From positions 1,287,501 through 1,351,500 of the forward strand of contig NZ_CP107921.1 of assembly GCF_036014215.1 (NCBI RefSeq): a stretch of 64,000 nt of DNA, read 5' to 3'. The stretch comes from Streptomyces sp. NBC_00440 (GTDB lineage: Bacteria; Actinomycetota; Actinomycetes; Streptomycetales; Streptomycetaceae). Made by a program: the position numbers and the translations under genes. Below, piece by piece: positions 1 through 64,000 of this stretch. Positions within the stretch are counted from its first letter, which is position 1. Every line of letters starts with the position of its first letter. The notes beneath the pieces are model-generated. The model saw only the letters and a program-made list of their open reading frames with translations, did not search any database and was not told the DNA's origin.

Positions 1-333
1 CAGCTTGACCATTTCGACGGCGAGACCGGCCGTACCCGCGATCCCGACCGCCGAGTACTCGTCGGCCGGGAAGACCTTTTCGATGTCGCGCTGAGCGATC
101 ATGTTCCCCATGGTCGCGCGCCGGTCTCCGGCGAGGACGACCCCGCCGGGGAAGGTCGCGGCGACGATGGTCGTCCCGTGCGGCGCCTCGACCGGCCCCT
201 GGGTGGGCGGCAACGGCCGCCTGCCCGGCAGGATTTCCGGCGAGTGGTCGGACAGGAAGTCCATGAACGAGGAGGACCCCGGCGTCAGGAAAGCGGCCGG
301 CAGACGCCCGGTGCTACGAGGGTTGGCTTCCAC
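1..333 (-). CDS. prcB: 20S proteasome beta subunit, N-terminal part (runs off left edge)
   Basis: Catalytic beta subunit of the actinobacterial 20S proteasome, the chamber in which pupylated proteins are cut. The GTG at 333 starts a propeptide of 53 residues that ends in PHG. This is followed by [19 protein letters not shown], the mature N-terminus, whose first Thr (Thr54 of the precursor) is the catalytic nucleophile exposed by self-cleavage. The Asp and Arg of GDRR are typical of active beta subunits. Only about 111 codons are present; the C-terminal part, and presumably prcA, lie beyond position 1. It follows pup on the same strand after a 147-bp gap, the usual order dop-pup-prcB-prcA. The identification is secure. 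Confidence 0.95.
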
Positions 334-480
334 GCGTTTCCTTCCGGATGGGCGGCGGCCCGCCTTCTGGAGGCCGGGCCGATCTTGCGGACTGTGAACG
401 GACCTTACCCGCGCCCGCGCCGGTCATCCGCCCCGGTACGAACGGCTTGCGCCGGCCGCACCGGCCACGGACAACAGGGT

Positions 481-699
481 CTACTCGCCACCCTTTTGAA
501 CAAATGACCGAACGAAGTCCTCGGCGTTCTCCTCAAGCACGTCGTCGATCTCGTCCAGAACGGAGTCGACGTCGTCCGAGAGCTTCTCCTGGCGCTCCTT
601 GAGGTCCTCGGAGCCCTGCGCCTCAGGCGCCTGCTCCTCGGTCTCCTCGGTGGAGCGCGTCGCCTTCTGCTGCCCGCCGCCGGTGTCCTTGGTCGCCAT
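481..699 (-). CDS. pup: Prokaryotic ubiquitin-like protein Pup
   Basis: A 72-residue protein modifier that is joined to substrate lysines by PafA and read by the ATPase Arc/Mpa. It is acidic and predicted to be mostly disordered or helical. The region DVDSVLDEIDDVLEENAEDF is the conserved Arc-binding helix. The C-terminus reads FVQKGGE. The last codon before TAG is GAG, so Pup is made with glutamate already in place, whereas many Pups end in GGQ and need Dop to deamidate them first. Its place between dop and prcB matches the standard pupylation locus. A spacer of about 200 bp separates it from the end of dop. Confidence 0.96.
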   Translation of the reverse strand: MATKDTGGGQQKATRSTEETEEQAPEAQGSEDLKERQEKLSDDVDSVLDEIDDVLEENAEDFVRSFVQKGGE

Positions 700-905
700 C
701 TACCTCACCCCGCTCGGTTCGATGTTGTTGAAGCTGAAACGGACTGGAACTGACTGGAGCTGACTGGAACGAACGGATCGGCCCGCCCCGGTCAGAAGCA
801 TGATCGGATCCGCTTGATCAGACACTACAAGCGGGGTCCGACATTGGCCCCGCACTTTCCTCAACGTCCGGGGCCTACCCTGATGATTCCCACCAGCGGG
901 GCTTT

Positions 906-2417
906 TCAGCCGCCCTGCAGCACTCGGACCAGGTCCTCCGCCGTCCGGCACCGGTCCAGCAGCTCCTTGACGTGGTTACGGGTCCCGCGCAGCGGCTCCA
1001 GCGTCGGCACCCGTTGCAGCGAGTCATAGCCCGGCAGGTCGAAGATCACGGAGTCCCAGGAGGCCGCGGCGACGTCGTCCGCGTACTGTTCGAGACAGCG
1101 GCCCCGGAAATAGGCCCTGGTGTCCTCCGGCGGGTTCGCAGCAGCCCGTACGACCGTCGGCTCGTCCAGCAGCCGCTTCATCTTCCCGCGGGCCACCAGA
1201 CGGTTGTACAGCCCCTTCTCGGGCCGGACGTCCGCGTACTGCAGGTCCACCAGATGGAGCCTGGCCGCGTCCCAGTCGACACCGTCCCGGCGGCGGTAAC
1301 CCTCCAGGATCTCCTGCTTCGTGATCCAGTCGAGTTCCCCCGACAGGCTCATCGGGTTGTTCTCCAGCCGGTTCAGCACGTCCTCCCAGCGGCCCAGGAT
1401 GTCCCTGGTCTGCTCGTCGGCGTCCGCGCCGTACCGCTCCTCGACGTACTTCCGTGCCAGCTCGAAGTACTCCATCTGGAGCTGTACTGCGGTGAGGGTG
1501 CGGCCGCTGCGCAGCGTGACCAGCTGCTGGAGGCCGGGGTCGTGCGAGACCTGGTGGAGGGTGCGCACCGGCTGGTCGACCGCGAGGTCCACCTTGATGA
1601 ACCCGTCCTCGATCATCGCGAGCACCAGCGAGGTCGTGCCCAGTTTGAGGTAGGTCGAGATCTCCGAGAGGTTCGCGTCGCCGATGATCACATGGAGGCG
1701 GCGGTACTTCTCGGCGTCCGAGTGCGGTTCGTCGCGGGTGTTGATGATCGGCCGCTTGAGCGTGGTCTCCAGGCCGACCTCGACCTCGAAGTAGTCCGCG
1801 CGCTGGCTGATCTGGAAGCCGTGCTCGTGGCCGTCCTGGCCGATCCCGACGCGGCCGGCCCCGGTCACCACCTGGCGGGAGACAAAGAAGGGGGTCAGAT
1901 GGCGCACGATGTCCGAGAAGGGGGTCTCCCGCTTCATCAGGTAGTTCTCGTGCGTCCCGTACGAGGCGCCCTTGTTGTCGGTGTTGTTCTTGTACAGGTG
2001 GATCGGCTGCGCACCCGGGATCTCGGCGGCCCGTTCGGCGGCCTCCGCCATGATCCGCTCGCCCGCCTTGTCCCAGAGCACGGCGTCGCGCGGATTGGTG
2101 ATTTCCGGGGAGCTGTACTCCGGGTGGGCGTGGTCGACGTAGAGGCGCGCCCCGTTGGTGAGGATCACATTGGCCAGGCCGATGTCCTCGTCGGTCAGCT
2201 GGCTGGTGTCCGCGGTCTCCCGGGCGAGGTCGAAGCCTCGCGCGTCCCGCAGCGGATTCTCCTCCTCGAAGTCCCAGCGGGCGCGGCGCGCCCGGTGCAT
2301 CGCCGCCGCGTAGGCGTTGACGATCTGGGACGAGGTGAGCATGGCATTGGCGTTCGGGTGGCCCGGAACAGAGATGCCGTACTCCGTCTCGATGCCCATT
2401 ACCCGCCGTACGGTCAT
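906..2417 (-). CDS. dop: Pup deamidase/depupylase
   Basis: Dop belongs to the carboxylate-amine ligase (glutamine synthetase-like) fold. It removes Pup from substrates and deamidates Pup where Pup ends in Gln. The protein has 503 residues, the usual length. The N-terminal MGIETEYGI motif contains the glutamates that bind Mg-ATP, and [19 protein letters not shown] is the conserved Dop/PafA segment. Because the Pup here already ends in Glu, the useful activity of this copy is probably depupylation. It lies upstream of pup on the same strand. A hairpin terminator separates it from arc, so it probably has its own promoter between 2418 and 2600. Confidence 0.95.
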
Positions 2418-2607
2418 GCGGCCCTCCTTGCCCGGCAGCGCCCCTCGCGGGAACGTCGCTCAAGTACCGCTGCTTCTCCGGTGCGTGTGCGGTTGCCCTT
2501 CCCCGCACTGCGCGACTCGGTGATACCGAAGAGCGTAGAACGCCATTGCGCCGCTGGGGAGATCATTACAGGCATTGCTGTCCTTGCGGCCGAAGGCCGG
2601 AAAACAC

Positions 2608-2645
2608 GGCGGCTGCGGGTGCCCGCCGGGGGACCCGCAGCCGCC
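2608..2645 (-). terminator. Intrinsic terminator downstream of arc
   Basis: A perfect 13-bp inverted repeat (2608-2620 with 2633-2645, 12-nt loop) lies just after the arc stop codon at 2653 and before the dop start at 2417. No clear U-tract follows, which is common for Streptomyces terminators. It suggests that arc is not simply read through into dop-pup-prcBA. Confidence 0.75.
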
Positions 2646-2652
2646 CTGTCTT

Positions 2653-4419
2653 TTACAGGTACTGACCGGTGTTCGCCACCGTGTCGATGGAGCGCCCGGT
2701 GTCCGCGCCCTGCTTTCCGGTGACAAGGGTGCGGATGAATACGATCCGCTCGCCCTTCTTGCCGGAGATACGGGCCCAGTCGTCGGGGTTGGTGGTGTTC
2801 GGCAGGTCCTCGTTCTCCTTGAACTCATCCACACATGCCTGGAGGAGATGGGAGACCCGCAGACCCTTCTGTCCCTGGTCGAGGAAGGCCTTGATGGCCA
2901 TCTTCTTGGCCCGGTCGACGATGTTCTGGATCATCGCGCCGGAGTTGAAGTCCTTGAAGTAGAGGACTTCCTTGTCGCCGTTGGCGTACGTGACTTCGAG
3001 GAAGCGGTTCTCCTCGGACTCCGTGTACATCCGCTCCACGACGGACTGGATCATGGCGCTGACCGTGACATCGGGGTTCTCCCGGTGTTCGGCCAGGTCG
3101 TCCGTGTGCAGCGGCAGCGACGACCGCAGGTACTTGGCGAAGATATCCTTCGCCGCCTCCGCGTCCGGACGCTCGATCTTGATCTTGACGTCGAGCCGGC
3201 CCGGCCGCAGGATCGCCGGGTCGATCATGTCCTCGCGGTTGGAGGCGCCGATGACGATGACGTTCTCCAGGCCCTCCACACCGTCGATCTCGGCGAGCAG
3301 CTGCGGGACGATGGTGTTCTCCACGTCCGAGCTGACGCCTGATCCACGGGTGCGGAAGAGGGATTCCATCTCGTCGAAGAAGACGATGACAGGGGTGCCC
3401 TCGCTCGCCTTCTCCCGGGCACGCTGGAAGACCAGGCGGATGTGCCGCTCGGTCTCACCGACGTACTTGTTGAGGAGTTCGGGGCCCTTGATGTTGAGGA
3501 AGTAGCTCTTCCCCGCGGGCTGGCCGGTGACCTCGGCGACTTTCTTGGCAAGGGAGTTGGCGACGGCCTTGGCAATGAGAGTCTTGCCGCAGCCGGGCGG
3601 ACCGTAGAGCAGGATGCCCTTCGGCGGCCGCAGCTCGTGCTCCTTGAAGAGGTCGGGGTGGAGGTACGGAAGCTCGACCGCGTCGCGGATCAGCTCGATC
3701 TGGTCGCCCAGGCCGCCGATCTTGTCGTAGTCGATGTCCGGGACCTCTTCGAGGACGAGCTCCTCGACCTCGCTCTTCGGCACGACTTCATAGACGTAAC
3801 CGGACCTGGAGTCGAGCAGCAGGGCGTCGCCGGGGCGGATGGTGATGTCCAGCAGCGGCTCGGCGAGCCGCACCACCCGTTCCTCGTCGGTGTGCCCGAT
3901 CACCAGGGCGCGCTCGCCGTCCTCAAGGATCTCCTTGAGGGTGACGATGTCCCCGGCGCGCTCGAATTCCATGGCCTCGACCACGTTGAGCGCTTCGTTG
4001 AGCATGACTTCCTGGCCGCGCCTGAGCTCTTCGAGCTCGACGCTGGGACTCACGTTCACCCGGAGCTTGCGGCCCCCGGTGAAGATGTCGCAGGTCCCGT
4101 CCTCATTGGCCTGCAGGAAGACACCGAAGCCGGCCGGCGGCTGTGCGAGCCGGTCGACCTCCTCCTTGAGGGCCACGATCTGGTCGCGGGCCTCACGGAG
4201 TGTATTGGCGAGCCGCTCGTTCTGCGCGGACACGCCTGCCAGGTTGGTCTGCAGCTCGACGATCCGCTCTTCGAGAATCCTCGTATGACGCGGAGAGTCG
4301 GCGAGCTTGCGGCGCAGGACGGCGATTTCCTGCTCGAGATAGGCAACCTGGCCGGCGGGGTCCTCGGACCCTCGCGCGGGCCGGGTGCCGCGGTTGATGT
4401 CGTCGTCGTGGGCTGCCAC
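2653..4419 (-). CDS. arc: Proteasome-associated AAA ATPase (Arc/Mpa)
   Basis: A hexameric unfoldase that recognises Pup and feeds substrates into the 20S core. The 588-residue protein has an N-terminal coiled coil (about 22-92) that binds Pup, tandem OB folds (about 95-225), and an AAA module with Walker A GPPGCGKT at 273-280 and Walker B IVFFDE at 345-350. The extreme C-terminus is QYL, with a penultimate Tyr, the motif that docks into the alpha ring and opens the gate. The GTG at 4419 is chosen because AGGAGGT lies seven bases upstream. An in-frame TTG further upstream would overlap that ribosome-binding site. The gene is divergent from the ferredoxin gene. Confidence 0.97.
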
Positions 4420-4660
4420 GGTCCTCACCTCCTCCAAGGGGAGCTGGACGCTTCCTGACCCTACCTGGGCGGCTGGTGATTGAAACCCCTAGATCACAAA
4501 GACCGTCGGGGTGTGTCTGATCTTCACCCTTGCGTACTCCCTCACGCCTTGGGAATACCCACCCAACAACATCGGAAAGCGGCCGGTTGTATCGTCGAAG
4601 TGTTCAACACCCGTCAGGGCTGGCTTCAATTGGTTCAACCGCGCAGGAACGGCAGGAGAA

Positions 4661-4972
4661 ATGACCGTGCAGGACGAGGCTCCCACCAGCGACGGCGCCC
4701 AGGCGCTGGAGGTCTGGATCGACCAGGATCTCTGCACCGGGGACGGCATCTGCGCCCAGTACGCGCCCGAGGTGTTCGAGCTGGACATCGACGGGCTGGC
4801 CTATGTGAAGAGCGCCGACGACGAGCTGCTCCAGGCCGTCGGCGCCACAACGCCCGTGCCGCTGCCGCTCCTCCAGGACGTGGTGGACTCGGCCAAGGAG
4901 TGTCCGGGCGACTGCATCCATGTACGTCGCGTTTCGGACAGCGTCGAGGTCTACGGGCCCGCTGCCGAGTAG
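4661..4972 (+). CDS. Small ferredoxin (3Fe-4S/4Fe-4S type)
   Basis: A 103-residue acidic electron carrier. Cysteines are at 25, 31, 81 and 85, in CTGDGIC near the N-terminus and CPGDC near the C-terminus. This spacing is typical of short Streptomyces ferredoxins that carry a single 3Fe-4S or 4Fe-4S cluster and often serve cytochromes P450. No P450 or reductase is adjacent, so its partner is unknown. The ATG at 4661 follows GGCAGGAGAA. The gene is divergent from arc across a 241-bp region and convergent with the next gene. Its position beside arc is a conserved actinobacterial arrangement as far as I recall, and does not show a role in proteolysis. Confidence 0.88.
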   Translation: MTVQDEAPTSDGAQALEVWIDQDLCTGDGICAQYAPEVFELDIDGLAYVKSADDELLQAVGATTPVPLPLLQDVVDSAKECPGDCIHVRRVSDSVEVYGPAAE

Positions 4973-5048
4973 GTCATCGCGCGCGCCGCATCCTCAGGTA
5001 CGCCACGTACACGCCGTCGGCATACGCCCGCCGCCGGGCCCACCGCCG

Positions 5049-5636
5049 TCAGACGCTCCGCGCCTGGGAGGGCGCCGAGCGTACGAACTCGCCGCCCTGC
5101 CAGCGCCACTTGGCCTGCTGCCGCACGTCCGGATTCGAGCGCGGCACATCGGGCGAGGAGTAGCCGAGGAGCGTCGCGGTCACCGCGCCGTCCCGCACGG
5201 CGAGCGCGCCCACGGTCTGCTGCTCGGCCGGGCTGATCAGTGTCGCGACGATCCGGGGCGGGCCGTCACCGGTCCCCGGCCGGGTGAGCACGTAGATCCC
5301 GCTGGGGGGTGTGCCCGATCCGGCGTCGCAGCGCACCGCGGCCACCGTTTCGGAGCTGCCGTCCCCGTCGAGGTCGCCGGACGCCTTCCCGGTGACGGTG
5401 GTCCCCGCCCCTCCGCACTTCAGCGGGAAGGTCACGGCCGCCGGGTTCGGCGCGGCCGTGTGCGTGCGGGCCGGTCTGCCGCCGGGCTGGGACGCGGTGG
5501 CCGGATCGGGCGTGAGGACGCCCGCCAGTGCGACGACGCCGGCCATCGCGGTGGCCGTGGCGAGCCAGTGGACCGGACTGGTCCTGTTGTGCGCGAGGTC
5601 CGGGAGTACGAGGTCCGGGAGCGCGGAGGGCTGCAC
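5049..5636 (-). CDS. Membrane-anchored hypothetical protein with FG-GAP-like segment
   Basis: About 195 residues when started at the GTG at 5636, which has AGGAG nine bases upstream. A further in-frame extension to 5729 has no ribosome-binding site. A hydrophobic stretch (HWLATATAMAGVVALAGVL) near the N-terminus looks like a membrane anchor or uncleaved signal. It is followed by a Pro/Thr-rich linker and a predicted extracytoplasmic domain. GDLDGDGSSETVAAVRC resembles the calcium-binding loop of FG-GAP/integrin-like repeats, in which a stored value is tied to a DGDG motif. I do not recognise the family and assign no function. It is convergent with the ferredoxin gene. Confidence 0.7.
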   Translation of the reverse strand: MQPSALPDLVLPDLAHNRTSPVHWLATATAMAGVVALAGVLTPDPATASQPGGRPARTHTAAPNPAAVTFPLKCGGAGTTVTGKASGDLDGDGSSETVAAVRCDAGSGTPPSGIYVLTRPGTGDGPPRIVATLISPAEQQTVGALAVRDGAVTATLLGYSSPDVPRSNPDVRQQAKWRWQGGEFVRSAPSQARSV

Positions 5637-5801
5637 GCGAGAGGTCTCCTGTGGGGCAGTGCCGGAGGGGGTGGCCAGAATAGTGCCACACGTCACAGGG
5701 GATCGGAACGCCGGGGTCCGTAAGGTCAACGTAAAGAAGCCGTCGCGCAGTTCCCCGGTGTGCTCGGGGAACTACGCGGCGGCGCCGGTGCGTTGTCCGG
5801 G

Positions 5802-6761
5802 TCAGACGATCTCGTCGGAACCGGTCGATTCGCTCTCGGCCGAGTCGCTCTCGACTGCGGCCTTCGGCTGGGCGGTGCTCTTTCCGGGACCGCTGTAGTC
5901 CTCGCCGTACGCGCCCTTGGACGGCCGGCGGCGGCGCAGCGGGGCCTCCACACCGTCGGCGAGACGGCGGGCGGTGACGAGGAAGCCGGTGTGGCCGATC
6001 ATCCGGTGGTCCGGGCGGACGGCCAGCCCCTCGACGTGCCAGTTGCGGACCATGGACTCCCAGGGCTGCGGCTCGGCGAAGCAGCCGATCTCCCTGATCG
6101 ACTCGACGGTGCGCGAGAGCTGGGTGGTGGTGGCCACGTAGCAGCAGAGGATGCCGCCGGGGACGAGCGCCTTGGAGACGGCGTCCAGGCACTCCCAGGG
6201 GGCGAGCATGTCCAGCACCACACGGTCGACGTCCGTGTCGGAGAGGTTGTCCTGGAGGTCACCGACGGTGAGCTGCCAGGCGGGGTGCGGACCGCCGAAG
6301 TAGCGCTCCACGTTCTGCGTGGCGATCTCCGCGAAGTCCTCGCGGCGCTCGTACGAGTGCAGCATCCCCTGCTCGCCGATGGCACGCAGCAGGAAGCTGC
6401 TGAGCGCGCCGGACCCCACACCCGCCTCGACGACGCGTGCGCCGGGGAAGATGTCCCCGAAGGCCAGGATCTGGCCCGCGTCCTTGGGGTAGACCACGGC
6501 GGCGCCGCGGGGCATGGACAGGACGAAATCGGGGAGCAGGGGGCGCAGCGCGAGGTAGGCGACGTTTCCCGTGGTACGGACAACACTGCCCTCGGGAGCA
6601 CCGATCAGCTCGTCGTGCGGGAAAGAACCCTTGTGGGTGTGGAAGTTCTTCCCGGCTTCGAGCGTGAAGGTGTAGTGGCGTCCCTTGGGGTCGGTGAGCT
6701 GGACCTGGTCCCCGACTTTGAAGGGCCCACGTCGGCGGGCGGCACCGGTCGGTTCGGACAT
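5802..6761 (-). CDS. trmI: tRNA (adenine-58-N1)-methyltransferase TrmI
   Basis: A SAM-dependent methyltransferase of 319 residues that makes m1A58 in the T-loop of tRNA, acting as a tetramer. The N-terminal beta domain (GPFKVGDQVQLTDPKGRHY) is followed by a Rossmann fold with the SAM motif VVEAGVGSGALSSFLLRA and the acidic VVLDMLAPWE motif. The C-terminal tail of about 40 residues is Ser/Glu-rich and probably disordered. The mycobacterial orthologue (Rv2118c) also lies near the proteasome genes. The next gene (M50 protease) ends upstream 18 bp away on the same strand, so the two may be co-transcribed. Confidence 0.93.
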   Translation of the reverse strand: MSEPTGAARRRGPFKVGDQVQLTDPKGRHYTFTLEAGKNFHTHKGSFPHDELIGAPEGSVVRTTGNVAYLALRPLLPDFVLSMPRGAAVVYPKDAGQILAFGDIFPGARVVEAGVGSGALSSFLLRAIGEQGMLHSYERREDFAEIATQNVERYFGGPHPAWQLTVGDLQDNLSDTDVDRVVLDMLAPWECLDAVSKALVPGGILCCYVATTTQLSRTVESIREIGCFAEPQPWESMVRNWHVEGLAVRPDHRMIGHTGFLVTARRLADGVEAPLRRRRPSKGAYGEDYSGPGKSTAQPKAAVESDSAESESTGSDEIV

Positions 6762-6779
6762 ACGAGCAGACTACCGGCC

Positions 6780-8021
6780 TCAGGAACCGGGTCGCGCCAT
6801 CGCCTGGACGAATGCCCGTTCGACGTCGGCGGTGGAGAGGACTCCGTAGATCGCGCCGGTCTCCTCGACCACCAGGTACTCGGTGGCCGGACTGGCCCGC
6901 AGCTTGTCGAGGAGCGCCTCGCCCGCCAGCTCGGCCGGCACCCGCATCCCCTCGGTGAGGTCCTGGGCGAGTCCGCTGACCGCGACCCAGGGGCGCCGGT
7001 GCTCCGGCACTCCGACGATGGCCGCTTCCCTGACCAGGGCGGTCGGGTCGCCCTGGCTGTCCACGACGACCAGTGCGCGGGCACCGGCGTCATTGGCCCT
7101 GCGCAGCGCCTCGGAGAGCGGTGTCGTCGTCTCCACGGGGACGGCGCGCCGGGTGAGCGTACGGGCGCGGAGTTCGGGGAGGTGTTCGCGGAGCCTGGCC
7201 ATCCGCAGGCTGTTGCCCGCGCCGGTCCAGATGATCGCGGCGAGGATCGCGGCGAGCAGTGCGTCCATGACCGTCTCCATGCCGCCCACGTCGGCGTCGG
7301 AGCCGGTGTGGGTGAGCAGCGGGAGGCCGATCAGGACCGAGACGGCGAGCAGGCGGCCGAACCAGGCGGCGGCGATGGTGCCGCTCATCGGCTTGCCGGT
7401 GATCTTCCAGACGACCGCGCGGAGCATCCGGCCGCCGTCCAGCGGAAGCCCGGGCAGCAGGTTGAAGACCGCCACGATGAGGTTGGAGATCATCAGGCCG
7501 GCCAGCAGCACTCCGGGGACCGTACCGGGCTCCACCGCCTTCATCCCGAGGTAGAAGAGGCCGGAGAGGATCAGCGAGAGCAGCGGTCCGACGAAGGCCA
7601 GGATGAACTCGCGTCCCGGGGTGTCGGATTCCTTCTCGATCTCCGAGACACCGCCGAAGAACTGGAGCTGGATGCGGCGCACCGGCAGCTTGAACCGCAG
7701 TGCGGCGACGGTGTGGGCCAGTTCGTGGACCAGTACGGAGGCGTAGAAGGCGACCGCGAAGAAGAGGGAGACCAGATACCGGACGTTGCCCAGTTCGGGG
7801 AGGATCCGGTCGAGCTGGCCGCCGAAGACCCAGGTGATGAGGGCTGCCACCAGGAACCAGCTGGGGGCGACGTACACCGGGACTCCGAAGGGGCGGCCCA
7901 TCAGGATGCCGCCGCCCGGTGCGTCCCGGCGGCGCTGCGGTTTGCCGCCGTCGGGCGCGGGGCCGGGCCCCGACCCGTCCGCGCCGGGCTGCGGGCGCCC
8001 GCTGTCGCCGCTCTCGTCCAC
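6780..8021 (-). CDS. Site-2-protease family membrane metalloprotease with CBS domains
   Basis: An integral-membrane zinc peptidase of the M50B family, 413 residues. After a Pro/Gly-rich N-terminal tail of about 40 residues come several membrane helices. HELAH (residues 99-103) supplies the two zinc histidines and the catalytic Glu, and NLLPGLPLDGGRM (about 187-199) supplies the third ligand Asp. The C-terminal 130 residues carry two CBS-like repeats, as in SpoIVFB-like proteases that sense nucleotides. The GTG at 8021 follows AAGGGACACC. Substrates are unknown; relatives cut membrane-bound anti-sigma factors or other membrane proteins. It lies 18 bp upstream of trmI on the same strand. Confidence 0.9.
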   Translation of the reverse strand: MDESGDSGRPQPGADGSGPGPAPDGGKPQRRRDAPGGGILMGRPFGVPVYVAPSWFLVAALITWVFGGQLDRILPELGNVRYLVSLFFAVAFYASVLVHELAHTVAALRFKLPVRRIQLQFFGGVSEIEKESDTPGREFILAFVGPLLSLILSGLFYLGMKAVEPGTVPGVLLAGLMISNLIVAVFNLLPGLPLDGGRMLRAVVWKITGKPMSGTIAAAWFGRLLAVSVLIGLPLLTHTGSDADVGGMETVMDALLAAILAAIIWTGAGNSLRMARLREHLPELRARTLTRRAVPVETTTPLSEALRRANDAGARALVVVDSQGDPTALVREAAIVGVPEHRRPWVAVSGLAQDLTEGMRVPAELAGEALLDKLRASPATEYLVVEETGAIYGVLSTADVERAFVQAMARPGS

Positions 8022-8030
8022 GGTGTCCCT

Positions 8031-8057
8031 TCATGTCGTTCATGTCGTTCATGTCGT
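8031..8057. repeat. Three tandem copies of a 9-bp unit
   Basis: TCATGTCGT is repeated three times without a gap, 10 bp upstream of the GTG start of the M50 protease. On the coding strand this yields three ATG triplets in another frame, placed in the 5' leader of the protease gene. Confidence 0.85.
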
Positions 8058-8188
8058 TCGAATGCGTTCCTCCGCACCGTCGCCGGTCCAGACACCGCTT
8101 TCCACGGTGTCCTGATCATGCAGGGTGAGGAGGTCCACCGTCGATGGTATGCGGATCGTTGTCAGTGGCGGGTCGTAGGGTCTTGGAC

Positions 8189-9046
8189 ATGACTACCGCC
8201 CAGCAGCCCACTTCACTCTCGCCGTCGCGGGCGAGTGACTTCATGCAGTGTCCGCTGCTGTACAGGTTCCGGGTGATCGACAAGCTGCCGGAGAAGCCCA
8301 GTCCTGCGGCGACGCGCGGCACTCTGGTGCATGCGGTGCTGGAGCGGATGTTCGACGACCCGGCGGCGGAGCGGACGGTTCCGCGCGCCCGGGGCATGGT
8401 CCCCGGCCAGTGGGACCGCCTTCTGTCGGCCAAGCCGGAGCTGGGCGAGCTGTTCGCGGACGACCCCGGGGGCGAGCAGCTGGCGAAGTGGCTCTCGGAG
8501 GCCGAGGCGCTGGTCGAGCGGTGGTTCACGCTGGAGGACCCGACGCGGCTCGAACCGGCCGAGCGGGAGCTGTTCATCGAGACGGAGCTGGCGTCGGGGC
8601 TGCGGCTGCGCGGGATCATCGACCGGGTCGATGTGGCGCCGACCGGCGAGGTCCGGATCGTCGACTACAAAACGGGCAAGGCGCCGCGCCCGCAGTTCGC
8701 GGAGGGCGCGCTCTTCCAGATGAAGTTCTACGCGCTGGTCGTGTGGCGGCTGAAGGGCATCCTGCCGCGCCGGCTCCAGCTGGTGTATCTGGGGAGCGGC
8801 GACGTGGTGACGTACGACCCGGTCGAAGGCGATCTGGAGCGGGTCGAGCGCAAGCTGCTGGCGCTGTGGGACGCGATCAGGAAGGCCACGGAGAGCGGCG
8901 ACTGGCAGCCGCGGCCGACGAAGCTCTGCGGCTGGTGCGACCACCAGGCGGTCTGTCCGGAATTCGGCGGCACCCCGCCGGTCTACCCCCTGGAAGTGGT
9001 GCGCGGGGCCGGGGCCGAGGTGTCCGGCGCGGCCGCGGAGCGGTGA
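8189..9046 (+). CDS. RecB-family PD-(D/E)XK exonuclease with likely Fe-S cluster
   Basis: A 285-residue nuclease domain related to the C-terminal part of RecB/AddB and to Cas4. LSPSRASDFMQCPLLYRF opens the fold with one Cys, GTLVHAVLE provides the His motif, and GEVRIVDYKTGK provides the metal-binding Asp and the catalytic Lys. The C-terminal LCGWCDHQAVCPEF adds three more Cys. The 1+3 cysteine layout is the Fe-S signature of AddB/Cas4-type nucleases. The ATG at 8189 is preferred because similarity begins there; upstream codons lack a ribosome-binding site. It is divergent from the M50 gene. No CRISPR or helicase gene lies nearby, so a repair role is more likely than adaptation. Confidence 0.9.
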   Translation: MTTAQQPTSLSPSRASDFMQCPLLYRFRVIDKLPEKPSPAATRGTLVHAVLERMFDDPAAERTVPRARGMVPGQWDRLLSAKPELGELFADDPGGEQLAKWLSEAEALVERWFTLEDPTRLEPAERELFIETELASGLRLRGIIDRVDVAPTGEVRIVDYKTGKAPRPQFAEGALFQMKFYALVVWRLKGILPRRLQLVYLGSGDVVTYDPVEGDLERVERKLLALWDAIRKATESGDWQPRPTKLCGWCDHQAVCPEFGGTPPVYPLEVVRGAGAEVSGAAAER

Positions 9047-9164
9047 GATCCGGCGGGCCCCTTCGGCGCTGTGCCTGATCCGTCCGGGACTCCCCCGGTA
9101 CGCCCTGCGGCGTCCCGGTGGGCCGGTCAGGGCAGAATGGGGCCGGTCTAGCGAAGGAGTTCCC

Positions 9165-9839
9165 GTGGCGATCCGCGTCCTACTGGTCGATGACCAGCCG
9201 CTGCTGCGCACCGGTTTCCGGATGATTCTGGAGGCCGAGCAGGACCTGGCGGTGGTCGGTGAGGCCGGGGACGGCCTCCAGGCCCTCGACCAGGTCCGGG
9301 CGTTGCAGCCCGATGTGGTGCTGATGGACATCCGGATGCCCCGGATGGACGGGGTCGAGGCCACCCGCCAGATCACCGGCCCCGGCCGGGACGGCCCGGC
9401 GAAGGTCCTGGTCCTGACCACTTTCGACCTGGACGAGTACGTCGTGGAGGCCCTGCGGGCCGGCGCGAGCGGTTTCCTGCTCAAGGACGCGCCCGCCAAT
9501 GAGCTGGTCCAGGCGATCCGGGTGGTGGCCGGGGGCGAGGCGATGCTCGCGCCGAGCATCACCCGCCGGCTGCTCGACAAGTACGCGGACCATCTGCCGT
9601 CCGGCGAGGATCCCGTTCCGGACACGCTGCACACGCTGACCGAGCGCGAGGTGGAAGTCCTCAAGCTGGTCGCGCGGGGTCTGTCCAACGCCGAGATCGC
9701 CGCCGATCTGTTCGTCAGCGAGACCACGGTGAAGACGCATGTGGGTCACGTGCTGACCAAGCTGGGGCTGCGCGACCGGGTCCAGGCAGCGGTCTACGCG
9801 TACGAGAGCGGTCTGGTACGCCCGGGGGCCCAGCAGTAG
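9165..9839 (+). CDS. NarL/FixJ-family response regulator
   Basis: A two-component response regulator of 224 residues. The receiver domain (1-120) has the acidic pair DD near the N-terminus, the phospho-acceptor Asp in VVLMDIRMP (residue 55), the Thr of VLTTF and the Lys of LLKDA. The C-terminal LuxR-type helix-turn-helix (LTEREVEVLKLVARGLSNAE and following residues) binds DNA. The GTG at 9165 follows GAAGGAG. No histidine kinase is adjacent in this window, so it is either an orphan or paired with a kinase elsewhere. Confidence 0.93.
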   Translation: MAIRVLLVDDQPLLRTGFRMILEAEQDLAVVGEAGDGLQALDQVRALQPDVVLMDIRMPRMDGVEATRQITGPGRDGPAKVLVLTTFDLDEYVVEALRAGASGFLLKDAPANELVQAIRVVAGGEAMLAPSITRRLLDKYADHLPSGEDPVPDTLHTLTEREVEVLKLVARGLSNAEIAADLFVSETTVKTHVGHVLTKLGLRDRVQAAVYAYESGLVRPGAQQ

Positions 9840-9900
9840 CTCCCGGGCCCCGCCCGCCGGTCCTCCGGGCCGCCCGCGACCCATCGGGGCGGCTCCGGGC

Positions 9901-9926
9901 GGCAGCACACCGGCCGGTGTGCTGCC
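9901..9926. terminator. Bidirectional terminator candidate (26-bp perfect palindrome)
   Basis: A perfect 13+13 palindrome (GGCAGCACACCGG and its complement) lies between the converging ends of the response regulator (9839) and the binding-protein gene (9936). Position and symmetry fit a shared terminator. Confidence 0.7.
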
Positions 9927-9935
9927 GCCGGCCGG

Positions 9936-11537
9936 TCAGCTGACGCCGCGGGCGAGCTCCCAGATCTGCAGGGCGGAGGAGTTGCTCAGCGCCCACTCCG
10001 CTCCGGTCAGGTCGTCCCGGGCCGCCACATACTGCTTGCCCTGCCAGAGCGGCAGCACGGGAACGTCGTCCGCGACGATGTCCTGGATCTTCTGGAGCGG
10101 GACCACCGCCGTGGTGCGGTCCGCGGCGCGCCGGGAGTCCGGGATGTACTTGTCGCGGATGGTGGTGTTCACGTAGGGCGAGTTGAGGAAGTTGCCCTTG
10201 CTGAGGAACGGCGAGATGAAGTTGTCCGCGTCGGGGAAGTCCGGGAACCAGCCCATGCCGTAGACCGCGTAGTCGCCCTTCACCTCGTCGGGGCGGAACT
10301 GCGCCCACTTGTGGCCCTGGGTCTTCACGTCGAACAGCCCTGAGTCGTTCAGCTGCTGCTTGAGCAGCGCGAACTCCTTCGCCGTACCCGGCCCGTAGTG
10401 GTCGCTCGTGTAGTCCAGGGTCAGCCGGACCTTGTTGGTGATCCCGGCGGAGTGCAGGATCTGGGCGGCCTCGGACTTGCTCGGATCGCCGTACTTGTTG
10501 AAGAACGAATTCGTGTGTCCGCCGATGCCGGTGGGGATCAGCGAGTAGAGCGGGTCGGAGGTGGCGCCGTACACCCGGCTGGCGATCTGACCGCGGTCGA
10601 CGAGCGCGGCCATCGCCTGGCGGACCGCCTTGTTCTTCACCGCCGGGTCATTGGTGTTGAAGGCGAGGTAGCGGATCTCCAGGCCGGGGCTCTCGACGAA
10701 GTTGATGTTCGGCGACGAACCGTCCGAGAACTGCTTGATCTGCTCCGGGGAGAGCGTGCGGGCCATCATGTCGATCTTCGCGGACTTCAGCGCGGAGCCC
10801 ATGGCCGCGGCGTCCTTGAAGGAATCGATCTCGACCTTGTCGTTCTGCAGCTTCAGCGACCCCTTGTAGTGGGGGTTCTTGGTGAAGATGGCCTTCTGCA
10901 GGCGGTTGTTGCTGACCACCGCCTTGAAGGTGTACGGGCCGGAGCCGTCGATCACGAAGCCCTTGCGCAGCTTGTTCGGCGCGTACTCCTTCTTCTCCAC
11001 GATGCCCGCGGCAGGCGTCGCCAGCTTGTACGGGAAGGTGGCGTCGGGCGTCTTGAGGTGGAAGACCAGCTCGTGAGAGTTGACGGCCTCGATGGTGTCG
11101 ATGTTCTCCAGCAGACCGGCCGGGCCGTTCGGGTCATCGATCTTGGTGACGCGTTCCATCGAGTACTTCACATCGGCGGCCGTGAGGGGGTCGCCGTTGG
11201 CGAACTGGAGGCCGCTGCGGAGCTTGCAGCGGTAGCTCTCGTTCTCGGTGTCCGTGAAACGGCAGTCGCTGGCGGCGTCCGGCACCGGCAGGCCGCCACC
11301 ACGCGGCATCGCCATGAGTGACTGGAGTGTCGGGCGCAGGAAGTTCCAGACGCCGGTGTCATAGGTGTAGGCGGGGTCGAGAGGAGCCGGAGCCTTGTTG
11401 CCGGACTCGATGAAGTCCGTCGTGCCCACGACGATGGCTTTGCCGCCGTCGCCGCCGCTGCCTGTGCTGCCGCACGCGGCGAGTACCGGAGCGAGCAGGC
11501 ACACTATCGCCGGCAGCACCAGAGTCTTGCGGTTCAT
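9936..11537 (-). CDS. Family-5 ABC transporter solute-binding lipoprotein
   Basis: An extracellular lipoprotein (533 residues) of the DppA/OppA family, which delivers peptides or related solutes to an ABC permease. The signal peptide ends in the lipobox LAAC. The domain body contains the usual segment LRPTLQSLMAMPRGGGL, YRCKLRSGLQFANGDPLTAADVKYS near residue 100 (here cited as positions about 90-115) and the late MGWFPDFPDADNF motif. The ATG at 11537 is chosen over the one 18 bp upstream because GAGGAG then sits at normal distance. No permease or ATPase gene adjoins it, so it must work with subunits encoded elsewhere. Confidence 0.9.
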   Translation of the reverse strand: MNRKTLVLPAIVCLLAPVLAACGSTGSGGDGGKAIVVGTTDFIESGNKAPAPLDPAYTYDTGVWNFLRPTLQSLMAMPRGGGLPVPDAASDCRFTDTENESYRCKLRSGLQFANGDPLTAADVKYSMERVTKIDDPNGPAGLLENIDTIEAVNSHELVFHLKTPDATFPYKLATPAAGIVEKKEYAPNKLRKGFVIDGSGPYTFKAVVSNNRLQKAIFTKNPHYKGSLKLQNDKVEIDSFKDAAAMGSALKSAKIDMMARTLSPEQIKQFSDGSSPNINFVESPGLEIRYLAFNTNDPAVKNKAVRQAMAALVDRGQIASRVYGATSDPLYSLIPTGIGGHTNSFFNKYGDPSKSEAAQILHSAGITNKVRLTLDYTSDHYGPGTAKEFALLKQQLNDSGLFDVKTQGHKWAQFRPDEVKGDYAVYGMGWFPDFPDADNFISPFLSKGNFLNSPYVNTTIRDKYIPDSRRAADRTTAVVPLQKIQDIVADDVPVLPLWQGKQYVAARDDLTGAEWALSNSSALQIWELARGVS

Positions 11538-12023
11538 TCTGGACGTTCTCCTCATCCGGCACTGGGATACAGCGATGTACAGACACTCCGCCGCTGCCGC
11601 CCGATCGGGGCGGGGCGATCGGGCCGGGTACAGAGCGATCAGTCCAGTGATCCCGGCCGCTTGGTGGGCACCGGGGGCACAGAAGTGTACGGCGAAGTTC
11701 TCGCCATGAGATTAGTGGGGAACGTCAGGAAACCTGGACCGGGGGCGACTTGGGTGGGATCCACACCATCTTCACGGATAGCGGAGCGTCAATATCCGAC
11801 CACCGAAATGATTCGTACACCGCTTCACCAATCGGGACACATGGGCATGTGCTGAACGGCGATGCGGCACTCGCAGCACGCAAATGCCCCCGTGTCGACG
11901 TTTCGTCAGGTGATGAACGTCACTTCGACCCCGCCTTTCGTAAAGCATCAAGCCACTCTTCATGCTCACGTAAATGCAGGTGGATGACAGGCGCCGATTC
12001 CCTTCAAAACGAAAGGAACACGG
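11538..12023. other. Non-coding stretch upstream of the binding-protein gene
   Basis: A 486-bp gap between the HAD phosphatase stop and the lipoprotein start. It is noticeably less GC-rich than its surroundings, and the short open frames in it have no ribosome-binding site, no GC3 bias and no recognisable product. It probably holds the promoter of the lipoprotein gene. GATCA/TGATC arms near 11636-11651 form a small inverted repeat. I see no other structure. Confidence 0.5.
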
Positions 12024-12737
12024 TCAGTATCCGGCTCGGTGCATTCCGTTGACCAGTGCCCTGAGAAAGCCCAGATCGACTTCTTCCAGAGATCCGACGA
12101 CTACCCGGCCGTCCGCTGCGGCGATGGGCGCCACGGAGGGCACAGCCACCACACGGCAGCCCGCAGCCTCCGCCGCCGCCACTCCGGTCGCGGTGTCCTC
12201 GATGACCGCGCAGCGCGCCGGATCGGCGTCCAGGCCCGCGGCGGCGGCGAGATAGGGGTCCGGGTGCGGTTTCGTCCGCGCCACCTCGTCGCCCGCGATG
12301 GTCAGGGAGAAGTTGTCCGGGCCGAGCGACTTGAGGACCCGGTCGATGATCCGCCGGTGCGAGGCGGAGACCAGGGCCGTGGGCACACCGTGGGCGGCCA
12401 GCTCGGTGAGCAGCCGCAGCGCCCCGGGCATCAGCGGCACCCCGCCCGAGATCCGCGCCTCGAACCGGTCGTTGAGCAGCGTGGTCAGCTCGGGGAGCGC
12501 GATGTCCGCGCCGGTGACCTCGATGAGGTATCCCGCACTGCGGGTCATCGGCCCGCCCACCACGGTGTCGCGCCAGCGTTCGTCGAGCCGGTGGCCGAGG
12601 TCCGCGAAGACCTCCACCTCGGCGTCCCACCAGATGCCCTCGGTGTCCACCAGCGTGCCGTCCATGTCGAGCAGGACCGCCTGCAGAGCTGCGCCTTCGG
12701 CCATACGGGTGTTGAGCGCGGCGACCGTACTGGTCAT
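12024..12737 (-). CDS. HAD-superfamily phosphatase (beta-phosphoglucomutase/phosphatase-like)
   Basis: A 237-residue haloacid-dehalogenase hydrolase. Motif I is LLDMDGTLVDTEG with the nucleophilic Asp. Motif II is the Ser in TALVSASH. Motif III includes the Lys of RTKPHPDPY, and motif IV is VIEDTATG. An alpha-helical cap lies between motifs I and II, typical of subfamily IA members that act on sugar phosphates or phosphoglycolate. The ATG at 12737 has AGGAGGT eight bases upstream. It lies 149 bp downstream of metH on the same strand, with no functional link evident. The substrate is unknown. Confidence 0.9.
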   Translation of the reverse strand: MTSTVAALNTRMAEGAALQAVLLDMDGTLVDTEGIWWDAEVEVFADLGHRLDERWRDTVVGGPMTRSAGYLIEVTGADIALPELTTLLNDRFEARISGGVPLMPGALRLLTELAAHGVPTALVSASHRRIIDRVLKSLGPDNFSLTIAGDEVARTKPHPDPYLAAAAGLDADPARCAVIEDTATGVAAAEAAGCRVVAVPSVAPIAAADGRVVVGSLEEVDLGFLRALVNGMHRAGY

Positions 12738-12886
12738 ACGGGGACACCTCCTGGAGGGACACGAAGGCCGGTCGCCCGCCCTGCTGGGAAGGCAACCGGC
12801 CTGCACCGGACCGACCAGTGTACGTCGGGACGGTCCGGCGCGCGCTGCGATGCGGCGCACCCGCGCCCGGTAGCGGGCTACCGGGT

Positions 12887-15800
12887 CTACCGGGCGTTGA
12901 AGTACTTCGCCTCGGGGTGGTGGATCACGATCGCGTCGGTGGACTGCTCGGGGTGCAGTTGGAACTCCTCGGAGAGGTGTACGCCGATCCGCTCGGGCTG
13001 GAGCAGTTCGGCGATCTTCGCCCGGTCCTCCAGATCCGGGCAGGCGCCGTAGCCGAGCGAGAAGCGCGCACCGCGGTACTTCAGGGCGAACATGTCCTGG
13101 ACGTCGGAGGGGTCCTCGCCCGCGTAGCCGAGTTCGGAGCGGACTCGTGCGTGCCAGTACTCGGCGAGGGCTTCGGCCAACTGGACGGAGAGGCCGTGGA
13201 GTTCGAGGTAGTCGCGGTAGGAGTTGGCCTCGAACAGCTCGGCGGTTGCCTCACCGATCCGCGAGCCGACCGTGACCACCTGGAGACCGATCACATCGGT
13301 CTCGCCGGACTCCTCGGGGCGGAAGAAATCCGCCAGACAGAGCCTGCGGCCACGGCGCTGACGCGGGAAGGAGAAACGGGTCCGCTCACTGCCGTCCTCA
13401 TTCAGGAGGATCAGATCGTCGCCCTTGGAGACACAAGGGAAGTAGCCGTAGACCACTGCCGCTTCGAGCATGTTCTTGGTGTGCAGCTGGTCCAGCCACC
13501 CCCGCAGATGCGGCCGGCCCTCGGTCTCCACCAGCTCCTCATACGTGGGACCCTCACCCTTACGGGCCTCCTTCAGACCCCACTGCCCCTTGAACAGCGC
13601 GCCCTCGTCCAGCCAGGACGCATACTCCTTGAGCTGGATCCCCTTGACGACACGGGTACCCCAGAACGGCGGCTCCGGGACCGGATTGTCGGTGGCCACA
13701 TCCGAGCGGACAGGCCCCTGCGCCTCCTCCACCTCCAGAACAGCAGCCGTATCCCGCTTCGGCACCCGCCGCTGCTTGAGCTCGGGCAGCACCACACCCG
13801 GCACACCCCGCTTGACACCGATCAGCGCATCCATCAACCGCAGACCCTCGAAAGCATCCCGCGCATAGCGGACCTCGCCCTCGTAGATCTCGTGAAGATC
13901 CTGCTCGACATACGCCCTGGTCAGGGCCGCGCCGCCGAGGATGACGGGGAAATCGGCAGCCATCTTGCGCTGGTTGAGCTCCTGGAGGTTCTCCTTCATG
14001 ATCACAGTCGACTTCACCAGGAGACCGGACATCCCGATGACGTCGGCCTTGTGCTCCTCCGCCGCTTCCAGGATCGCCGAGACAGGCTGCTTGATACCGA
14101 GGTTGACGACGTTGTAGCCATTGTTCGTCAGAATGATGTCGACGAGGTTCTTACCGATGTCATGCACGTCACCACGGACGGTGGCCAGGACGATCGTGCC
14201 CTTGCCGTCATCATCGGTCTTCTCCATGTGCGGCTCCAGATGAGCCACCGCACTCTTCATCACCTCAGCCGACTGGAGCACGAACGGCAACTGCATCTGC
14301 CCCGACCCGAAAAGCTCACCGACAACCTTCATACCCTCCAGCAAGGTGTCATTGACGATCTCCAGAGCCGGCCGGGTCTGCAACGCCTCATCCAGGTCGG
14401 CCTCCAGACCGTTCTTCTCCCCGTCGATGATCCTGCGCTGCAACCGCTCGTCCAGCGGGAGAGCCATGAGCTCCTCGGCCCTGCCCTGCTTCATGGACTT
14501 CATGTTGACGCCCTCGAAAAGCTCCATCAGCTTCTGCAACGGGTCATAGCCCTCAGCCCGCCGGTCGTAGATCAGGTCGAGGGCGACCTTGACCTGCTCC
14601 TCCTCCAGGCGGGCGATCGGCAGGATCTTCGACGCATGCACGATCGCCGAATCCAGCCCCGCCTTCACACACTCATCCAGGAACACCGAGTTCAGCACCA
14701 CCCGGGCAGCCGGGTTGAGACCGAAGGAAATGTTCGACAGACCCAGCGTGGTCTGGACGTCCGGATGCCGGCGCTTCAGCTCGCGGATGGCCTCGATGGT
14801 GGCGACGCCGTCGCCCCTCGACTCCTCCTGACCCGTGCAGATCGTGAAGGTCAGCGTGTCGATGAGAATGTCCGACTCGCGCACCCCCCAGTTACCGGTC
14901 AGGTCCTCGATCAGCCGCTCCGCGACAGCGACCTTGTGCTCGACCGTGCGCGCCTGACCCTCCTCATCGATCGTCAGCGCGATCAGCGCGGCACCGTGCT
15001 CGACCGCCAGCGCGGTCACCTTCGCGAAACGGGACTCCGGCCCGTCACCGTCCTCGTAATTGACCGAGTTCAGGACCGCACGACCGCCCAGCTTCTCCAA
15101 ACCCGCCCGCAGCACAGGCAGTTCCGTGGAGTCCAGCACGATCGGCAACGTGGACGCGGTGGCGAAACGGCCCGCCAGCTCGCTCATGTCGGCCACACCA
15201 TCACGGCCCACATAGTCGACACACAGATCCAGCATGTGCGCGCCCTCACGGATCTGATCGCGCGCCATCTCCACACAGTCGTCCCAACGCGCCTCCAGCA
15301 TCGCCTCGCGGAACTTCTTACTGCCGTTGGCATTCGTCCGCTCACCGATCGCCATATACGCCGTGTCCTGACGGAACGGCACCGTCTGATACAGCGACGC
15401 GGCACCCGGCTCGGGGCGCGGCTCGCGAGCGGTGGGGGTGAGGGCGCTGGCCCGGTCGACGACCTGGCGCAGATGCTCGGGCGTCGTACCGCAGCAGCCG
15501 CCGATCAGGGACAGGCCGTAGTCGGTCACGAATGCTTCCTGCGCGTCCGCCAGTCCCTCGGGGCCGAGCGGGAAGTGCGCGCCGTCCTTGGTCAGCACGG
15601 GCAGCCCGGCGTTCGGCATGCACATCAGCGGTGTACGCGAGTGGCGGGCCAGATAGCGCAGGTGCTCGCTCATCTCGGCCGGGCCCGTCGAGCAGTTCAG
15701 CCCGATCAGGTCGATACCCAGGGGCTCCAGCGCGGTCAGCGCGGCGCCGATCTCGGAGCCGAGCAGCATGACGCCGGTCGTCTCGAAGGCGAGTGAGCAG

Positions 15801-16402
15801 ATCAGCGGCACGCTGACACCGAGGGCGTCCATCGCCCGGCGTGCGCCGATCAGGCTCGACTTGGTCTGCAGCAGGTCCTGGGTGGTCTCCACGATCAGGG
15901 CGTCCGCCCCGCCGGCGAGCAGTCCCTCGGCGTTCTGCTGGTAGCCGTCCCGCAGGACGTCGTACGTGGTGTGGCCGAGCGACGGCAGCTTGGTGCCGGG
16001 GCCGATCGAGCCGAGGACCCAGCGCTGGCGGCCGTCCTTCGCGCCGAACTCGTCGGCCACCTCGCGGGCGATGCGGGCGCCCGCCTCGGACAGCTCGGTG
16101 ATCCGGTCGGCGATCTCGTACTCGTTCGCCGCCGAGTGGTTCGCGCCGAAGGTGTTCGTCTCCACACAGTCGACGCCGACAGCGAAGTACTCCTCGTGCA
16201 CCGAGCGGACGATGTCCGGCCTGGTCACGTTCAGGATCTCGTTGCAGCCCTCCAGCTGCTGGAAGTCCTCAAGAGTGGGATCCTGCGCCTGCAGCATCGT
16301 GCCCATCGCACCGTCGGCCACCACCACACGGGTGGCCAGTGCCTCTCGGAGGGCGTCAGCTCGGGTCCGGCTGTCAGCGGAAGGGGTTGGCGACGAGGCC
16401 AT
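12887..16402 (-). CDS. metH: Cobalamin-dependent methionine synthase
   Basis: Transfers a methyl group from 5-methyltetrahydrofolate to homocysteine through cobalamin in the cytoplasm. The 1171-residue protein has all four modules. The homocysteine domain has zinc cysteines in LIGLNCSTGP and GGCCGTTPEH. The folate domain starts at GERTNANGSKKFRE. The cobalamin domain has DVHDIGKN, whose His is the lower ligand of cobalt. The C-terminal SAM/reactivation domain contains the RFSLGYGACPDL segment. The start at ATG 16402 follows GGGAG. It is divergent from gylR. I looked for a cobalamin riboswitch in the 239-bp leader and saw no convincing B12-box. Confidence 0.97.
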   Translation of the reverse strand: MASSPTPSADSRTRADALREALATRVVVADGAMGTMLQAQDPTLEDFQQLEGCNEILNVTRPDIVRSVHEEYFAVGVDCVETNTFGANHSAANEYEIADRITELSEAGARIAREVADEFGAKDGRQRWVLGSIGPGTKLPSLGHTTYDVLRDGYQQNAEGLLAGGADALIVETTQDLLQTKSSLIGARRAMDALGVSVPLICSLAFETTGVMLLGSEIGAALTALEPLGIDLIGLNCSTGPAEMSEHLRYLARHSRTPLMCMPNAGLPVLTKDGAHFPLGPEGLADAQEAFVTDYGLSLIGGCCGTTPEHLRQVVDRASALTPTAREPRPEPGAASLYQTVPFRQDTAYMAIGERTNANGSKKFREAMLEARWDDCVEMARDQIREGAHMLDLCVDYVGRDGVADMSELAGRFATASTLPIVLDSTELPVLRAGLEKLGGRAVLNSVNYEDGDGPESRFAKVTALAVEHGAALIALTIDEEGQARTVEHKVAVAERLIEDLTGNWGVRESDILIDTLTFTICTGQEESRGDGVATIEAIRELKRRHPDVQTTLGLSNISFGLNPAARVVLNSVFLDECVKAGLDSAIVHASKILPIARLEEEQVKVALDLIYDRRAEGYDPLQKLMELFEGVNMKSMKQGRAEELMALPLDERLQRRIIDGEKNGLEADLDEALQTRPALEIVNDTLLEGMKVVGELFGSGQMQLPFVLQSAEVMKSAVAHLEPHMEKTDDDGKGTIVLATVRGDVHDIGKNLVDIILTNNGYNVVNLGIKQPVSAILEAAEEHKADVIGMSGLLVKSTVIMKENLQELNQRKMAADFPVILGGAALTRAYVEQDLHEIYEGEVRYARDAFEGLRLMDALIGVKRGVPGVVLPELKQRRVPKRDTAAVLEVEEAQGPVRSDVATDNPVPEPPFWGTRVVKGIQLKEYASWLDEGALFKGQWGLKEARKGEGPTYEELVETEGRPHLRGWLDQLHTKNMLEAAVVYGYFPCVSKGDDLILLNEDGSERTRFSFPRQRRGRRLCLADFFRPEESGETDVIGLQVVTVGSRIGEATAELFEANSYRDYLELHGLSVQLAEALAEYWHARVRSELGYAGEDPSDVQDMFALKYRGARFSLGYGACPDLEDRAKIAELLQPERIGVHLSEEFQLHPEQSTDAIVIHHPEAKYFNAR

Positions 16403-16602
16403 GGAATGTACTCCCTGGGATGCGACGGCTGTCGGCTTTGCGCCTTCCGGCAGGATGGCGCACCAGGCCAGCCTAACGGGGACGGCACCGATAGGGGCAG
16501 GTGTCCCACGGGACGGACGCCCCTGCCACCGCAGGGCCGCGGGTCGGATCCGGTATCGCCCGGCCGCACTCCGCGTGACACTGGGTCGACATGGACCGAT
16601 AG

Positions 16603-16621
16603 TGTTCAGCATTGCCGAACA
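16603..16621. promoter_or_regulatory. Probable GylR operator before gylR
   Basis: TGTTC and GAACA arms flank a 9-bp centre, AGCATTGCC. The 13-mer GCATTGCCGAACA recurs, with a single C-to-T change, before glpF. Its place 21 bp upstream of the gylR start fits autoregulation, which is known for GylR in S. coelicolor. The exact site assignment is inference. Confidence 0.6.
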
Positions 16622-16641
16622 GTGTGGAGGGTGGCCCAGCA

Positions 16642-17406
16642 ATGGCGAAGAACATTCAGTCCCTGGAGCGGGCGGCTGCGATGCTGAGGCTGCTCGCGGG
16701 CGGCGAGCGGCGGCTCGGCCTCTCCGACATCGCCTCCTCCCTCGACCTGGCCAAAGGCACCGCCCACGGCATCCTGCGCACCCTCCAGCAGGAGGGTTTC
16801 GTGGAGCAGGACCCGGCATCCGGGCGCTATCAGCTGGGGGCCGAACTGCTGCGCCTGGGCAACAGCTACCTGGACGTGCACGAGTTGCGGGCGCGCGCCC
16901 TCGTCTGGACCGACGACCTGGCCCGCTCCAGCGGTGAGAGCGTCTATCTGGGCGTGCTGCACCAGCGCGGCGTCCTGATCGTCCACCATGTCTTCCGCCC
17001 CGACGACAGCCGGCAGGTGCTGGAGGTCGGAGCCATGCAGCCACTGCACTCCAGCGCCCTGGGCAAGGTGCTCTCGGCGTACGACCCGGTGGCGCACAGC
17101 GAGGCCCTGGAGACCGAGCGGCAGATTTTCACTCCCCGCACGATCAGCGACCCGGAGCAGTTCGAGTCGGTGCTCGACCTGACCAGGGCGCGCGGCTGGG
17201 GTTCGGACATCGAGGAGACCTGGGAGGGCGTGGCGTCGGTGGCCGCCCCCATCCACGACCGGCGCAGGATGCCGCTGGGCGCCATCGCGGTGACCGGTGC
17301 GGTCGAGCGGGTCTGCGTGGACGGGGAGCTCCGCCCGGAACTGGTGGCCGCGGTGCGCGACTGCGCCCGCTCCGTCTCGCGCGATCTGGGCGCCGGCCGC
17401 TTCTGA
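16642..17406 (+). CDS. gylR: IclR-family glycerol operon repressor GylR
   Basis: A transcription factor of 254 residues that controls the glycerol (gyl) operon in Streptomyces. The N-terminal winged helix (about 5-65) contains LGLSDIASSLDLAKGTAHGI. The C-terminal IclR effector domain includes HSSALGKVLSAYDP. The ATG at 16642 is preferred because GylR starts with MAKNIQSLERA; GGAGG is 11 bases upstream. Glycerol 3-phosphate is the inducer suggested in the literature. It directly precedes glpF-glpK-glpD on the same strand, with a 284-bp gap that carries a second operator-like site. Confidence 0.95.
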   Translation: MAKNIQSLERAAAMLRLLAGGERRLGLSDIASSLDLAKGTAHGILRTLQQEGFVEQDPASGRYQLGAELLRLGNSYLDVHELRARALVWTDDLARSSGESVYLGVLHQRGVLIVHHVFRPDDSRQVLEVGAMQPLHSSALGKVLSAYDPVAHSEALETERQIFTPRTISDPEQFESVLDLTRARGWGSDIEETWEGVASVAAPIHDRRRMPLGAIAVTGAVERVCVDGELRPELVAAVRDCARSVSRDLGAGRF

Positions 17407-17551
17407 GGCGCCGCCGCGGATACGGGTCCGGGGCGCCTTTTCCGTCCCGGCCGCGCGCCGGCACGGCTCCGACGGAAACCGCTCATCGAGTTTCACGTCA
17501 CAGCCCCTTGACGTTTACCGACCGCAGGACAAAACTGCCGTTCATCGGTCG

Positions 17552-17564
17552 GCATTGTCGAACA
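17552..17564. promoter_or_regulatory. Probable GylR operator before glpF
   Basis: GCATTGTCGAACA matches the site before gylR at 12 of 13 positions. It is followed at once by another inverted repeat, TTAACG (17566-17571) and CGTTAA (17580-17585). Both lie upstream of the glpF start at 17691, where the glycerol operon promoter is expected. Confidence 0.6.
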
Positions 17565-17690
17565 CTTAACGGAAATACGCGTTAAGGTGTGACAGTGCCA
17601 AAGGGCCGGCAACGCCCTCACCTGAGGGCGCGGACGACCGGAGGAAACCGGTGTCCGGCTTCCCCTGGACGAAGGACAAAGGAGTCGCGG

Positions 17691-18467
17691 GTGTCCAGCT
17701 CCGACATCTTCATCGGCGAGACCATCGGGACCGCCGTACTCGTACTGCTCGGCGCCGGTGTGTGCGCCGCCGTCACACTCAAGCGCTCCAAGGCCAAGGA
17801 CGCGGGCTGGCTGGCCGTCACGTTCGGCTGGGGATTCGCCGTACTGACCGCCGCCTACATCTCCACCGGCGTCTCCGGCGCGCATCTGAACCCGGCCGTG
17901 ACCATAGGCCTGGCCATCAAGGGCGACACCCCGTGGGGTGACGTACCCCTGTACCTCGGCTCCCAGCTGCTCGGCGCCATGATCGGTGCGACCCTGGTCT
18001 GGGTGGCGTACTACGGACACTTCCAGGCCCATCTCAGGGACCCGGAGATCGCGGCGCAGGACAAGGGCCTCACGAAGAGCGAGCCGGGCCCCGGCCCGGT
18101 GGGCGGTGTCTTCTTCACCGCGCCCGAGATCCGCAACGTCGTGCAGAACCTGGCCACCGAGATCATCGGCACCATGGTCCTCGTCCTGGCGATCCTGACC
18201 CAGGGCCTCAGCGCGGACGGCAAGGGCCTGAGCATCATCGGCGCTCTGATCACCTCGCTGGTCGTCGTGTCCATCGGGCTCTCGCTCGGCGGTCCGACCG
18301 GTTACGCCATCAACCCGGTCCGCGACCTCGGCCCGCGTATCGTCCACTCCCTGCTGCGGCTCCCCCACAAGGGCAGCTCGGACTGGAGCTACGCGTGGAT
18401 ACCCGTGGCGGGCCCCCTCATAGGCGGCGCTCTCGCAGGCGGTCTGTACAACCTCGCCTTCGCGTGA
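17691..18467 (+). CDS. glpF: Glycerol uptake facilitator
   Basis: A membrane channel of the major intrinsic protein family, 258 residues, that lets glycerol diffuse into the cell. Six membrane helices are predicted, with two half-helix loops. The first carries HLNPAVT. The second reads NPVRDLGPR, an NPV variant of the usual NPA box, followed by the Arg-Asp pair typical of glycerol channels. The GTG at 17691 has AAGGAG seven bases upstream; in-frame codons further upstream overlap the operator region and have no ribosome-binding site. First gene of glpF-glpK-glpD under GylR. Confidence 0.94.
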
Positions 18468-18518
18468 GCTCCCGGCACCGGCACCGTCGACCAACCCTTC
18501 AGACTTTCGGAGCACACC

Positions 18519-20048
18519 GTGACCACTGACGCTCACACCACCGGGCCGTTCATCGCGGCCATCGACCAGGGCACCACCTCCAGCCGCTGCATCGTCTTCG
18601 ACCGGGACGGACGGATCGTCGCCGTCGACCAGAAGGAACACGAGCAGATCTTCCCCAAGCCCGGCTGGGTCGAGCACGACGCCGCCGAGATCTGGACCAA
18701 CGTCCAGGAAGTCGTGGGCAGCGCGGTCAACAAGGCCGGCATCACAGCGGCCGACGTCAAGGCCATCGGCATCACCAACCAGCGCGAGACCACGCTGCTC
18801 TGGGACAAGAACACCGGTGAGCCCGTCCACAACGCCATCGTCTGGCAGGACACCCGCACCGACGCGCTCTGCCGCGAACTCGGCCGCAACGTCGGCCAGG
18901 ACCGCTTCCGCCGCGAGACCGGTCTGCCGCTGGCCTCGTACTTCGCAGGGCCGAAGATCCGCTGGCTGCTGGACAACGTCGATGGGCTGCGCGAGCGCGC
19001 GGAGGCCGGCGACATCCTCTTCGGCACCATGGACTCCTGGGTCATCTGGAACCTGACGGGCGGGGTGAACGGCGGTGTCCACGTCACGGACGTCACCAAC
19101 GCCTCCCGCACGCTCCTGATGAACCTGCACAAGATGGAGTGGGACCCGAAGATCCTCGCCTCCATCGGCATCCCGGAGTCCGTTCTGCCGGAGATCCGCT
19201 CGTCCGCCGAGGTGTACGGCACGGCCAGCGCGGGCGTGCTGGCCGGTGTCCCGGTCGCTTCCGCGCTCGGCGACCAGCAGGCGGCCCTGTTCGGCCAGAC
19301 CTGTTTCTCCGAGGGCGAGGCCAAGTCGACGTACGGCACCGGCACCTTCATGCTCATGAACACCGGTGACACGCCCGTCAACTCGTACAACGGCCTGCTG
19401 ACGACCGTCGGCTACCAGATCGGCGACCAGAAGCCGGTGTACGCCCTGGAGGGGTCGATCGCCGTCACGGGCTCGCTCGTCCAGTGGCTGCGCGACCAGA
19501 TGGGCATGATCAACAGTGCCGCCGAGGTCGAGACGCTGGCATCGTCGGTCGAGGACAACGGCGGCGCGTACTTCGTACCGGCCTTCTCCGGTCTGTTCGC
19601 CCCGTACTGGCGTCCCGACGCGCGCGGTGTGATCGCCGGTCTGACCCGTTACGTCACCAAGGCGCACATCGCCCGTGCCGTTCTTGAGGCCACCGCCTGG
19701 CAGACGCGTGAGATCAGCGACGCCATGACCAAGGACTCCGGCGTCGAGCTGACCGCGCTCAAGGTCGACGGCGGAATGACCTCCAACAACCTGCTGATGC
19801 AGACGCTCTCCGACTTCCTGGACGCGCCGGTGGTGCGCCCGATGGTGGCCGAGACGACCTGCCTCGGCGCTGCCTACGCCGCCGGTCTCGCCGTCGGCTT
19901 CTGGCCGGACACCGACGCACTGCGTGCCAACTGGCGCAGGGCCGCCGAGTGGACACCCCGGATGGACGCGGCCGTCCGTGACCGCGAGTACAAGAACTGG
20001 CTCAAGGCCGTACAGCGGACCATGGGCTGGCTCGAAGACGAGGAGTAA
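18519..20048 (+). CDS. glpK: Glycerol kinase
   Basis: Phosphorylates glycerol with ATP to glycerol 3-phosphate in the cytoplasm. The 509-residue FGGY-family protein begins with the phosphate-binding loop [15 protein letters not shown] and contains the glycerol-contacting segment [10 protein letters not shown]. The late [13 protein letters not shown] motif belongs to the ATP site. The GTG at 18519 has GGAG at normal spacing. It sits 51 bp after glpF and 5 bp before glpD, consistent with one transcript. Confidence 0.97.
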
Positions 20049-20053
20049 CCAAT

Positions 20054-21661
20054 ATGACCACCCTGCAGAGCGTCCCGGCCCTCGGGACGCACCCGGCCTC
20101 CGGCTCCCTTCCGAGCCGCGCCGAGACTCGGGAGCAGCTTTCCAAGGCGACGTACGACCTCCTGGTGATCGGCGGCGGAATCCTGGGCATCTCCACCGCC
20201 TGGCACGCCGCGCAGTCCGGGCTGCGGGTGGCCCTGGTGGACGCCGGTGACTTCGCCGGCGCCACATCGTCCGCTTCCTCCAAGCTGCTGCACGGCGGCC
20301 TCCGCTACCTCCAGACGGGGGCCGTGAAGCTGGTCGCGGAGAACCACTTCGAGCGCCGCGCCGTCTCCCGTGACGTGGCCCCGCACCTGGCCAACCCGCT
20401 GACGTTCTACCTGCCGGTGTACAAGGGTGGCCCGCACGGCGCGGCCAAGCTCGGTGCGGGCGTCTTCGCCTACTCCGCGCTCTCCGCCTTCGGCGACGGT
20501 GTCGGCCACGTCATCTCCGCGGCGAAGGCGCAGCGCGACGTGCCCGAGCTGCGGACCGACAACCTCAAGGCCGTCGCGGTCTACGGCGACGACCAGATGA
20601 ACGACTCGCGGATGGCCCTGATGACGGTGCGCGCCGCCGTCGAGTCCGGCGCCACCGTGCTCAACCACGCGGAGGTCACCGGGCTGCGCTTCACCCGGGG
20701 CCGGGTGACCGGCGCGGAGCTGAAGGACCGTCTTGACGGCAGCGAGTTCGGCGTCAGCGCCCGGCTCGTACTGAACGCCACCGGCCCCTGGGTCGACCAC
20801 CTGCGCAAGCTGGAGGACCCGAACGCGGCGCCCTCCATCCGGCTCTCCAAGGGCGCGCACCTGGTGCTCAAGCGCACCGCGCCCTGGCGTGCCGCGCTGG
20901 CGACGCCGATCGACAAGTACCGGATCACCTTCGCCCTCCCCTGGGAGGACCAGCTGCTGCTCGGGACCACCGACGAGGAGTACGAGGGCGACCCGGCCGA
21001 TGTCTCGGTCAACGAGAAGGACATCACCCAGATCCTGGACGAGGCCGCCTTCTCCGTACGGGACCAGCAGCTCTCGCGTGATCTGATCACGTACTCCTTC
21101 GCCGGACTGCGGGTGCTGCCGGGCGGCCCCGGTGACACCTCGAAGGCCAAGCGCGAGACGGTCGTCACCGAGGGGCGCGGCGGGATGCTCTCGGTGGCGG
21201 GCGGCAAGTGGACGACCTTCCGGCACATCGGCCGTACGGTCATGAACAAGCTGGCCGCACTGCCCGGCCACCCGCTCGGCGACGACATGGAGCCGATCTC
21301 GCACCTGCCGAAGAAGCAGCCGCTGCCCGGCATCGCCAACCCGCACGCGGTCGCGCACCGGCTTCTTGTGGACGGCGGGACGCCGGGGCCGCGCATGGCG
21401 GCGGACACGGCCCGCCACCTGGCCACGCACTACGGCTCGCTCTCCTTCGACATCGCGCGGCTGGCGAACGAGGACCCGGCGCTGGCCGAACGGGTCCACC
21501 CGGACGCCCCGGAGATATGGGCGCAGGTCGTCTACGCACGCGACCACGAGTGGGCCGAGACGGCCGACGACGTGCTGCGCCGCCGTACGACGCTGACCAT
21601 CCGGGGCCTGGCCACGGACGACGTCCGGGCGAAGGTCGAGGACGTGCTCGGCAAGAAGTAG
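20054..21661 (+). CDS. glpD: Aerobic glycerol-3-phosphate dehydrogenase
   Basis: FAD enzyme of 535 residues that oxidises glycerol 3-phosphate to dihydroxyacetone phosphate and passes electrons to the quinone pool at the membrane. The FAD-binding VIGGGILGISTAWHAA motif is near residue 36, followed by the SSKLLHGGLRYL segment that is characteristic of GlpD. The C-terminal 120 residues form the helical cap. The start ATG comes 5 bp after the glpK stop, with GAGGAG within the end of glpK. Last gene of the glycerol operon; a strong terminator follows. Confidence 0.96.
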   Translation: MTTLQSVPALGTHPASGSLPSRAETREQLSKATYDLLVIGGGILGISTAWHAAQSGLRVALVDAGDFAGATSSASSKLLHGGLRYLQTGAVKLVAENHFERRAVSRDVAPHLANPLTFYLPVYKGGPHGAAKLGAGVFAYSALSAFGDGVGHVISAAKAQRDVPELRTDNLKAVAVYGDDQMNDSRMALMTVRAAVESGATVLNHAEVTGLRFTRGRVTGAELKDRLDGSEFGVSARLVLNATGPWVDHLRKLEDPNAAPSIRLSKGAHLVLKRTAPWRAALATPIDKYRITFALPWEDQLLLGTTDEEYEGDPADVSVNEKDITQILDEAAFSVRDQQLSRDLITYSFAGLRVLPGGPGDTSKAKRETVVTEGRGGMLSVAGGKWTTFRHIGRTVMNKLAALPGHPLGDDMEPISHLPKKQPLPGIANPHAVAHRLLVDGGTPGPRMAADTARHLATHYGSLSFDIARLANEDPALAERVHPDAPEIWAQVVYARDHEWAETADDVLRRRTTLTIRGLATDDVRAKVEDVLGKK

Positions 21662-21714
21662 CGGCCACGCGCGGAGAACCGACGTGCTGACAACGGCAGC
21701 ACGCTGAAACACCG

Positions 21715-21756
21715 CAGCGGTGAGGGGCGGTCCTCCGGGGCCGCCCCTCACTGCTG
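21715..21756 (+). terminator. Terminator of the glycerol operon
   Basis: A 16-bp stem with a single G-T pair (21715-21730 with 21741-21756, 10-nt loop) lies 54 bp after the glpD stop. A shorter 7-bp hairpin (CGTGCTG/CAGCACG) precedes it. Confidence 0.8.
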
Positions 21757-21804
21757 CCACACGGCTGCCACAGTGCCGCAATGTGCGGCGACCAGAGTTG
21801 CACC

Positions 21805-22863
21805 ATGAAGTTTCAAGTGCTCTCCCTCATCAGCCACGCCCCGCACCCGCTGACCGGTGAACTGCCCTCCGCAGCGGACCGGTTGGCCGAGGTCGTCGAT
21901 GTCGGCGTGGCGGCCGAGCAGCTCGGCTTCGACGGGTACGCGGTCGGCGAGCGGCACGCGGGGCCCTTTCTGTCGTCCAGCCCGACGGTGGTGCTGGGCG
22001 CCCTCGCCGCCCGCACCTCCAGGATCAGACTGCTGACCGGCGTCACGGTCGTGGCGATCCTCGATCCGGTCCGGGTCGCCGAGGACTACGCGACCCTGGA
22101 CCAGCTGTCGCGGGGCCGTATCGAGCTGGTCGTCGGCAAGGGGGCGGAGGCCGGGCACTTCGACCTCTTCGGGCTCGACGAGGAGCGGCAGTGGGACCTC
22201 CAGAAGGAGAAGTACGAGCTGCTGCGCCGGCTCTGGAGCGAGGAGGAGATCGACTGGGAAGGTGAGTTCAGGCCCGCTCTGCACGGGGCTACGACCCTCC
22301 CGCGTCCGTACGACGGGGTCCCGCGCATCTGGCACGGCTCGGCGACCAGCCTCAACTCCCCCGAACTGGCGGCCCGCCACGGTGATCCGCTCTTCACCGC
22401 CAACGCCGTCCAGCCGCGCGAGGCGTATGCGGCGCTGATCGCCCACTACCGCGAGAAATTCGAGGAGTACGGGCACGACCCGGCGCGGGCCCATGTCGCC
22501 GCCGGGTCGGGCGGGCTGCTGATCGCCGACAGTTCGCAGCAGGCGGTGGAGCGCTTCAAGGAGCTGTACGAGGCGAAGGTGGCGCAGACCTTCAAGCCAC
22601 ATCTGGCGGGCAGAGCCGGATACAACACCCCCTTCCGCACCATCGAGGACGCGATGGGGAGCGGCCCGCAGCTCATCGGGTCCCCGCAGCAGATCATCGA
22701 CAAGATCCTCGGCTACCACGAGGTCTACCGGCACGACCTCCAGTCCATCAGCGTCGACGGATTCGGGCTCGCGCGCGGGGAGCAGCTGGAGACGCTGCAG
22801 CGGTTCGCGGAGGAGATCGCCCCGGTGGTGCGGAAGGAGGCGCCGTCGGCCCTCTGGGAGTGA
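21805..22863 (+). CDS. LLM-class flavin-dependent oxidoreductase
   Basis: A luciferase-like monooxygenase of 352 residues with a TIM-barrel fold. The core pattern is present: FDGYAVGERHAGPF near the N-terminus, RIRLLTGVTVVAILDPVRVAEDY (about residues 70-93), the RIELVVGKGAE stretch and a C-terminal helix pair. These enzymes use FMNH2 or F420. Which one cannot be told from the sequence. The ATG at 21805 is used because the barrel begins at MKFQVLSL; neither it nor the ATG 24 bp upstream has a good ribosome-binding site. It stands alone after the glycerol operon. Confidence 0.85.
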   Translation: MKFQVLSLISHAPHPLTGELPSAADRLAEVVDVGVAAEQLGFDGYAVGERHAGPFLSSSPTVVLGALAARTSRIRLLTGVTVVAILDPVRVAEDYATLDQLSRGRIELVVGKGAEAGHFDLFGLDEERQWDLQKEKYELLRRLWSEEEIDWEGEFRPALHGATTLPRPYDGVPRIWHGSATSLNSPELAARHGDPLFTANAVQPREAYAALIAHYREKFEEYGHDPARAHVAAGSGGLLIADSSQQAVERFKELYEAKVAQTFKPHLAGRAGYNTPFRTIEDAMGSGPQLIGSPQQIIDKILGYHEVYRHDLQSISVDGFGLARGEQLETLQRFAEEIAPVVRKEAPSALWE

Positions 22864-23025
22864 GGCCCGCCCTGACCGGACCTGTGGGTTCGTGGGTTCG
22901 CGCCTCTGTCGGCAGCGGCCCGGCTTCTGACCAGTACTGCTTCCGGTGTCTCACATCGGCGGTCGGTCGTTCAGTCTCACGGTGGTGGCACCCCGGGCGC
23001 GCGTCCAGTGGCCGGCGGGACGGGC

Positions 23026-23526
23026 TTACTTGTCGATGCGCGTCACATTGTGGCTGTTGACGTTGACCTGGTTGTGGATGTCCCCGGAGTGGAAGTCGAT
23101 GAGCCCGCACAGCAGGCAGCCCGGGTTGTTGGCCGGGGGAGCCGGGGCTTGGGAGACGGTGACGGTGGTGGTGTCGTTCGAAGCGCTGCAACCGTCGTCG
23201 CCGTTGTAGGCGGCGGTGATGGTGTGTGTTCCGGTGGTCGTGAAACCGGTGGTCAGTGAGGAGTGTCCGTCTGCGGAGACGGGTGCGGTCGCGAGGAGGT
23301 CCGAGCCGTCGAAGAACGACACGCCGAGGCCGCCGCTCGGGTCCGAGCTGCAGGTCACTGTCGCGTCGAGGGTGACCAGTTGCCCGGTCGCCGCCGATGA
23401 GGGCGTGGCCTGGACCGTGGTCGAGGACTGATCGGCGGCAGCAGCCGACGGAGCGAGGAACAGCACTGTGGCCGCCGCGGCTGCGGCGACCATGGCTCCG
23501 GCTTTGCGCGCACGACATGCTTTCAC
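23026..23526 (-). CDS. Small secreted protein with one bacterial Ig-like domain
   Basis: A 166-residue exported protein. The GTG at 23526 has GAGGAGG seven bases upstream. A signal peptide (AGAMVAAAAAATVLFLAPSA) ends near AAAA-D. One Ig-like domain of the Big_3 type follows, containing SSTTVQATPSSAATGQLVTL and ending with HTITAAYNGDDGCSASNDTT. After a Pro-rich hinge the last 33 residues form a separate tail with CLLC and NQVNVNSHNVTRIDK, which I do not recognise. No sortase signal is visible. It is convergent with the LLM gene and lies beside two IPT-domain genes on the same strand, so the three may act together outside the cell. Function unknown. Confidence 0.8.
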   Translation of the reverse strand: MKACRARKAGAMVAAAAAATVLFLAPSAAAADQSSTTVQATPSSAATGQLVTLDATVTCSSDPSGGLGVSFFDGSDLLATAPVSADGHSSLTTGFTTTGTHTITAAYNGDDGCSASNDTTTVTVSQAPAPPANNPGCLLCGLIDFHSGDIHNQVNVNSHNVTRIDK

Positions 23527-23707
23527 TGAAGGGCCTCCTCGGTCTGCTCGGCAGGCGGGGTTTCGCCGTAACCGTTCGGGGCGTGACCTTAGGCCGCTTT
23601 CGATGGCATATGCGGGAGGCGCGGGTCCCGGCGGCCCCACCTGAGTCATCGGCTCGCTCGAATGGGCTGGAGCGGGCCGATGGCGCGGGCCGGTGGCGTG
23701 GTATTGG

Positions 23708-24712
23708 CTAGATCGCGGGAGGCGCAACCCGCTGGTAGGCGAGCGAGTTGGTCGTGCCGCCCGACGTCATGACACTCACCGGCACCGGACCCGCCGGACC
23801 CGCCGGGGCGATCGCGATCGCTGTCGTGTCCGACACCACGGTGAAGGCCGCCGGCTCGGTACCGAAGTGGACCGCGAAGGTCGTGGTCAGCCCGGTGCCC
23901 GTCAGGGTCACGGTGGCGCCCGCGCCGGTCGGCCCCTGCGTGGGCGACAGTGCGGTGAGCGTCGGCGCTGCCACGTAGGTGTAGATGACGGAGTTGCTGG
24001 TGCCGCCGGGACCGGTGACGGTGCACGCGACGGATCCGCTGCCGGGCGGGGTGATGGCGGTGATCTGAGTGGCGGAGTTGACGGTGTAGGAGGTCGCGGG
24101 GGTGCTGCCGAAGGTGACGGCAGTGGTCCCGGTGAGGCCGGTGCCGGTGAGCACCACGGTGCTCCCGCCGGACGTCGGTCCCTCGGCGGGTGAGACGGAC
24201 AGCAGCGAGGGCTCGTTGAGGTAGTAGAAGAACACCGGCCCCGAGGTGCCGCCGACGGTGGTCGCGGTGATCGCAACCGCGCCGCTGCCGGCCGGGGTGA
24301 CGGCGGTGATCTGGTTGGCGGAGTTGACGGTGTAGGAGGTCGCGGGGGTGCTGCCGAAGGTGACGGCAGTGGTCCCGGTGAGGCCGGTGCCGGTGAGGAC
24401 CACGGTGGTCCCGCCCGACGTCGGTCCCTGGTTCGGTGCGATCGCACTGAGGGTCGGTGTGGGCGCGTAGGTGTAGGCGACCGTGTTGCTGAGCCCGGCG
24501 GGCGTGCGCACGGTGACGTTGACCGTGCCGGTTCCGGGCGGGACGGTCGCCGTGATCGTCGAGGGGGTGGTGACCGTGTACGACAAGGCGGCCGCGGATC
24601 CGAACGTGACGGCGGTGGCGCCGGTGAACTGGCTTCCGTTCAGGGTCACGGGATTGGTGCCCGCCGCCGGACCCGTATTGGGTGCGACCGAGGTGAGGAC
24701 GGGAGGGGCCAC
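23708..24712 (-). CDS. IPT/TIG-repeat protein with four repeats
   Basis: A 334-residue protein made almost wholly of IPT/TIG immunoglobulin-like domains, each about 82 residues and opening with P-x-x-GP-x-x-G-G. Four units can be counted, each with the TGTTAVTFGS-type core. Units two and three are nearly identical, down to an 81-bp exact DNA repeat. The GTG at 24712 is chosen because GGAG lies five bases upstream and the first repeat then begins at once. Codons up to 24817 have no ribosome-binding site. No signal peptide, membrane helix or sortase motif is visible. It lies after a similar three-repeat gene on the same strand. Function unknown. Confidence 0.85.
   Translation of the reverse strand: MAPPVLTSVAPNTGPAAGTNPVTLNGSQFTGATAVTFGSAAALSYTVTTPSTITATVPPGTGTVNVTVRTPAGLSNTVAYTYAPTPTLSAIAPNQGPTSGGTTVVLTGTGLTGTTAVTFGSTPATSYTVNSANQITAVTPAGSGAVAITATTVGGTSGPVFFYYLNEPSLLSVSPAEGPTSGGSTVVLTGTGLTGTTAVTFGSTPATSYTVNSATQITAITPPGSGSVACTVTGPGGTSNSVIYTYVAAPTLTALSPTQGPTGAGATVTLTGTGLTTTFAVHFGTEPAAFTVVSDTTAIAIAPAGPAGPVPVSVMTSGGTTNSLAYQRVAPPAI
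24071..24151. repeat. 81-bp exact direct repeat, copy 1 (inside IPT gene)
   Basis: Identical over 81 bp to 24317-24397; the offset of 246 bp equals 82 codons, one IPT unit. The exact identity points to a recent duplication or gene conversion inside the gene. Confidence 0.9.
24317..24397. repeat. 81-bp exact direct repeat, copy 2 (inside IPT gene)
   Basis: Second copy of the repeat at 24071-24151. It encodes the TGTGLTGTTAVTFGS core of an IPT unit. Confidence 0.9.
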
Positions 24713-24867
24713 GGTGACTCCAAGGGGTGTGGTCGGCCTGGCTGGGCCGCGAGCTGTGGGGGTCACGGAAGCGGTGCGGGCGGGCGTACCCGAGTTCGCA
24801 CCGCTTCCGCTGGGCACAGACCGGTGACCGGAGCGGAGCTGTGCACAGCCGTGCGTCCGATACTCCG

Positions 24868-25611
24868 TCAGATACCGGGACCGGACACGTAGGTGAATCC
24901 GTCGCTGAGGGTGGCGCTACCGCCCTCGGTGGTCACGACGACATCGACGGGACCTGTGGTGCCGGGCGGTGTGACAGCCACCAGCGTGGTGCTGTTCAGC
25001 ACTGCGAAGGACGCGGCGGTACCGCCGAAGGTGACGGCCGTGGTGGATGCCAGGCCGGTGCCGTTGACGGTCACCGAGGTACCGCCGGAGGCCGGCCCCG
25101 AGGTGGGTGTGAGCGAGACCGGTGTCGGCGCGTCGAGATAGGCGTAGGTGAGCGGAGCGGTCGTGCCCCCGGTGGTGGTGACGGCGACGTCGACGGAGCC
25201 ACCTGAGCTGCCGGCCGGAACGACCACCGACAGCCGGCTGTCCGAGACGACCGTCGGGGTCACGCTGTTGGGGCCGAAGGACACGGTGGTGGCAGTGGAG
25301 AGTCCGTAGCCGTTGATGGTGACCGTGTTGCCGCCCGCCGTCGGACCGGAGCCCGGGTCCACGGACACCGCGATCGGCGGGCTGATGTAGAAGAAGGAGA
25401 GCGAGTTGCTCGTCCCTCCCGCGGTCGTCACGTTGACGTCGACGACACCGCAGCCCGCGGGGTCGATGGCGGTGATCGCGGTCGGGGTGTTCGCGGTGAT
25501 CGTGGCCGTCCGGGACCCGAAGTGGACGGCGGTGGCACCGGACAGGTTCACGCCGGTGATAGTGACGGTTGTTCCGCCGCTGGTGGAGCCTTGGTTGGGA
25601 CTGATGGGCAT
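24868..25611 (-). CDS. IPT/TIG-repeat protein with three repeats
   Basis: A 247-residue protein that starts directly with an IPT unit (MPISPNQGSTSGGTTVTITG). The ATG at 25611 has AGGAGG eight bases upstream. Three IPT/TIG domains of about 82 residues follow one another, each with SGGT/AGGN and TAVHFGS/TTVSFGP/TAVTFGG cores. No signal peptide, membrane segment or anchor is visible, so export, if it occurs, would need another route. The downstream IPT gene starts 155 bp after this stop. Proteins of this form are common in Streptomyces, but I know of no assigned role. IPT domains usually bind proteins, sugars or DNA. Confidence 0.87.
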   Translation of the reverse strand: MPISPNQGSTSGGTTVTITGVNLSGATAVHFGSRTATITANTPTAITAIDPAGCGVVDVNVTTAGGTSNSLSFFYISPPIAVSVDPGSGPTAGGNTVTINGYGLSTATTVSFGPNSVTPTVVSDSRLSVVVPAGSSGGSVDVAVTTTGGTTAPLTYAYLDAPTPVSLTPTSGPASGGTSVTVNGTGLASTTAVTFGGTAASFAVLNSTTLVAVTPPGTTGPVDVVVTTEGGSATLSDGFTYVSGPGI

Positions 25612-26058
25612 GAGGGGTTCCTCCTCACTCGGAAGTCTTCTCCGAGCAGCGACTGGGTTTCCCGATCCACGGGCGTCCCGAACCGGCCCAGGCCAACACG
25701 TCCGGCCGCTGGCAGATGGGGATGTGCGGAGACCCGTCCGGACGGGATGAGGCCAGTCCCGGGAGGGAGGCTGGTCCGCGGCGACTCGATGGACCATCGC
25801 CCCATGATGTAGATACCCGCATTAACCCATCGGAGTGACGCCTCCACCAAGGGAATTGACGCGTCGTCAACCGATTGGCGGAGCGCGCGCATGGCGTGCG
25901 GCGGCGCGTTCACGGTGGTACATGGCCACCTGACAGGCCATCACCACCAGGGGGGTTCCACGACGTGCGGGTCCGGCCCCGGCGCCGTGAGCGCGCATCG
26001 CGAGCTTCCGCTCAGCCTTGACCGGTGACCGGCCGACCATTTCCAGTGCCCGTGGTTC
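25612..26058. other. Non-coding region between IPT genes and the tandem repeat
   Basis: About 450 bp without a convincing gene. It should hold the promoter of the two IPT genes, which are transcribed away from it on the minus strand. Small open frames on both strands here have no ribosome-binding site and no recognisable product. Confidence 0.5.
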
Positions 26059-26213
26059 GGTTCACGGCCGGTTCGGTTCACGGCCGATTCGGTTCACGGC
26101 CGATTCGGTTCACGGCCGATTCGGTTCACGGCCGATTCGGTTCACGGCCGATTCGGTTCACGGCCGGTTCGGTTCACGGCCGATTCGGTTCACGGCCGGT
26201 TCGGTTCACGGCG
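26059..26213. repeat. 16-bp tandem repeat, nine full copies plus a partial one
   Basis: The unit GGTTCACGGCCGATTC is repeated head to tail. Copies 1, 7 and 9 have G instead of A at position 13; the rest are identical. Each unit contains the palindrome CGGCCG. The array begins inside the gap after the IPT genes and ends only 5 bp from the stop codon of the MFS gene, so on the minus strand it forms that gene's 3' untranslated region. Confidence 0.95.
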
Positions 26214-26218
26214 GCGGC

Positions 26219-27619
26219 TCAGGGCGAGACCTCCTCCAGGCGCCGCCCCGCCGTCTCCTCCGCGCCGACCACCGCGACGGCGGCGCCCGCCAGGGCCACC
26301 GCTCCCAGCACCACGAAGACCGGGGAGACATGTCCCCCGGCGTACACCATGCCGACGGCGATGGGGCCGAGGATCACACCGAGCCGGTTCATCGCACCGC
26401 CCACGCTGCTGCCCAGGGCCCGCATCCGGGTCGGGAAGAGTTCGGGTGTGTAGAGGTAGAGGCAGATGTTGGAGCCGAAGAAGAAGACCGCGGCGAGCGA
26501 GGTCCACACCAGCACCTGGACCGGGGTCCCGGCGCCGAGGTACGCGAGTACCAGGAGCATCACGGCGGCTCCCGTGAGACACACCGTGATGACGCGCCGG
26601 CGTCCTGCCCTGTCCACGGTGAGGGCCGCGGCCAGACAGCCCGCGAGTCCCGCGCAGGCCGTGACGGTCGAGTAGAGGAGCGCGTCGGAGAGCGAGAGGC
26701 CGTAGCGGTTCTGGTAGATCGTCGGCAGCCAGGACGTGATGCCGTAGTTGACGAAGTAGCCGGTGAACCAGAGAGCGGCGATCACCAGGGTGCGGCGGCG
26801 GTAGCGGCCGGTGAACAGCCCGCGCAGACCGCTCGCCCCGGCTTCCGGGGCCGCTTCGGGCGCCGGGCCCGCCTCGTCCGCCGGCGGGTCGGTGACGGGT
26901 GGCAGGGGTTTCCCGGTGGCGCGCTGGACCTCGGTCTCGATCCTGGTCATCACATCGGCCGCCTCCTGGACCCTGCCGTGTTCGGCGAGCCAGCGCGGGG
27001 ACTCCGGTACGGATCGCTGCACCAGGACGCAGAGCACCCCGGGCACGGCGGCCAGCACATACATCCAGCGCCAGCCGAGCAGCGGCACCACCCAGGCGGC
27101 GACCAGCGCGCCCACGGTGAGCCCGGCCGGGAAGACCAGTTCGTAGAGCAGGACGAACCGCCCACGCCGGTGGCTGCGGGTGATCTCGGCGATGAAGGTG
27201 GCGGCCACCGGGACCTCGCCGCCGATGGCCAGTCCCTGGACGAACCGCACCGCCATGAAGGAGCCGGGCGACGTGGTCGCGGCCAGGGCGAGGTTGGCGA
27301 CGCTGGAGACGGCCACGCACAGCGCGATGACCTTGACCCGGCCGATGCGGTCGGCGAGCCGGCCGGAGAGCACCGCCCCGATCAGCATCCCGACGGAGCC
27401 GACGGTGAGCAGCCAGGTGGAGGCGGAGTCGGTCAGATGCCACTCGTGGCGCAGCTGGGGCATCGCGTACGCGATCAGCAGCTGGTCGAACGCCTCGAAG
27501 AAGGTGACGGCGCCCACGATGAGCCGGACGGTGACATGCCAGCGGCTCATCGGGAGCCGTTCGAAACGGGCGGCGACGGCCGCCCGGACGGCTCGGTCCG
27601 CTGAAGCGTCGATCGTCAT
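26219..27619 (-). CDS. MFS transporter, aromatic acid/sugar symporter type
   Basis: A 12-helix permease of the major facilitator superfamily, 466 residues. The loop-2 motif GRLADRIGRVKV, the later VPESPRWLAEHGR and TVDRAGRRR place it in the large sugar and aromatic-acid:H+ symporter group. A central cytoplasmic loop rich in Pro/Ala/Glu joins the halves. It is transcribed away from the eleven-gene catabolic operon, and a copy of the putative MarR operator lies in its upstream region (27731-27743). Import of the compound degraded by that operon is therefore likely. The start at ATG 27619 is followed by a hydrophilic N-terminus of about 30 residues. Confidence 0.88.
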   Translation of the reverse strand: MTIDASADRAVRAAVAARFERLPMSRWHVTVRLIVGAVTFFEAFDQLLIAYAMPQLRHEWHLTDSASTWLLTVGSVGMLIGAVLSGRLADRIGRVKVIALCVAVSSVANLALAATTSPGSFMAVRFVQGLAIGGEVPVAATFIAEITRSHRRGRFVLLYELVFPAGLTVGALVAAWVVPLLGWRWMYVLAAVPGVLCVLVQRSVPESPRWLAEHGRVQEAADVMTRIETEVQRATGKPLPPVTDPPADEAGPAPEAAPEAGASGLRGLFTGRYRRRTLVIAALWFTGYFVNYGITSWLPTIYQNRYGLSLSDALLYSTVTACAGLAGCLAAALTVDRAGRRRVITVCLTGAAVMLLVLAYLGAGTPVQVLVWTSLAAVFFFGSNICLYLYTPELFPTRMRALGSSVGGAMNRLGVILGPIAVGMVYAGGHVSPVFVVLGAVALAGAAVAVVGAEETAGRRLEEVSP

Positions 27620-27730
27620 ATGCAGGGTCCTCCGACTCCACGGCTGAGGGGCGAGGGCGAGGCGAGAAGAACGCGATGTCCCACAGGGGTTGTCCGCAAC
27701 CCGGACTACGAAGCGCGTTAGGCCAAAGTT

Positions 27731-27743
27731 TCTTAGCGCTTAA
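27731..27743. promoter_or_regulatory. Putative MarR operator, copy 1
   Basis: TCTTAGCGCTTAA, one of three sites matching TCTWAGSSCTKAA. It lies 112 bp before the start of the MFS gene and on the other side faces the aldehyde dehydrogenase operon. Confidence 0.5.
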
Positions 27744-27824
27744 GTTGTATCGCCTGCATACCGGACGGCGTCAAGGGTCTGCACAGGTAAATCACCAAAC
27801 AATTAGGGGGTTGCGTTGAGATAT

Positions 27825-27837
27825 TTAAGCCCTTAGA
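27825..27837. promoter_or_regulatory. Putative MarR operator, copy 2
   Basis: TTAAGCCCTTAGA, the reverse complement of TCTAAGGGCTTAA. The longer stretch 27821-27841 matches the reverse complement of 39834-39854 at 17 of 21 positions. It lies about 60 bp before the first gene of the catabolic operon. Confidence 0.6.
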
Positions 27838-27896
27838 TTTCTAGCCCTCACCCAAACCAGCCCACACTCAAACCCGTCCAGCCAGGAGGCTCCCGT

Positions 27897-29399
27897 ATGA
27901 CCCGGTCCCCTGCTGCCGAAGTACCCGACGAAGCGCTCGTGGCCGGCGTGTGGCGCCGCGGCGCCGGTGCCCCGGCCGAGACCGTCGACCCGGCCACCGG
28001 CCGGGTGCTCGCCACCGTGCACGCCGTGACCCCGGCGGAGGTCGACGAGGCCGCCGAAGGCGCCGCCCGCGCCGCCGCCGACCCGGCCTGGCGCGCGCTC
28101 CTCCCGCATCAGCGCGCCCGGCTGCTGCACCGGATCGCCGAGCTGACCGAGGGCGCGGCGGAACACCTCGCGGCGCTCCAGACCGCCGACACGGGCAAGG
28201 CCCTCACCGAGACCCGCGCCCTGGTGGCCAGCGCGGCCGGGACCTTCCGGTACACGGCCGCCGCGCTGGAGACCGCCGAGGAGGCGATCACCCCCTCGCG
28301 CGGCGACTACCTCACGATGAGCACCTTCGAGCCGATCGGTGTCATCGGCGCGATCAACCCCTGGAACTCCCCGGTGGCCAGCGACGCGCAGAAGCTCGCG
28401 CCCGCCCTCGCCGGGGGCAACGCGGTCCTGCTGAAGCCCGCCGAGTGGACCCCGCTGGTCTCGCTCGCGCTGGGGCGGCTGATCAGCCGCGCCCTGGACG
28501 AACTCTCGCTGCCCGCCGGGCTCCTGTCGGTGCTCCCCGGGCGCGGCAGCATCGTGGGCGACGCCATCGTGCGCCATCCGCGTACCGGAAAGGTCAGTTT
28601 CACCGGCGGTACGGACACCGGACGGACGATCGCGCACGCCGCGGCCGAGAAGATCATGCCCGTCTCGCTGGAGCTGGGCGGCAAGTCACCGACCATCGTG
28701 CTCGCCGACGCCGACATCGAACAGGCCCTGGCCGGCGTGATGTTCGGCGTCTTCTCCTCCAGCGGCCAGTCCTGCATCGCCGGTTCGCGGCTCTTCGTGG
28801 CGCGTGAGATCTACGACGCCTTCGTCGGTGAACTGGTAGAGCGCACCCGGAAGCTGCGGGTCGGCCCCGGTACGGCGCCGGACACCCAGGTCGGTCCGCT
28901 GGTGCACCACCGGCACCGGGACGCGGTGGCGGCCAGGGTCGACCTGGCGCGTACCGAGGGGGCCCGGGTGCTCTGCGGCGGCTCGGTGCCGCCGGGCGAC
29001 GAGTACCGGGACGGCGCCTACTATCTGCCGACCGTCCTGGACGGCCTGGACAACTCCTCGCGCACCTGCCAGGAGGAGATCTTCGGGCCGGTGCTCGCCG
29101 CGCTGCCGTTCGACGACGAGGACGATCTCGTCCGGCGGGCCAACGCCTCGGTGTACGGGCTGGCCTGCGGCATCTGGACCCGTGACCACCGGGCGGCCTG
29201 GCGGATCGCCCGCCGGGTCGAGGCCGGCACCGTCTGGATCAACACCTACAAGCAGTTCAGCATCGCCACCCCCTTCGGCGGCCTCAAGGACAGCGGTCTC
29301 GGGCGGGAGAAGAGCCGCGACGGCATCCGCGCCTACCAGCGCCAGAAGTCCCTGTACTGGGGCACGTCGGACGCCCCCCTGCCCTGGGCCGCCCTGTAG
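27897..29399 (+). CDS. NAD(P)-dependent aldehyde dehydrogenase
   Basis: A 500-residue aldehyde dehydrogenase that oxidises an aldehyde or ring-cleavage semialdehyde to the acid. LELGGKSPTIV contains the general-base Glu, and SSSGQSCIAGSRLFV contains the catalytic Cys. GFTGGTDTG-like VSFTGGTDTGRTI is the cofactor loop, and EEIFGPVLA is the late family motif. The ATG follows CCAGGAGG. First gene of a tightly packed operon that runs to 39323. Overall form is closest to the betaine-aldehyde and hydroxymuconic-semialdehyde dehydrogenase group; the substrate cannot be read from the sequence. Confidence 0.93.
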   Translation: MTRSPAAEVPDEALVAGVWRRGAGAPAETVDPATGRVLATVHAVTPAEVDEAAEGAARAAADPAWRALLPHQRARLLHRIAELTEGAAEHLAALQTADTGKALTETRALVASAAGTFRYTAAALETAEEAITPSRGDYLTMSTFEPIGVIGAINPWNSPVASDAQKLAPALAGGNAVLLKPAEWTPLVSLALGRLISRALDELSLPAGLLSVLPGRGSIVGDAIVRHPRTGKVSFTGGTDTGRTIAHAAAEKIMPVSLELGGKSPTIVLADADIEQALAGVMFGVFSSSGQSCIAGSRLFVAREIYDAFVGELVERTRKLRVGPGTAPDTQVGPLVHHRHRDAVAARVDLARTEGARVLCGGSVPPGDEYRDGAYYLPTVLDGLDNSSRTCQEEIFGPVLAALPFDDEDDLVRRANASVYGLACGIWTRDHRAAWRIARRVEAGTVWINTYKQFSIATPFGGLKDSGLGREKSRDGIRAYQRQKSLYWGTSDAPLPWAAL

Positions 29400-29433
29400 T
29401 CGCCCGGTCGTCACAGCCCGTCTGGAGACAGTC

Positions 29434-30452
<1,019 letters not shown>

Positions 30453-30456
<4 letters not shown>

Positions 30457-31241
30457 CCCGCAGCGTGGGACTCGTCGGCTGGGGCGCCATCGGCCGCACC
30501 GTGGGCACCGCACTCGCCGCAGGCGCCGTCGAAGGCGCCGAACTGGTCTGCGTGGTGGACAACCGCGCGATCGGCGAAGCGCCCGCCCCGCAGCTGACGT
30601 TCGAAGAGGCCCTGGAGCGCTGCGATCTGATCGTGGAGGCGGCGGGCCAGGGCGTCGTACGGGAGTGGGCCGAGCGCATCCTGCGGTCCGGGACCGATCT
30701 GCTGATCGCGTCGACCGGGGCGCTCACCGACGAGGAGCTGGCGAAGCGGCTGCTGGCCGCCGGTCCTGGCCGGGTGTACTTCACATCGGGCGCCGTCGGG
30801 GGTCTCGACCTGCTCCAGGCGGCCCAGGGCCTCGGGCCGCTGCACGACATACGGCTGACCACCACCAAACTGCCGTCGACCCTCGAACAGCCCTGGATGG
30901 ACGAGGAGTTGCTGACCCGGATGCGGACGGCGACCGGTCCGGTCGAGGTCATGTCGGGCACCGCACGCGACATCCCGGTGAAATTCCCCAAGTCGACGAA
31001 TGTGGCCGCTTCGGTGGCCCTCGCCGTGGGGGACCCGGACTCCGTACGGGTCAGGGTGGTCGCCGACCCGGGCGCCGACCGTACCCGTCATCTCATCGAG
31101 GCCGACGGCCCGCAGGGGACCTACCGCTTCGAGGTCGCGCATCTGCCGGACCCCGGCAACCCCGCCACCAGCCGGATCGTGCCGTACGCGGTGCTGCGCA
31201 GCATCGCGGCCCTCGCCGGGCGGACGGGGCAGATCCTGTGA
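30453..31241 (+). CDS. Aspartate dehydrogenase-like NAD(P)-binding protein
   Basis: A 262-residue protein of the aspartate dehydrogenase/NadX type (DUF108-like). The N-terminal Rossmann motif is GLVGWGAIGRTVGTAL, the next core strand has CDLIVEAAGQGVVREW, and STGALTDEEL resembles the family's substrate loop. The catalytic half includes LTTTKLP and KFPKSTNVAASVALA, the latter strongly conserved in the family. True NadX makes iminoaspartate for NAD synthesis, but no nadA or nadC lies nearby. Here it overlaps the dioxygenase gene by four bases (ATGA) and the hydrolase gene by four (GTGA), so it is part of the catabolic route, perhaps acting on an amino or imino intermediate. Confidence 0.82.
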
Positions 31242-32032
31242 CCGCCGCGCCTGCGGCCGGCCCGCGGGTGACGGAGGCCGGGGCCGCGGGGCCGCTGCTG
31301 CTCTGCCTGCACGGCATCGGCTCGTCGTCCGCCGCCTTCGCCCCGCAGCTCGCGGAACTCTCCGCGTACGTCCGGGTGGTGGCCTGGGACGCGCCCGGCT
31401 ACGCGGCGTCCCCCGACCCGCGGGGCCCGCTGACGCTCGACGGCTACGCGGACGCGGCGGCGGCGCTCATCGAGGAGCGCGGCGGCAGCGCCCATGTGCT
31501 GGGCGTCTCCTGGGGCGGGGTCATCGCACTGCGGCTGGCCGCCCGCCACCCCGGGCTGGTCGCCTCGCTGATCGTCGCCGACTCCAGCGCCGGTTCGGGC
31601 ACCGACCCGGCGAAGGCGGCGGCGATGCGCGGACGGGCGGCCGAGCTGGAAGCCGCCGGGCCGCGGGCCTTCGCCGAGCAGCGCGGACCGCGGCTCGTCT
31701 CCGCGATGGCGCCCCCGGAGCTGGTGCGGCGGGTCGTCGACACCATGGCCGGCGCCGTCCGGCTGCCCGGCTACGGCTACGCCGCGGAGGCGATGGCCGC
31801 AGCCGACCTCCGTACCGAACTCGCCGGGATCACCGCCCCAGCCCTGGTCATCTGCGGCGACCAGGACCGGGTCACCGGCGTCGAGGCGAGCCAGCTCATC
31901 GCGGGCTCCCTCCACAAGTCCGCCTACGTGATCGTCAAGGACGCCGGTCACCTGGCCAACCAGGAGCAGCCCCGGGCCTTCAACGCCTGGGTCCTCTCCC
32001 ACCTCCGTATCACCGCACAGATCCCCGAATGA
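31238..32032 (+). CDS. Alpha/beta-fold hydrolase
   Basis: A 264-residue hydrolase. LLLCLHGIGSSS provides the oxyanion-hole loop, GVSWGG holds the nucleophile Ser, CGDQDRV holds the acid Asp and DAGHLANQEQP holds the catalytic His. The pattern fits C-C bond hydrolases of meta-cleavage pathways as well as enol-lactonases such as PcaD. The GTG start overlaps the preceding stop (GTGA), which implies translational coupling. Next to an extradiol-type enzyme, hydrolysis of a ring-cleavage product is the simplest role. Confidence 0.87.
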   Translation: MTAAPAAGPRVTEAGAAGPLLLCLHGIGSSSAAFAPQLAELSAYVRVVAWDAPGYAASPDPRGPLTLDGYADAAAALIEERGGSAHVLGVSWGGVIALRLAARHPGLVASLIVADSSAGSGTDPAKAAAMRGRAAELEAAGPRAFAEQRGPRLVSAMAPPELVRRVVDTMAGAVRLPGYGYAAEAMAAADLRTELAGITAPALVICGDQDRVTGVEASQLIAGSLHKSAYVIVKDAGHLANQEQPRAFNAWVLSHLRITAQIPE

Positions 32033-32085
32033 CCCACCCCAGCAGCACCCACCCGAGCAGCACCCGCACCGAGAAGGAGCACGTC

Positions 32086-32607
32086 ATGCCCGTCACCACC
32101 ACCGAGTACGACAACGGCGGCGACCTCGCCGGCTACACCGACTCCCTGATCGCCACGAAGGACTCCCGCGAGCCCGACTGGGACACCCTGGCGTTCCAGG
32201 CCAAGGCCGGTGACCAGTACCGGCGCGCGCAGATCCGCTACGTCGGCTCCGGCGCGACCGGCAACCACGACGGTGACAACCGGATCCTGCCGTCCGGCGG
32301 CTTCACCTTCTCCAACATGCTGCTGCCGCCGGGCGCCGAGGGCCCCGAGCACACCCACCACGACGTCGAGGAGGCCTTCTTCGTCCTGGAGGGCAAGGTG
32401 CGCGTCGGGATCCACCGCGGTGACAGCGAGGCGGAGTACCGCACGCTCGGCTACCGCGACATGATCGTGGTCCCGGCGGGCGTGGCGCGTTCGCTGAAGA
32501 ACGAGGGCGACACCGACGCGCTGTTCTGCGTCGTCATCGGCACGCAGAAGCCGCAGGTCCCGACCTACCCCGAGCACTCGCCGATGCACGGCGTGACCCG
32601 CGACTGA
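32086..32607 (+). CDS. Cupin-domain protein
   Basis: A 173-residue single-cupin protein. The metal-binding motif 1 is PEHTHHDVEEAFFVLEGKVR, with two or three His and a Glu. Motif 2 appears in the VVPAGVARSLKNEG part, where the usual motif-2 His is replaced, so metal binding may be altered. Cupins in catabolic clusters are often dioxygenases, isomerases or decarboxylases. The exact step here is unknown. The ATG at 32086 has AAGGAG upstream. It ends with TGATG, overlapping the next start. Confidence 0.85.
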   Translation: MPVTTTEYDNGGDLAGYTDSLIATKDSREPDWDTLAFQAKAGDQYRRAQIRYVGSGATGNHDGDNRILPSGGFTFSNMLLPPGAEGPEHTHHDVEEAFFVLEGKVRVGIHRGDSEAEYRTLGYRDMIVVPAGVARSLKNEGDTDALFCVVIGTQKPQVPTYPEHSPMHGVTRD

Positions 32608-33347
32608 TGCGCACTGTCGTCATCACCGGCGCCGGCCGTGGCCTCGGACTGGCCATGGCCCGCCGGGCGGGCCAGGACGGCTTCCGCACCGTGGTCGCCG
32701 AACTGGACCGGGAACGCGGCGAATCGGCGGCCCGCGCGCTGCGCGACGAGGGCCTGGACGCCCACTTCGTCCAGTGCGACGTGGCGGACCCCGCATCGGT
32801 CGACGCCCTCGCGTCGGCCGTCGCCGGGCTCGGCCCGCTGCACGGTCTCGTCAACAACGCGGCGCTCGCCAACGGCGTGGGCGGCAAGGAGTTCCAGGAC
32901 ATCACCGTCGCGGAGTGGGACCGGCTGATGGCCGTCAACGCCCGCTCCCCCTGGCTGGTCTCCCGTGCGCTGCTGCCCCAGCTGCTGGCGCACGGCGACG
33001 GCGGTCGCATCGTCCATCTCGCGTCCGACGCCGCGCTGTACGGCTCCGTACGGCTCGCCCACTACGTCACGTCCAAGGGCGCCGTGATCGCGCTCACCCG
33101 GGCGATGGCCCGGGAACTCGGCGACCGGGGCATCACCGTGAACGCGGTGGCGCCCGGCATCACCGAGGGCGAGGCCACCGAGTCCGTACCGGCCGAGCGC
33201 CATGAGCTGTACCGCGCCAACCGGGCCATCTCACGCCCGCAGCGCCCCGACGACCTGCTGGGGCTCGTCTCGTACCTGCTGGGCGCCGAGTCCCGTTATC
33301 TCACCGGACAGGTGATCGCCGTCAACGGCGGCTTCACCATGAACTGA
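32607..33347 (+). CDS. Short-chain dehydrogenase/reductase (complete active site)
   Basis: A 246-residue classical SDR. The cofactor motif is TGAGRGLGLA, NNAALAN is the structural motif, and the active site has Ser in HLASDAALYG followed by YVTSK. An acidic residue after strand 2 (AELDRER) suggests NAD preference. It may dehydrogenate the cis-diol formed by the Rieske oxygenase, or another alcohol of the route. The start overlaps the cupin stop. Confidence 0.9.
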   Translation: MRTVVITGAGRGLGLAMARRAGQDGFRTVVAELDRERGESAARALRDEGLDAHFVQCDVADPASVDALASAVAGLGPLHGLVNNAALANGVGGKEFQDITVAEWDRLMAVNARSPWLVSRALLPQLLAHGDGGRIVHLASDAALYGSVRLAHYVTSKGAVIALTRAMARELGDRGITVNAVAPGITEGEATESVPAERHELYRANRAISRPQRPDDLLGLVSYLLGAESRYLTGQVIAVNGGFTMN

Positions 33348-33364
33348 CCATCGGAGCAACTGAT

Positions 33365-34153
33365 ATGGATCTGGGCCTCGCCGACCGCACCGTACTGGTG
33401 ACCGGCGGCAGCTCGGGCGTCGGCCTGGCCACGGTCCGCGCCCTGCTCGACGAAGGCGCCAACGTCGCCACCTGCGGCCGCGACGCGGACCGGCTCGCCG
33501 CGGCCGCGGCCGGTCTCGGCGCGGGCGGCGACCGACTGCTCACCGGAGTCTGCGACGTCCGGGACGCCGGAGCGGTCCGCCGCTTCACCGAGCGCACGGC
33601 GGAGCACTTCGGCGCGCTGGACGGACTCGTCAACAACGCCGGCCAGTCGCGGATGAAGAACTTCGCCGAGAGCACGGCGGAGGACTGGCGGGACGAGCTG
33701 GAGCTGAAGTTCGCCGGCGTCCTCAACCCGCTGCACGCGGGGCTCGCCCTGCTGCGTGCCTCGCCGGTCGCCTCGGTCGTCAACATCAACGCGGTACTCG
33801 CCAAACAGCCCGAACCCCGGCTCATCACCACCAGCGCCGCCCGCGCCGGGATCCTCAACCTCTCCAAGTCCCTTTCGCAGGAGCTGGCCCCGGACGGCAT
33901 CCGGGTCAACTCGGTCTGCCTGGGCCTGGTCGACACCGGGCAGTGGACCCGCCGCCACGCGGCGTCCGGCACCTCCCTGTCGTACGAGCGGTGGCAGGCG
34001 GAGCTGGCCGCCGACCGCGGGGTCTCGCTCGCCCGGCTCGGCCGCGCCGATGAGGTCGCCTACGCGGTGGTGTCCCTGCTCTCGCCCCGCGCCTCGTACA
34101 TCACCGGCACCGGCATCGACGTCTGCGGCGGCGTCGGCCGCTCCATCCTCTGA
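33365..34153 (+). CDS. SDR-family protein lacking the usual catalytic Tyr-Lys pair
   Basis: A 262-residue protein with the SDR fold: TGGSSGVGLA for the cofactor and LVNNAG for the core. Where YxxxK is expected, the sequence reads LITTSAARAGILNLSKS, so Tyr is Thr or Ser and Lys is Arg. The preceding Ser position reads VVNINAV. It may bind NAD(H) but probably does not work by the standard SDR mechanism. Alternatives are a non-redox enzyme, such as an isomerase or dehydratase, or a subunit for the complete SDR encoded just before it. The start is 17 bp after that gene. Confidence 0.85.
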   Translation: MDLGLADRTVLVTGGSSGVGLATVRALLDEGANVATCGRDADRLAAAAAGLGAGGDRLLTGVCDVRDAGAVRRFTERTAEHFGALDGLVNNAGQSRMKNFAESTAEDWRDELELKFAGVLNPLHAGLALLRASPVASVVNINAVLAKQPEPRLITTSAARAGILNLSKSLSQELAPDGIRVNSVCLGLVDTGQWTRRHAASGTSLSYERWQAELAADRGVSLARLGRADEVAYAVVSLLSPRASYITGTGIDVCGGVGRSIL

Positions 34154-34163
34154 GGAGACCACC

Positions 34164-35789
34164 ATGCGTTACACCACCGGAGGCGATCTCCTCGTCGCCG
34201 TCCTGCGTGAACTCGGCATCGACACGGTCTTCGGCATCGTCAGCGTGCACAATCTGCCGCTGGTCGAGGCCGTCGACCGGGAGCTGCGCTTCGTGCCCGT
34301 GCGGCACGAGGCCACCGCCGTCAGCGCCGCCGACGCCTACGGCAGGGCGCGCGGCTCGATCGGCTGCGCGCTCACCTCCACGGGCACCGGGGCGGGCAAC
34401 GCGGCCGGCTCGCTCATCGAGTCGCTCAGCTCGGGCACGGCGGTCCTGCACGTCACCGGGCAGATCGACAGCGCCTACCTGGGCAGCGGTCGCGGCTTCA
34501 TCCATGAGACCAAGGACCAGCTCTCGATGCTGCGTGCGGTCTCCGCGTACGCCGCGACGGTCACATCGGCCGATGACGCGGGCCGGGTGCTGCGCGAGGC
34601 GGCCCGCGCCGCGCTCACCGCTCCGGGCGGGCCCGGCAGCGTCGAGTGGCCGGTGGATCTCCAGTACGCGGCGCAGACCGACACCGGCGCGGCGCCCGCC
34701 GACGACCCGCACCCGGTGCCCGAAGCGGCCGAACTCGCCGCCGCCGCCGCGCTGCTGGCGTCCGCACGGCGCCCGCTGATCTGGGCGGGCGGCGGGGCGA
34801 CCGGGGCCGGACCGCAGCTCACGGCGCTGCTCGCGGCGACCGGCGCGGGCCTGCTGACGTCCAACTCGGGGCGGGGAGCGGTGCCGGAGGACCACCCGGC
34901 GGTCATCGGCAACTTCGCCACCACGCCCGCGGGGCGCGCCCTGCTCGCCGACGCGGACGTCCTGCTCACCGTCGGCACGCACTTCCGGTCCAACGAGACC
35001 GCCGACTACACCCTCGAACTGCCCACGGCCCATATCCAGCTGGATGTCGACCCGGCCGCACCGGGCCGCGTCTACCCGGCGCGCCATGCCCTGCACGGGC
35101 GCGCGGCCGACGTACTGGAGTCCCTGCTGCCGTACGCGCGCCGGGCGGAACCGGACTGGACGGCGCGGGTCACTGCCGTACGCGAGGAGGTACGGGCCCT
35201 GCTGCACGACTCCATCGGGCCGCAGGCGGCGGTCTGTGACGCGCTGCGGGCGGTGCTGCCCCGCGAGGCGGTCGTCGCCCGCGATGTCACCATCGCGTCC
35301 AGCAGCTGGGGCAACCGTCTGCTGGAGATGTACGACCCCCGGTCCAATGTGTTCCCGCGCGGCGGCGGCATCGGACAGGGCCTCGGCATGGGCATCGGGG
35401 CGGCGCTCGCCCGGCCGGACACCCCCACCGTGGTACTGGCCGGCGACGGCGGCCTCGCGGTCCACCTCGGCGAACTGCTCACCCTCGCCCAGGAGCGCCC
35501 GGCCCTGACCCTGATCGTGTTCAACGATGGCGGCTACGGCGTGCTCCGCAATATGCAGGACCGCTACAGCGAGCGGCGGTCCGGAGTCGATCTGGCCACC
35601 CCGGACTTCGAGCAGCTGGCCCGCGCCTGCGGCCTCCCGTACGCCCGCATAGCGGCCGCGGAGCACGCGCACCCGGTGCTCGAACACGCGGTGGCTTCCG
35701 GCGGCCCTGTGCTCGTCGAGGTCGACCTGGCCGAACTCGGCCCGATGAAGAACCCGTTCACCCCGCCCGTCACGATCCCCACGGCGTAG
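34164..35789 (+). CDS. Thiamine-diphosphate enzyme (acetolactate synthase/decarboxylase type)
   Basis: A 541-residue ThDP-dependent enzyme with the three-domain layout of acetolactate synthase and benzoylformate decarboxylase. The activating Glu is in VRHEATAVSAADAYGRA (near residue 50). The ThDP/Mg motif runs from AGDGGLAVHLGELLTLA to the Asn of IVFNDGGYG. Acting alone, without a regulatory subunit gene, it is more likely a 2-oxo-acid decarboxylase or carboligase than a branched-chain biosynthetic enzyme. It starts 10 bp after the second SDR and is followed 10 bp later by the reductase gene. Confidence 0.88.
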   Translation: MRYTTGGDLLVAVLRELGIDTVFGIVSVHNLPLVEAVDRELRFVPVRHEATAVSAADAYGRARGSIGCALTSTGTGAGNAAGSLIESLSSGTAVLHVTGQIDSAYLGSGRGFIHETKDQLSMLRAVSAYAATVTSADDAGRVLREAARAALTAPGGPGSVEWPVDLQYAAQTDTGAAPADDPHPVPEAAELAAAAALLASARRPLIWAGGGATGAGPQLTALLAATGAGLLTSNSGRGAVPEDHPAVIGNFATTPAGRALLADADVLLTVGTHFRSNETADYTLELPTAHIQLDVDPAAPGRVYPARHALHGRAADVLESLLPYARRAEPDWTARVTAVREEVRALLHDSIGPQAAVCDALRAVLPREAVVARDVTIASSSWGNRLLEMYDPRSNVFPRGGGIGQGLGMGIGAALARPDTPTVVLAGDGGLAVHLGELLTLAQERPALTLIVFNDGGYGVLRNMQDRYSERRSGVDLATPDFEQLARACGLPYARIAAAEHAHPVLEHAVASGGPVLVEVDLAELGPMKNPFTPPVTIPTA

Positions 35790-35799
35790 GGAGGCCACC

Positions 35800-36747
35800 A
35801 TGGACGCGCCAAGCGAACCCCGGCTCGAACTTCTTGTCCGCACCATGACCCTGGAGGCCGACGGCGTCCTCTCGGTCGTTCTCGTCCACCCGGACGGCAA
35901 GCCGCTGCCGGCCTGGGAGCCCGGTGCCCATCTCGATCTGGAGATCGGCGGGCTGACCCGGCAGTACTCGCTCTGCGGGGACCCGCACGATCTGTCCGGA
36001 TACCGCATCGGCGTGCTCGACGAGCCGTCGTCGCGCGGCGGTTCACGGTATGTGCACACCCGGCTGCGCCCCGGCCAGCGGGTCACCGCCGCCGGGCCGA
36101 GGAACCACTTCGCGCTGGACGGGGCGGAGCGCTACGTCTTCATCGCGGGCGGCATCGGCATCACCCCGATCCTGCCGATGGCCCGGGAGGCCGCGCGCAG
36201 GTTTGTTCCGTACACCCTGGTGCACGGCGGCCGGACGCGGGCGTCCATGGCGTTCGGCTCCGAACTGGCGGCGCTCGGCGGCGGGGACGTGCTCCGGCAT
36301 CCGCAGGACGAGCTGGGACACATCGACCTGGCGTCGGCACTGGACGGCGTGGGTCCCGGCACGCTGGTGTACTGCTGCGGGCCGGAGCCACTGCTCAAGG
36401 CCGTGGAGGCGGTCTGCCCGGCCGGGCTGCTGCGGGTGGAGCGGTTCGCCGCACCGGCCGTCGAGCCGGCCGGGGACGACACGGCCTTCGACGTGGAGTG
36501 CCGGGCCTCCGGCGTCACCGTCGCGGTCGGCAGCGGTACCACCGTACTGGCGGCCGTCGAGGCCGCGGGCATTCCCGTCGGCAGCTCCTGCCGGGACGGC
36601 ATCTGCGGGACCTGCGAGACCCGGGTGCTCGAAGGCACCCCGGACCACCGGGACTTCGTCCTCAGCGAGACCGAGCACGCGTCGAACGCGACCATGATGA
36701 TCTGCGTGTCGCGCTGCGCCTCGGGACCTCTCGTACTCGACCTCTGA
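35800..36747 (+). CDS. PDR/VanB-type oxidoreductase (reductase partner of the Rieske oxygenase)
   Basis: A 315-residue electron-transfer flavoprotein. The N-terminal FMN domain contains TRQYSLCG and the NAD domain contains FIAGGIGITPILPM and YCCGPEPLL. The C-terminal plant-type [2Fe-2S] domain has SCRDGICGTCETRV followed by a fourth Cys in MMICVSRC. This order defines the phthalate-dioxygenase-reductase/VanB class, which serves single-component Rieske oxygenases. The oxygenase is encoded 280 bp downstream in the same operon. Confidence 0.93.
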   Translation: MDAPSEPRLELLVRTMTLEADGVLSVVLVHPDGKPLPAWEPGAHLDLEIGGLTRQYSLCGDPHDLSGYRIGVLDEPSSRGGSRYVHTRLRPGQRVTAAGPRNHFALDGAERYVFIAGGIGITPILPMAREAARRFVPYTLVHGGRTRASMAFGSELAALGGGDVLRHPQDELGHIDLASALDGVGPGTLVYCCGPEPLLKAVEAVCPAGLLRVERFAAPAVEPAGDDTAFDVECRASGVTVAVGSGTTVLAAVEAAGIPVGSSCRDGICGTCETRVLEGTPDHRDFVLSETEHASNATMMICVSRCASGPLVLDL

Positions 36748-36800
36748 CGACCCCTGTCACGGCGGAGGCCGTGCAACCCCGAACCCCTCCTGGAGGCACT

Positions 36801-37025
36801 GTGACCACCGACTGGCCCTACCTGGACGTACATCAGTCACGCACCCATGAGCCCACCCCCTACGAGTACCGGCTGGCCTCGGCGCTCGAAGAGGTCTTCA
36901 CCCACGAGGGCCATGAACTGGCCGACGTCGTACGGGGGCTCAACGCCCGCCAGGTGCACTCCCCCGACGGCGCCCCGTGGACCGAGCGGTCCTTCCGCGA
37001 CGAGATCAACCGACTGGGAGCGTGA
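36801..37025 (+). CDS. Small conserved protein next to Rieske oxygenase (possible HTH)
   Basis: A 74-residue hydrophilic protein beginning with GTG after TGGAGG. It contains TPYEYRLASALEEVFTHEGH and a C-terminal RSFRDEINRLGA. The second half (VRGLNARQVHSPDGAPWTER) resembles the recombinase-type helix-turn-helix module, where a similar phrase about going through choices of site and sequence is common. I have a recollection of such small proteins beside Rieske genes in other bacteria, but no function. It ends one base before the oxygenase start. It could help assembly or act as a small regulator. Confidence 0.65.
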   Translation: MTTDWPYLDVHQSRTHEPTPYEYRLASALEEVFTHEGHELADVVRGLNARQVHSPDGAPWTERSFRDEINRLGA

Positions 37026-37026
37026 C

Positions 37027-38031
37027 ATGACCACTCTGACCGCCGACCACATCTACGCCACCGGCCTGCGCAACCAGTGGCACCCCGTCGTGCCCTCCCG
37101 CTTCGTCGCACCGGGCGCGATGCGCAAGGTCACCGTGCTCGGTGAGCAGTGGCTGCTGTTCCGCCGCTCCGACTCGACACTGAGCATGCTCGCGGACCGC
37201 TGTCCGCACCGGGGCGCGCCGCTCTCGCTGGGCAAGCACCTGGGCGACCGGGTGGCCTGCTGGTACCACGGCCTGGAGATCGAGACCGACGGCACGGTCT
37301 CCTCCGTGCCGGGGCTGCCCGGCTGCAATCTGGAGGGCAAGAAACTCGTCAGGAGCCTGCCGGTGCGCGAGGTGGGCGGCGCGGTGCTCGCGTACTTCGG
37401 CGACGACGAGCACCCCGAACCGGCGCCGCTGACGCTGCCGGAGCCCCTCACCGACCCGGGCACCGACTCGTTCCTCTGCTACGCGGAGTGGAACGGCCCC
37501 TGGCGGTACGCGGTGGAGAACCTGCTCGACCCGATGCACGGCGCGTTCCTGCACCACGAGTCGCACACGATGTTCGACGGCGACACCACGGCCAAGTTCC
37601 GGATCCGGGAGACGGACCGCGGCTACTTCTTCGAGAAGACCGACCAGCGCGGTGTCAACTTCGACTGGGTCGAGCTGTGCAGGACCGGGGTCGACTGGGT
37701 CGACCTGTCGATCCCCTACCCGCCGTCGGCGGGCCCCGGCGGCCCGTTCGGCATCGTCGGGATGGTCTGCCCGGTGGACGAGAACCGTACGGGTGTCTTC
37801 TTCTGGCGCTACCGCAAGGTCGAGGGCTGGCAGCGGGACAGCTGGCGCTTCCTGTACCGGACGCTGATCGAGAAGCGCCACTGGGAGGTGCTCGAACAGG
37901 ACCGGGTGATGCTGGAGGCCATGCCGGCCGACGCCGACCAGCGGGAGAACCTGTACCAGCACGACCTGGGCGTGGTCCGGCTGCGCCGGATGTACCGGGC
38001 GGAGGCCGAGGCGCAGGGCGCACCGCGGTGA
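37027..38031 (+). CDS. Rieske non-heme iron oxygenase
   Basis: A 334-residue oxygenase subunit. The Rieske cluster motif is CPHRG...CWYHG with C-x-H-x16-C-x2-H spacing near the N-terminus. The mononuclear iron site is in NLLDPMHGAFLHHESH (D-x2-H-x4-H pattern) near residue 165. The length and lack of a beta-subunit gene place it with the homomultimeric phthalate/vanillate type, which hydroxylates or O-demethylates aromatic acids. It is fed by the PDR-type reductase encoded upstream. The substrate is unknown. Confidence 0.93.
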   Translation: MTTLTADHIYATGLRNQWHPVVPSRFVAPGAMRKVTVLGEQWLLFRRSDSTLSMLADRCPHRGAPLSLGKHLGDRVACWYHGLEIETDGTVSSVPGLPGCNLEGKKLVRSLPVREVGGAVLAYFGDDEHPEPAPLTLPEPLTDPGTDSFLCYAEWNGPWRYAVENLLDPMHGAFLHHESHTMFDGDTTAKFRIRETDRGYFFEKTDQRGVNFDWVELCRTGVDWVDLSIPYPPSAGPGGPFGIVGMVCPVDENRTGVFFWRYRKVEGWQRDSWRFLYRTLIEKRHWEVLEQDRVMLEAMPADADQRENLYQHDLGVVRLRRMYRAEAEAQGAPR

Positions 38032-39323
38032 TCACCCGCCGCTGGCTGGGCGTCCTGAGTCTCCTGGTCATCGTGCTGATCTCGTACATCGACCGGGTCA
38101 ATGTGTCGGTGCTGATCACCGACCGGGCCTTCACCGGTCACTTCGGGATCACCGGCGACCGGGTGGCGCAGGGCGCCCTGATGACAGCCTTCCTCGTGGG
38201 GTACGGGCTGGCCGCGTTCTTCCTCACCCCGCTGTACGAGTCCCTGCTGGGTGTGCGCCGCGGCCTCCTGCTGAGCGTCGCCCTCTGGTCGGTGCTCACC
38301 CTGGTCTCGCCGTACGCACTGGGCGCGGTCGTGCTGGTCGTGCTGCGGGCGTTCCTCGGCATGGCGGAGGGACCGCTGTTCTCGCTCAAGACGATGTATG
38401 TGAGTGAGCACTTCACGCCCGGCGCGGTGGGCAAGCCCAACGCGGTGACCTCGATGGGGGTCTCGCTGGGGACCGCGGTGGGGCTGCCGCTGATCACGTA
38501 TCTCGTCAACCGCTTCGACTGGCACAGCTCGTTCCTGCTGCTCGCCGCCCTGAACGCCGTGGTGGGGCTGCCGCTGATCGCGCTGTTCGTCCGGGGACGG
38601 GGCACCCGGCGGACGACGGGGACGACGGGGCGGCGGTCCTTCGGAGCGACGCTCCGACAGGCCCTGCGCACACCGCGGCTCGGGGGCATCCTGCTGATAG
38701 AGATCGCCACGCTCGCGTATCTCTGGGGCAGCAGCGCCTGGCTGCCGTCGTACCTGCTCCAGGAGCGCCACTTCTCGCTGGCCGCGATGGGGGCGGTGGC
38801 GGCCCTGCCGTTCCTGCTGAGCCTCGCCTCCGGCTTTCTGGGCGGCTGGCTGCTGGACCGGCTGCCCCCGCGCCGTCTCCCGCTGCTGTTCGTCGTCGGC
38901 AGTATCGGGACCGGGGGCTGCGTCCTGCTGGTCATCGGGGCGGACTCCGCCTGGCTCGCCGCCACCGGGCTGGTGCTCGCCAACGGCTTCTGGGGGCTAC
39001 AGGGTCCGGCGATCCCGACGCTGGTGCAGCAGGCCGCGCCGGCCGGCGCCGTCGGCAGCGCCTACGGGGTCGTGAACGGGATCGGCAATCTCGTCTCGGC
39101 GTTCATGCCGATGGCGATGGGCGCCGTGATGGGGCTGCTCGGCGGCCGGGGATTCGCTGCCGGCTACGCGCTGCTGGCCGCCACCCAGGCGGTGACGCTG
39201 GTGTGCGGCACCTGGCTGCTGCTCCGGCCGGTCCCTCAGCCCGACGCGGAGTCCGGTGCCGCCTCGTCGACGTCCGATTCGGTGATGGACCGCTCCAGCC
39301 TGGACAGCAACCGTGCCAGCTGA
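38028..39323 (+). CDS. MFS transporter, anion:cation symporter type
   Basis: A 431-residue permease with 12 predicted helices. It starts with GTG overlapping the oxygenase stop (GTGA). ISYIDRVNVSVL in helix 1 is the hallmark of the anion:cation symporter subfamily, which carries organic acids such as phthalate, glucarate or hydroxyphenylacetate. It is the last gene of the operon and probably imports its substrate. Its 3' end overlaps the convergent marR coding region by 88 bp. Confidence 0.9.
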   Translation: MITRRWLGVLSLLVIVLISYIDRVNVSVLITDRAFTGHFGITGDRVAQGALMTAFLVGYGLAAFFLTPLYESLLGVRRGLLLSVALWSVLTLVSPYALGAVVLVVLRAFLGMAEGPLFSLKTMYVSEHFTPGAVGKPNAVTSMGVSLGTAVGLPLITYLVNRFDWHSSFLLLAALNAVVGLPLIALFVRGRGTRRTTGTTGRRSFGATLRQALRTPRLGGILLIEIATLAYLWGSSAWLPSYLLQERHFSLAAMGAVAALPFLLSLASGFLGGWLLDRLPPRRLPLLFVVGSIGTGGCVLLVIGADSAWLAATGLVLANGFWGLQGPAIPTLVQQAAPAGAVGSAYGVVNGIGNLVSAFMPMAMGAVMGLLGGRGFAAGYALLAATQAVTLVCGTWLLLRPVPQPDAESGAASSTSDSVMDRSSLDSNRAS

Positions 39324-39790
39324 CGGCACTCCGCGGGAGTGAGGCCGCCGAGCATCCGGCGTTCGTTGTCGAGATGCTCGGCGAACACCTCGTCCACCTT
39401 GGCGAGCCCGGCGTCGGTGAGGCGCGAGTAGACGACGCGGCGGTCCTCGGCGTCGCGCTCCCGGACGATCAGACCGTCCTTCTCCAGCCGGTCGATCCGC
39501 AGCGTCACCCCGGCCGACGACACCAGACCCGAGTCGGCGAGCTGGCCCGCCGTCAGCCGGTAGGGCGCACCGGCCCTGCGCAGCGCGGTCAGTACGTCGA
39601 AGCCCGCCACCGAGAGCCCGTGCCGGTCGATCGCGGTGGTGAGCCTGGTGCTGTACCGGAGAAAGGTGCGGTGCAGTCTCGCGAGGACCTCCAGGGGCGC
39701 GGTGTCCAGCTCGGGACGCTCCCTCGCCCAGTCCCCCACAATGGACGCGACAGCATCCTGATGTGCCCCCGCCGCCTTCTTCCCGGCCAT
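39236..39790 (-). CDS. MarR-family transcriptional regulator
   Basis: A 184-residue winged-helix regulator. The N-terminal helix and recognition region include GQLADSGLVSSAGVTLRIDR, the wing is KDGLIVRERDAEDRRVVYSRLT, and the C-terminal helices form the dimer interface. The ATG at 39790 has GGGAGG upstream; the longer open frame has none. The putative operator TCTTAGCCCTGAA lies about 50 bp upstream, and two related sites lie between the MFS gene at 26219 and the aldehyde dehydrogenase gene. It is convergent with the operon it probably controls. The ligand is likely the substrate or an intermediate. Confidence 0.92.
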   Translation of the reverse strand: MAGKKAAGAHQDAVASIVGDWARERPELDTAPLEVLARLHRTFLRYSTRLTTAIDRHGLSVAGFDVLTALRRAGAPYRLTAGQLADSGLVSSAGVTLRIDRLEKDGLIVRERDAEDRRVVYSRLTDAGLAKVDEVFAEHLDNERRMLGGLTPAECRQLARLLSRLERSITESDVDEAAPDSASG

Positions 39791-39837
39791 GCGCCGCAGC
39801 CTCCCTGTCGCTCTCACAACGCCGTACAAGGTTGAAA

Positions 39838-39850
39838 TCTTAGCCCTGAA
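39838..39850. promoter_or_regulatory. Putative MarR operator, copy 3
   Basis: TCTTAGCCCTGAA, 48 bp upstream of the marR start, consistent with autoregulation. It is part of the 21-bp stretch 39834-39854 that is shared with the catabolic operon promoter. Confidence 0.6.
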
Positions 39851-39945
39851 ATATGTCGGCTCGCACAGGTGTTGCACACTCCGGTCCTGCGGGTTACCCG
39901 GACCCGCGTGCGCGAGCGGCCCCGGAGGAGCCATAATCAGCAGAT

Positions 39946-39956
39946 ACATCGGATGT
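39946..39956. promoter_or_regulatory. Putative fucose-regulon operator, copy 1
   Basis: ACATCGGATGT is a perfect palindrome around one central base. It lies 20 bp before the start of the GntR-family gene. The same 11 bases occur before the GH95 fucosidase gene, with one change before the L-fuconate dehydratase gene. Confidence 0.7.
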
Positions 39957-39975
39957 CTGTTGAGGCGAGGTTCCC

Positions 39976-40647
39976 ATGGCTGTGACCGACGAGGCCATCG
40001 AGAAGATCAAGGAAATGATCGTCTCGGGCGCACTGCGGCCAGGCGACCGGCTGCCCAAGGAGAGCGAACTCGCCGCGGATCTCGGCCTTTCGCGCAACTC
40101 GCTGCGCGAGGCGGTGCGCGCGCTCTCGCTGATCCGCATCCTCGACGTGCGGCAGGGCGACGGCACGTACGTCACCAGTCTCGATCCCCAGCTGCTCCTC
40201 GAAGCGATGAGCTTCGTCGTGGACTTCCACCGGGACGACACCGTGCTGGAGTTCCTGGCCGTACGCCGCATCCTGGAGCCTGCCGCGACGGCGATGGCCG
40301 CGCACCGGATCAGCGAGGAGGAGCTGGAGGCGCTCAGCGCCCAGCTGGACGCGCTCGGCCCGCAGCCCTCCGTGGAGGAACTGGTCGCCGGCGACCTGGA
40401 GTTCCACCGGGGCATCGTGCAGAGCTCGGGGAACTCGGTGCTCTGCTCGCTGCTCGACAGCCTCTCCGGGCCCACCACCCGCGCCCGGGTGTGGCGGGGA
40501 CTGACCCAGGAGGACGCGGTGAGCCGTACGCTCCACGAGCACCGCGCCATCCTGACGGCGCTCAGGGACCGGGACGCCGAAGCGGCCCGGTCCTGGGCCA
40601 CGGTGCACATCGCCAGCGTCGAGCAGTGGCTGCGCTCGACCCTGTGA
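39976..40647 (+). CDS. FadR-subfamily GntR regulator of L-fucose genes
   Basis: A 223-residue regulator. The GntR winged helix (about 5-70) contains RPGDRLPKESELAADLGLSR and the wing GDGTYVTS. The C-terminal FCD domain has the likely metal-binding set in DLEFHRGIVQ and HEHRAILTALRDRDAEAA. FCD-type GntR proteins typically sense sugar acids or related acids. The palindrome before its own gene, also found before fuconate dehydratase and fucosidase, points to control of L-fucose use. It is convergent with the ABC transporter genes across a strong hairpin. The GAGG-type ribosome-binding site precedes ATG 39976. Confidence 0.9.
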   Translation: MAVTDEAIEKIKEMIVSGALRPGDRLPKESELAADLGLSRNSLREAVRALSLIRILDVRQGDGTYVTSLDPQLLLEAMSFVVDFHRDDTVLEFLAVRRILEPAATAMAAHRISEEELEALSAQLDALGPQPSVEELVAGDLEFHRGIVQSSGNSVLCSLLDSLSGPTTRARVWRGLTQEDAVSRTLHEHRAILTALRDRDAEAARSWATVHIASVEQWLRSTL

Positions 40648-40701
40648 GTACGGGGGCCCCCGGGGCCGGGCCGCGATGGCCAGGCCCCGGGGGCCCCGTA
40701 C
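40648..40701. terminator. Bidirectional terminator between regulator and ABC permease
   Basis: Arms at 40648-40667 and 40683-40701 pair over about 19 bp, with one extra base in the left arm. It lies directly after the regulator stop and 66 bp from the convergent permease stop. Confidence 0.8.
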
Positions 40702-40766
40702 TGCGAGTGCGTCCCGGTGGCGCGCCCTGGGTGTACGTCCCGGGGCGGGCCGGGGTGGCGCCTCCG

Positions 40767-41801
40767 TCAGTCCTGCTCCTCACCGCTCGCGAAGCGGGAG
40801 GCGATCAGCGCGATGATGATGATCGCGCCGTTGAGGAACGTCTCCCACTGGCCGGGCACCCCGGCGAGCGTCATCACATTGACCACCAGCTGGAGGGCGA
40901 GCACACCGGTGAGCGCGCCGAAGATGGTGCCCCGGCCGCCCTTCAGCCCGATGCCGCCGATGACCGCGGCCGCCATGACCTGGAAGATCATGTCCTTGCC
41001 CTGGGCCGCGCCGACCGAACCGTAGTGGCCGGTGTAGAGGATTCCGGCGAAGGCCGCGAGCAGCCCGCCGATCGCCAGCACGATCCAGGTGACCCGGTCC
41101 ACCCGGATACCGGCCGCGCGGGCCGCCTCCGGGTTGCCGCCGATGGCGTACAGCGACCGGCCGTGCCGGGTCCACGCCAGCGCGGCCCCGCCGATGGCGA
41201 ACAGCGCCAGGCAGATCCAGACCGCGGCGGGGGCGCCGAGCCAGGAGGCCCTGCCCAGGTAGCTGAACGAGGCCGGGACATCGATGATCGACTTGCCCTC
41301 GGTGATCCCGATGTGCAGCCCGCGGAGCATCATCAGCATGCCCAGCGTCGCGATGAAGCCGTTGACGCGCAGCTTGAGCATCAGGAAGCCGTTGAACGCG
41401 CCGATCGCGAGACCCGCGAGCAGGCAGAGCGGGATCGCCGTCCAGGCGGGCAGCAGCCCCAGACCGGTGAACCGGTCGCCCGACGAGGGCAGCACCAGCC
41501 ACAGCGCGATGACCGGCGCGATACCGATCGTCGACTCCAGTGACAGGTCCATCCGCCCGCAGATCAGGATGAAGGCCTGGGCCAGCACCAGCAGGCTGAG
41601 TTCGGAGGACTGCTGGATGACGTTGATCAGGTTCTGGGACGTCAGGAACACCGGTGAGACGATGAATCCGATCACCATCAGCACCAGGATCACCGGCACG
41701 AGCGAGAAATCGCTCCAGCGGACCAGGGCCAGCCTGGCGCGTACCGGGCTCACCTGGCCCTTGGTCTCCTCGGCCGCTGCCGGCCGGATCGTGTCGGTCA
41801 T
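40767..41801 (-). CDS. ABC sugar transporter permease (RbsC type), probable L-fucose
   Basis: A membrane permease of the ribose/xylose/fucose ABC family, 344 residues with eight to ten predicted helices. The family motif GGGR-type EAARAAGIRVDRV in the cytoplasmic loop and GGIGLKGGRGTIFGAL are present. Its start overlaps the ATPase stop by four bases (ATGA), implying coupled translation. It is the last gene of the SBP-ATPase-permease set. Linkage to L-fuconate dehydratase and the shared regulator suggests L-fucose as substrate. Confidence 0.9.
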   Translation of the reverse strand: MTDTIRPAAAEETKGQVSPVRARLALVRWSDFSLVPVILVLMVIGFIVSPVFLTSQNLINVIQQSSELSLLVLAQAFILICGRMDLSLESTIGIAPVIALWLVLPSSGDRFTGLGLLPAWTAIPLCLLAGLAIGAFNGFLMLKLRVNGFIATLGMLMMLRGLHIGITEGKSIIDVPASFSYLGRASWLGAPAAVWICLALFAIGGAALAWTRHGRSLYAIGGNPEAARAAGIRVDRVTWIVLAIGGLLAAFAGILYTGHYGSVGAAQGKDMIFQVMAAAVIGGIGLKGGRGTIFGALTGVLALQLVVNVMTLAGVPGQWETFLNGAIIIIALIASRFASGEEQD

Positions 41802-43333
41802 GCCCGTTCCCCCACACCTTCCATGGCGGCGACCAGTTCCCCGTCCGTCCACCCACTGTCGTATTCGGCGACCACCCGCCCGTGGAAGAGCGCGACCACC
41901 CGGTCGCACACCCGCAGGTCGTCGAGTTCGTCGGAGATGATCACGGCGGCGTTGCCCTCGTCGGCGACCCGCCGCACCACGCCCAGGAGCGAGTCCTTGG
42001 ACTTGATGTCCACGCCGGCCGTCGGCCGTACGGCCACCAGCGTGCTGGGGTTACGGGCCAGCGCGCGGGCCACCACCACCTTCTGCTGGTTGCCGCCGGA
42101 GAGCCCGGAGACCTTCTGGTCGGGCCCGGTGGTCTTGATGTCCAGCGAGGAGATCATCGTCCTCGCGAACTCCCGGGTACGGGAGGGGAGTACGGTCCCC
42201 CACGGCCCCAGCTGGTCGGCGACCGTCAGGGTGGCGTTCTCCGCCACGCTGCGCTCCAGGACCAGACCCTGGCGGTGCCGGTCCTCCGGGATGTAGCCGA
42301 TCCCCGCGTTCAGGGCGTGCGGCACGCTGCCCGGTCTGACCTCGCGGCCCCGGACCGAGACCCGCCCGGAGGTCGCCCTGCGCATACCGACGAGCGTCTC
42401 CCCCAGCGCGGTGTTGCCACTGGCCGCGGCGCCCGCGATACCCAGCACCTCACCGGGGTGCACCTCGATGTCCAGCGGCTCGAACTCGCCGTCGACAGCG
42501 AGCCCTTCGGTGCGCAGGACGGGCTCCTCCGTCCCGGTCGCGGCCGTCGGCCCGGCACCGGAGGCCGCGTGCCAGGCCACCGGGCCCGTCACGGACTCAC
42601 CGGTCATGGCGGCGACCAGATCGGCCTTGCCCAGCTCGGCGACGGGCGCCGTCAGGACGTGCCGGGCGTCGCGGTAGACCGTGACCGCGGTGCACAGCTC
42701 GTACACCTCCTGGAGGTGGTGCGAGATGAAGAGGAACGCCACCCCCTGGCTCTGGAGGTCCCTGAGCTTGGTGAACAGGCTCTGGATCCCCCGTGCGTCG
42801 AGCTGAGCGGTGGGTTCGTCGAGGATGATCAGCCGGGCCCCGAAGGACAGCGCGCGGGCGATCTCCACGAACTGCACCTGTTCGACGGAGAGGTCCTTCG
42901 CGCGGGTGCTGGGGTCGATGTTCACCCCGTACTCGGCGAGCAGCGCCGCGGCCCGCTTGCGCAGCCCGGACCAGCTGATCCAGCGGCCGCCCCGCGCACC
43001 GCGGTCGATGCCGAAGTTGTTCAGGAAGAGGTTCTCGGCCACGGTGAGATCGGGGACGGCCATGGACTTCTGGTAGACACAGGCGACCTTCGACTGCCAG
43101 GCCATGGTGTCGCCGAAGGCGGGCGCGGGCTCACCGCTGAAGGTGACCGTCCCCGCGTCCGGCTTGTGGAGTCCGGTGATGACGCTGACGAGGGTGGACT
43201 TTCCGGCGCCGTTGCGCCCGACCAGGGCGTGCGACTCACCGGGCTGGACTGTCAGGCGGACATCGTCGAGTGCGACGGTGGGACCGAAGCGCTTGACGAT
43301 GCCCTGCGCATGAACCGCGGGTGCATCGGGCAT
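41798..43333 (-). CDS. ABC sugar transporter ATPase (RbsA type), second domain degenerate
   Basis: A 511-residue protein with two nucleotide-binding domains. The first has intact Walker A (GRNGAGKST), a signature-like LSVEQVQFVEIARAL and Walker B (LIILDEPTAQLD). In the second, Walker A reads GAAASGNTAL, with no Lys, and Walker B reads VAVRPTAGVD, without the Asp-Glu pair. LSGGNQQKVVVARAL is kept as the second signature. One composite ATP site is thus probably active, as in other asymmetric ABC pairs. ATG 43333 is two bases after the binding-protein stop. It is coupled to the permease by a four-base overlap. Confidence 0.9.
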   Translation of the reverse strand: MPDAPAVHAQGIVKRFGPTVALDDVRLTVQPGESHALVGRNGAGKSTLVSVITGLHKPDAGTVTFSGEPAPAFGDTMAWQSKVACVYQKSMAVPDLTVAENLFLNNFGIDRGARGGRWISWSGLRKRAAALLAEYGVNIDPSTRAKDLSVEQVQFVEIARALSFGARLIILDEPTAQLDARGIQSLFTKLRDLQSQGVAFLFISHHLQEVYELCTAVTVYRDARHVLTAPVAELGKADLVAAMTGESVTGPVAWHAASGAGPTAATGTEEPVLRTEGLAVDGEFEPLDIEVHPGEVLGIAGAAASGNTALGETLVGMRRATSGRVSVRGREVRPGSVPHALNAGIGYIPEDRHRQGLVLERSVAENATLTVADQLGPWGTVLPSRTREFARTMISSLDIKTTGPDQKVSGLSGGNQQKVVVARALARNPSTLVAVRPTAGVDIKSKDSLLGVVRRVADEGNAAVIISDELDDLRVCDRVVALFHGRVVAEYDSGWTDGELVAAMEGVGERA

Positions 43334-43335
43334 CG

Positions 43336-44373
43336 TCAGTTCTTCTTCCCCAGCTGATTGGCCCACAGCTTCGGGTCGTTCACATTGGCCTTGGTCACGA
43401 GCGGCGCGGGGAGCTGGTCCTCGTAGCCGTTCGGGATCTTGATGATGTGGGAGTCGTGGTCGGTCGGGCCCACCTTGAACTTCTTGCCGTCGACGGCCGC
43501 CTTGGCGTAGTACAGCGCGTACTTGGCGTAGAGGTCGGCGGGCTGGGAGATGGTCGCGTCGATCTTCCCGGCCTTGATCGCGTCGAACTCCTCCGGGATG
43601 CCGTCGTTGGAGATGATCGTGATGTGGCCCTTGGTGCCGGCCGGCTTCAGCAGCTTCTTCTGCTCCAGGAGCGCGAGCGTGGGCTGCAGGAAGACACCGC
43701 CCGCCTGCATGTAGATCCCGTTGATGTCGGGGTTGGCGGCCAGCGTGGACTGGAGCTTGGCCGATGCGACATCGCCCTTCCAGTCGGTGGCCAGCTCGAA
43801 GACCTTGATCTTGGGGAAGTTCTTGGTCATGCAGGACTTGAAGGCGACGGAGCGGTCCCGGCCGTTGATCGACGACAGGTCGCCCTGGAACTCGACGACC
43901 TTGCCCTTGCCCTTCAGCTGCTTGCCGAGGTACTTGCAGGCGTTCTCGCCGTACGCGCGGTTGTCTGCGCGGACCACCATGTAGACGTCGCCCTTGTCGG
44001 GGCGGGTGTCGACACTGATGACGGGAATCTTCTTCTTGTTGAGGTTCTGCAGCGTCGAGGCGATGGCCCCGGTGTCCTGCGGCGCCATCACGACGGCCTT
44101 GGCGCCCTGGTCGCTGAACGTCTGGACGTTGGCGACGAGCTTGCCGATGTCGTTCTGCGAGTTGGTCAGCGGGAGCGCCTTGACCTCACCGGCCGCGACG
44201 CCCTTCTTGATGTACTGCTGGTAGGAGTTCCAGAAGTCGCTGTCGCTGCGCGGCAGATCGATGCCGACCTTCTTGTCCTCCGAACCGCTGCCGGAGTCGC
44301 GGTTGCAGCCCGCGAGGGCGGTCACGGCCAGCAGTACGGCGCAGGCCGCCGCACTCGTTGTACGCACTCTCAT
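43336..44373 (-). CDS. ABC sugar-binding lipoprotein (RbsB type), probable L-fucose
   Basis: A 345-residue lipoprotein. The signal peptide ends in the lipobox LAGC, and the mature part has the periplasmic-binding-protein type I fold with the sugar-binding pattern near KKVGIDLPRSDSDFW, VISVDTRPDKGDV and IISNDGIPEEFDAI. It captures a monosaccharide for the permease and ATPase encoded after it. The gap to the ATPase start is two bases. Upstream, 104 bp separate it from the SDR gene on the same strand, so it may also be read from the fuconate dehydratase promoter. Confidence 0.9.
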   Translation of the reverse strand: MRVRTTSAAACAVLLAVTALAGCNRDSGSGSEDKKVGIDLPRSDSDFWNSYQQYIKKGVAAGEVKALPLTNSQNDIGKLVANVQTFSDQGAKAVVMAPQDTGAIASTLQNLNKKKIPVISVDTRPDKGDVYMVVRADNRAYGENACKYLGKQLKGKGKVVEFQGDLSSINGRDRSVAFKSCMTKNFPKIKVFELATDWKGDVASAKLQSTLAANPDINGIYMQAGGVFLQPTLALLEQKKLLKPAGTKGHITIISNDGIPEEFDAIKAGKIDATISQPADLYAKYALYYAKAAVDGKKFKVGPTDHDSHIIKIPNGYEDQLPAPLVTKANVNDPKLWANQLGKKN

Positions 44374-44433
44374 TGGTGTCCCGTCCTTGATAGTGGCGCT
44401 TGATGCTCTGTCGGCCGTGCGGCCCGGTGTGCA

Positions 44434-44470
44434 CAGTGCGTGTGTTCAGTGCGTGTGTTCAGTGCGTTCG
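44434..44470. repeat. 13-bp tandem repeat between SDR and binding-protein genes
   Basis: CAGTGCGTGTGTT occurs twice without a gap and a third partial copy follows. It lies in the leader of the sugar-binding lipoprotein and reaches close to the SDR stop. Confidence 0.85.
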
Positions 44471-44477
44471 CTTCTGC

Positions 44478-45257
44478 TCAGTCGGCGGCGGGGCGCAGGC
44501 GCAGTCCCTGCATTCCGCCGTCGACCGCGAGTGCCGTCCCGGTGACGGCCGCCGCCGCGGGGCTCGCGAGGTAGAGGACGGCCGCCGCCACCTCTTCGGC
44601 GGTGACCAGCCGGCCGGTGGGCTGGCGGGCGTTGAGCGCCGCGCGCTCGGCGGCCGGGTCGTCGGCCTGGCCGAGCAGCCGCCCGACCCACGGGGTGTCC
44701 GCGGTACCGGGGTTGACGCAGTTGACCCGGATGCCCTCCCGTACGTGGTCGGCCGCCATGGCCAGGGTCAGCGAGAGGACCGCGCCCTTGCTGGCGCTGT
44801 AGAGGGCGCGCTGCGGCAGGCCGGCGGTCGCGGCGATCGAGCAGGTGTGGGTGACGGAGACGCAGCCGGGCCGCTCGGCGGCCGAACGGCGCAGGTGCGG
44901 CAGCGCGTGGCGGGCGGTGCGGACCATACCGAGGACGTTGATGTCCAGGACCCGCTGCCACTCGTCGTCGGGGTTGTCGGCGACCGTGCCGACGGCGCCG
45001 ATGCCCGCGTTGGACACCACCGTGTGCAGTGCGCCGAACTCGGCCGCCGCGGCGTCGACCGCCTCCCGTACCGCGCCGTCGTCGGTGACGTCCGCCTTGA
45101 GCGCGAGGGTGCCGTCCGGCGCTCCCTCGGTCTCGCGGTCGAGTACGGCGACCCGGGCGCCCCGGGCGAGCAGCTCGGTGGCGATGGCGGCTCCGATGCC
45201 GGAAGCTCCGCCGGTGACCAGGGCGCCGAGCCCTTCGAAGTCGCGTGCAGTGGTCAC
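44478..45257 (-). CDS. SDR dehydrogenase of the L-fucose pathway
   Basis: A 259-residue classical [15 protein letters not shown] binds the cofactor, SNAGIG is the core motif, and the active site has Ser in HTCSIAA and YSASK. The GTG at 45257 overlaps the stop of the L-fuconate dehydratase gene (GTGA). In the non-phosphorylating L-fucose route, SDRs act as L-fucose dehydrogenase or as 2-keto-3-deoxy-L-fuconate dehydrogenase. Tight coupling to the dehydratase favours the latter, but the sequence does not settle it. Confidence 0.88.
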
Positions 45258-46579
45258 GAGTTGACCTCCTCGGTGGTGCGGCGGGCCTGCCAGACGGGCC
45301 CGTCGGGGTAGCGGTGTGCGGCGAGGGAAGCGGGGTGCATACGGGCGGAGAAGCCCGGGGCGCGGGGCGCCAGATAGCGTCCGCCCTCGATCACCGCGGG
45401 GTCGGTGAAGTGTTCGTGCAGATGGTCCACGTACTCGATGACGCGGTCGTCCTGGCTGCCCGACACGGCGACGAAGTCGAACATCGCCAGGTGCTGGACC
45501 AGCTCGCACAGTCCGACGCCGCCCGCGTGCGGGCAGACCGGGACGCCGAACTTGGCCGCGAGCAGCAGGATCGCGAGGTTCTCGTTGACTCCGGCGACCC
45601 GGGCCGCGTCGATCTGTACGAAGTCGACGGCGCCGGCCTGGAGCAGCTGCTTGAAGACGACCCGGTTGGCGACGTGCTCACCGGTGGCGACCTTCACGGG
45701 CTGCCCGGATCTGACCGCCGCGTGGCCCAGGATGTCGTCGGGGCTGGTCGGCTCCTCGATCCAGTGCGGGTCGTACGGCGCGAGCGCGTCCATCCACCGC
45801 AGCGCGTCCGCGACGTCCCAGCGCTGGTTGGCGTCCACGGCGACCCGGATGCCGGGGCCGACGGCCGCGCGGGCCAGCTTCATCCTGCGGACGTCGTCGT
45901 CCAGGTCGGCGCCGACCTTCAGCTTGATCTGTCCGAAGCCGGCGTCGACCGCCTCCTGGGCGAGCCGCACCAGCTTCTCGTCGGAGTACCCGAGCCAGCC
46001 GGGCGACGTGGTGTACGCGGGGTAGCCGTCGGCGCACAGCAGGGCGGCCCGTTCGGCGCGGCCGGGTTCGGCGGCGCGCAGGATGGCGAGGGCCTCGTCG
46101 GGGGTGAGGGCGTCGGTCAGATAGCGGAAGTCGACCAGCGAGACGAGCTCCTCCGGTGTCATCCCGGCCAGGAACTCCCAGACCGGCTTGCCGGCGACGG
46201 TGGCCGCCAGGTCCCAGGCGGCGTTGATGACCGCGCCCGCCGCCATGTGCATCACCCCCTTCTCGGGGCCGAGCCAGCGCAGCTGCGAGTCGTGGGTGAG
46301 ATCGTGGTGCAGCTCCGCGAGCCCGGCGGCGGTGAGCGGCGCGGGCCGCCCCTCCACGTAGGGCCGCAGCGCTTCGATGGCGGCGGCGATGACGTCGTTG
46401 CCGCGCCCGATGGTGAAACAGAAGCCATGTCCCGCGACACCGCCCGGCAGATCGGTGCTGAGCACCACATAGGCCGCCGAGTAGTCGGGGTCCGGGTTCA
46501 TGGCGTCCGAGCCGTCGAGCTGTTCCGAGGTGGGGAATCGGATGTCGTGGACCTCGAACCCCGTGACGGTCGGACTCAT
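45254..46579 (-). CDS. fucD: L-fuconate dehydratase
   Basis: An enolase-superfamily enzyme, 441 residues, that removes water from L-fuconate to give 2-keto-3-deoxy-L-fuconate. [20 protein letters not shown] is the N-terminal capping segment. [10 protein letters not shown] contains the catalytic Lys of the KxK motif. Metal ligands lie in [18 protein letters not shown] and [30 protein letters not shown] contains the general-acid His and is typical of fuconate dehydratase and human ENOSF1. The ATG at 46579 has AAGGGAG at normal spacing; the upstream frame has none. The putative operator lies about 60 bp upstream. Confidence 0.93.
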
Positions 46580-46639
46580 CCACACTCCCTTGGTAAGAAC
46601 GTTGGTAAGAACCGTTAAGAACATCGGACCTTTAATTTG

Positions 46640-46650
46640 TCATCCGATGT
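46640..46650. promoter_or_regulatory. Putative fucose-regulon operator, copy 2
   Basis: TCATCCGATGT, the reverse complement of ACATCGGATGA; one base differs from the copies before the regulator and fucosidase genes. The flanking AT is also shared, giving ATACATCGGATG in all three sites. It lies 61 bp upstream of fucD. Confidence 0.7.
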
Positions 46651-46764
46651 ATAGCCCCGTACATGCCGCAGCGTCCAGAGGTGGGACGAAATTTGACCGG
46701 TACAGCTCGGATGAATCGGTTCGATATGGGCAGACTGCCGGAACGGCTCGTCCAGTTGCCGGGA

Positions 46765-46806
46765 CGTACAACCCGGTGCACGCCGGGACGTACGCCGGGT
46801 TGTACG
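46765..46806. repeat. Perfect 12-bp inverted repeat before the PAC2 gene
   Basis: CGTACAACCCGG (46765-46776) and its exact complement (46795-46806) are separated by 18 bp. GCCGGGACGTAC occurs twice as a direct repeat across the same region. It is either an operator or a hairpin in the leader. Confidence 0.8.
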
Positions 46807-46890
46807 GGGGCGTGCGCAAGGGCTGCGTCCGGGCACCCGGGAAGCCGTAAGGTTGGTCCGTAAGAGAAGAACTTCGGAGGGAGGCACTGG

Positions 46891-47913
46891 GTGATCGAGC
46901 TCGAGGGGGTTCCCGAGCTGATCGACCCGGTCATGGTGGCCGCGTTCGAGGGCTGGAACGACGCCGGCGACGCAGCCTCCACCGCGGTCGCCCATCTGGA
47001 CCGGGAGTGGAAGGGCGAGGTGTTCGCGGCGCTCGACGCCGAGGACTACTACGACTTCCAGGTCAACCGGCCCACGGTGTGGCTGGACGGCGGGGTACGC
47101 AAGGTCACTTGGCCGACGACCCGGCTCTCCGTGATCCGGGTGACCGGCGACAAGCCGCGCGACCTGGTGCTGGTCCGGGGGATCGAACCGTCCATGCGCT
47201 GGCGCTCGTTCTGCAACGAGATCCTGGGCTTCGCCCATGAACTGGGCGTCGAGATGGTGGTGATCCTGGGCGCGCTGCTCGGCGACACCCCGCACACCAG
47301 GCCGGTGCCGGTCAGCGGAGTCACGTCGGACGCGGATCTGGCCAGGACGATGGACCTGGAGGAGACGCGGTACGAGGGTCCGACCGGCATCGTCGGCATC
47401 CTCCAGGAGGCGTGCACCCACGCCGGTGTGCCCGCGGTGAGCCTCTGGGCCGCCGTTCCGCACTACGTGTCGCAGCCGCCCAACCCGAAGGCGACGCTCG
47501 CTCTGCTGAACCGGCTGGAAGACCTGATCGACCTGCGGATCCCGCTGGGCGAACTGCCCGAGGACGCACGGGCCTGGCAGGTCGGCGTGGACCAACTGGC
47601 CGCGGAGGACAGCGAGGTGGCGGAGTACGTCCAGACGCTGGAGGAGGCACGCGACACCGCGGAGCTCCCCGAGGCGTCCGGCGAGGCCATCGCCCGGGAG
47701 TTCGAGCGGTATCTGCGCCGCCGTGACGGCGGTCCAGGACCGGGCCAGGCCGGCGGCGGACACGCCACGGACGGCGGCGAGGGCAGCAACTACCGGCGGG
47801 ACAGCTCCGGCCCCGGCAACCGCTCCCGGCCCCCGAAGCCGCAGCGGCCCGACCCGGGGAGCAACAAGCCGACGGACGACGAGAACGGCCCGGAGGACTC
47901 CTCCGAGGACTGA
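46891..47913 (+). CDS. PAC2-family protein
   Basis: A 340-residue protein of the PAC2 family, related to an archaeal and eukaryotic proteasome-assembly chaperone. The body runs from LIDPVMVAAFEGWNDAGDAAS through LVRGIEPSMRWRSF and ILGALLGDTPHTRPV to the end near residue 275. The C-terminal 60 residues are Gly/Pro/Asp-rich and probably disordered. GTG 46891 follows GGAGGGAGG. Its presence 45 kb from the proteasome genes is typical of actinobacteria. A role in proteasome assembly is possible but unproven in bacteria. Confidence 0.9.
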   Translation: MIELEGVPELIDPVMVAAFEGWNDAGDAASTAVAHLDREWKGEVFAALDAEDYYDFQVNRPTVWLDGGVRKVTWPTTRLSVIRVTGDKPRDLVLVRGIEPSMRWRSFCNEILGFAHELGVEMVVILGALLGDTPHTRPVPVSGVTSDADLARTMDLEETRYEGPTGIVGILQEACTHAGVPAVSLWAAVPHYVSQPPNPKATLALLNRLEDLIDLRIPLGELPEDARAWQVGVDQLAAEDSEVAEYVQTLEEARDTAELPEASGEAIAREFERYLRRRDGGPGPGQAGGGHATDGGEGSNYRRDSSGPGNRSRPPKPQRPDPGSNKPTDDENGPEDSSED

Positions 47914-47968
47914 TGAGGGCGGCGGCCCCTCCGGGGGCAGACCGTAATCCCGGTCCTGCGGAACGGAA

Positions 47969-48001
47969 TCGCCCCCGGGCTCCTGTGGAGTCCGGGGGCG
48001 A
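47969..48001. terminator. Bidirectional terminator between PAC2 gene and mshC
   Basis: A perfect 10-bp stem (47969-47978 with 47992-48001) with a 13-nt loop lies between the converging genes. Confidence 0.75.
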
Positions 48002-48022
48002 CGGGGAAAGAGCGGGGCGTCC

Positions 48023-49252
48023 TTACAGGGCCACTCCGAGCAGGGCGTCGGCGGCGCGCGACACCAGGCCAGGCGCACCCTCGTCAGTACCGCCGCCGGA
48101 CTGCTGAAGAGCCGCCCAGCGGTCCACGGCGCGCAGCGCGGCGGGCGCGTCGAGGTCGTCGGCGAGCGCCTGCCTGATCTCCTCGATCAGGGCGTCGGCG
48201 GACGGTCCGTCGGGCCGGGAGACAGCGGCGCGCCAGCGGCCGAGCCGCTCCACGGCGTCCTGGAGGGTCTGGTCCGTCCACTCCCAGTCCGAGCGGTAGT
48301 GGTGGGCCAGCAGGGCGAGCCGGATCGCGGCCGGGTCCACGCCTTCGTGGCGCAGCTTCGACACGAAGACCAGATTGCCCTTGGACTTGGACATCTTCTC
48401 GCCGCCCAGACCGACCATGCCGGCGTGCACATAGGCCTGGGCGAACGGGTGCTCGCCGGTCAGCACCTGAGCGTGCGAAGCGCCCATCTCGTGGTGCGGG
48501 AAGGCGAGGTCGGAACCGCCGCCCTGGACGTCGAAGCCCATCCCGAGGTGGTCGAGGGCGATGGCCACGCACTCGATGTGCCAGCCGGGCCTGCCGGGGC
48601 CCAGGGAGGCGCCGTCCCAGCTCGGCTCGCCCTCACGGGCACCCAGCCAGAGCATCGGGTCCAGCGGGTTCTTCTTGCCGGGCCGCTCGGGGTCGCCGCC
48701 GCGCTCGGCCGAGAGCAGCCGCATCGCCTCCGCGTCCAGGTTCGACACCTCACCGAAGTGCGGGTCGCTCTCCACGGAGAAGTAGATGTCGCCTTCGAGT
48801 TCGTAGGCTGCCCCGCAGTCACGCAGCCGCTCGACGAGCGGCACGATGCCGGGTATGGCCTCGACCGCTCCGATGAAGTGCTGCGGCGGGAGCATCCGCA
48901 GCGCGGTCATGTCCTCGCGGAAGAGTGCCGTCTCGCGCTCCGCGAGCTCGGTCCAGTCCTCGCCGTCGCGTACGGCCCGCTCCAGCAGCGGATCGTCCAC
49001 GTCGGTCACGTTCTGGACGTAGTGGACCTGCCGCTTGGTGTCGAGCCACACGCGCTGAACGAGGTCGAACGCGTTGTAGGTCGCCGCATGACCGATGTGC
49101 GTCGCGTCGTACGGCGTGATGCCGCAGACGTAGATGCGGGCGACGGGGCCGGGGTCGAGGGTTACTCGTCCGCCGGTCGCGGTGGAGTGGATCTGGAGGT
49201 CGGCGCCCTTGCCGGGCAGGGCGGGAACCTCAGAAGCGGGCCAGGCATACAT
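48023..49252 (-). CDS. mshC: Mycothiol cysteine ligase MshC
   Basis: Joins cysteine to glucosaminyl-inositol with ATP, the penultimate step of mycothiol synthesis. A class I cysteinyl-tRNA synthetase-like protein of about 409 residues. [16 protein letters not shown] contains the HIGH signature and the zinc Cys of [13 protein letters not shown] and HEMGASHAQ carry other zinc ligands, and [11 protein letters not shown] is the KMSKS loop. The start is uncertain between ATG 49252 and 49258 because neither has a ribosome-binding site; 49252 gives the usual [11 protein letters not shown]-terminus. Its neighbour order matches mycobacteria (Rv2130c region). Confidence 0.94.
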
Positions 49253-49405
49253 GTACACGAGCGTAACCGGACGTCAGTTCCGACAACGAACCGGAGTGCC
49301 GACGTTGGCCGAATCGGCACCCTTGCGCGAGTGGGGTGCGTACGTGATACAGGCCCGCGTGATCCGGAGCTGCGTGACGCGGTGCCGGGGCCGGAACCGT
49401 ACGCC

Positions 49406-50224
49406 CTACACAGGCGGCCAGGGGATCGCCGGCCAGTCACCGCTGGGTACGGGGTGCAGGCCGGCCTCCCGGAGCGCCCCCACGCGCCCTCGCAGCGCTT
49501 CCAGCTCCGTCCCGGTGATGAGCCCCGCCAGCCGCTCCGCGAGCCCGGTACCGGGCGCCAGCTCCACCGCGAGCTTGTCCAGTACCCCGGCCGTCTCGGG
49601 CGTCAGCGGCTCGCCCGCCCAGCCCCACAGCAGCGTCCGCAGTTTGCCGTCGGCGTTGAAGGTGACTCCGTGGTCGATGCCGTAGAGCCGCCCCTCGTCG
49701 GTCGGCAGCAGATGACCGCCCTTGCGGTCGCCGTTGTTGATCACCGCGTCGAGCACCGAGAGCCGCCGCAGCCGCTCGTCGTCCGCGTGCACCAGCAGCG
49801 CCGTCCTGCCCTCGCCCACTTCGGCGAAGCCGATGGCCTTCCAGCCCTCGGCGGGCTCGTCCTCCTCGACGAGACCCAGCAGCGACGGCTCGGCGGCGGA
49901 CTCGATCCACAGCTGGCACATGCCCTCGCCGTACGGCCCGTCACGCAGCACCGTCGGCGGGACGAATCCCCACCCCGTCGCCTCGGAGACCTCGTACGCC
50001 GCCACCTCGCGCTGGGCGAGCGTCCCGTCGGGGAAGTCCCACAGCGGCCGTTCACCGGCCACCGGTTTGTACACACAGGCCGCTTCCCGGCCCTCGTACG
50101 CGACCGAGCAGTAGAGCACCGCGTTGGATGCCTCGCGCACCCGTCCGCGTACCGTCAGCTCCCCCTCCAGGAGGAGCCGGGTGGCCGTCACGCCCCCCTG
50201 CGGTATCCGTTCTGGCGCGGGCAT
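49406..50224 (-). CDS. SCO1664-family conserved protein (kinase-like fold)
   Basis: A 272-residue protein conserved in actinobacteria beside mshC. It is annotated in databases as SCO1664 family, with distant similarity to PI3/4-kinase-like folds. YCSVAYEGREAACVYKPVAG places a Lys where such kinases bind ATP, VINNGDRKGGHLLP is a catalytic-loop-like sequence with Asp and Asn, and YGIDHGVTFN resembles the metal-binding DFG-like motif. Biochemical function is unknown. The start is at ATG 50224 after GGAGGGAC; it lies inside the DUF3090 gene, 37 bp before that gene's stop. Confidence 0.85.
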   Translation of the reverse strand: MPAPERIPQGGVTATRLLLEGELTVRGRVREASNAVLYCSVAYEGREAACVYKPVAGERPLWDFPDGTLAQREVAAYEVSEATGWGFVPPTVLRDGPYGEGMCQLWIESAAEPSLLGLVEEDEPAEGWKAIGFAEVGEGRTALLVHADDERLRRLSVLDAVINNGDRKGGHLLPTDEGRLYGIDHGVTFNADGKLRTLLWGWAGEPLTPETAGVLDKLAVELAPGTGLAERLAGLITGTELEALRGRVGALREAGLHPVPSGDWPAIPWPPV

Positions 50225-50778
50225 ACGTGTCCCTCCGGGTCGAGCGGCAGGCTGCACAGGGGGCACGGCGGCCGTCCCGCGTTCACGACGTCGAGCGCGC
50301 GCTTGGCGAAGGCCCTGGCCTGCGCGCCGGTCAGCCGCACGCGGAGCATCGGCGGGCCGTTCTCGTCGTCCTGGAGGAGCCGTTCCTCGGCTTCCGCGAG
50401 GTCTTCGTCGGTGTCCGCGTCCAGCTCGACGAGGGCCTGAGCCTCGATGATCATGCGCTGTTCGTCGCCGTCCCAGGCCAGCGCCATCGTGCCGACGCGG
50501 AACTCCTCCTCGACCGGGGCGTCCAGCGGGGCGGTGTCCCCGGCGTCGGACGGGGCGACCGCGGGCACCGGGGAGTTGCCCCCGGTCCTGCGCACCACTT
50601 CGTCGAGCAGTTCGTCGATACGCTCGGCGAGCGCTGCCACCTGGGTCTTCTCCAGCGCGACGCTGGTGGTGCGGGGCCCGGACGACGCCTGAAGGAAGAA
50701 CGTACGGCGCCCAGGCAGCCCGACCGTACCGGCAACGAAGCGGTCCGGCGGGTCGTAGAAGTACACCTGACGGGACAC
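50188..50778 (-). CDS. DUF3090 protein
   Basis: A 196-residue conserved actinobacterial protein of unknown function (the mycobacterial counterpart is Rv2134c). MSRQVYFYDPPDRFVAGTVG is the typical start; residues about 95-175 contain an acidic stretch (ELDADTDEDLAEAEE). The C-terminal CPLCSLPLDPEGHVCP has three Cys and one His in a zinc-ribbon-like pattern. The GTG at 50778 has GGAG upstream. It overlaps the SCO1664-family gene, so the two are probably translated together. Confidence 0.88.
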   Translation of the reverse strand: MSRQVYFYDPPDRFVAGTVGLPGRRTFFLQASSGPRTTSVALEKTQVAALAERIDELLDEVVRRTGGNSPVPAVAPSDAGDTAPLDAPVEEEFRVGTMALAWDGDEQRMIIEAQALVELDADTDEDLAEAEERLLQDDENGPPMLRVRLTGAQARAFAKRALDVVNAGRPPCPLCSLPLDPEGHVCPRQNGYRRGA

Positions 50779-50851
50779 GTCCTGATCTCCATGGGGGTTC
50801 GGCTGCGGGGTGGTCCGGTTTACGGCCCGCCCACCCTACTGCGCGGAGCGA

Positions 50852-51538
50852 TCACGGCGCGCCCGCGCCACCACCGACAGCCGCGTCCGATCCCGGGGCG
50901 CTCTCGCGCGGCGCCAGCGAGCCGAACTCCCCGGTGTCGCCGAGCCGCAGGACGAAGGGCCGCACCGCGGTGTAGCGGATGGCCGTGAGGGAACACGGGT
51001 CGACGTGGATCCGCTGGAAGAGGTCGAGGTGCATACCGAGTGCATCGGCGATCACCGACTTGATGATGTCGCCGTGCGAACACATCGCGTACACCGCGTC
51101 CTCGCCGTGATCGGCGTCGATCCGGGCGTTCCAGTCCCGGACGGCGTCGACGGCCCGCGCCTGCATCGCGCGCATCGACTCGCCGCCGGGGAACGCTGCG
51201 GCCGACGGGTGCTGCTGCACGGTCCTCATCAGCGGTTCGTCGCCGAGTTCGGCGAGTTTGCGCCCCGACCAGTCGCCGTAGTCGCACTCGCTGATGCGGT
51301 CCTCGGTGTGCAGCGTCAGCTCCGGCCTGGCGGCCAGCAGCGGCGCGACGGTCTCGCGGCAGCGCTGCAGCGGGCTGGTGACGACGGCGGCGAGCGGCAG
51401 CCCGGCCAGCCGGTCCGGCAGCCCGGCCGCCTGGGCGACACCCCGCTCGTCGAGGGAGACGCCCGGCGTCCGGCCCGCGAGCACTCCGGAGGTGTTGGCG
51501 GTGGAGCGTCCGTGCCGTACAAGAATCAGCGTGGCCAT
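50852..51538 (-). CDS. Histidine phosphatase (phosphoglycerate-mutase-like)
   Basis: A 228-residue phosphatase. VRHGRSTAN gives the RHG catalytic motif with the phospho-accepting His, SECDYGDWSG contains the conserved Glu, and MCSHGD contains the second His. It belongs to the MSMEG_4193-type group, next to the DUF3090 gene as in mycobacteria (Rv2135c). The substrate is not known. The ATG at 51538 is used because the motif begins six residues later; the upstream frame lacks a ribosome-binding site. Confidence 0.9.
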   Translation of the reverse strand: MATLILVRHGRSTANTSGVLAGRTPGVSLDERGVAQAAGLPDRLAGLPLAAVVTSPLQRCRETVAPLLAARPELTLHTEDRISECDYGDWSGRKLAELGDEPLMRTVQQHPSAAAFPGGESMRAMQARAVDAVRDWNARIDADHGEDAVYAMCSHGDIIKSVIADALGMHLDLFQRIHVDPCSLTAIRYTAVRPFVLRLGDTGEFGSLAPRESAPGSDAAVGGGAGAP

Positions 51539-51696
51539 GGCGGCCAGCCTAGGGCCTTCCGTCCGGATCGGGCCGGGCCCACCGGGTCCGGCCCGATCCG
51601 GACGGTGGACCACGGGGCCCGCCGGGCGGCCTGCGGCGCCCGGTGCGGCCCGGATGCGGCCCCCCGGGCGTGCACGGGCGGCCCGGTCAGGGAAGA

Positions 51697-52689
51697 ATGC
51701 GCGCCGTGATTGTCGATTGCGCCATCTACCGGGACGGACGCCGCATAGAGGGGCCGCCGGACCTCTCCGACGCCCTCGCCGAAGCACGCGCGGACGGGAA
51801 CGCCTTTCTCTGGGTCGGGCTGCACGAGCCGACGCAGGAGGAATTCGACCTGGTCAGCAGCGAGTTCAAGCTGCACCAGCTGGCGGTGGAGGATGCCCTG
51901 CGGGCCCACCAGCGGCCCAAGCTGGAGGTCTACGACGAGACGCTCTTCATGGTGCTGAAGCCGGTGATGTACGACGCCGACAGCGACACCGTGACCACCG
52001 ACGAGCTGATGCTCTTCCTCGGCGACTCGTTCGTGGTGACGGTGCGGCACGGTGCGGGTGCCCCGCTCGCCGCCGTGCGCAAACGCCTTGAGCAGGAGCA
52101 CGAGGTGCTCAAGCACGGCCCCACGGCCATCATGTACGCGGTGAGCGACACCGTCGTCGACCACTACATCGACGTGGCCGCGGAGCTCCAGACCGACCTG
52201 GAGGAGCTGGAGGCCGAGGTCTTCGCCCCCAACGGCGGCGATTCGAAGAACATCGCGTCGCGGATCTACACCTTCAAGCGGCAGGTGCTCGAATTCCGCC
52301 GTGCCAGCGGGCCGCTGGCGGCCCCCATGACCCGGCTGGCGGGGGCCGGGGTGCCGTTCGTGCACGAACACTCGCAGCCGTTCTTCCGGGATGTGGGCGA
52401 CCATCTGACCCGCGCCAACGAGCAGGTGGAGGGGCTGGACCGGCTGCTGTCCGACATCCTCTCCGCGCATCTGGCGCAGATGGGCGTCCGGCAGAACGAC
52501 GACATGCGCAAGATCTCGGCCTGGGCGGCGATGGCTGCGGTGCCGACCATGGTCGCCGGTATCTACGGCATGAACTTCCAGCACATGCCGGAACTGAAGT
52601 GGACCTGGGCCTATCCGGCGGTGATCGCGCTGATGGCCGCGGTCGTCTTCGCCCTGCACCGGCAGTTCAAACGGCGCGGCTGGCTCTGA
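51697..52689 (+). CDS. corA: CorA-type Mg2+/Co2+ transporter
   Basis: A 330-residue membrane protein forming a pentameric magnesium channel. The large cytosolic domain (1-265) contains AVEDALRAHQRPKLEVYDE and a long helical part. Near the C-terminus two membrane helices follow, the first ending in the selectivity motif YGMNF. The tail FKRRGWL is basic, as is usual. ATG 51697 follows AGGGAAGA; GTG 51706 is an alternative. It is divergent from the phosphatase gene, with a 158-bp gap. Confidence 0.92.
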   Translation: MRAVIVDCAIYRDGRRIEGPPDLSDALAEARADGNAFLWVGLHEPTQEEFDLVSSEFKLHQLAVEDALRAHQRPKLEVYDETLFMVLKPVMYDADSDTVTTDELMLFLGDSFVVTVRHGAGAPLAAVRKRLEQEHEVLKHGPTAIMYAVSDTVVDHYIDVAAELQTDLEELEAEVFAPNGGDSKNIASRIYTFKRQVLEFRRASGPLAAPMTRLAGAGVPFVHEHSQPFFRDVGDHLTRANEQVEGLDRLLSDILSAHLAQMGVRQNDDMRKISAWAAMAAVPTMVAGIYGMNFQHMPELKWTWAYPAVIALMAAVVFALHRQFKRRGWL

Positions 52690-52755
52690 GACGGGACGGC
52701 CGGGGGCCGCTTGCCCGGCGGGCCCGGCGGCCGCCGCACGGGGGCGGGTACGGGT

Positions 52756-53547
52756 TCAGGCGAACTCCGCCGTGTGGGGTGCGGCCGGCCCGCCGAGCGC
52801 GTCGCGCCGCTCGGGCATGGCCAGGCTCACCGACCGGCGCCAGCCGCCCGCCCGCTCGTACCCGTACAGCCCCTTAACGCCCGCGGCCAGCACCGCCGAC
52901 TTGGCCCTCGGCCAGCCGAGGATGGCGCCCATCCGCTCCATCACCGCGAGACCCACCTCCCGGTAGACGCGGATCTCCTCCAGCGCGCTCTCCCGCAGGA
53001 CGGAGTGGATGGTGCGGGCGTGGCCCTGCGCGGCCAGGCGCAGCAGTTCCTCGTGGCAGTAGGCGAGGTGGTTGTCCTCGTCCCGGCAGATCATGCGCAC
53101 GGCCCGGCCGATGTCGGGCTGGTCGCCGAGGTACCGCACCAGGGTGTTCATCTGCTCGGAAGCGCGCTGTTCGGTGACCCTGCTGTGCGCGAGGTAGACG
53201 ACGATCTCCCGTTCGGTCAGCCGCTCGGTGCCGCGCAGCCTGCGGTGGCTCAGGCCGATGCCCCGGCGTTCGAGCAGCATCGTGTAGTCGGTCTCCGCGG
53301 GGATCTCCACGGGGTCGAGCCCGCGCTTCTTGAGCAGGGCGCGGAAGATCCGGCCGTGCTTGTCCTCGTCGGCACCGTGCCGGGCGATCTTCGGGGCGAG
53401 GGCGCTCATGCTCTCGGGGGCGAGCGCGGAGATCCGGCCGTTCTCCCAGCCGCCCTGGGACTCCCCGCCGGCCGCGATGGAGCAGAACAGCCGGAAGGCG
53501 TCGTCGCTGTCGACGATCTCCTGGAAAATGCTCCGCGCCGAAAGCAT
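52756..53547 (-). CDS. Ferritin-like-domain protein
   Basis: A 263-residue helical protein of the ferritin-like superfamily. Candidate di-iron ligands sit in RHGADEDKHGRIF and CRDEDNHLAYCHEE, each with an acidic residue and a nearby His. The last 60 residues form a less conserved tail. ATG 53547 is chosen because GGAGGTGG lies nine bases before it; the ATG 15 bp further upstream contains that site. It is common in Streptomyces, with no assigned function. Oxidase or iron-handling roles are possible. Confidence 0.8.
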   Translation of the reverse strand: MLSARSIFQEIVDSDDAFRLFCSIAAGGESQGGWENGRISALAPESMSALAPKIARHGADEDKHGRIFRALLKKRGLDPVEIPAETDYTMLLERRGIGLSHRRLRGTERLTEREIVVYLAHSRVTEQRASEQMNTLVRYLGDQPDIGRAVRMICRDEDNHLAYCHEELLRLAAQGHARTIHSVLRESALEEIRVYREVGLAVMERMGAILGWPRAKSAVLAAGVKGLYGYERAGGWRRSVSLAMPERRDALGGPAAPHTAEFA

Positions 53548-53703
53548 CACTGCCACCTCCATGCCGATATCTGACGGTATGAGTCAAATGCGATATCGGT
53601 TGACCGGCAATGTGTGCCCCTGACCGGTTGGGCCGAAAGGCGGTACGCCCACCCGCGGCCCAGGGGCGTAACCGAGGGGCCCCTGAGGCGTTGTTCAGCA
53701 CGA

Positions 53704-53743
53704 CGGCCGTGGCGGGGAAGACCCCCGAGCCCCCACCACGGCC
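53704..53743 (-). terminator. Terminator candidate after the LLM gene
   Basis: CGGCCGTGG (53704-53712) pairs with CCACGGCCG (53735-53743). A second short hairpin (CTCCCGG/CCGGGAG) lies at about 53751-53768, closer to the stop. Confidence 0.6.
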
Positions 53744-53782
53744 GCAGACCTCTCCCGGCTTCCCGGGAGCTGTGTGGCCCGG

Positions 53783-54832
53783 CTACGCGAGCCCGGCCCG
53801 CTCCAGCGCCTCCGTACCGGCCCGCAGCCCGGCCACCCGCTCGTCGAGCGTGAACCCGGCGGGGGCCAGCGTCAGCGTGGTGACCCCGGCCGCGGCGTAG
53901 GCCTGCATCCGGTCGGCGATCCGCTCCACGGACCCGAGCAGCGTCGTCCGGTCGATCAGCTCGTGCGGTACGGCGGCGGCCGCGCCGTCCCGGTCGCCGC
54001 CCAGGTACTTCTCCTGGATCTCGGCGGCCTCCTTCTCGTAACCCATGCGCTGCGCGAGCCTGTTGTAGAAGTTCTGCTTGCGGCTGCCCATACCGCCCAC
54101 GTACAGGGCGGTGTACGGGCGGAACGTGTCGGCCAGCGCGGGCACGTCGTCGCCCACCGCGAGCGGCAGGGTCGGGCAGACGTCGAAGCCCTCCATCGTG
54201 AGCCCGGCCTTCTCCCGGCCCGCGCGCAACGGGCTGATCGCGGTGGACTCCAGGTGCTCGGCCGAGGGGAAGATCAGCAGGGCGCCGTCGGCGATCTCAC
54301 CGGTCTGCTCCAGGTTCTTGGGGCCGATCGCCGCGATGTAGAGCGGGATGTGCTCGCGCTGCGGGTGGACGGTGAGCTTGATGGGCTTTCCGGGGCCGCC
54401 GGGCAGCGGCAGCGTCCAGTGCTCGCCCTCGTACGACAGGCGCTCGCGCGACATCGCCTTGCGGACGATCTCCACGTACTCACGGGTGCGCGAGAGCGGT
54501 TTGTCGAACTTGACGCCGTACCAGCCCTCGGAGACCTGCGGCCCCGAGACGCCGAGGCCGAGCCGGAAACGGCCGCCGGAGAGCGAGTCGAGGGTGGCCG
54601 CGGTCATCGCGGTCATCGCGGGCGCCCTGGCGGGGATCTGGAAGATCGCGGAGCCCACGTCGATCCGCTCGGTCCTGGCGGCGACCCAGGAGAGCACGGT
54701 CGGCCCGTCCGAGCCGTACGCCTCGGCCGCCCAGCAGACGTCGTAGCCGAGCCGGTCGGCCTCCTGAGCCACGGCGAGGTTGTCGCCGTCCATCCCGGCA
54801 CCCCAGTAGCCGAGGTTGATTCCGAGCCGCAT
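53783..54832 (-). CDS. LLM-class F420-dependent oxidoreductase
   Basis: A 349-residue TIM-barrel oxidoreductase. MRLGINLGYWGAGMDGDNLAVA begins the barrel (positions 1-22), followed by RIDVGSAIFQIPARAPAMTA and LGLGVSGPQVSEGWYG. The pattern matches the F420-dependent subgroup common in actinobacteria. The reaction is unknown. ATG 54832 follows AAGGGAGC. It stands alone, divergent from the aldo/keto reductase across about 140 bp. Confidence 0.88.
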   Translation of the reverse strand: MRLGINLGYWGAGMDGDNLAVAQEADRLGYDVCWAAEAYGSDGPTVLSWVAARTERIDVGSAIFQIPARAPAMTAMTAATLDSLSGGRFRLGLGVSGPQVSEGWYGVKFDKPLSRTREYVEIVRKAMSRERLSYEGEHWTLPLPGGPGKPIKLTVHPQREHIPLYIAAIGPKNLEQTGEIADGALLIFPSAEHLESTAISPLRAGREKAGLTMEGFDVCPTLPLAVGDDVPALADTFRPYTALYVGGMGSRKQNFYNRLAQRMGYEKEAAEIQEKYLGGDRDGAAAAVPHELIDRTTLLGSVERIADRMQAYAAAGVTTLTLAPAGFTLDERVAGLRAGTEALERAGLA

Positions 54833-54972
54833 GACCGCTCCCTTACTGCTGAGTAACGTCCCTGTTCCGGGGACTCTAGCGCGCGGGGGCAAGATCCGTC
54901 AGGGGGTGGTCCAGGGGGTGGTTGTCCACAGGCCTGCACCGGGCGGCCCTGTGGCCAGTACTCTCAGCGCCC

Positions 54973-55956
54973 ATGGAGCAGAGGCATCTCGGCCGCACGG
55001 GCCTGCGCGTATCCCGGATCGGGCTCGGCACCCTCACCTGGGGGCGGAGCACCGACGAGCACGACGCCGCCGACCTGTTGAAGGCGTTCTGGGAGGCCGG
55101 CGGCACACTCGTCGACACGGCCGATGTGTACGGCGACGGAGAAGCCGAGTATCTGCTCGGGCAGCTCTGCGAACGGCTGATACCCCGCCGCGATCTCGTC
55201 ATCGCCACCAAAGCGGGCAGCGTGCCCGACCCCTACCGCCGGTTCGACGGCTCGCGCGGGCATCTGCTGGCGGCGCTCGACGCCTCACTGGAGCGGCTGG
55301 GGACCGACTACGTGGATCTGTGGCAGGTGCACGCCTTCGACCCGGAGACCCCGCTGGACGAGACGCTCCAGGCACTGGACATCGCGGTCTCCAGCGGTCG
55401 GGCGCGGTACGCGGGGCTGTCCAACTTCTCCGGCTGGCAGTTGGCCAAGGCCGCCACCTGGCAGCTGGCGGCGCCGGGCGTCAGGACCCGCATCGCCAGT
55501 ACGCAGATGGAGTACTCGCTGCTCCAGCGCGGGGTGGAGCGGGAGGTGCTGCCGGCCGCGGTGGACCTGGGGGTGGGGCTGCTGCCGTCGTCGCCGCTGG
55601 GTCGCGGGGTGCTCACCGGCAAGTACCGCCATGGGACTCCGGTGGACTCGCGCGGGGCGTCGGAGCAGCTGGCGCCCTTCGTCGCGCCCTATCTGGACGA
55701 CGCCGCGAGCAGGATCGTCGACGCGGTCGCCACGGCGGCCGACGGGCTCGCGACCACGCCGCTGGAGGTCGCGCTGGCCTGGGTCCGCGACCGGCCCGGG
55801 GTGGTCGCCCCGATCATCGGCGCGCGCAACGCGCAGCAGCTCGCGGCGGCATTGTCAGTGGAGACGCTTAGTCTTCCTGACGAGATCTGCCGGGCGCTCG
55901 ACGATGTGTCGGAGCCCGTTCACCGTTATCCCGACCAGGACTGGACCGAGCTGTGA
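54973..55956 (+). CDS. Aldo/keto reductase
   Basis: A 327-residue NADPH-dependent reductase with a TIM barrel. The tetrad is present: Asp and Tyr in DTADVYGDGEAE, Lys in VIATKAG and His in LWQVHAFDP. The NADPH site includes the late IIGARNAQQL segment. The start at ATG 54973 is supported by the MEQRHLGRTGLRVSRIGLGT opening. The stop overlaps the GTG start of the RecD2-like gene by four bases (GTGA), so the two are co-translated, although no functional link is evident. Confidence 0.92.
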   Translation: MEQRHLGRTGLRVSRIGLGTLTWGRSTDEHDAADLLKAFWEAGGTLVDTADVYGDGEAEYLLGQLCERLIPRRDLVIATKAGSVPDPYRRFDGSRGHLLAALDASLERLGTDYVDLWQVHAFDPETPLDETLQALDIAVSSGRARYAGLSNFSGWQLAKAATWQLAAPGVRTRIASTQMEYSLLQRGVEREVLPAAVDLGVGLLPSSPLGRGVLTGKYRHGTPVDSRGASEQLAPFVAPYLDDAASRIVDAVATAADGLATTPLEVALAWVRDRPGVVAPIIGARNAQQLAAALSVETLSLPDEICRALDDVSEPVHRYPDQDWTEL

Positions 55957-58334
55957 GTACGGATCGCCTCGACACCGAGGCCAGCACCGAGGCCGAGGCC
56001 GCTCCCGGCGCCGAAGCCGCACCGGAGACGGAACCGGAATCGGAAACGGCGCCCGACACCGGGAGTGCTGCTGAGACCGGTACGGGTACCGGGCCGGAAG
56101 CAGCTCCGGGGAGCGTGTCCAGGCCCCCCGGCGGGAGCGACGGGAGCGACGGCGGGAGTGCCGACGGGGACGGCGGGGACGGCGGGGCCACGGCGGCCGG
56201 GGCCTCGGAAACCGGAGCCACGGACGGCGCGGGGACGGCCGAGGAGACGTCCGAGGCGGAAACGGCGGAGGGCGCCGGGACGGCCGAGGCACCCGCCCTG
56301 TCGGAGGCCGAAGCCGAACTGGCGGCCCAGCGCGAGCTGCGGGCCAGAATCGAGCAGCGCAAAGCCGCGAAGGACGGGCCCATCGAGGCCGGCATGAAGC
56401 TGAGCGGCCGGGCCGCCGACCTGCTGGCCGCGGTCCGGGCGGTGGAGGGCGGCGAGAAGCCCTCCGCGCACTTCCCTCCCCCGGCACCCGAGCCGCGCCG
56501 CCCCGCGCCTGCCCCGCAGGCCGAGCCACGCCCCGCGGTGCGTCCGGCCGCCGCGCCCACCGGTGCGGCGCCCGAGAGCGTGTCGTCCGTGCGGGCCGTC
56601 CTGGCCGCCGGCGGCGCCCCCGAGTCCCTGGCCGTACGGGCCGCCGAGACGCTCGGCGACCAGGCTGCCGACGCCCTGCGCGAGGACCCCTGGCAGTTGC
56701 TGTCGGTTCCCGGGGTACGGCCGGAACAGGCGGACGGCTTCGCCCGTGCGCTGCTCGGCCCGGAGGCCGGACCCGGCGACGAGCGGCGGGCCGCCGCTCT
56801 GGTGGGCTGGCTCCTTGAGCGGGCCGCGCTCCAGGGGCACACCGCGCTGGAGTCGGACGCGGTCCGCGCGGCGCTCGCCGAGCGGTCCGTGCCGGACCCC
56901 GACGAGGCGCTGCAGAGCGCTGTCGCGGACGGCGCGGTGCTGGTCTTCCAGGACGCGCTGGACACCGCCCCAGGGGCACCCGCCGCGCAGGAGGCCGGGC
57001 ACGACGGGCACGACGACGTCGGCTCAGGGAGCGAGGACGAAGCGGCGCCGCAGCCCGTGCGGGTCCTGCTGGGTCTCGACCGGTACGCACTCGCGGAGGA
57101 GAGCCTGGCGGACGGCCTCGCCCGGCTGGTGAACGCGTCCGCCCTCGCCCCCGGCGGCGAACAGGCCGACTGGGAACAGGCCGCAGCGGACGCCCCGTCC
57201 CCGTCGGCCGCCGAACTGATCCGGACGGTCGCACGGAACGGCCTGGTCGCCCACACCGGCGGCGAGGCCGCCCGCAGCGAACCGGCCGCAGTGGTCACGG
57301 CGGCGCGCGCGCTGGGCCTGCAGGCGTACGCGGCCGCGCACACCCCCGACGGTAGGCGGCGGCTGGCCGCCGCACTGGACGATCCGGCGGCGGCCGTCAC
57401 CGTCTCCGGGCTGCTGACCGGTTCGGAGGGGCCGGGACGGGACGGCGAGGGCGCTCTGGCGCTCGATCTGCTGGCCGTCGTGGACGCCCCCCAGCTGGAT
57501 GTCGAGAGCGCGGCCGTACTGGTCGAGTCGCTGGCCGACGGCAGCCGCCTGGTCCTCAGCGGGGATCCCGGGGTGCTCGGTTCCGCCGGTGCCGGGCAGG
57601 TGTTCACCGATGTCCTCGCGGCGCGCGCCTGCCCGCAGCTGGCCTCCCGCACCCCCGATCCGGGCCCCATCGGCGAGCTGGTCTCGGGAATCGGGATCGG
57701 CGAGCTGAACCAGGTGGCGGCGCCCGGCAAGGAAGTCGTGATCGTCCCCGTCCAAAACGCCGGTGAGGCGGTGCACCGCACCGTGCAGCTCGTCGCCGAC
57801 TCCGTACCCCGGGCCATCGGCGTGCCGGTGTCCGACACCCAGGTCATCACCCCGGGCCACGGCGGCCCCGCCGGTACCCGCGCGCTCAACGCGGCCCTGA
57901 AGGAACGTCTCAACCCCGGCCCCGGCCGCTTCGGCGGTTTCGATCCCGGTGACCGGGCCGCCTACACCCCGGCGCCCGGCAGGACCCTGCCCGGCACGGT
58001 GGTCTCGGCCGACGGCGACGGCCTGCACCTGGACTGCGCCGGCACGCCCGTCGTCGTACCGAAGGACCGGGTGGAGGCATCGGTACGGCACGGCTGGGCA
58101 CTCACCGCGCACCAGGCAGCCGGGCTGCGGTGGCCCGCGGTGGTCGTGGTGCTGCCCGGCGACGCGGCGAGCGGGCTGAGCCGGCCGTGGGTCTACACCG
58201 CGTTCGGCCGCGGCGAACGGCATCTCTCGGTGGTGCACGGAGTCGACCAGGCACTGCCGCACGCGGTGGCCGAAGTCCCCGCCCGGCCCCGCACCACCCG
58301 GCTGCGCACCCTGCTGCGGCCGGCCGCGGTCTAG
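55953..58334 (+). CDS. RecD2-like HHH protein with degenerate helicase motifs
   Basis: A 793-residue protein. Residues 1-190 are a low-complexity Glu/Ala/Gly/Pro-rich region. Residues about 205-310 match the helix-hairpin-helix part of RecD2, including DQAADALREDPWQLLSVPGV and ALVGWLLERAALQGHTAL. The rest follows the RecD2 helicase order, but each motif is altered. The Walker A region (about 430) reads HTGGEAARSE, with no GKT. Walker B (about 505) reads VVDAPQLD instead of DE. Motif III (about 534) reads SGDPGVLGSAG. The HxxQGxE region (about 719) reads HQAAGLR, and YTAFGRGE (about 747) replaces the YTAxTRA type. It probably binds DNA or partners without hydrolysing ATP. Confidence 0.8.
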   Translation: MSTDRLDTEASTEAEAAPGAEAAPETEPESETAPDTGSAAETGTGTGPEAAPGSVSRPPGGSDGSDGGSADGDGGDGGATAAGASETGATDGAGTAEETSEAETAEGAGTAEAPALSEAEAELAAQRELRARIEQRKAAKDGPIEAGMKLSGRAADLLAAVRAVEGGEKPSAHFPPPAPEPRRPAPAPQAEPRPAVRPAAAPTGAAPESVSSVRAVLAAGGAPESLAVRAAETLGDQAADALREDPWQLLSVPGVRPEQADGFARALLGPEAGPGDERRAAALVGWLLERAALQGHTALESDAVRAALAERSVPDPDEALQSAVADGAVLVFQDALDTAPGAPAAQEAGHDGHDDVGSGSEDEAAPQPVRVLLGLDRYALAEESLADGLARLVNASALAPGGEQADWEQAAADAPSPSAAELIRTVARNGLVAHTGGEAARSEPAAVVTAARALGLQAYAAAHTPDGRRRLAAALDDPAAAVTVSGLLTGSEGPGRDGEGALALDLLAVVDAPQLDVESAAVLVESLADGSRLVLSGDPGVLGSAGAGQVFTDVLAARACPQLASRTPDPGPIGELVSGIGIGELNQVAAPGKEVVIVPVQNAGEAVHRTVQLVADSVPRAIGVPVSDTQVITPGHGGPAGTRALNAALKERLNPGPGRFGGFDPGDRAAYTPAPGRTLPGTVVSADGDGLHLDCAGTPVVVPKDRVEASVRHGWALTAHQAAGLRWPAVVVVLPGDAASGLSRPWVYTAFGRGERHLSVVHGVDQALPHAVAEVPARPRTTRLRTLLRPAAV

Positions 58335-58340
58335 GTCCTG

Positions 58341-58381
58341 TACGGGCGGCGGCCGGGGCAGTTGCCCCGGCCGCCGCCGTA
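58341..58381. terminator. Bidirectional terminator
   Basis: A stem of about 19 bp with one bulged G (58341-58360 with 58363-58381) and a tiny loop, between the converging RecD2-like and acidic-protein genes. Confidence 0.8.
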
Positions 58382-58408
58382 CCGGATACCGGACGTCCTA
58401 CGCCCGGA

Positions 58409-59128
58409 TCAGACCCTCTCGCCCTCCGGGTCCCCTTGCGCGGAGGACGCATCGGCGTCGTCGTCGGCGCCGTCATCCTCATCGTCGTCGTCATCGCCAT
58501 CGAGCAGTTCCTCGTCGTCGAAGACGGAACTGACGTCGAACCGGCACACGATCTGCTGCGGGTCCGCCTGGTCGAACGGAGTGCTCAGCCACTCCCCCGG
58601 CTCGGGCAGGTCGTCCGCCGCCGAGACCCAGAGCGTGGAGTCGCCCTCCTCAAGGCCGAACTCCTTGTGCCGCGAGGCGATCTCGTCCGGTTCGTACTCA
58701 CCGAACAGCACCCCCAGAGCGGCGTGCACGCTGTTGCCGACGACAGCCCCCGCGCCCGGTCCGCCGTCCGCCTCCGGGTCGAGGTCCACGATGCGCTGCG
58801 CCTGCCCGAGCAGCCGCTGCGGCTGGGCCACCGCGTAGTCGCGGCGGATCAGCACCGTGAGCGCGTGCGGATCGTCGGGGCCCGCATACGGCGGCAGTGC
58901 GTCGTCCGCAGCGGGAATCTCGAAGGGAGTGACCTCGTCGTACCGGTCGTAGAGCCTCTCGTCGTACGCCTCGGCGGCCGCGGCGAGCGCGTTGAACGCG
59001 TCGTAAACGGCCGGGTCGTCCTCTCCCGTACGGGCTTCGACCGCGTCGAGGTGACGGTCCAGCGCGGCTTTGACCGCCTCGGCGGCGGCGCGTACCTCGG
59101 CAGCCGTGGGCTGCGCAGCATCAGACAT
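58409..59128 (-). CDS. Conserved hypothetical acidic protein
   Basis: A 239-residue cytoplasmic protein. The first half is helical and Ala-rich, the middle contains ALTVLIRRDYAVAQPQRLLG and VVGNSVHAALGVLFGEYEP, and the tail has an Asp/Glu run (LDGDDDDDEDDGADDDADA). I do not recognise a domain. ATG 59128 has no clear ribosome-binding site, but upstream in-frame codons are less plausible because they enter the divergent promoter region. It lies between a RecD2-like gene and a DUF5703 gene, a neighbourhood that seems stable in Streptomyces. Function unknown. Confidence 0.75.
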   Translation of the reverse strand: MSDAAQPTAAEVRAAAEAVKAALDRHLDAVEARTGEDDPAVYDAFNALAAAAEAYDERLYDRYDEVTPFEIPAADDALPPYAGPDDPHALTVLIRRDYAVAQPQRLLGQAQRIVDLDPEADGGPGAGAVVGNSVHAALGVLFGEYEPDEIASRHKEFGLEEGDSTLWVSAADDLPEPGEWLSTPFDQADPQQIVCRFDVSSVFDDEELLDGDDDDDEDDGADDDADASSAQGDPEGERV

Positions 59129-59175
59129 AGGGCAGACGCTATCCGTACCGGGCCTCTGCCCGCACAATAGATGCG

Positions 59176-59364
59176 ATGCCGGAATACGAATTTGTCGACG
59201 TGTACGTACCGCGCGGGGTCTCCCGCAAGGATGCGACACGCCTGCTCACCGACCATGCCGAGTACGGACACTGGGAGTTGGACCGACTGAGTCTGCACCG
59301 GGACGGCAGCCGCAGGGTGCGGCTGCGCCGGCGCATCATTCGCCAAGTGCGCGCCACATGGTGA
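59176..59364 (+). CDS. DUF5703 family small protein
   Basis: A 62-residue basic protein: MPEYEFVDVYVPRGVSRKDA at the start and an Arg-rich C-terminus (RRVRLRRRIIRQVRATW). It matches the small DUF5703 proteins found across Streptomyces. No function is known. ATG 59176 lies five bases after an out-of-frame ATG. It is divergent from the acidic-protein gene across 47 bp. Confidence 0.82.
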   Translation: MPEYEFVDVYVPRGVSRKDATRLLTDHAEYGHWELDRLSLHRDGSRRVRLRRRIIRQVRATW

Positions 59365-59366
59365 AG

Positions 59367-59402
59367 AGGGAGCGGGTCCCGCGACTGCGGAACCCGCTCC
59401 CT
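59367..59402. terminator. Bidirectional terminator
   Basis: AGGGAGCGGGT (59367-59377) and its perfect complement (59392-59402) lie between the converging DUF5703 and long-chaplin genes. Confidence 0.8.
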
Positions 59403-59433
59403 TCCATGCGTACGCGTGGGGCTCAGCAGCCCG

Positions 59434-60231
59434 TCACGCGGCTGCCCGGGACCGCCTGTACAGGATGATCCCCCCGAGCACCATCCCGGCACTCGCCGGA
59501 ATGATCAGCCCGAGCGGGGCAGTACCGGTGTGCGCGAGCTGCTCGGTGCCCGAGGGCACCGAAACGGTCTGCGCGACCGGGGCGTGCGGCGCCGCGGGCT
59601 TCGGCGGGGTGCTCGGCGTGTGACCGCGCGGCGTTCCCGGGTGCTCCGGATGACCCGGCTGACCGGGGTGGACCGGGTGGTGCGGGACGTGGACCGGCGG
59701 CGGGACGCTCTCGTCGTTGGCGCAGTTGTTGCCGAAGACCGGGTTGAGCAGGCCGACGACATCGACGCTGTTGCCGCAGGCGTTCACGGGCACGTCGAGC
59801 GGAAGCTTGACGTTGTTGCCGGAGAGAACGCCGGGCGAACCACTCGTGTCGCCCTGTGCCGTCGCTCCGCCACCGCTGTGGCTGCCGGTGCCGCTGTTGT
59901 GGCTGCCGCCGTTGTTGCCGGGGGCGCGGTGGTGGCCGCTGCCCTGCCCCTGGTGCCCGCCCCCGGTGTGGGACGTTCCGGAGCCGGACGGCCCGTTGCT
60001 GCACCTGTTGCCGAATGCGGGGTTGAGCAGTCCGACCACGTCGACGGTGTTGCCGCAGACGTTCACCGGCACGTGCACCGGCGCCTGGATCGAATTGCCG
60101 GAGAGCACTCCGGGCGAATTCGCTGCGGTTCCGTCAGCCGACGAGTCCGCGTACGCGTAGCCACCGCTCAGGGCGAGCACTCCACCCGCGGCCGCAACGG
60201 TGATCAGGCCTTTCTTCGTGACCTGGCGCAT
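59434..60231 (-). CDS. Long chaplin with two chaplin domains and LAXTG sorting signal
   Basis: A 265-residue secreted surface protein of the ChpA-C type. After a signal peptide (LITVAAAGGVLALSGGYAYA) come two chaplin domains, each with VNVCGN- or VNACGN-type strands and LLNPAFGN/LLNPVFGN, joined by a Gly/Ser/His-rich linker. A Pro/His-rich spacer leads to LAHTG (about 232-236), a hydrophobic helix and RRSRAAA, the signal for a class E sortase. Long chaplins are anchored to the wall and help short chaplins coat aerial hyphae. AGGAAA precedes ATG 60231. Confidence 0.95.
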   Translation of the reverse strand: MRQVTKKGLITVAAAGGVLALSGGYAYADSSADGTAANSPGVLSGNSIQAPVHVPVNVCGNTVDVVGLLNPAFGNRCSNGPSGSGTSHTGGGHQGQGSGHHRAPGNNGGSHNSGTGSHSGGGATAQGDTSGSPGVLSGNNVKLPLDVPVNACGNSVDVVGLLNPVFGNNCANDESVPPPVHVPHHPVHPGQPGHPEHPGTPRGHTPSTPPKPAAPHAPVAQTVSVPSGTEQLAHTGTAPLGLIIPASAGMVLGGIILYRRSRAAA

Positions 60232-60301
60232 AGGTTCGTTTCCTGCCTTCTACCTTCCGGAAATGCCCGCGGACATCGTCGCCCTTGGGCCGAATGCCCC
60301 T

Positions 60302-60338
60302 CCGGCCCCGGAGCGCATGGCGCGCGCTCCGGGGCCGG
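60302..60338 (-). terminator. Terminator of the short chaplin gene
   Basis: A perfect 15-bp stem (60302-60316 with 60324-60338) with a 7-nt loop, between the short and long chaplin genes; it separates their transcripts. Confidence 0.85.
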
Positions 60339-60373
60339 CGGGGCTCCGACCCTCGCGGGTCGGGGGCACAACG

Positions 60374-60607
60374 TCAGACGTTGGCGCAGGTGTTGCCGAA
60401 GGCGGGGTTGAGCAGCCCGATCACAGAGACCGTGTTGCCGCACACGTTCACCGGGATGTGAACGGGCACCTGAACAACGTTGCCCGAGATCACGCCGGGA
60501 GAGTGCACAGCGGCACCCTGAGCGCCCGAGTCGGCGACGGCCATGCCCGCACCCGCGAGCACGAGACCACCGGTGACTGCCGCAGCGGCGACGACCTTCT
60601 TGATCAT
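60374..60607 (-). CDS. Short chaplin
   Basis: A 77-residue secreted surfactant protein of the ChpD-H type. The signal peptide ends near MAVADSGAQG, and the mature part is one chaplin domain with VPVNVCGNTVSVIGLLNPAF and a second Cys in the final GNTCANV. It would assemble into amyloid fibrils at the air-water interface during aerial growth. AGGAGG lies five bases upstream of ATG 60607. It is followed by its own terminator, then by the long chaplin gene on the same strand. Confidence 0.95.
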   Translation of the reverse strand: MIKKVVAAAAVTGGLVLAGAGMAVADSGAQGAAVHSPGVISGNVVQVPVHIPVNVCGNTVSVIGLLNPAFGNTCANV

Positions 60608-60752
60608 TAGTTCCTCCTAGTCGGCAAATACGGTCCAGACTGCGGACCGCACCACCTGTAACGAGGAGAACCCTGCGGGGCTACGAACCAATCGCCCCAT
60701 TCACTCTTTCCGGTCGCATACGCACGTACAGCCGATTAGTTGGAAAGTCGGT

Positions 60753-62087
60753 TCAGCACTTGTCCAGGAAGCGGTCGAGTACCCGTACACCGAACTTCAG
60801 ACCGTCGACCGGCACCCGCTCGTCGACCCCGTGGAACATTCCGGCGAAGTCCAGCTCGGGCGGCAGCTTCAGCGGCGCGAAGCCGAAGCAGCGGATGCCC
60901 AGGTCGTCGAAGGACTTGGCGTCCGTACCGCCCGACAGCATGTACGGCACCGCCCGCGCAATCGGGTCCTCGGCCTTCAGCGCCACCTGCATGGCGTCGA
61001 CCAGGTCCCCGTCGAAGCCCGTCTCCAGCGCCTTGTCGCCGTGCACGTCCTCGCGCCTGACCCGGGGGCCGAGGAGCTTGTCGAGGTCGGTCAGGAACTC
61101 CTCCTCGTAGCCGGGCAGGAAGCGGCCGTCGACATGGGCCGTCGCCTGTCCGGGGATGACGTTCACCTTGTAGCCGGCGCCGAGCATGGTGGGCGCGGCC
61201 GAGTTGCGCAGGGTCGCGCCGACCATCTTCGCGATGCCGCCCAGCTTGGCGAGGGTCGCCTCCATGTCCTCGGGGTCCAGCGGGGTGCCGAGCGCGTCGG
61301 ACAGCTCGTCGAGGAAGGACCGCACGGTCTTGGTGACCCGCACCGGCCACTGGTGGCGCCCGAGGCGTCCCACCGCCTCGCAGAGCTCGGTGATGGCGTT
61401 GTCGGTGTTGGTCATGGAGCCGTGGCCGGCGGTGCCGTCCACGGTGAGGCGCATCCAGTGCATGCCCTTCTGCGCCGTCTCCACGAGATACAGCCGCAGA
61501 TTCTCGTTGACGGTGAACGAGAAGCCGCCGACCTCACCGATCGCCTCCGTGACGCCCTCGAAGAGATCCGGGTGGTTGTCGACGAGGTGGCGCGCGCCGT
61601 AGGTGCCGCCCGCCTCCTCGTCGGCGAGGAAGGCCAGGACGATGTCGCGCGGGGGCTTGCGGCCGCTGCGCAGCCTGTCCCGTACGACCGCGAGGGTCAT
61701 CGCGTCCATGTCCTTCATGTCGACCGCGCCGCGGCCCCAGACACAGTCGTCCACGACCTCCCCGGCGAAGGGGTGGTGCGTCCAGTCGTCGGCGTTGGCC
61801 GGGACGACGTCGGTGTGGCCGTGGATGAGGAGCGCGGGCCTGGACCGGTCCTCGCCCTCGATCCGGGCCACCGTGGACGCGCGCCCCGGGTGGGACTCGA
61901 AGATCTGCGGTTCGAGACCGACCTCGGCGAGCTTCTCCGCCACGTACTCGGCGGCGGCCCGCTCACCCGGCCCCGAGTGGTCGCCGTAGTTGCTGGTGTC
62001 GATCCGGATCAGGTCACGACAGAGGTCCACGACCTCGTCCTCACCGGAGACGACCCGTCCGGCGTCTGTCCTGCTGGGCTCGCTCAC
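60753..62087 (-). CDS. M20-family metallopeptidase
   Basis: A 444-residue dizinc peptidase of the M20/M25/M40 family. LLIHGHTDVVP has the first zinc His and catalytic Asp, GRGAVDMKDM has the bridging Asp, and LAFLADEEAGG has the catalytic Glu and zinc Glu. The lid domain (about 200-320) includes GTAGHGSM. The final zinc His is in DFAGMFHGVDERV. The substrate is likely a dipeptide or N-acyl amino acid. GTG 62087 follows GGGAGGAAAC. It lies upstream of the short chaplin gene on the same strand, with no clear link. Confidence 0.9.
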   Translation of the reverse strand: MSEPSRTDAGRVVSGEDEVVDLCRDLIRIDTSNYGDHSGPGERAAAEYVAEKLAEVGLEPQIFESHPGRASTVARIEGEDRSRPALLIHGHTDVVPANADDWTHHPFAGEVVDDCVWGRGAVDMKDMDAMTLAVVRDRLRSGRKPPRDIVLAFLADEEAGGTYGARHLVDNHPDLFEGVTEAIGEVGGFSFTVNENLRLYLVETAQKGMHWMRLTVDGTAGHGSMTNTDNAITELCEAVGRLGRHQWPVRVTKTVRSFLDELSDALGTPLDPEDMEATLAKLGGIAKMVGATLRNSAAPTMLGAGYKVNVIPGQATAHVDGRFLPGYEEEFLTDLDKLLGPRVRREDVHGDKALETGFDGDLVDAMQVALKAEDPIARAVPYMLSGGTDAKSFDDLGIRCFGFAPLKLPPELDFAGMFHGVDERVPVDGLKFGVRVLDRFLDKC

Positions 62088-62275
62088 GCTGTTTCCTCCC
62101 GCTGTCGCTGCTGGTGGTCCCCTGCCCCATCCTCGCCCGCGCCACCCCCCGGACCCAAGCGCCGGGACCGGTCGTCATACACGGTTCACAGACTCCGGCT
62201 CGTGATCGAGCACCTCCCAATGTTTGCTATGGTTTTCCACGTCGGAACGGCCCGGGGCCGCGAGACAGACACCTT

Positions 62276-62363
62276 GTCCGGGTGGCGGAATGGCAGACGC
62301 GCTAGCTTGAGGTGCTAGTGCCCTTTATCGGGCGTGGGGGTTCAAGTCCCCCCTCGGACACCA
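62276..62363 (+). tRNA. tRNA-Leu, anticodon GAG
   Basis: Class II cloverleaf of 88 nt with encoded CCA. The acceptor arm GTCCGGG pairs with CTCGGAC (one G-T). The anticodon stem is CTAGC/GCTAG with loop TTGAGGT and anticodon GAG at 62309-62311. A variable arm (TGCCCTTTATCGGGCG) forms a short stem, and the T-loop TTCAAGT follows GGGGG. It reads CUC and CUU. Confidence 0.97.
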
Positions 62364-62371
62364 GATCGGAT

Positions 62372-62405
62372 CAGAAGAACCCCAGCTGCTGCTGGGGTTC
62401 TTCTG
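62372..62405 (+). terminator. Terminator after tRNA-Leu
   Basis: A perfect 15-bp stem (62372-62386 with 62391-62405) with a 4-nt loop, starting 9 bp after the tRNA. Confidence 0.9.
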
Positions 62406-62473
62406 CGTTTACGGGACCGCCGCCGGCCGTGCGTGCGGGCCATACCTGCGGGCCGCCACGCCTCGCAGGCAAT

Positions 62474-62484
62474 ACATCGGATGT
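62474..62484. promoter_or_regulatory. Putative fucose-regulon operator, copy 3
   Basis: ACATCGGATGT, identical to the copy before the GntR regulator gene and with ATACATCGGATG shared by all three copies. It lies about 130 bp upstream of the GH95 fucosidase start, 16 kb from the other sites. Confidence 0.7.
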
Positions 62485-62612
62485 CACAGCACCGCCGAAC
62501 CTCCCCCGAGCGCGAAAACCGCCCAGAACATTGACACACCCCCGTAGACATCGTACGTTTCCGTCGCTTCCTGAGGTGCCGTCATGGCACACCACGTCGA
62601 AGGGACCGGTAG

Positions 62613-64000
62613 ATGCCCCAAGCCCCGGAACAACCCGCACCGTCGCGTCGAAGCGTTCTGGGGGCAGCCGGCGGGACCCTCGCCGCGAGCCTCGCGCTCG
62701 GTGGGCTCCGGCCCTTCACCGCTGCCGCCGACGTGCCGCGCCGGGGAGGCCAGGGAGCCCGCCGCGTACCCGAATCGGCCGCCACCGAGCTGTGTTACCC
62801 GGCGCCCGCGAGCGAGAGCCTGATCATCCAGCAGGGGCTGCCGGTCGGGAACGGCCGCATGGGAGCCCTGCTGACCGGCGACCCCGCGCACGACGTGCTC
62901 TATCTCACCGATGCCACCCTGTGGACCGGCGGCCTCAACGACACCCTCCAGAGCGACGGTCAGTTCCCTTACGGAGCCGACGACTTCGGCAGCTTCACGC
63001 TGCTCGCGAAGGCCTCGGTCGACCTCCCGGGCCATGAACTGTCCGCCGTGACCGGCTACCGCCGGACCCTCGACCTCAGCAACGGGCTCAGCACGGTCAC
63101 CTACCGGCTGGGCCAGGTGACCTACCGCCGTGAGGTGTACGCCAGCCACCCCGACGAGGTCGTCGTCGTCCGCCTCACCCAGAGCGGCGGCGGCACCTAC
63201 ACCGGCTCGCTCTCCCTCGCCGGATGGCACGGTGAGACGGCCGCGGCGGACGGCGCCACCCGTACCGCCTCGTTCACGGGCGCGTTCCCCAACGGACTGA
63301 CGTACGCGGCGGCGGCCGGTGTCACCGGCCGCACCGGCACCGTGGCCGTCAAGGGCGCCGACGTCACCTTCGCCGGGTGCTCCGAAGTCCTGGTGGTCAT
63401 AGCCGGCGGTACGAACTACGCGCCGGACCCCTCGACCGGCTACCGGAACCCCGGCGCGGACCCGCACGCCATCGCGGCCGGCCGGCTGCGCGCCGCGGCG
63501 GAAGCGGGCGGCCCCGCGCTGCTCAGCACCCATCTCGCCGACTACCGGCCGCTGTACGAGCGGATGACGGTCGAGCTCGGGACGTCGACCGACGCGCAGC
63601 GGTCCATGGACACCTGGTCCCGGCTCACCGCGCTGGGCGCGGCCGGCGCGCCGCCGGACCCCGAACTGGAGGCCGCCTACCTCCAGTTCGGCCGCTACCT
63701 GATGATCAGCGGTTCGCGCGACAGTGTGCCGCTCAACCTCCAGGGCCTGTGGATCGACCGTACGGACCCGGACTGGATGGGCGACTACCACACGGACATC
63801 AACGTCCAGATGAACTACTGGCTGGCCGACCGGGCCGGACTCTCCGACTGTTTCGGCGCCTTCCTGGACTACTGCCTCGCCCAGGTGCCGTCCTGGACCC
63901 GTACCACCGCCAAGCGCTTCAACGACCCGCGCAACGGATTCCGCAACTCCAGCGGGAAGGTCGCCGGCTGGACGACCGCCATCTCCACCAACGTCCATGG
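62613..64000 (+). CDS. GH95 alpha-L-fucosidase, Tat-exported (runs off right edge)
   Basis: The first 462 codons of a large glycoside hydrolase. The signal peptide has the twin-arginine pattern SRRSVLGAAGG followed by a hydrophobic stretch and a TAAADVP cleavage region. The GH95 N-terminal domain starts at TELCYPAPASESLIIQQG and contains LPVGNGRMGALLTGD and LYLTDATLWTGG. QGLWIDRTDPDWMGDYHTDI and NVQMNYWLADRAGL begin the catalytic barrel, including part of the substrate-binding pattern. The general-acid Glu lies beyond the window. GH95 enzymes release L-fucose from fucosylated glycans. No in-frame stop occurs to position 64000. The fucose-regulon palindrome lies upstream. Confidence 0.88.
   Translation, partial: MPQAPEQPAPSRRSVLGAAGGTLAASLALGGLRPFTAAADVPRRGGQGARRVPESAATELCYPAPASESLIIQQGLPVGNGRMGALLTGDPAHDVLYLTDATLWTGGLNDTLQSDGQFPYGADDFGSFTLLAKASVDLPGHELSAVTGYRRTLDLSNGLSTVTYRLGQVTYRREVYASHPDEVVVVRLTQSGGGTYTGSLSLAGWHGETAAADGATRTASFTGAFPNGLTYAAAAGVTGRTGTVAVKGADVTFAGCSEVLVVIAGGTNYAPDPSTGYRNPGADPHAIAAGRLRAAAEAGGPALLSTHLADYRPLYERMTVELGTSTDAQRSMDTWSRLTALGAAGAPPDPELEAAYLQFGRYLMISGSRDSVPLNLQGLWIDRTDPDWMGDYHTDINVQMNYWLADRAGLSDCFGAFLDYCLAQVPSWTRTTAKRFNDPRNGFRNSSGKVAGWTTAISTNVH

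Follow-up and report, generated by a model that had tools for sequence, protein, structure and literature searches.

LldR, GlcC, UxuR, ExuR and DgoR combine a GntR helix-turn-helix (HTH) with an FCD domain, the layout also found in the GntR-type regulator described here. As excerpted in PMC4494728, these FadR-subfamily proteins control regulons of sugar acids and related acids and resemble the present system in their palindromic operator, autoregulation and local operon, and double and triple sites are quite common in the subfamily; the regulon predicted here differs from theirs in reaching many unlinked secreted glycosidase genes, and the word fucose was not found in the main text of that source. 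Oxidative L-fucose loci with predicted FucR sites are reported for Halomonas and other microbial-mat bacteria in the available portion of PMC5507952. They have in common with our locus a fucD-type pathway, a COG1028 dehydrogenase, ABC uptake and predicted regulator sites, whereas our locus has a regulator of the FCD-type GntR class, whose predicted sites extend to GH29 and GH95 genes. According to the accessible text of PMC12566272, FucR of Campylobacter is an IclR-type repressor of L-fucose genes, FucR of E. coli is a DeoR-family activator, and FucR of Bacteroides thetaiotaomicron is a repressor released by fucose; all three regulate fucose genes, as proposed for our GntR, and two of the three as repressors, but the IclR and DeoR types are distinct from an FCD-type GntR. 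C. jejuni is described as lacking a fucosidase (PMC7685106, in part), and the FucR of Bifidobacterium is, in the section of PMC4746261 at hand, a sugar regulator assigned to fucose, as we propose for our GntR. In Trichoderma reesei, FUR1 governs the catabolism of L-fucose together with extracellular alpha-L-fucosidases and other enzymes that cut polysaccharides (PMC12370193, as excerpted); it is likewise a single regulator over fucose catabolism and fucosidases, but it is a fungal transcription factor that raises expression in an unrelated organism. No GntR fucose regulon in Streptomyces was found among the matches listed from the open-licence literature, and no fucose GntR was found in the available part of the rhamnose-regulon paper PMC3870299.

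The locus and its predicted operator word

Pfam and PDB matches bore out the gene assignments of a sequence-only reading of the window (the whole stretch of 64,000 nucleotides that was analyzed), namely an FCD-type GntR regulator, an L-fuconate dehydratase, a sugar ABC transporter and a GH95 enzyme. The genes and main predicted operators are as follows.

39946..39956, no strand: predicted gntR operator ACATCGGATGT (15-mer ATACATCGGATGTCT at 39944-39958; 28.1 bits by position weight matrix)
39976..40647, plus: gntR, GntR HTH and FCD domain regulator, 223 aa (Pfam PF00392, PF07729)
40767..41801, minus: sugar ABC transporter permease (Pfam PF02653; under the NCBIfam cut-offs shown)
41798..43333, minus: sugar ABC transporter ATPase with two ABC domains (Pfam PF00005, two stretches)
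43336..44373, minus: sugar-binding lipoprotein candidate (Pfam PF13407)
44478..45257, minus: SDR dehydrogenase, candidate 2-keto-3-deoxy-L-fuconate dehydrogenase, GTG start (Pfam PF13561, operon position)
45254..46579, minus: fucD, predicted L-fuconate dehydratase, 441 aa (PDB 2HNE, near full-length, E 7e-200)
46640..46650, no strand: predicted primary fucD operator, ACATCGGATGA on the minus strand (15.3 bits; 31 of 31 promoters)
62474..62484, no strand: predicted GH95 operator ACATCGGATGT (25.3 bits; conserved in diverged DNA of genome G023)
62613..64000, plus: GH95 alpha-L-fucosidase candidate with a twin-arginine-type N-terminus (continues beyond the window end, 801 aa in total)

Both domains of the GntR scored over the curated cut-off (PF00392, E 3e-18; PF07729, E 3e-26), with the HTH at the N-terminus followed by the FCD domain, in which D140, H144, H189 and H211 aligned with the same residues in 2DI3 and other FCD proteins; the four residues are candidate metal ligands. 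The match of fucD to 2HNE covered residues 3-430 of a 440-residue query whose start was one codon off (667.8 bits), and the SDR dehydrogenase may act on 2-keto-3-deoxy-L-fuconate. A lactonase/aldo-keto reductase pair, candidates for the lactonase and the fucose dehydrogenase, was located elsewhere, with a site of just 4.4 bits. The full GH95 gene matched PF14498 (N-terminal), PF22124 (catalytic, 4-408 of 408) and PF21307 (C-terminal), its nearest PDB entry was 7ZNZ (E 4e-115), and both of its top two PDB matches bear the name GH95 alpha-1,2-fucosidase; the protein is a candidate alpha-L-fucosidase rather than alpha-L-galactosidase.

Scanning of the window located ATACATCGGATG exactly at 39944-39955 (plus), 46641-46652 (minus) and 62472-62483 (plus), that is, before gntR, fucD and the GH95 gene, as the sequence-only reading had claimed. 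At up to two mismatches there were four matches versus 1.39 (sd 1.23) in shuffles, the fourth being the opposite strand of the gntR site, while ACATCGGATGT at up to two mismatches exhibited no enrichment in the window (13 versus 10.8 in shuffles). The description of the shared word as a palindrome needs correction: the 12-mer is not itself palindromic, and the palindrome is the 11-base ACATCSGATGT, perfect at gntR (39946-39956) and the GH95 gene (62474-62484) and with one mismatch at fucD (46640-46650). The gaps from palindrome to start codon were 19 bp for gntR (ATG 39976), 60 bp for fucD (ATG 46579, minus) and 128 bp for the GH95 gene (ATG 62613), in agreement, within about a base, with the 20-130 bp given before.

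The consensus of 80 gntR sites was A[GT]ACATCSGATGT[CA]T. Its half-site ACATC deviates from the TKGT/ACMA boxes of the FadR subfamily, in which GT and AC stand 2-3 bases apart; AT and AT occupy those positions here. Since PMC4494728, as far as excerpted, lists subfamily members with other motifs, the domain-based membership stands despite the deviating operator.

A genome-wide search, which had also been proposed, gave seven exact palindromes in the 8.7-Mb genome versus 3.75 (sd 1.8) expected from an order-4 Markov null trained on the window. The fuller 15-mer AKACATCSGATGTMT occurred 17 times versus 14.5 in the null at up to two mismatches and five times versus 1.0 (p = 0.004) at up to one mismatch. 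This null is generous, because it predicted 124 palindromes at up to one mismatch where 55 were observed. A reversed-pattern control gave no match genome-wide, but it contains TAG/CTA, presumably rare in such genomes, and thus overstates rarity. Matrix scoring covered 50 of the 55 own-genome sites with at most one mismatch, and genes were inspected at the best scorers; some of the sites lay in unrelated or coding DNA. Counting as proof of a regulon was dropped, as the number of palindromes fits the Markov null. The word alone is thus too common, and the count proves little; the evidence lies in conservation and in placement near gntR, fucD and fucosidase genes.

Distribution of the site in the genus and at distant genes

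In each of the 80 named relatives the site was present, at up to two mismatches, in the 170 bp upstream of gntR; it was exact in 57 of them, had one mismatch in 19 and had two in four. Among 101 genomes of the genus, the 15-mer at up to one mismatch was present in 57 of 60 with gntR (at least 80% identity) versus 6 of 35 without a match (Fisher 3e-15), each of the latter six having a single 15-mer; three genomes with gntR at 68-70% (3/3 with sites) and three with 50-55% paralogues only (1/3) were set apart in this count. None of five genomes with fucD yet no gntR match had the 15-mer. Together with the conserved fucD and GH95 sites described below (31 of 31 promoters, and G023), these data supported the earlier proposal of one regulon for release, import and oxidation of L-fucose.

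Its scope had been drawn too narrowly: the three window targets stand, and most other GH29/GH95 genes of the same genome are also preceded by the site. Within 300 bp, six of its eight GH29/GH95 genes or operons had a site at up to two mismatches, for which the null gave about 4e-19, or five of seven when the seed gene was left out (null 7e-16). Counting one weaker site the figure was 7/8, the remaining exception being a gene without a signal peptide; the other site-bearing genes lay 0.5-6.5 Mb from the window locus. Elsewhere, a site near the start was found at 24 of 69 GH29 genes sampled in genomes with gntR and was absent at 45, versus 0 of 15 in genomes without gntR, a comparison between groups that differ in type, since the 15 (all listed rows) include weaker-scoring GH29 types scarce among the 69. 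The 69 comprised 28 best matches per genome and another 41 rows picked in approximate list order from the matches listed; skipped rows were at contig edges, had an inner stop (one) or were passed over for number, and two of the 69 were nearly devoid of upstream DNA. Genomes with gntR at 68-70% were grouped as gntR-bearing and those with 50-55% paralogues only as lacking it, and own-genome genes were left out of both counts. Five regions (L316-L320, of 60 fetched), two of which had a site near the start, were excluded because they had been chosen after sites were noticed nearby. The two closest homologues of the own-genome 499-aa GH29 had no site.

Sites were also observed at other sugar-related genes. 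One preceded a GH141-like gene (L180:2-2437), whose match to 5MQP had E 1e-13 with a best stretch limited to 259-340; 5MQP represents BT_1002, presumably the founder of GH141. Others preceded sugar-binding-protein genes adjoining a ROK regulator and an alpha-galactosidase, and an 807-aa protein near this ROK/ABC site (L100:87-2510) gave no PDB sequence match. A further site lay before the gene of a protein with a predicted GH67/GH138-like fold; the third GH95 operon is led by a gene with such a predicted fold, more than 1000 homologues and, in the query, no Pfam domain. For the L227 lead gene no PDB sequence match was found, the predicted fold being the sole lead. Beside nanA/nanK/nanE-like genes of the same genome, an NanR-like FCD GntR (28% identical) had the near-identical site TGAGACATCAGATGTCCTA.

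These distributions bear on what is sensed and on which protein binds. The main signal might be a related sugar or acid, such as L-galactose/L-galactonate or a pectin breakdown product, with the fucosidases as part of a plant cell-wall response. Seven of the 60 gntR genomes keep gntR with no fucD or GH29 match, at least two of them (G080 and G082) with the site still before gntR, and the sites before the GH141-like, ROK/alpha-galactosidase-adjoining and GH67/GH138-like-fold genes point the same way. Against this, the GH29/GH95 genes are the most consistent distant targets and the occurrence of gntR follows that of fucD (53 of 60 gntR genomes versus 11 of 41 others), and we regard such a signal as a possible but less favored explanation. 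Somewhat more doubtful is the suggestion that the sites are real but bound by another FCD-type GntR paralogue, or by several: many genomes have paralogues of 48-55% identity, some of them close to another copy of fucD, and the NanR-like protein has its near-identical site, but only a single protein of the own genome reaches E 1e-60 or better against the window GntR, and presence of the 15-mer goes with the close orthologue (57/60) rather than with the 50-55% paralogues alone (1/3).

Promoter architecture

The putative promoter elements and weaker sites at the three window targets are as follows.

39932..39937, plus: CATAAT, -10-like element of gntR (from sequence; 75 of 80 relatives have it no more than 30 bp ahead of the operator)
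46621..46631, no strand: fucD, weak downstream site resembling an operator, minus-strand sequence AGGTCCGATGT (0.1 bits)
46673..46678, minus: CTGGAC, -35-like element of fucD (CTGGAC-N15-21-TAYACRT in 30 of 31 promoters)
46704..46714, no strand: fucD, weak upstream site resembling an operator, minus-strand sequence TCATCCGAGCT (1.2 bits; 31 of 31)
62531..62536, plus: TTGACA, -35-like element of the GH95 gene (from sequence)
62548..62558, no strand: second weak GH95 site ACATCGTACGT at the -10 region (6.5 bits; 74 bp from the first; 12.2 bits in G023)

The primary fucD operator overlaps a TATACAT -10-like box at 46647-46653. All three fucD sites were found in 31 of 31 promoters with search patterns composed after inspection of those promoters, including the downstream weak site (AGRTCCGATGT) despite its low matrix score, and the upstream weak site lay 62-65 bp from the primary one in 30 of 31. 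Helical phasing of paired sites was rejected as proof of looping: the fucD spacing is tight, but other genes had spacings of 74, 63 and 108 bp, and looping via phased sites is therefore kept as a suggestion only.

At the window GH95 gene, 46 bp separate the end of the strong site from the TTGACA element downstream, which would fit activation rather than repression by GntR at fucosidase genes. The operators of gntR and fucD, at the -10 box or closely following it, fit repression, as do the weak second sites that two GH95 genes have at the -10 region or immediately behind it, and activation appears improbable; as the stronger site at fucosidase genes lies upstream of the promoter and not over it, the regulatory sign there is uncertain.

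An upstream site was present at the GH95 gene of the window and likewise at the single close orthologue found (2/2). Over 26 GH95 homologues, a site of at least 9 bits was found at four (G000, the own genome; G023; G062; and weakly G045) and was absent at 22, 18 of these in gntR-bearing genomes. This excludes GH95 as a genus-wide target, and the link to the regulator is thus lineage-restricted. That the window GH95 site is a chance match and its gene outside the regulon is very improbable: chance alone would give about 3.8 exact palindromes in a genome of this size and most homologues have no site, but ATACATCGGATGTC is kept in the close relative G023 amid diverged surrounding DNA, the site is second to that of gntR alone among the own-genome loci scanned, and two further own-genome GH95 genes or operons also carry sites.

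Proposed mechanism and significance

We consider it likely that the FCD-type GntR is a repressor that acts at the shared palindrome, controls fucose release, import and oxidation, and is probably released by an acid intermediate. Within this model we infer binding of the palindrome by the window GntR, repression rather than activation, an acid effector and cooperative paired sites. Without inducer, a GntR dimer would occupy the operator that immediately follows the gntR -10 box, another would cover the fucD -10 box together with the two flanking weaker sites, and GntR would also be bound upstream of secreted-fucosidase promoters around the chromosome, so that all targets are held down. Fucosylated glycans, once present, would be attacked by basal fucosidases to free L-fucose, which the ABC transporter would import for oxidation to L-fuconate or 2-keto-3-deoxy-L-fuconate; probably this acid intermediate binds the FCD domain, and the repressor would leave the DNA.

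Judged from sequence, the fucose diet is probably under one switch, a predicted GntR fucose regulon of known type and wider than first claimed. More speculatively, and at rather low confidence, the regulator may read L-fucose, through the acid, as an indicator of complex polysaccharides that bear fucose, such as pectin side chains, commanding GH29, GH95 and GH141-like fucosidases and an undescribed secreted family of GH67/GH138-like fold; the operator language would be common with the sialic-acid regulator, and fucose and sialate circuits could overlap.

If the model is true, a single operator word would flag the majority of enzymes that release fucose in a Streptomyces-type genome, regardless of their location. 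These soil bacteria would have an FCD-type GntR as their fucose switch; fucose regulators with a stated family are, in the source excerpts, of DeoR or IclR type, and that of B. thetaiotaomicron may perhaps be GntR-like. The regulon would further provide a candidate inducer and promoter set for fucosidase production, and the operator would lead to an unclassified secreted enzyme family.

Operator-like sites at gntR, fucD and a GH95 fucosidase gene

The three exact 12-mers that the sequence-only reading had placed before gntR, fucD and GH95-1 were confirmed in position, and the palindrome-to-start-codon distances (19, 60 and 128 bp, respectively) were close to its estimate of 20–130 bp. The window corresponds to G000:C1:1287501–1351500, and the genes concerned are as follows.

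39976–40647, forward strand: gntR, HTH plus FCD regulator
45254–46579, reverse strand: fucD, first gene of an operon converging on gntR
62613 to beyond the window end: GH95-1, 801 amino acids in all

The minus-strand operon comprises fucD and genes for an SDR dehydrogenase, a sugar-binding protein, an ABC ATPase and a permease. FucD matched a solved L-fuconate dehydratase nearly end to end (E 7e-200), and the closest solved structure to GH95-1, whose N-terminus reads as a twin-arginine signal, was a GH95 alpha-1,2-fucosidase. A tRNA-Leu (gag) gene lies at 62276–62363, immediately upstream of GH95-1, and the end sequence of the same tRNA likewise precedes the GH95-1 orthologue in another genome of the genus, G023.

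The core of the putative operator, ACATCSGATGT, was perfect at gntR and GH95-1 and had one mismatch at fucD. Exact cores occurred in seven places in the whole 8.68-Mb genome; since a Markov null predicts 3.75, their count alone is no evidence. Three of the seven lay upstream of gntR, GH95-1 and one GH29 fucosidase gene, and two in unrelated coding sequence. Two further exact cores lay on separate DNA stretches of the genome (L-numbers, with coordinates within each):

L100:7001: flanked by the genes of a sugar-binding protein and a ROK regulator
L098:5001: over the likely start codon, as we read it, of a sugar-binding-protein gene adjoining an alpha-galactosidase gene

Among the best 80 of 538 confirmed GntR relatives in named genomes (91–99% identity; hosts Streptomyces, Actinacidiphila and one unassigned actinobacterium, which suggests that the source genome is itself a Streptomyces), every locus carried a site in the 170 bp preceding gntR (an exact copy in 57, one mismatch in 19 and two in four), giving the matrix consensus A-[GT]-ACATCSGATGT-[CA]-T, and CATAAT lay within 30 bp before the operator in 75. 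fucD adjoined gntR in 31 of these loci, and a three-part promoter was found in all 31, with a primary site overlapping a TATACAT-like -10 box, one further site upstream and another 18–21 bp downstream of the primary one; the upstream-to-primary spacing was 62–65 bp in 30 of the 31, and CTGGAC was present as a -35-like element in 30, the search patterns having been composed after the promoters had been inspected. The other 49 loci showed gntR and its operator with no fucD nearby within the flanking DNA examined, some of them ending at contig edges. Compared across these loci (L008–L087), the fucD operon (window 40767–46579), which lies between gntR and a gene of the PAC2 family, behaves as a block that is either present or absent.

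Fucosidase genes of the source genome

Family searches identified five GH29 genes (one represented by two rows) and three GH95 genes. The 15-mer AKACATCSGATGTMT, a longer form of the core, was present at up to two mismatches within 300 bp upstream of six of the eight genes or their operons; the probability of this by chance is about 4e-19, or 7e-16 for five of seven when the seed gene is omitted.

Fucosidase genes and their upstream sites (bits, score in the matrix of gntR sites)
GH95-1, window: up to two mismatches
GH95-2, L226, start 6029, reverse strand: up to two mismatches
GH95-3, via lead gene L227:3300: up to two mismatches
GH29, L177:5076: up to two mismatches
GH29, L101:6858, reverse strand: up to two mismatches
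GH29 with F5/8C domain, L157:2579: up to two mismatches
GH29 (seventh gene), L178:2646: weaker site, 9.8 bits
Eighth gene, L225:4087: no site upstream and no signal peptide (N-terminus judged by eye)

The other seven have N-termini resembling secretion signals, the lead gene standing in for GH95-3. From a 75-bp gap, we infer that GH95-3 and its lead gene form one operon. The lead gene (L227:3300–5090; G000:C1:1806299–1808089), with a site upstream, encodes a predicted secreted protein of 596 amino acids with no Pfam match, more than 1000 homologues and a predicted GH67/GH138-like fold. A ninth candidate (L180:2–2437, reverse strand), whose beta-helix product is a relative of BT_1002 (5MQP, E 1e-13), has two operator-like sites upstream, at 2501 and 2609, 108 bp apart, and was left out of the six-of-eight count because it was discovered through them.

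About 4–6 kb behind one GH29 gene, at L177:11213–13030, lie genes for an aldo-keto reductase and a fuconolactonase relative (the latter matching NF052480, E 1e-68, 232 bits, under the cut-off of 400). The two enzymes would likely carry out steps one and two in the oxidation of fucose; the gene pair has only a 4.4-bit site.

Distribution across the genus

In a set of 101 genomes, 60 had a gntR orthologue of at least 80% identity, and 57 of these carried the 15-mer (one mismatch allowed), versus 6 of 35 without any gntR match (Fisher 3e-15); it was absent from all five genomes with fucD and no gntR match. P-values of this kind are inflated by shared ancestry. fucD was present in 53 of the 60 versus 11 of the 41 without gntR, and many genomes carry a fucD of roughly 70% identity elsewhere. 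The seven gntR genomes with neither fucD nor GH29 matches at the thresholds used (G006, G016, G030, G058, G080, G082 and G088; gntR identity 80–91%) included six with one 15-mer each, located before gntR itself in G080 and G082 and on another contig in G016; gntR may have a different job there or be a relic.

GH29 genes, sampled unevenly from the family search between the two groups, had a site of at least 9 bits near the start in 24 of 69 cases in gntR genomes versus 0 of 15 elsewhere (Fisher 0.004), and within 1.5 kb in 27 of 69 versus 0 of 15 (Fisher 0.002). All 13 relatives of the 802-aa GH29 protein with upstream DNA had a site within 1.5 kb, which in ten lay at the predicted start. For the 499-aa GH29 protein of the source genome, neither of its two closest relatives had a site. 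Because only 4 of 26 GH95 homologues had an upstream site, including GH95-1 and its 93% orthologue in G023, where ATACATCGGATGTC is identical and the DNA on either side has changed, GH95-1 apparently became part of the regulon in this lineage alone. A second site at its -10 region was also retained in G023.

Proposed regulation and inducing signal

Our searches of an open-licence paper collection yielded no account of such a regulon. The kind of system is already known, from sugar-acid GntR regulons and from fucose regulons under other regulators; according to PMC12370193, a fungal factor governs a fucose regulon including fucosidases. The putative operator departs from the TKGT/ACMA box given for the FadR subfamily in PMC4494728.

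At gntR the putative operator directly follows the CATAAT box, and at fucD it covers the -10 region, a placement that fits repression. At GH95-1, 46 bp separate the end of a strong site from TTGACA and the -10 region is covered by a weak site, and GH95-2 has a similar pair around promoter-like sequence, which suggests that a repressor would hold both sites at each gene; that GntR instead activates these GH95 genes seems improbable. A sialic-acid locus (L231; G000:C1:7809000–7815500) contains nanA-, nanK- and nanE-like genes, a sialate transporter and its own FCD GntR, 28% identical to that of the window. Its site, TGAGACATCAGATGTCCTA (centre 3448), is nearly the same as the fucose operator, so binding by the two regulators could overlap.

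FCD domains are known to bind organic acids through a metal, and the four expected residues are present in GntR by alignment. For these reasons, GntR is likely to respond not to L-fucose but to L-fuconate or the product of its dehydration.
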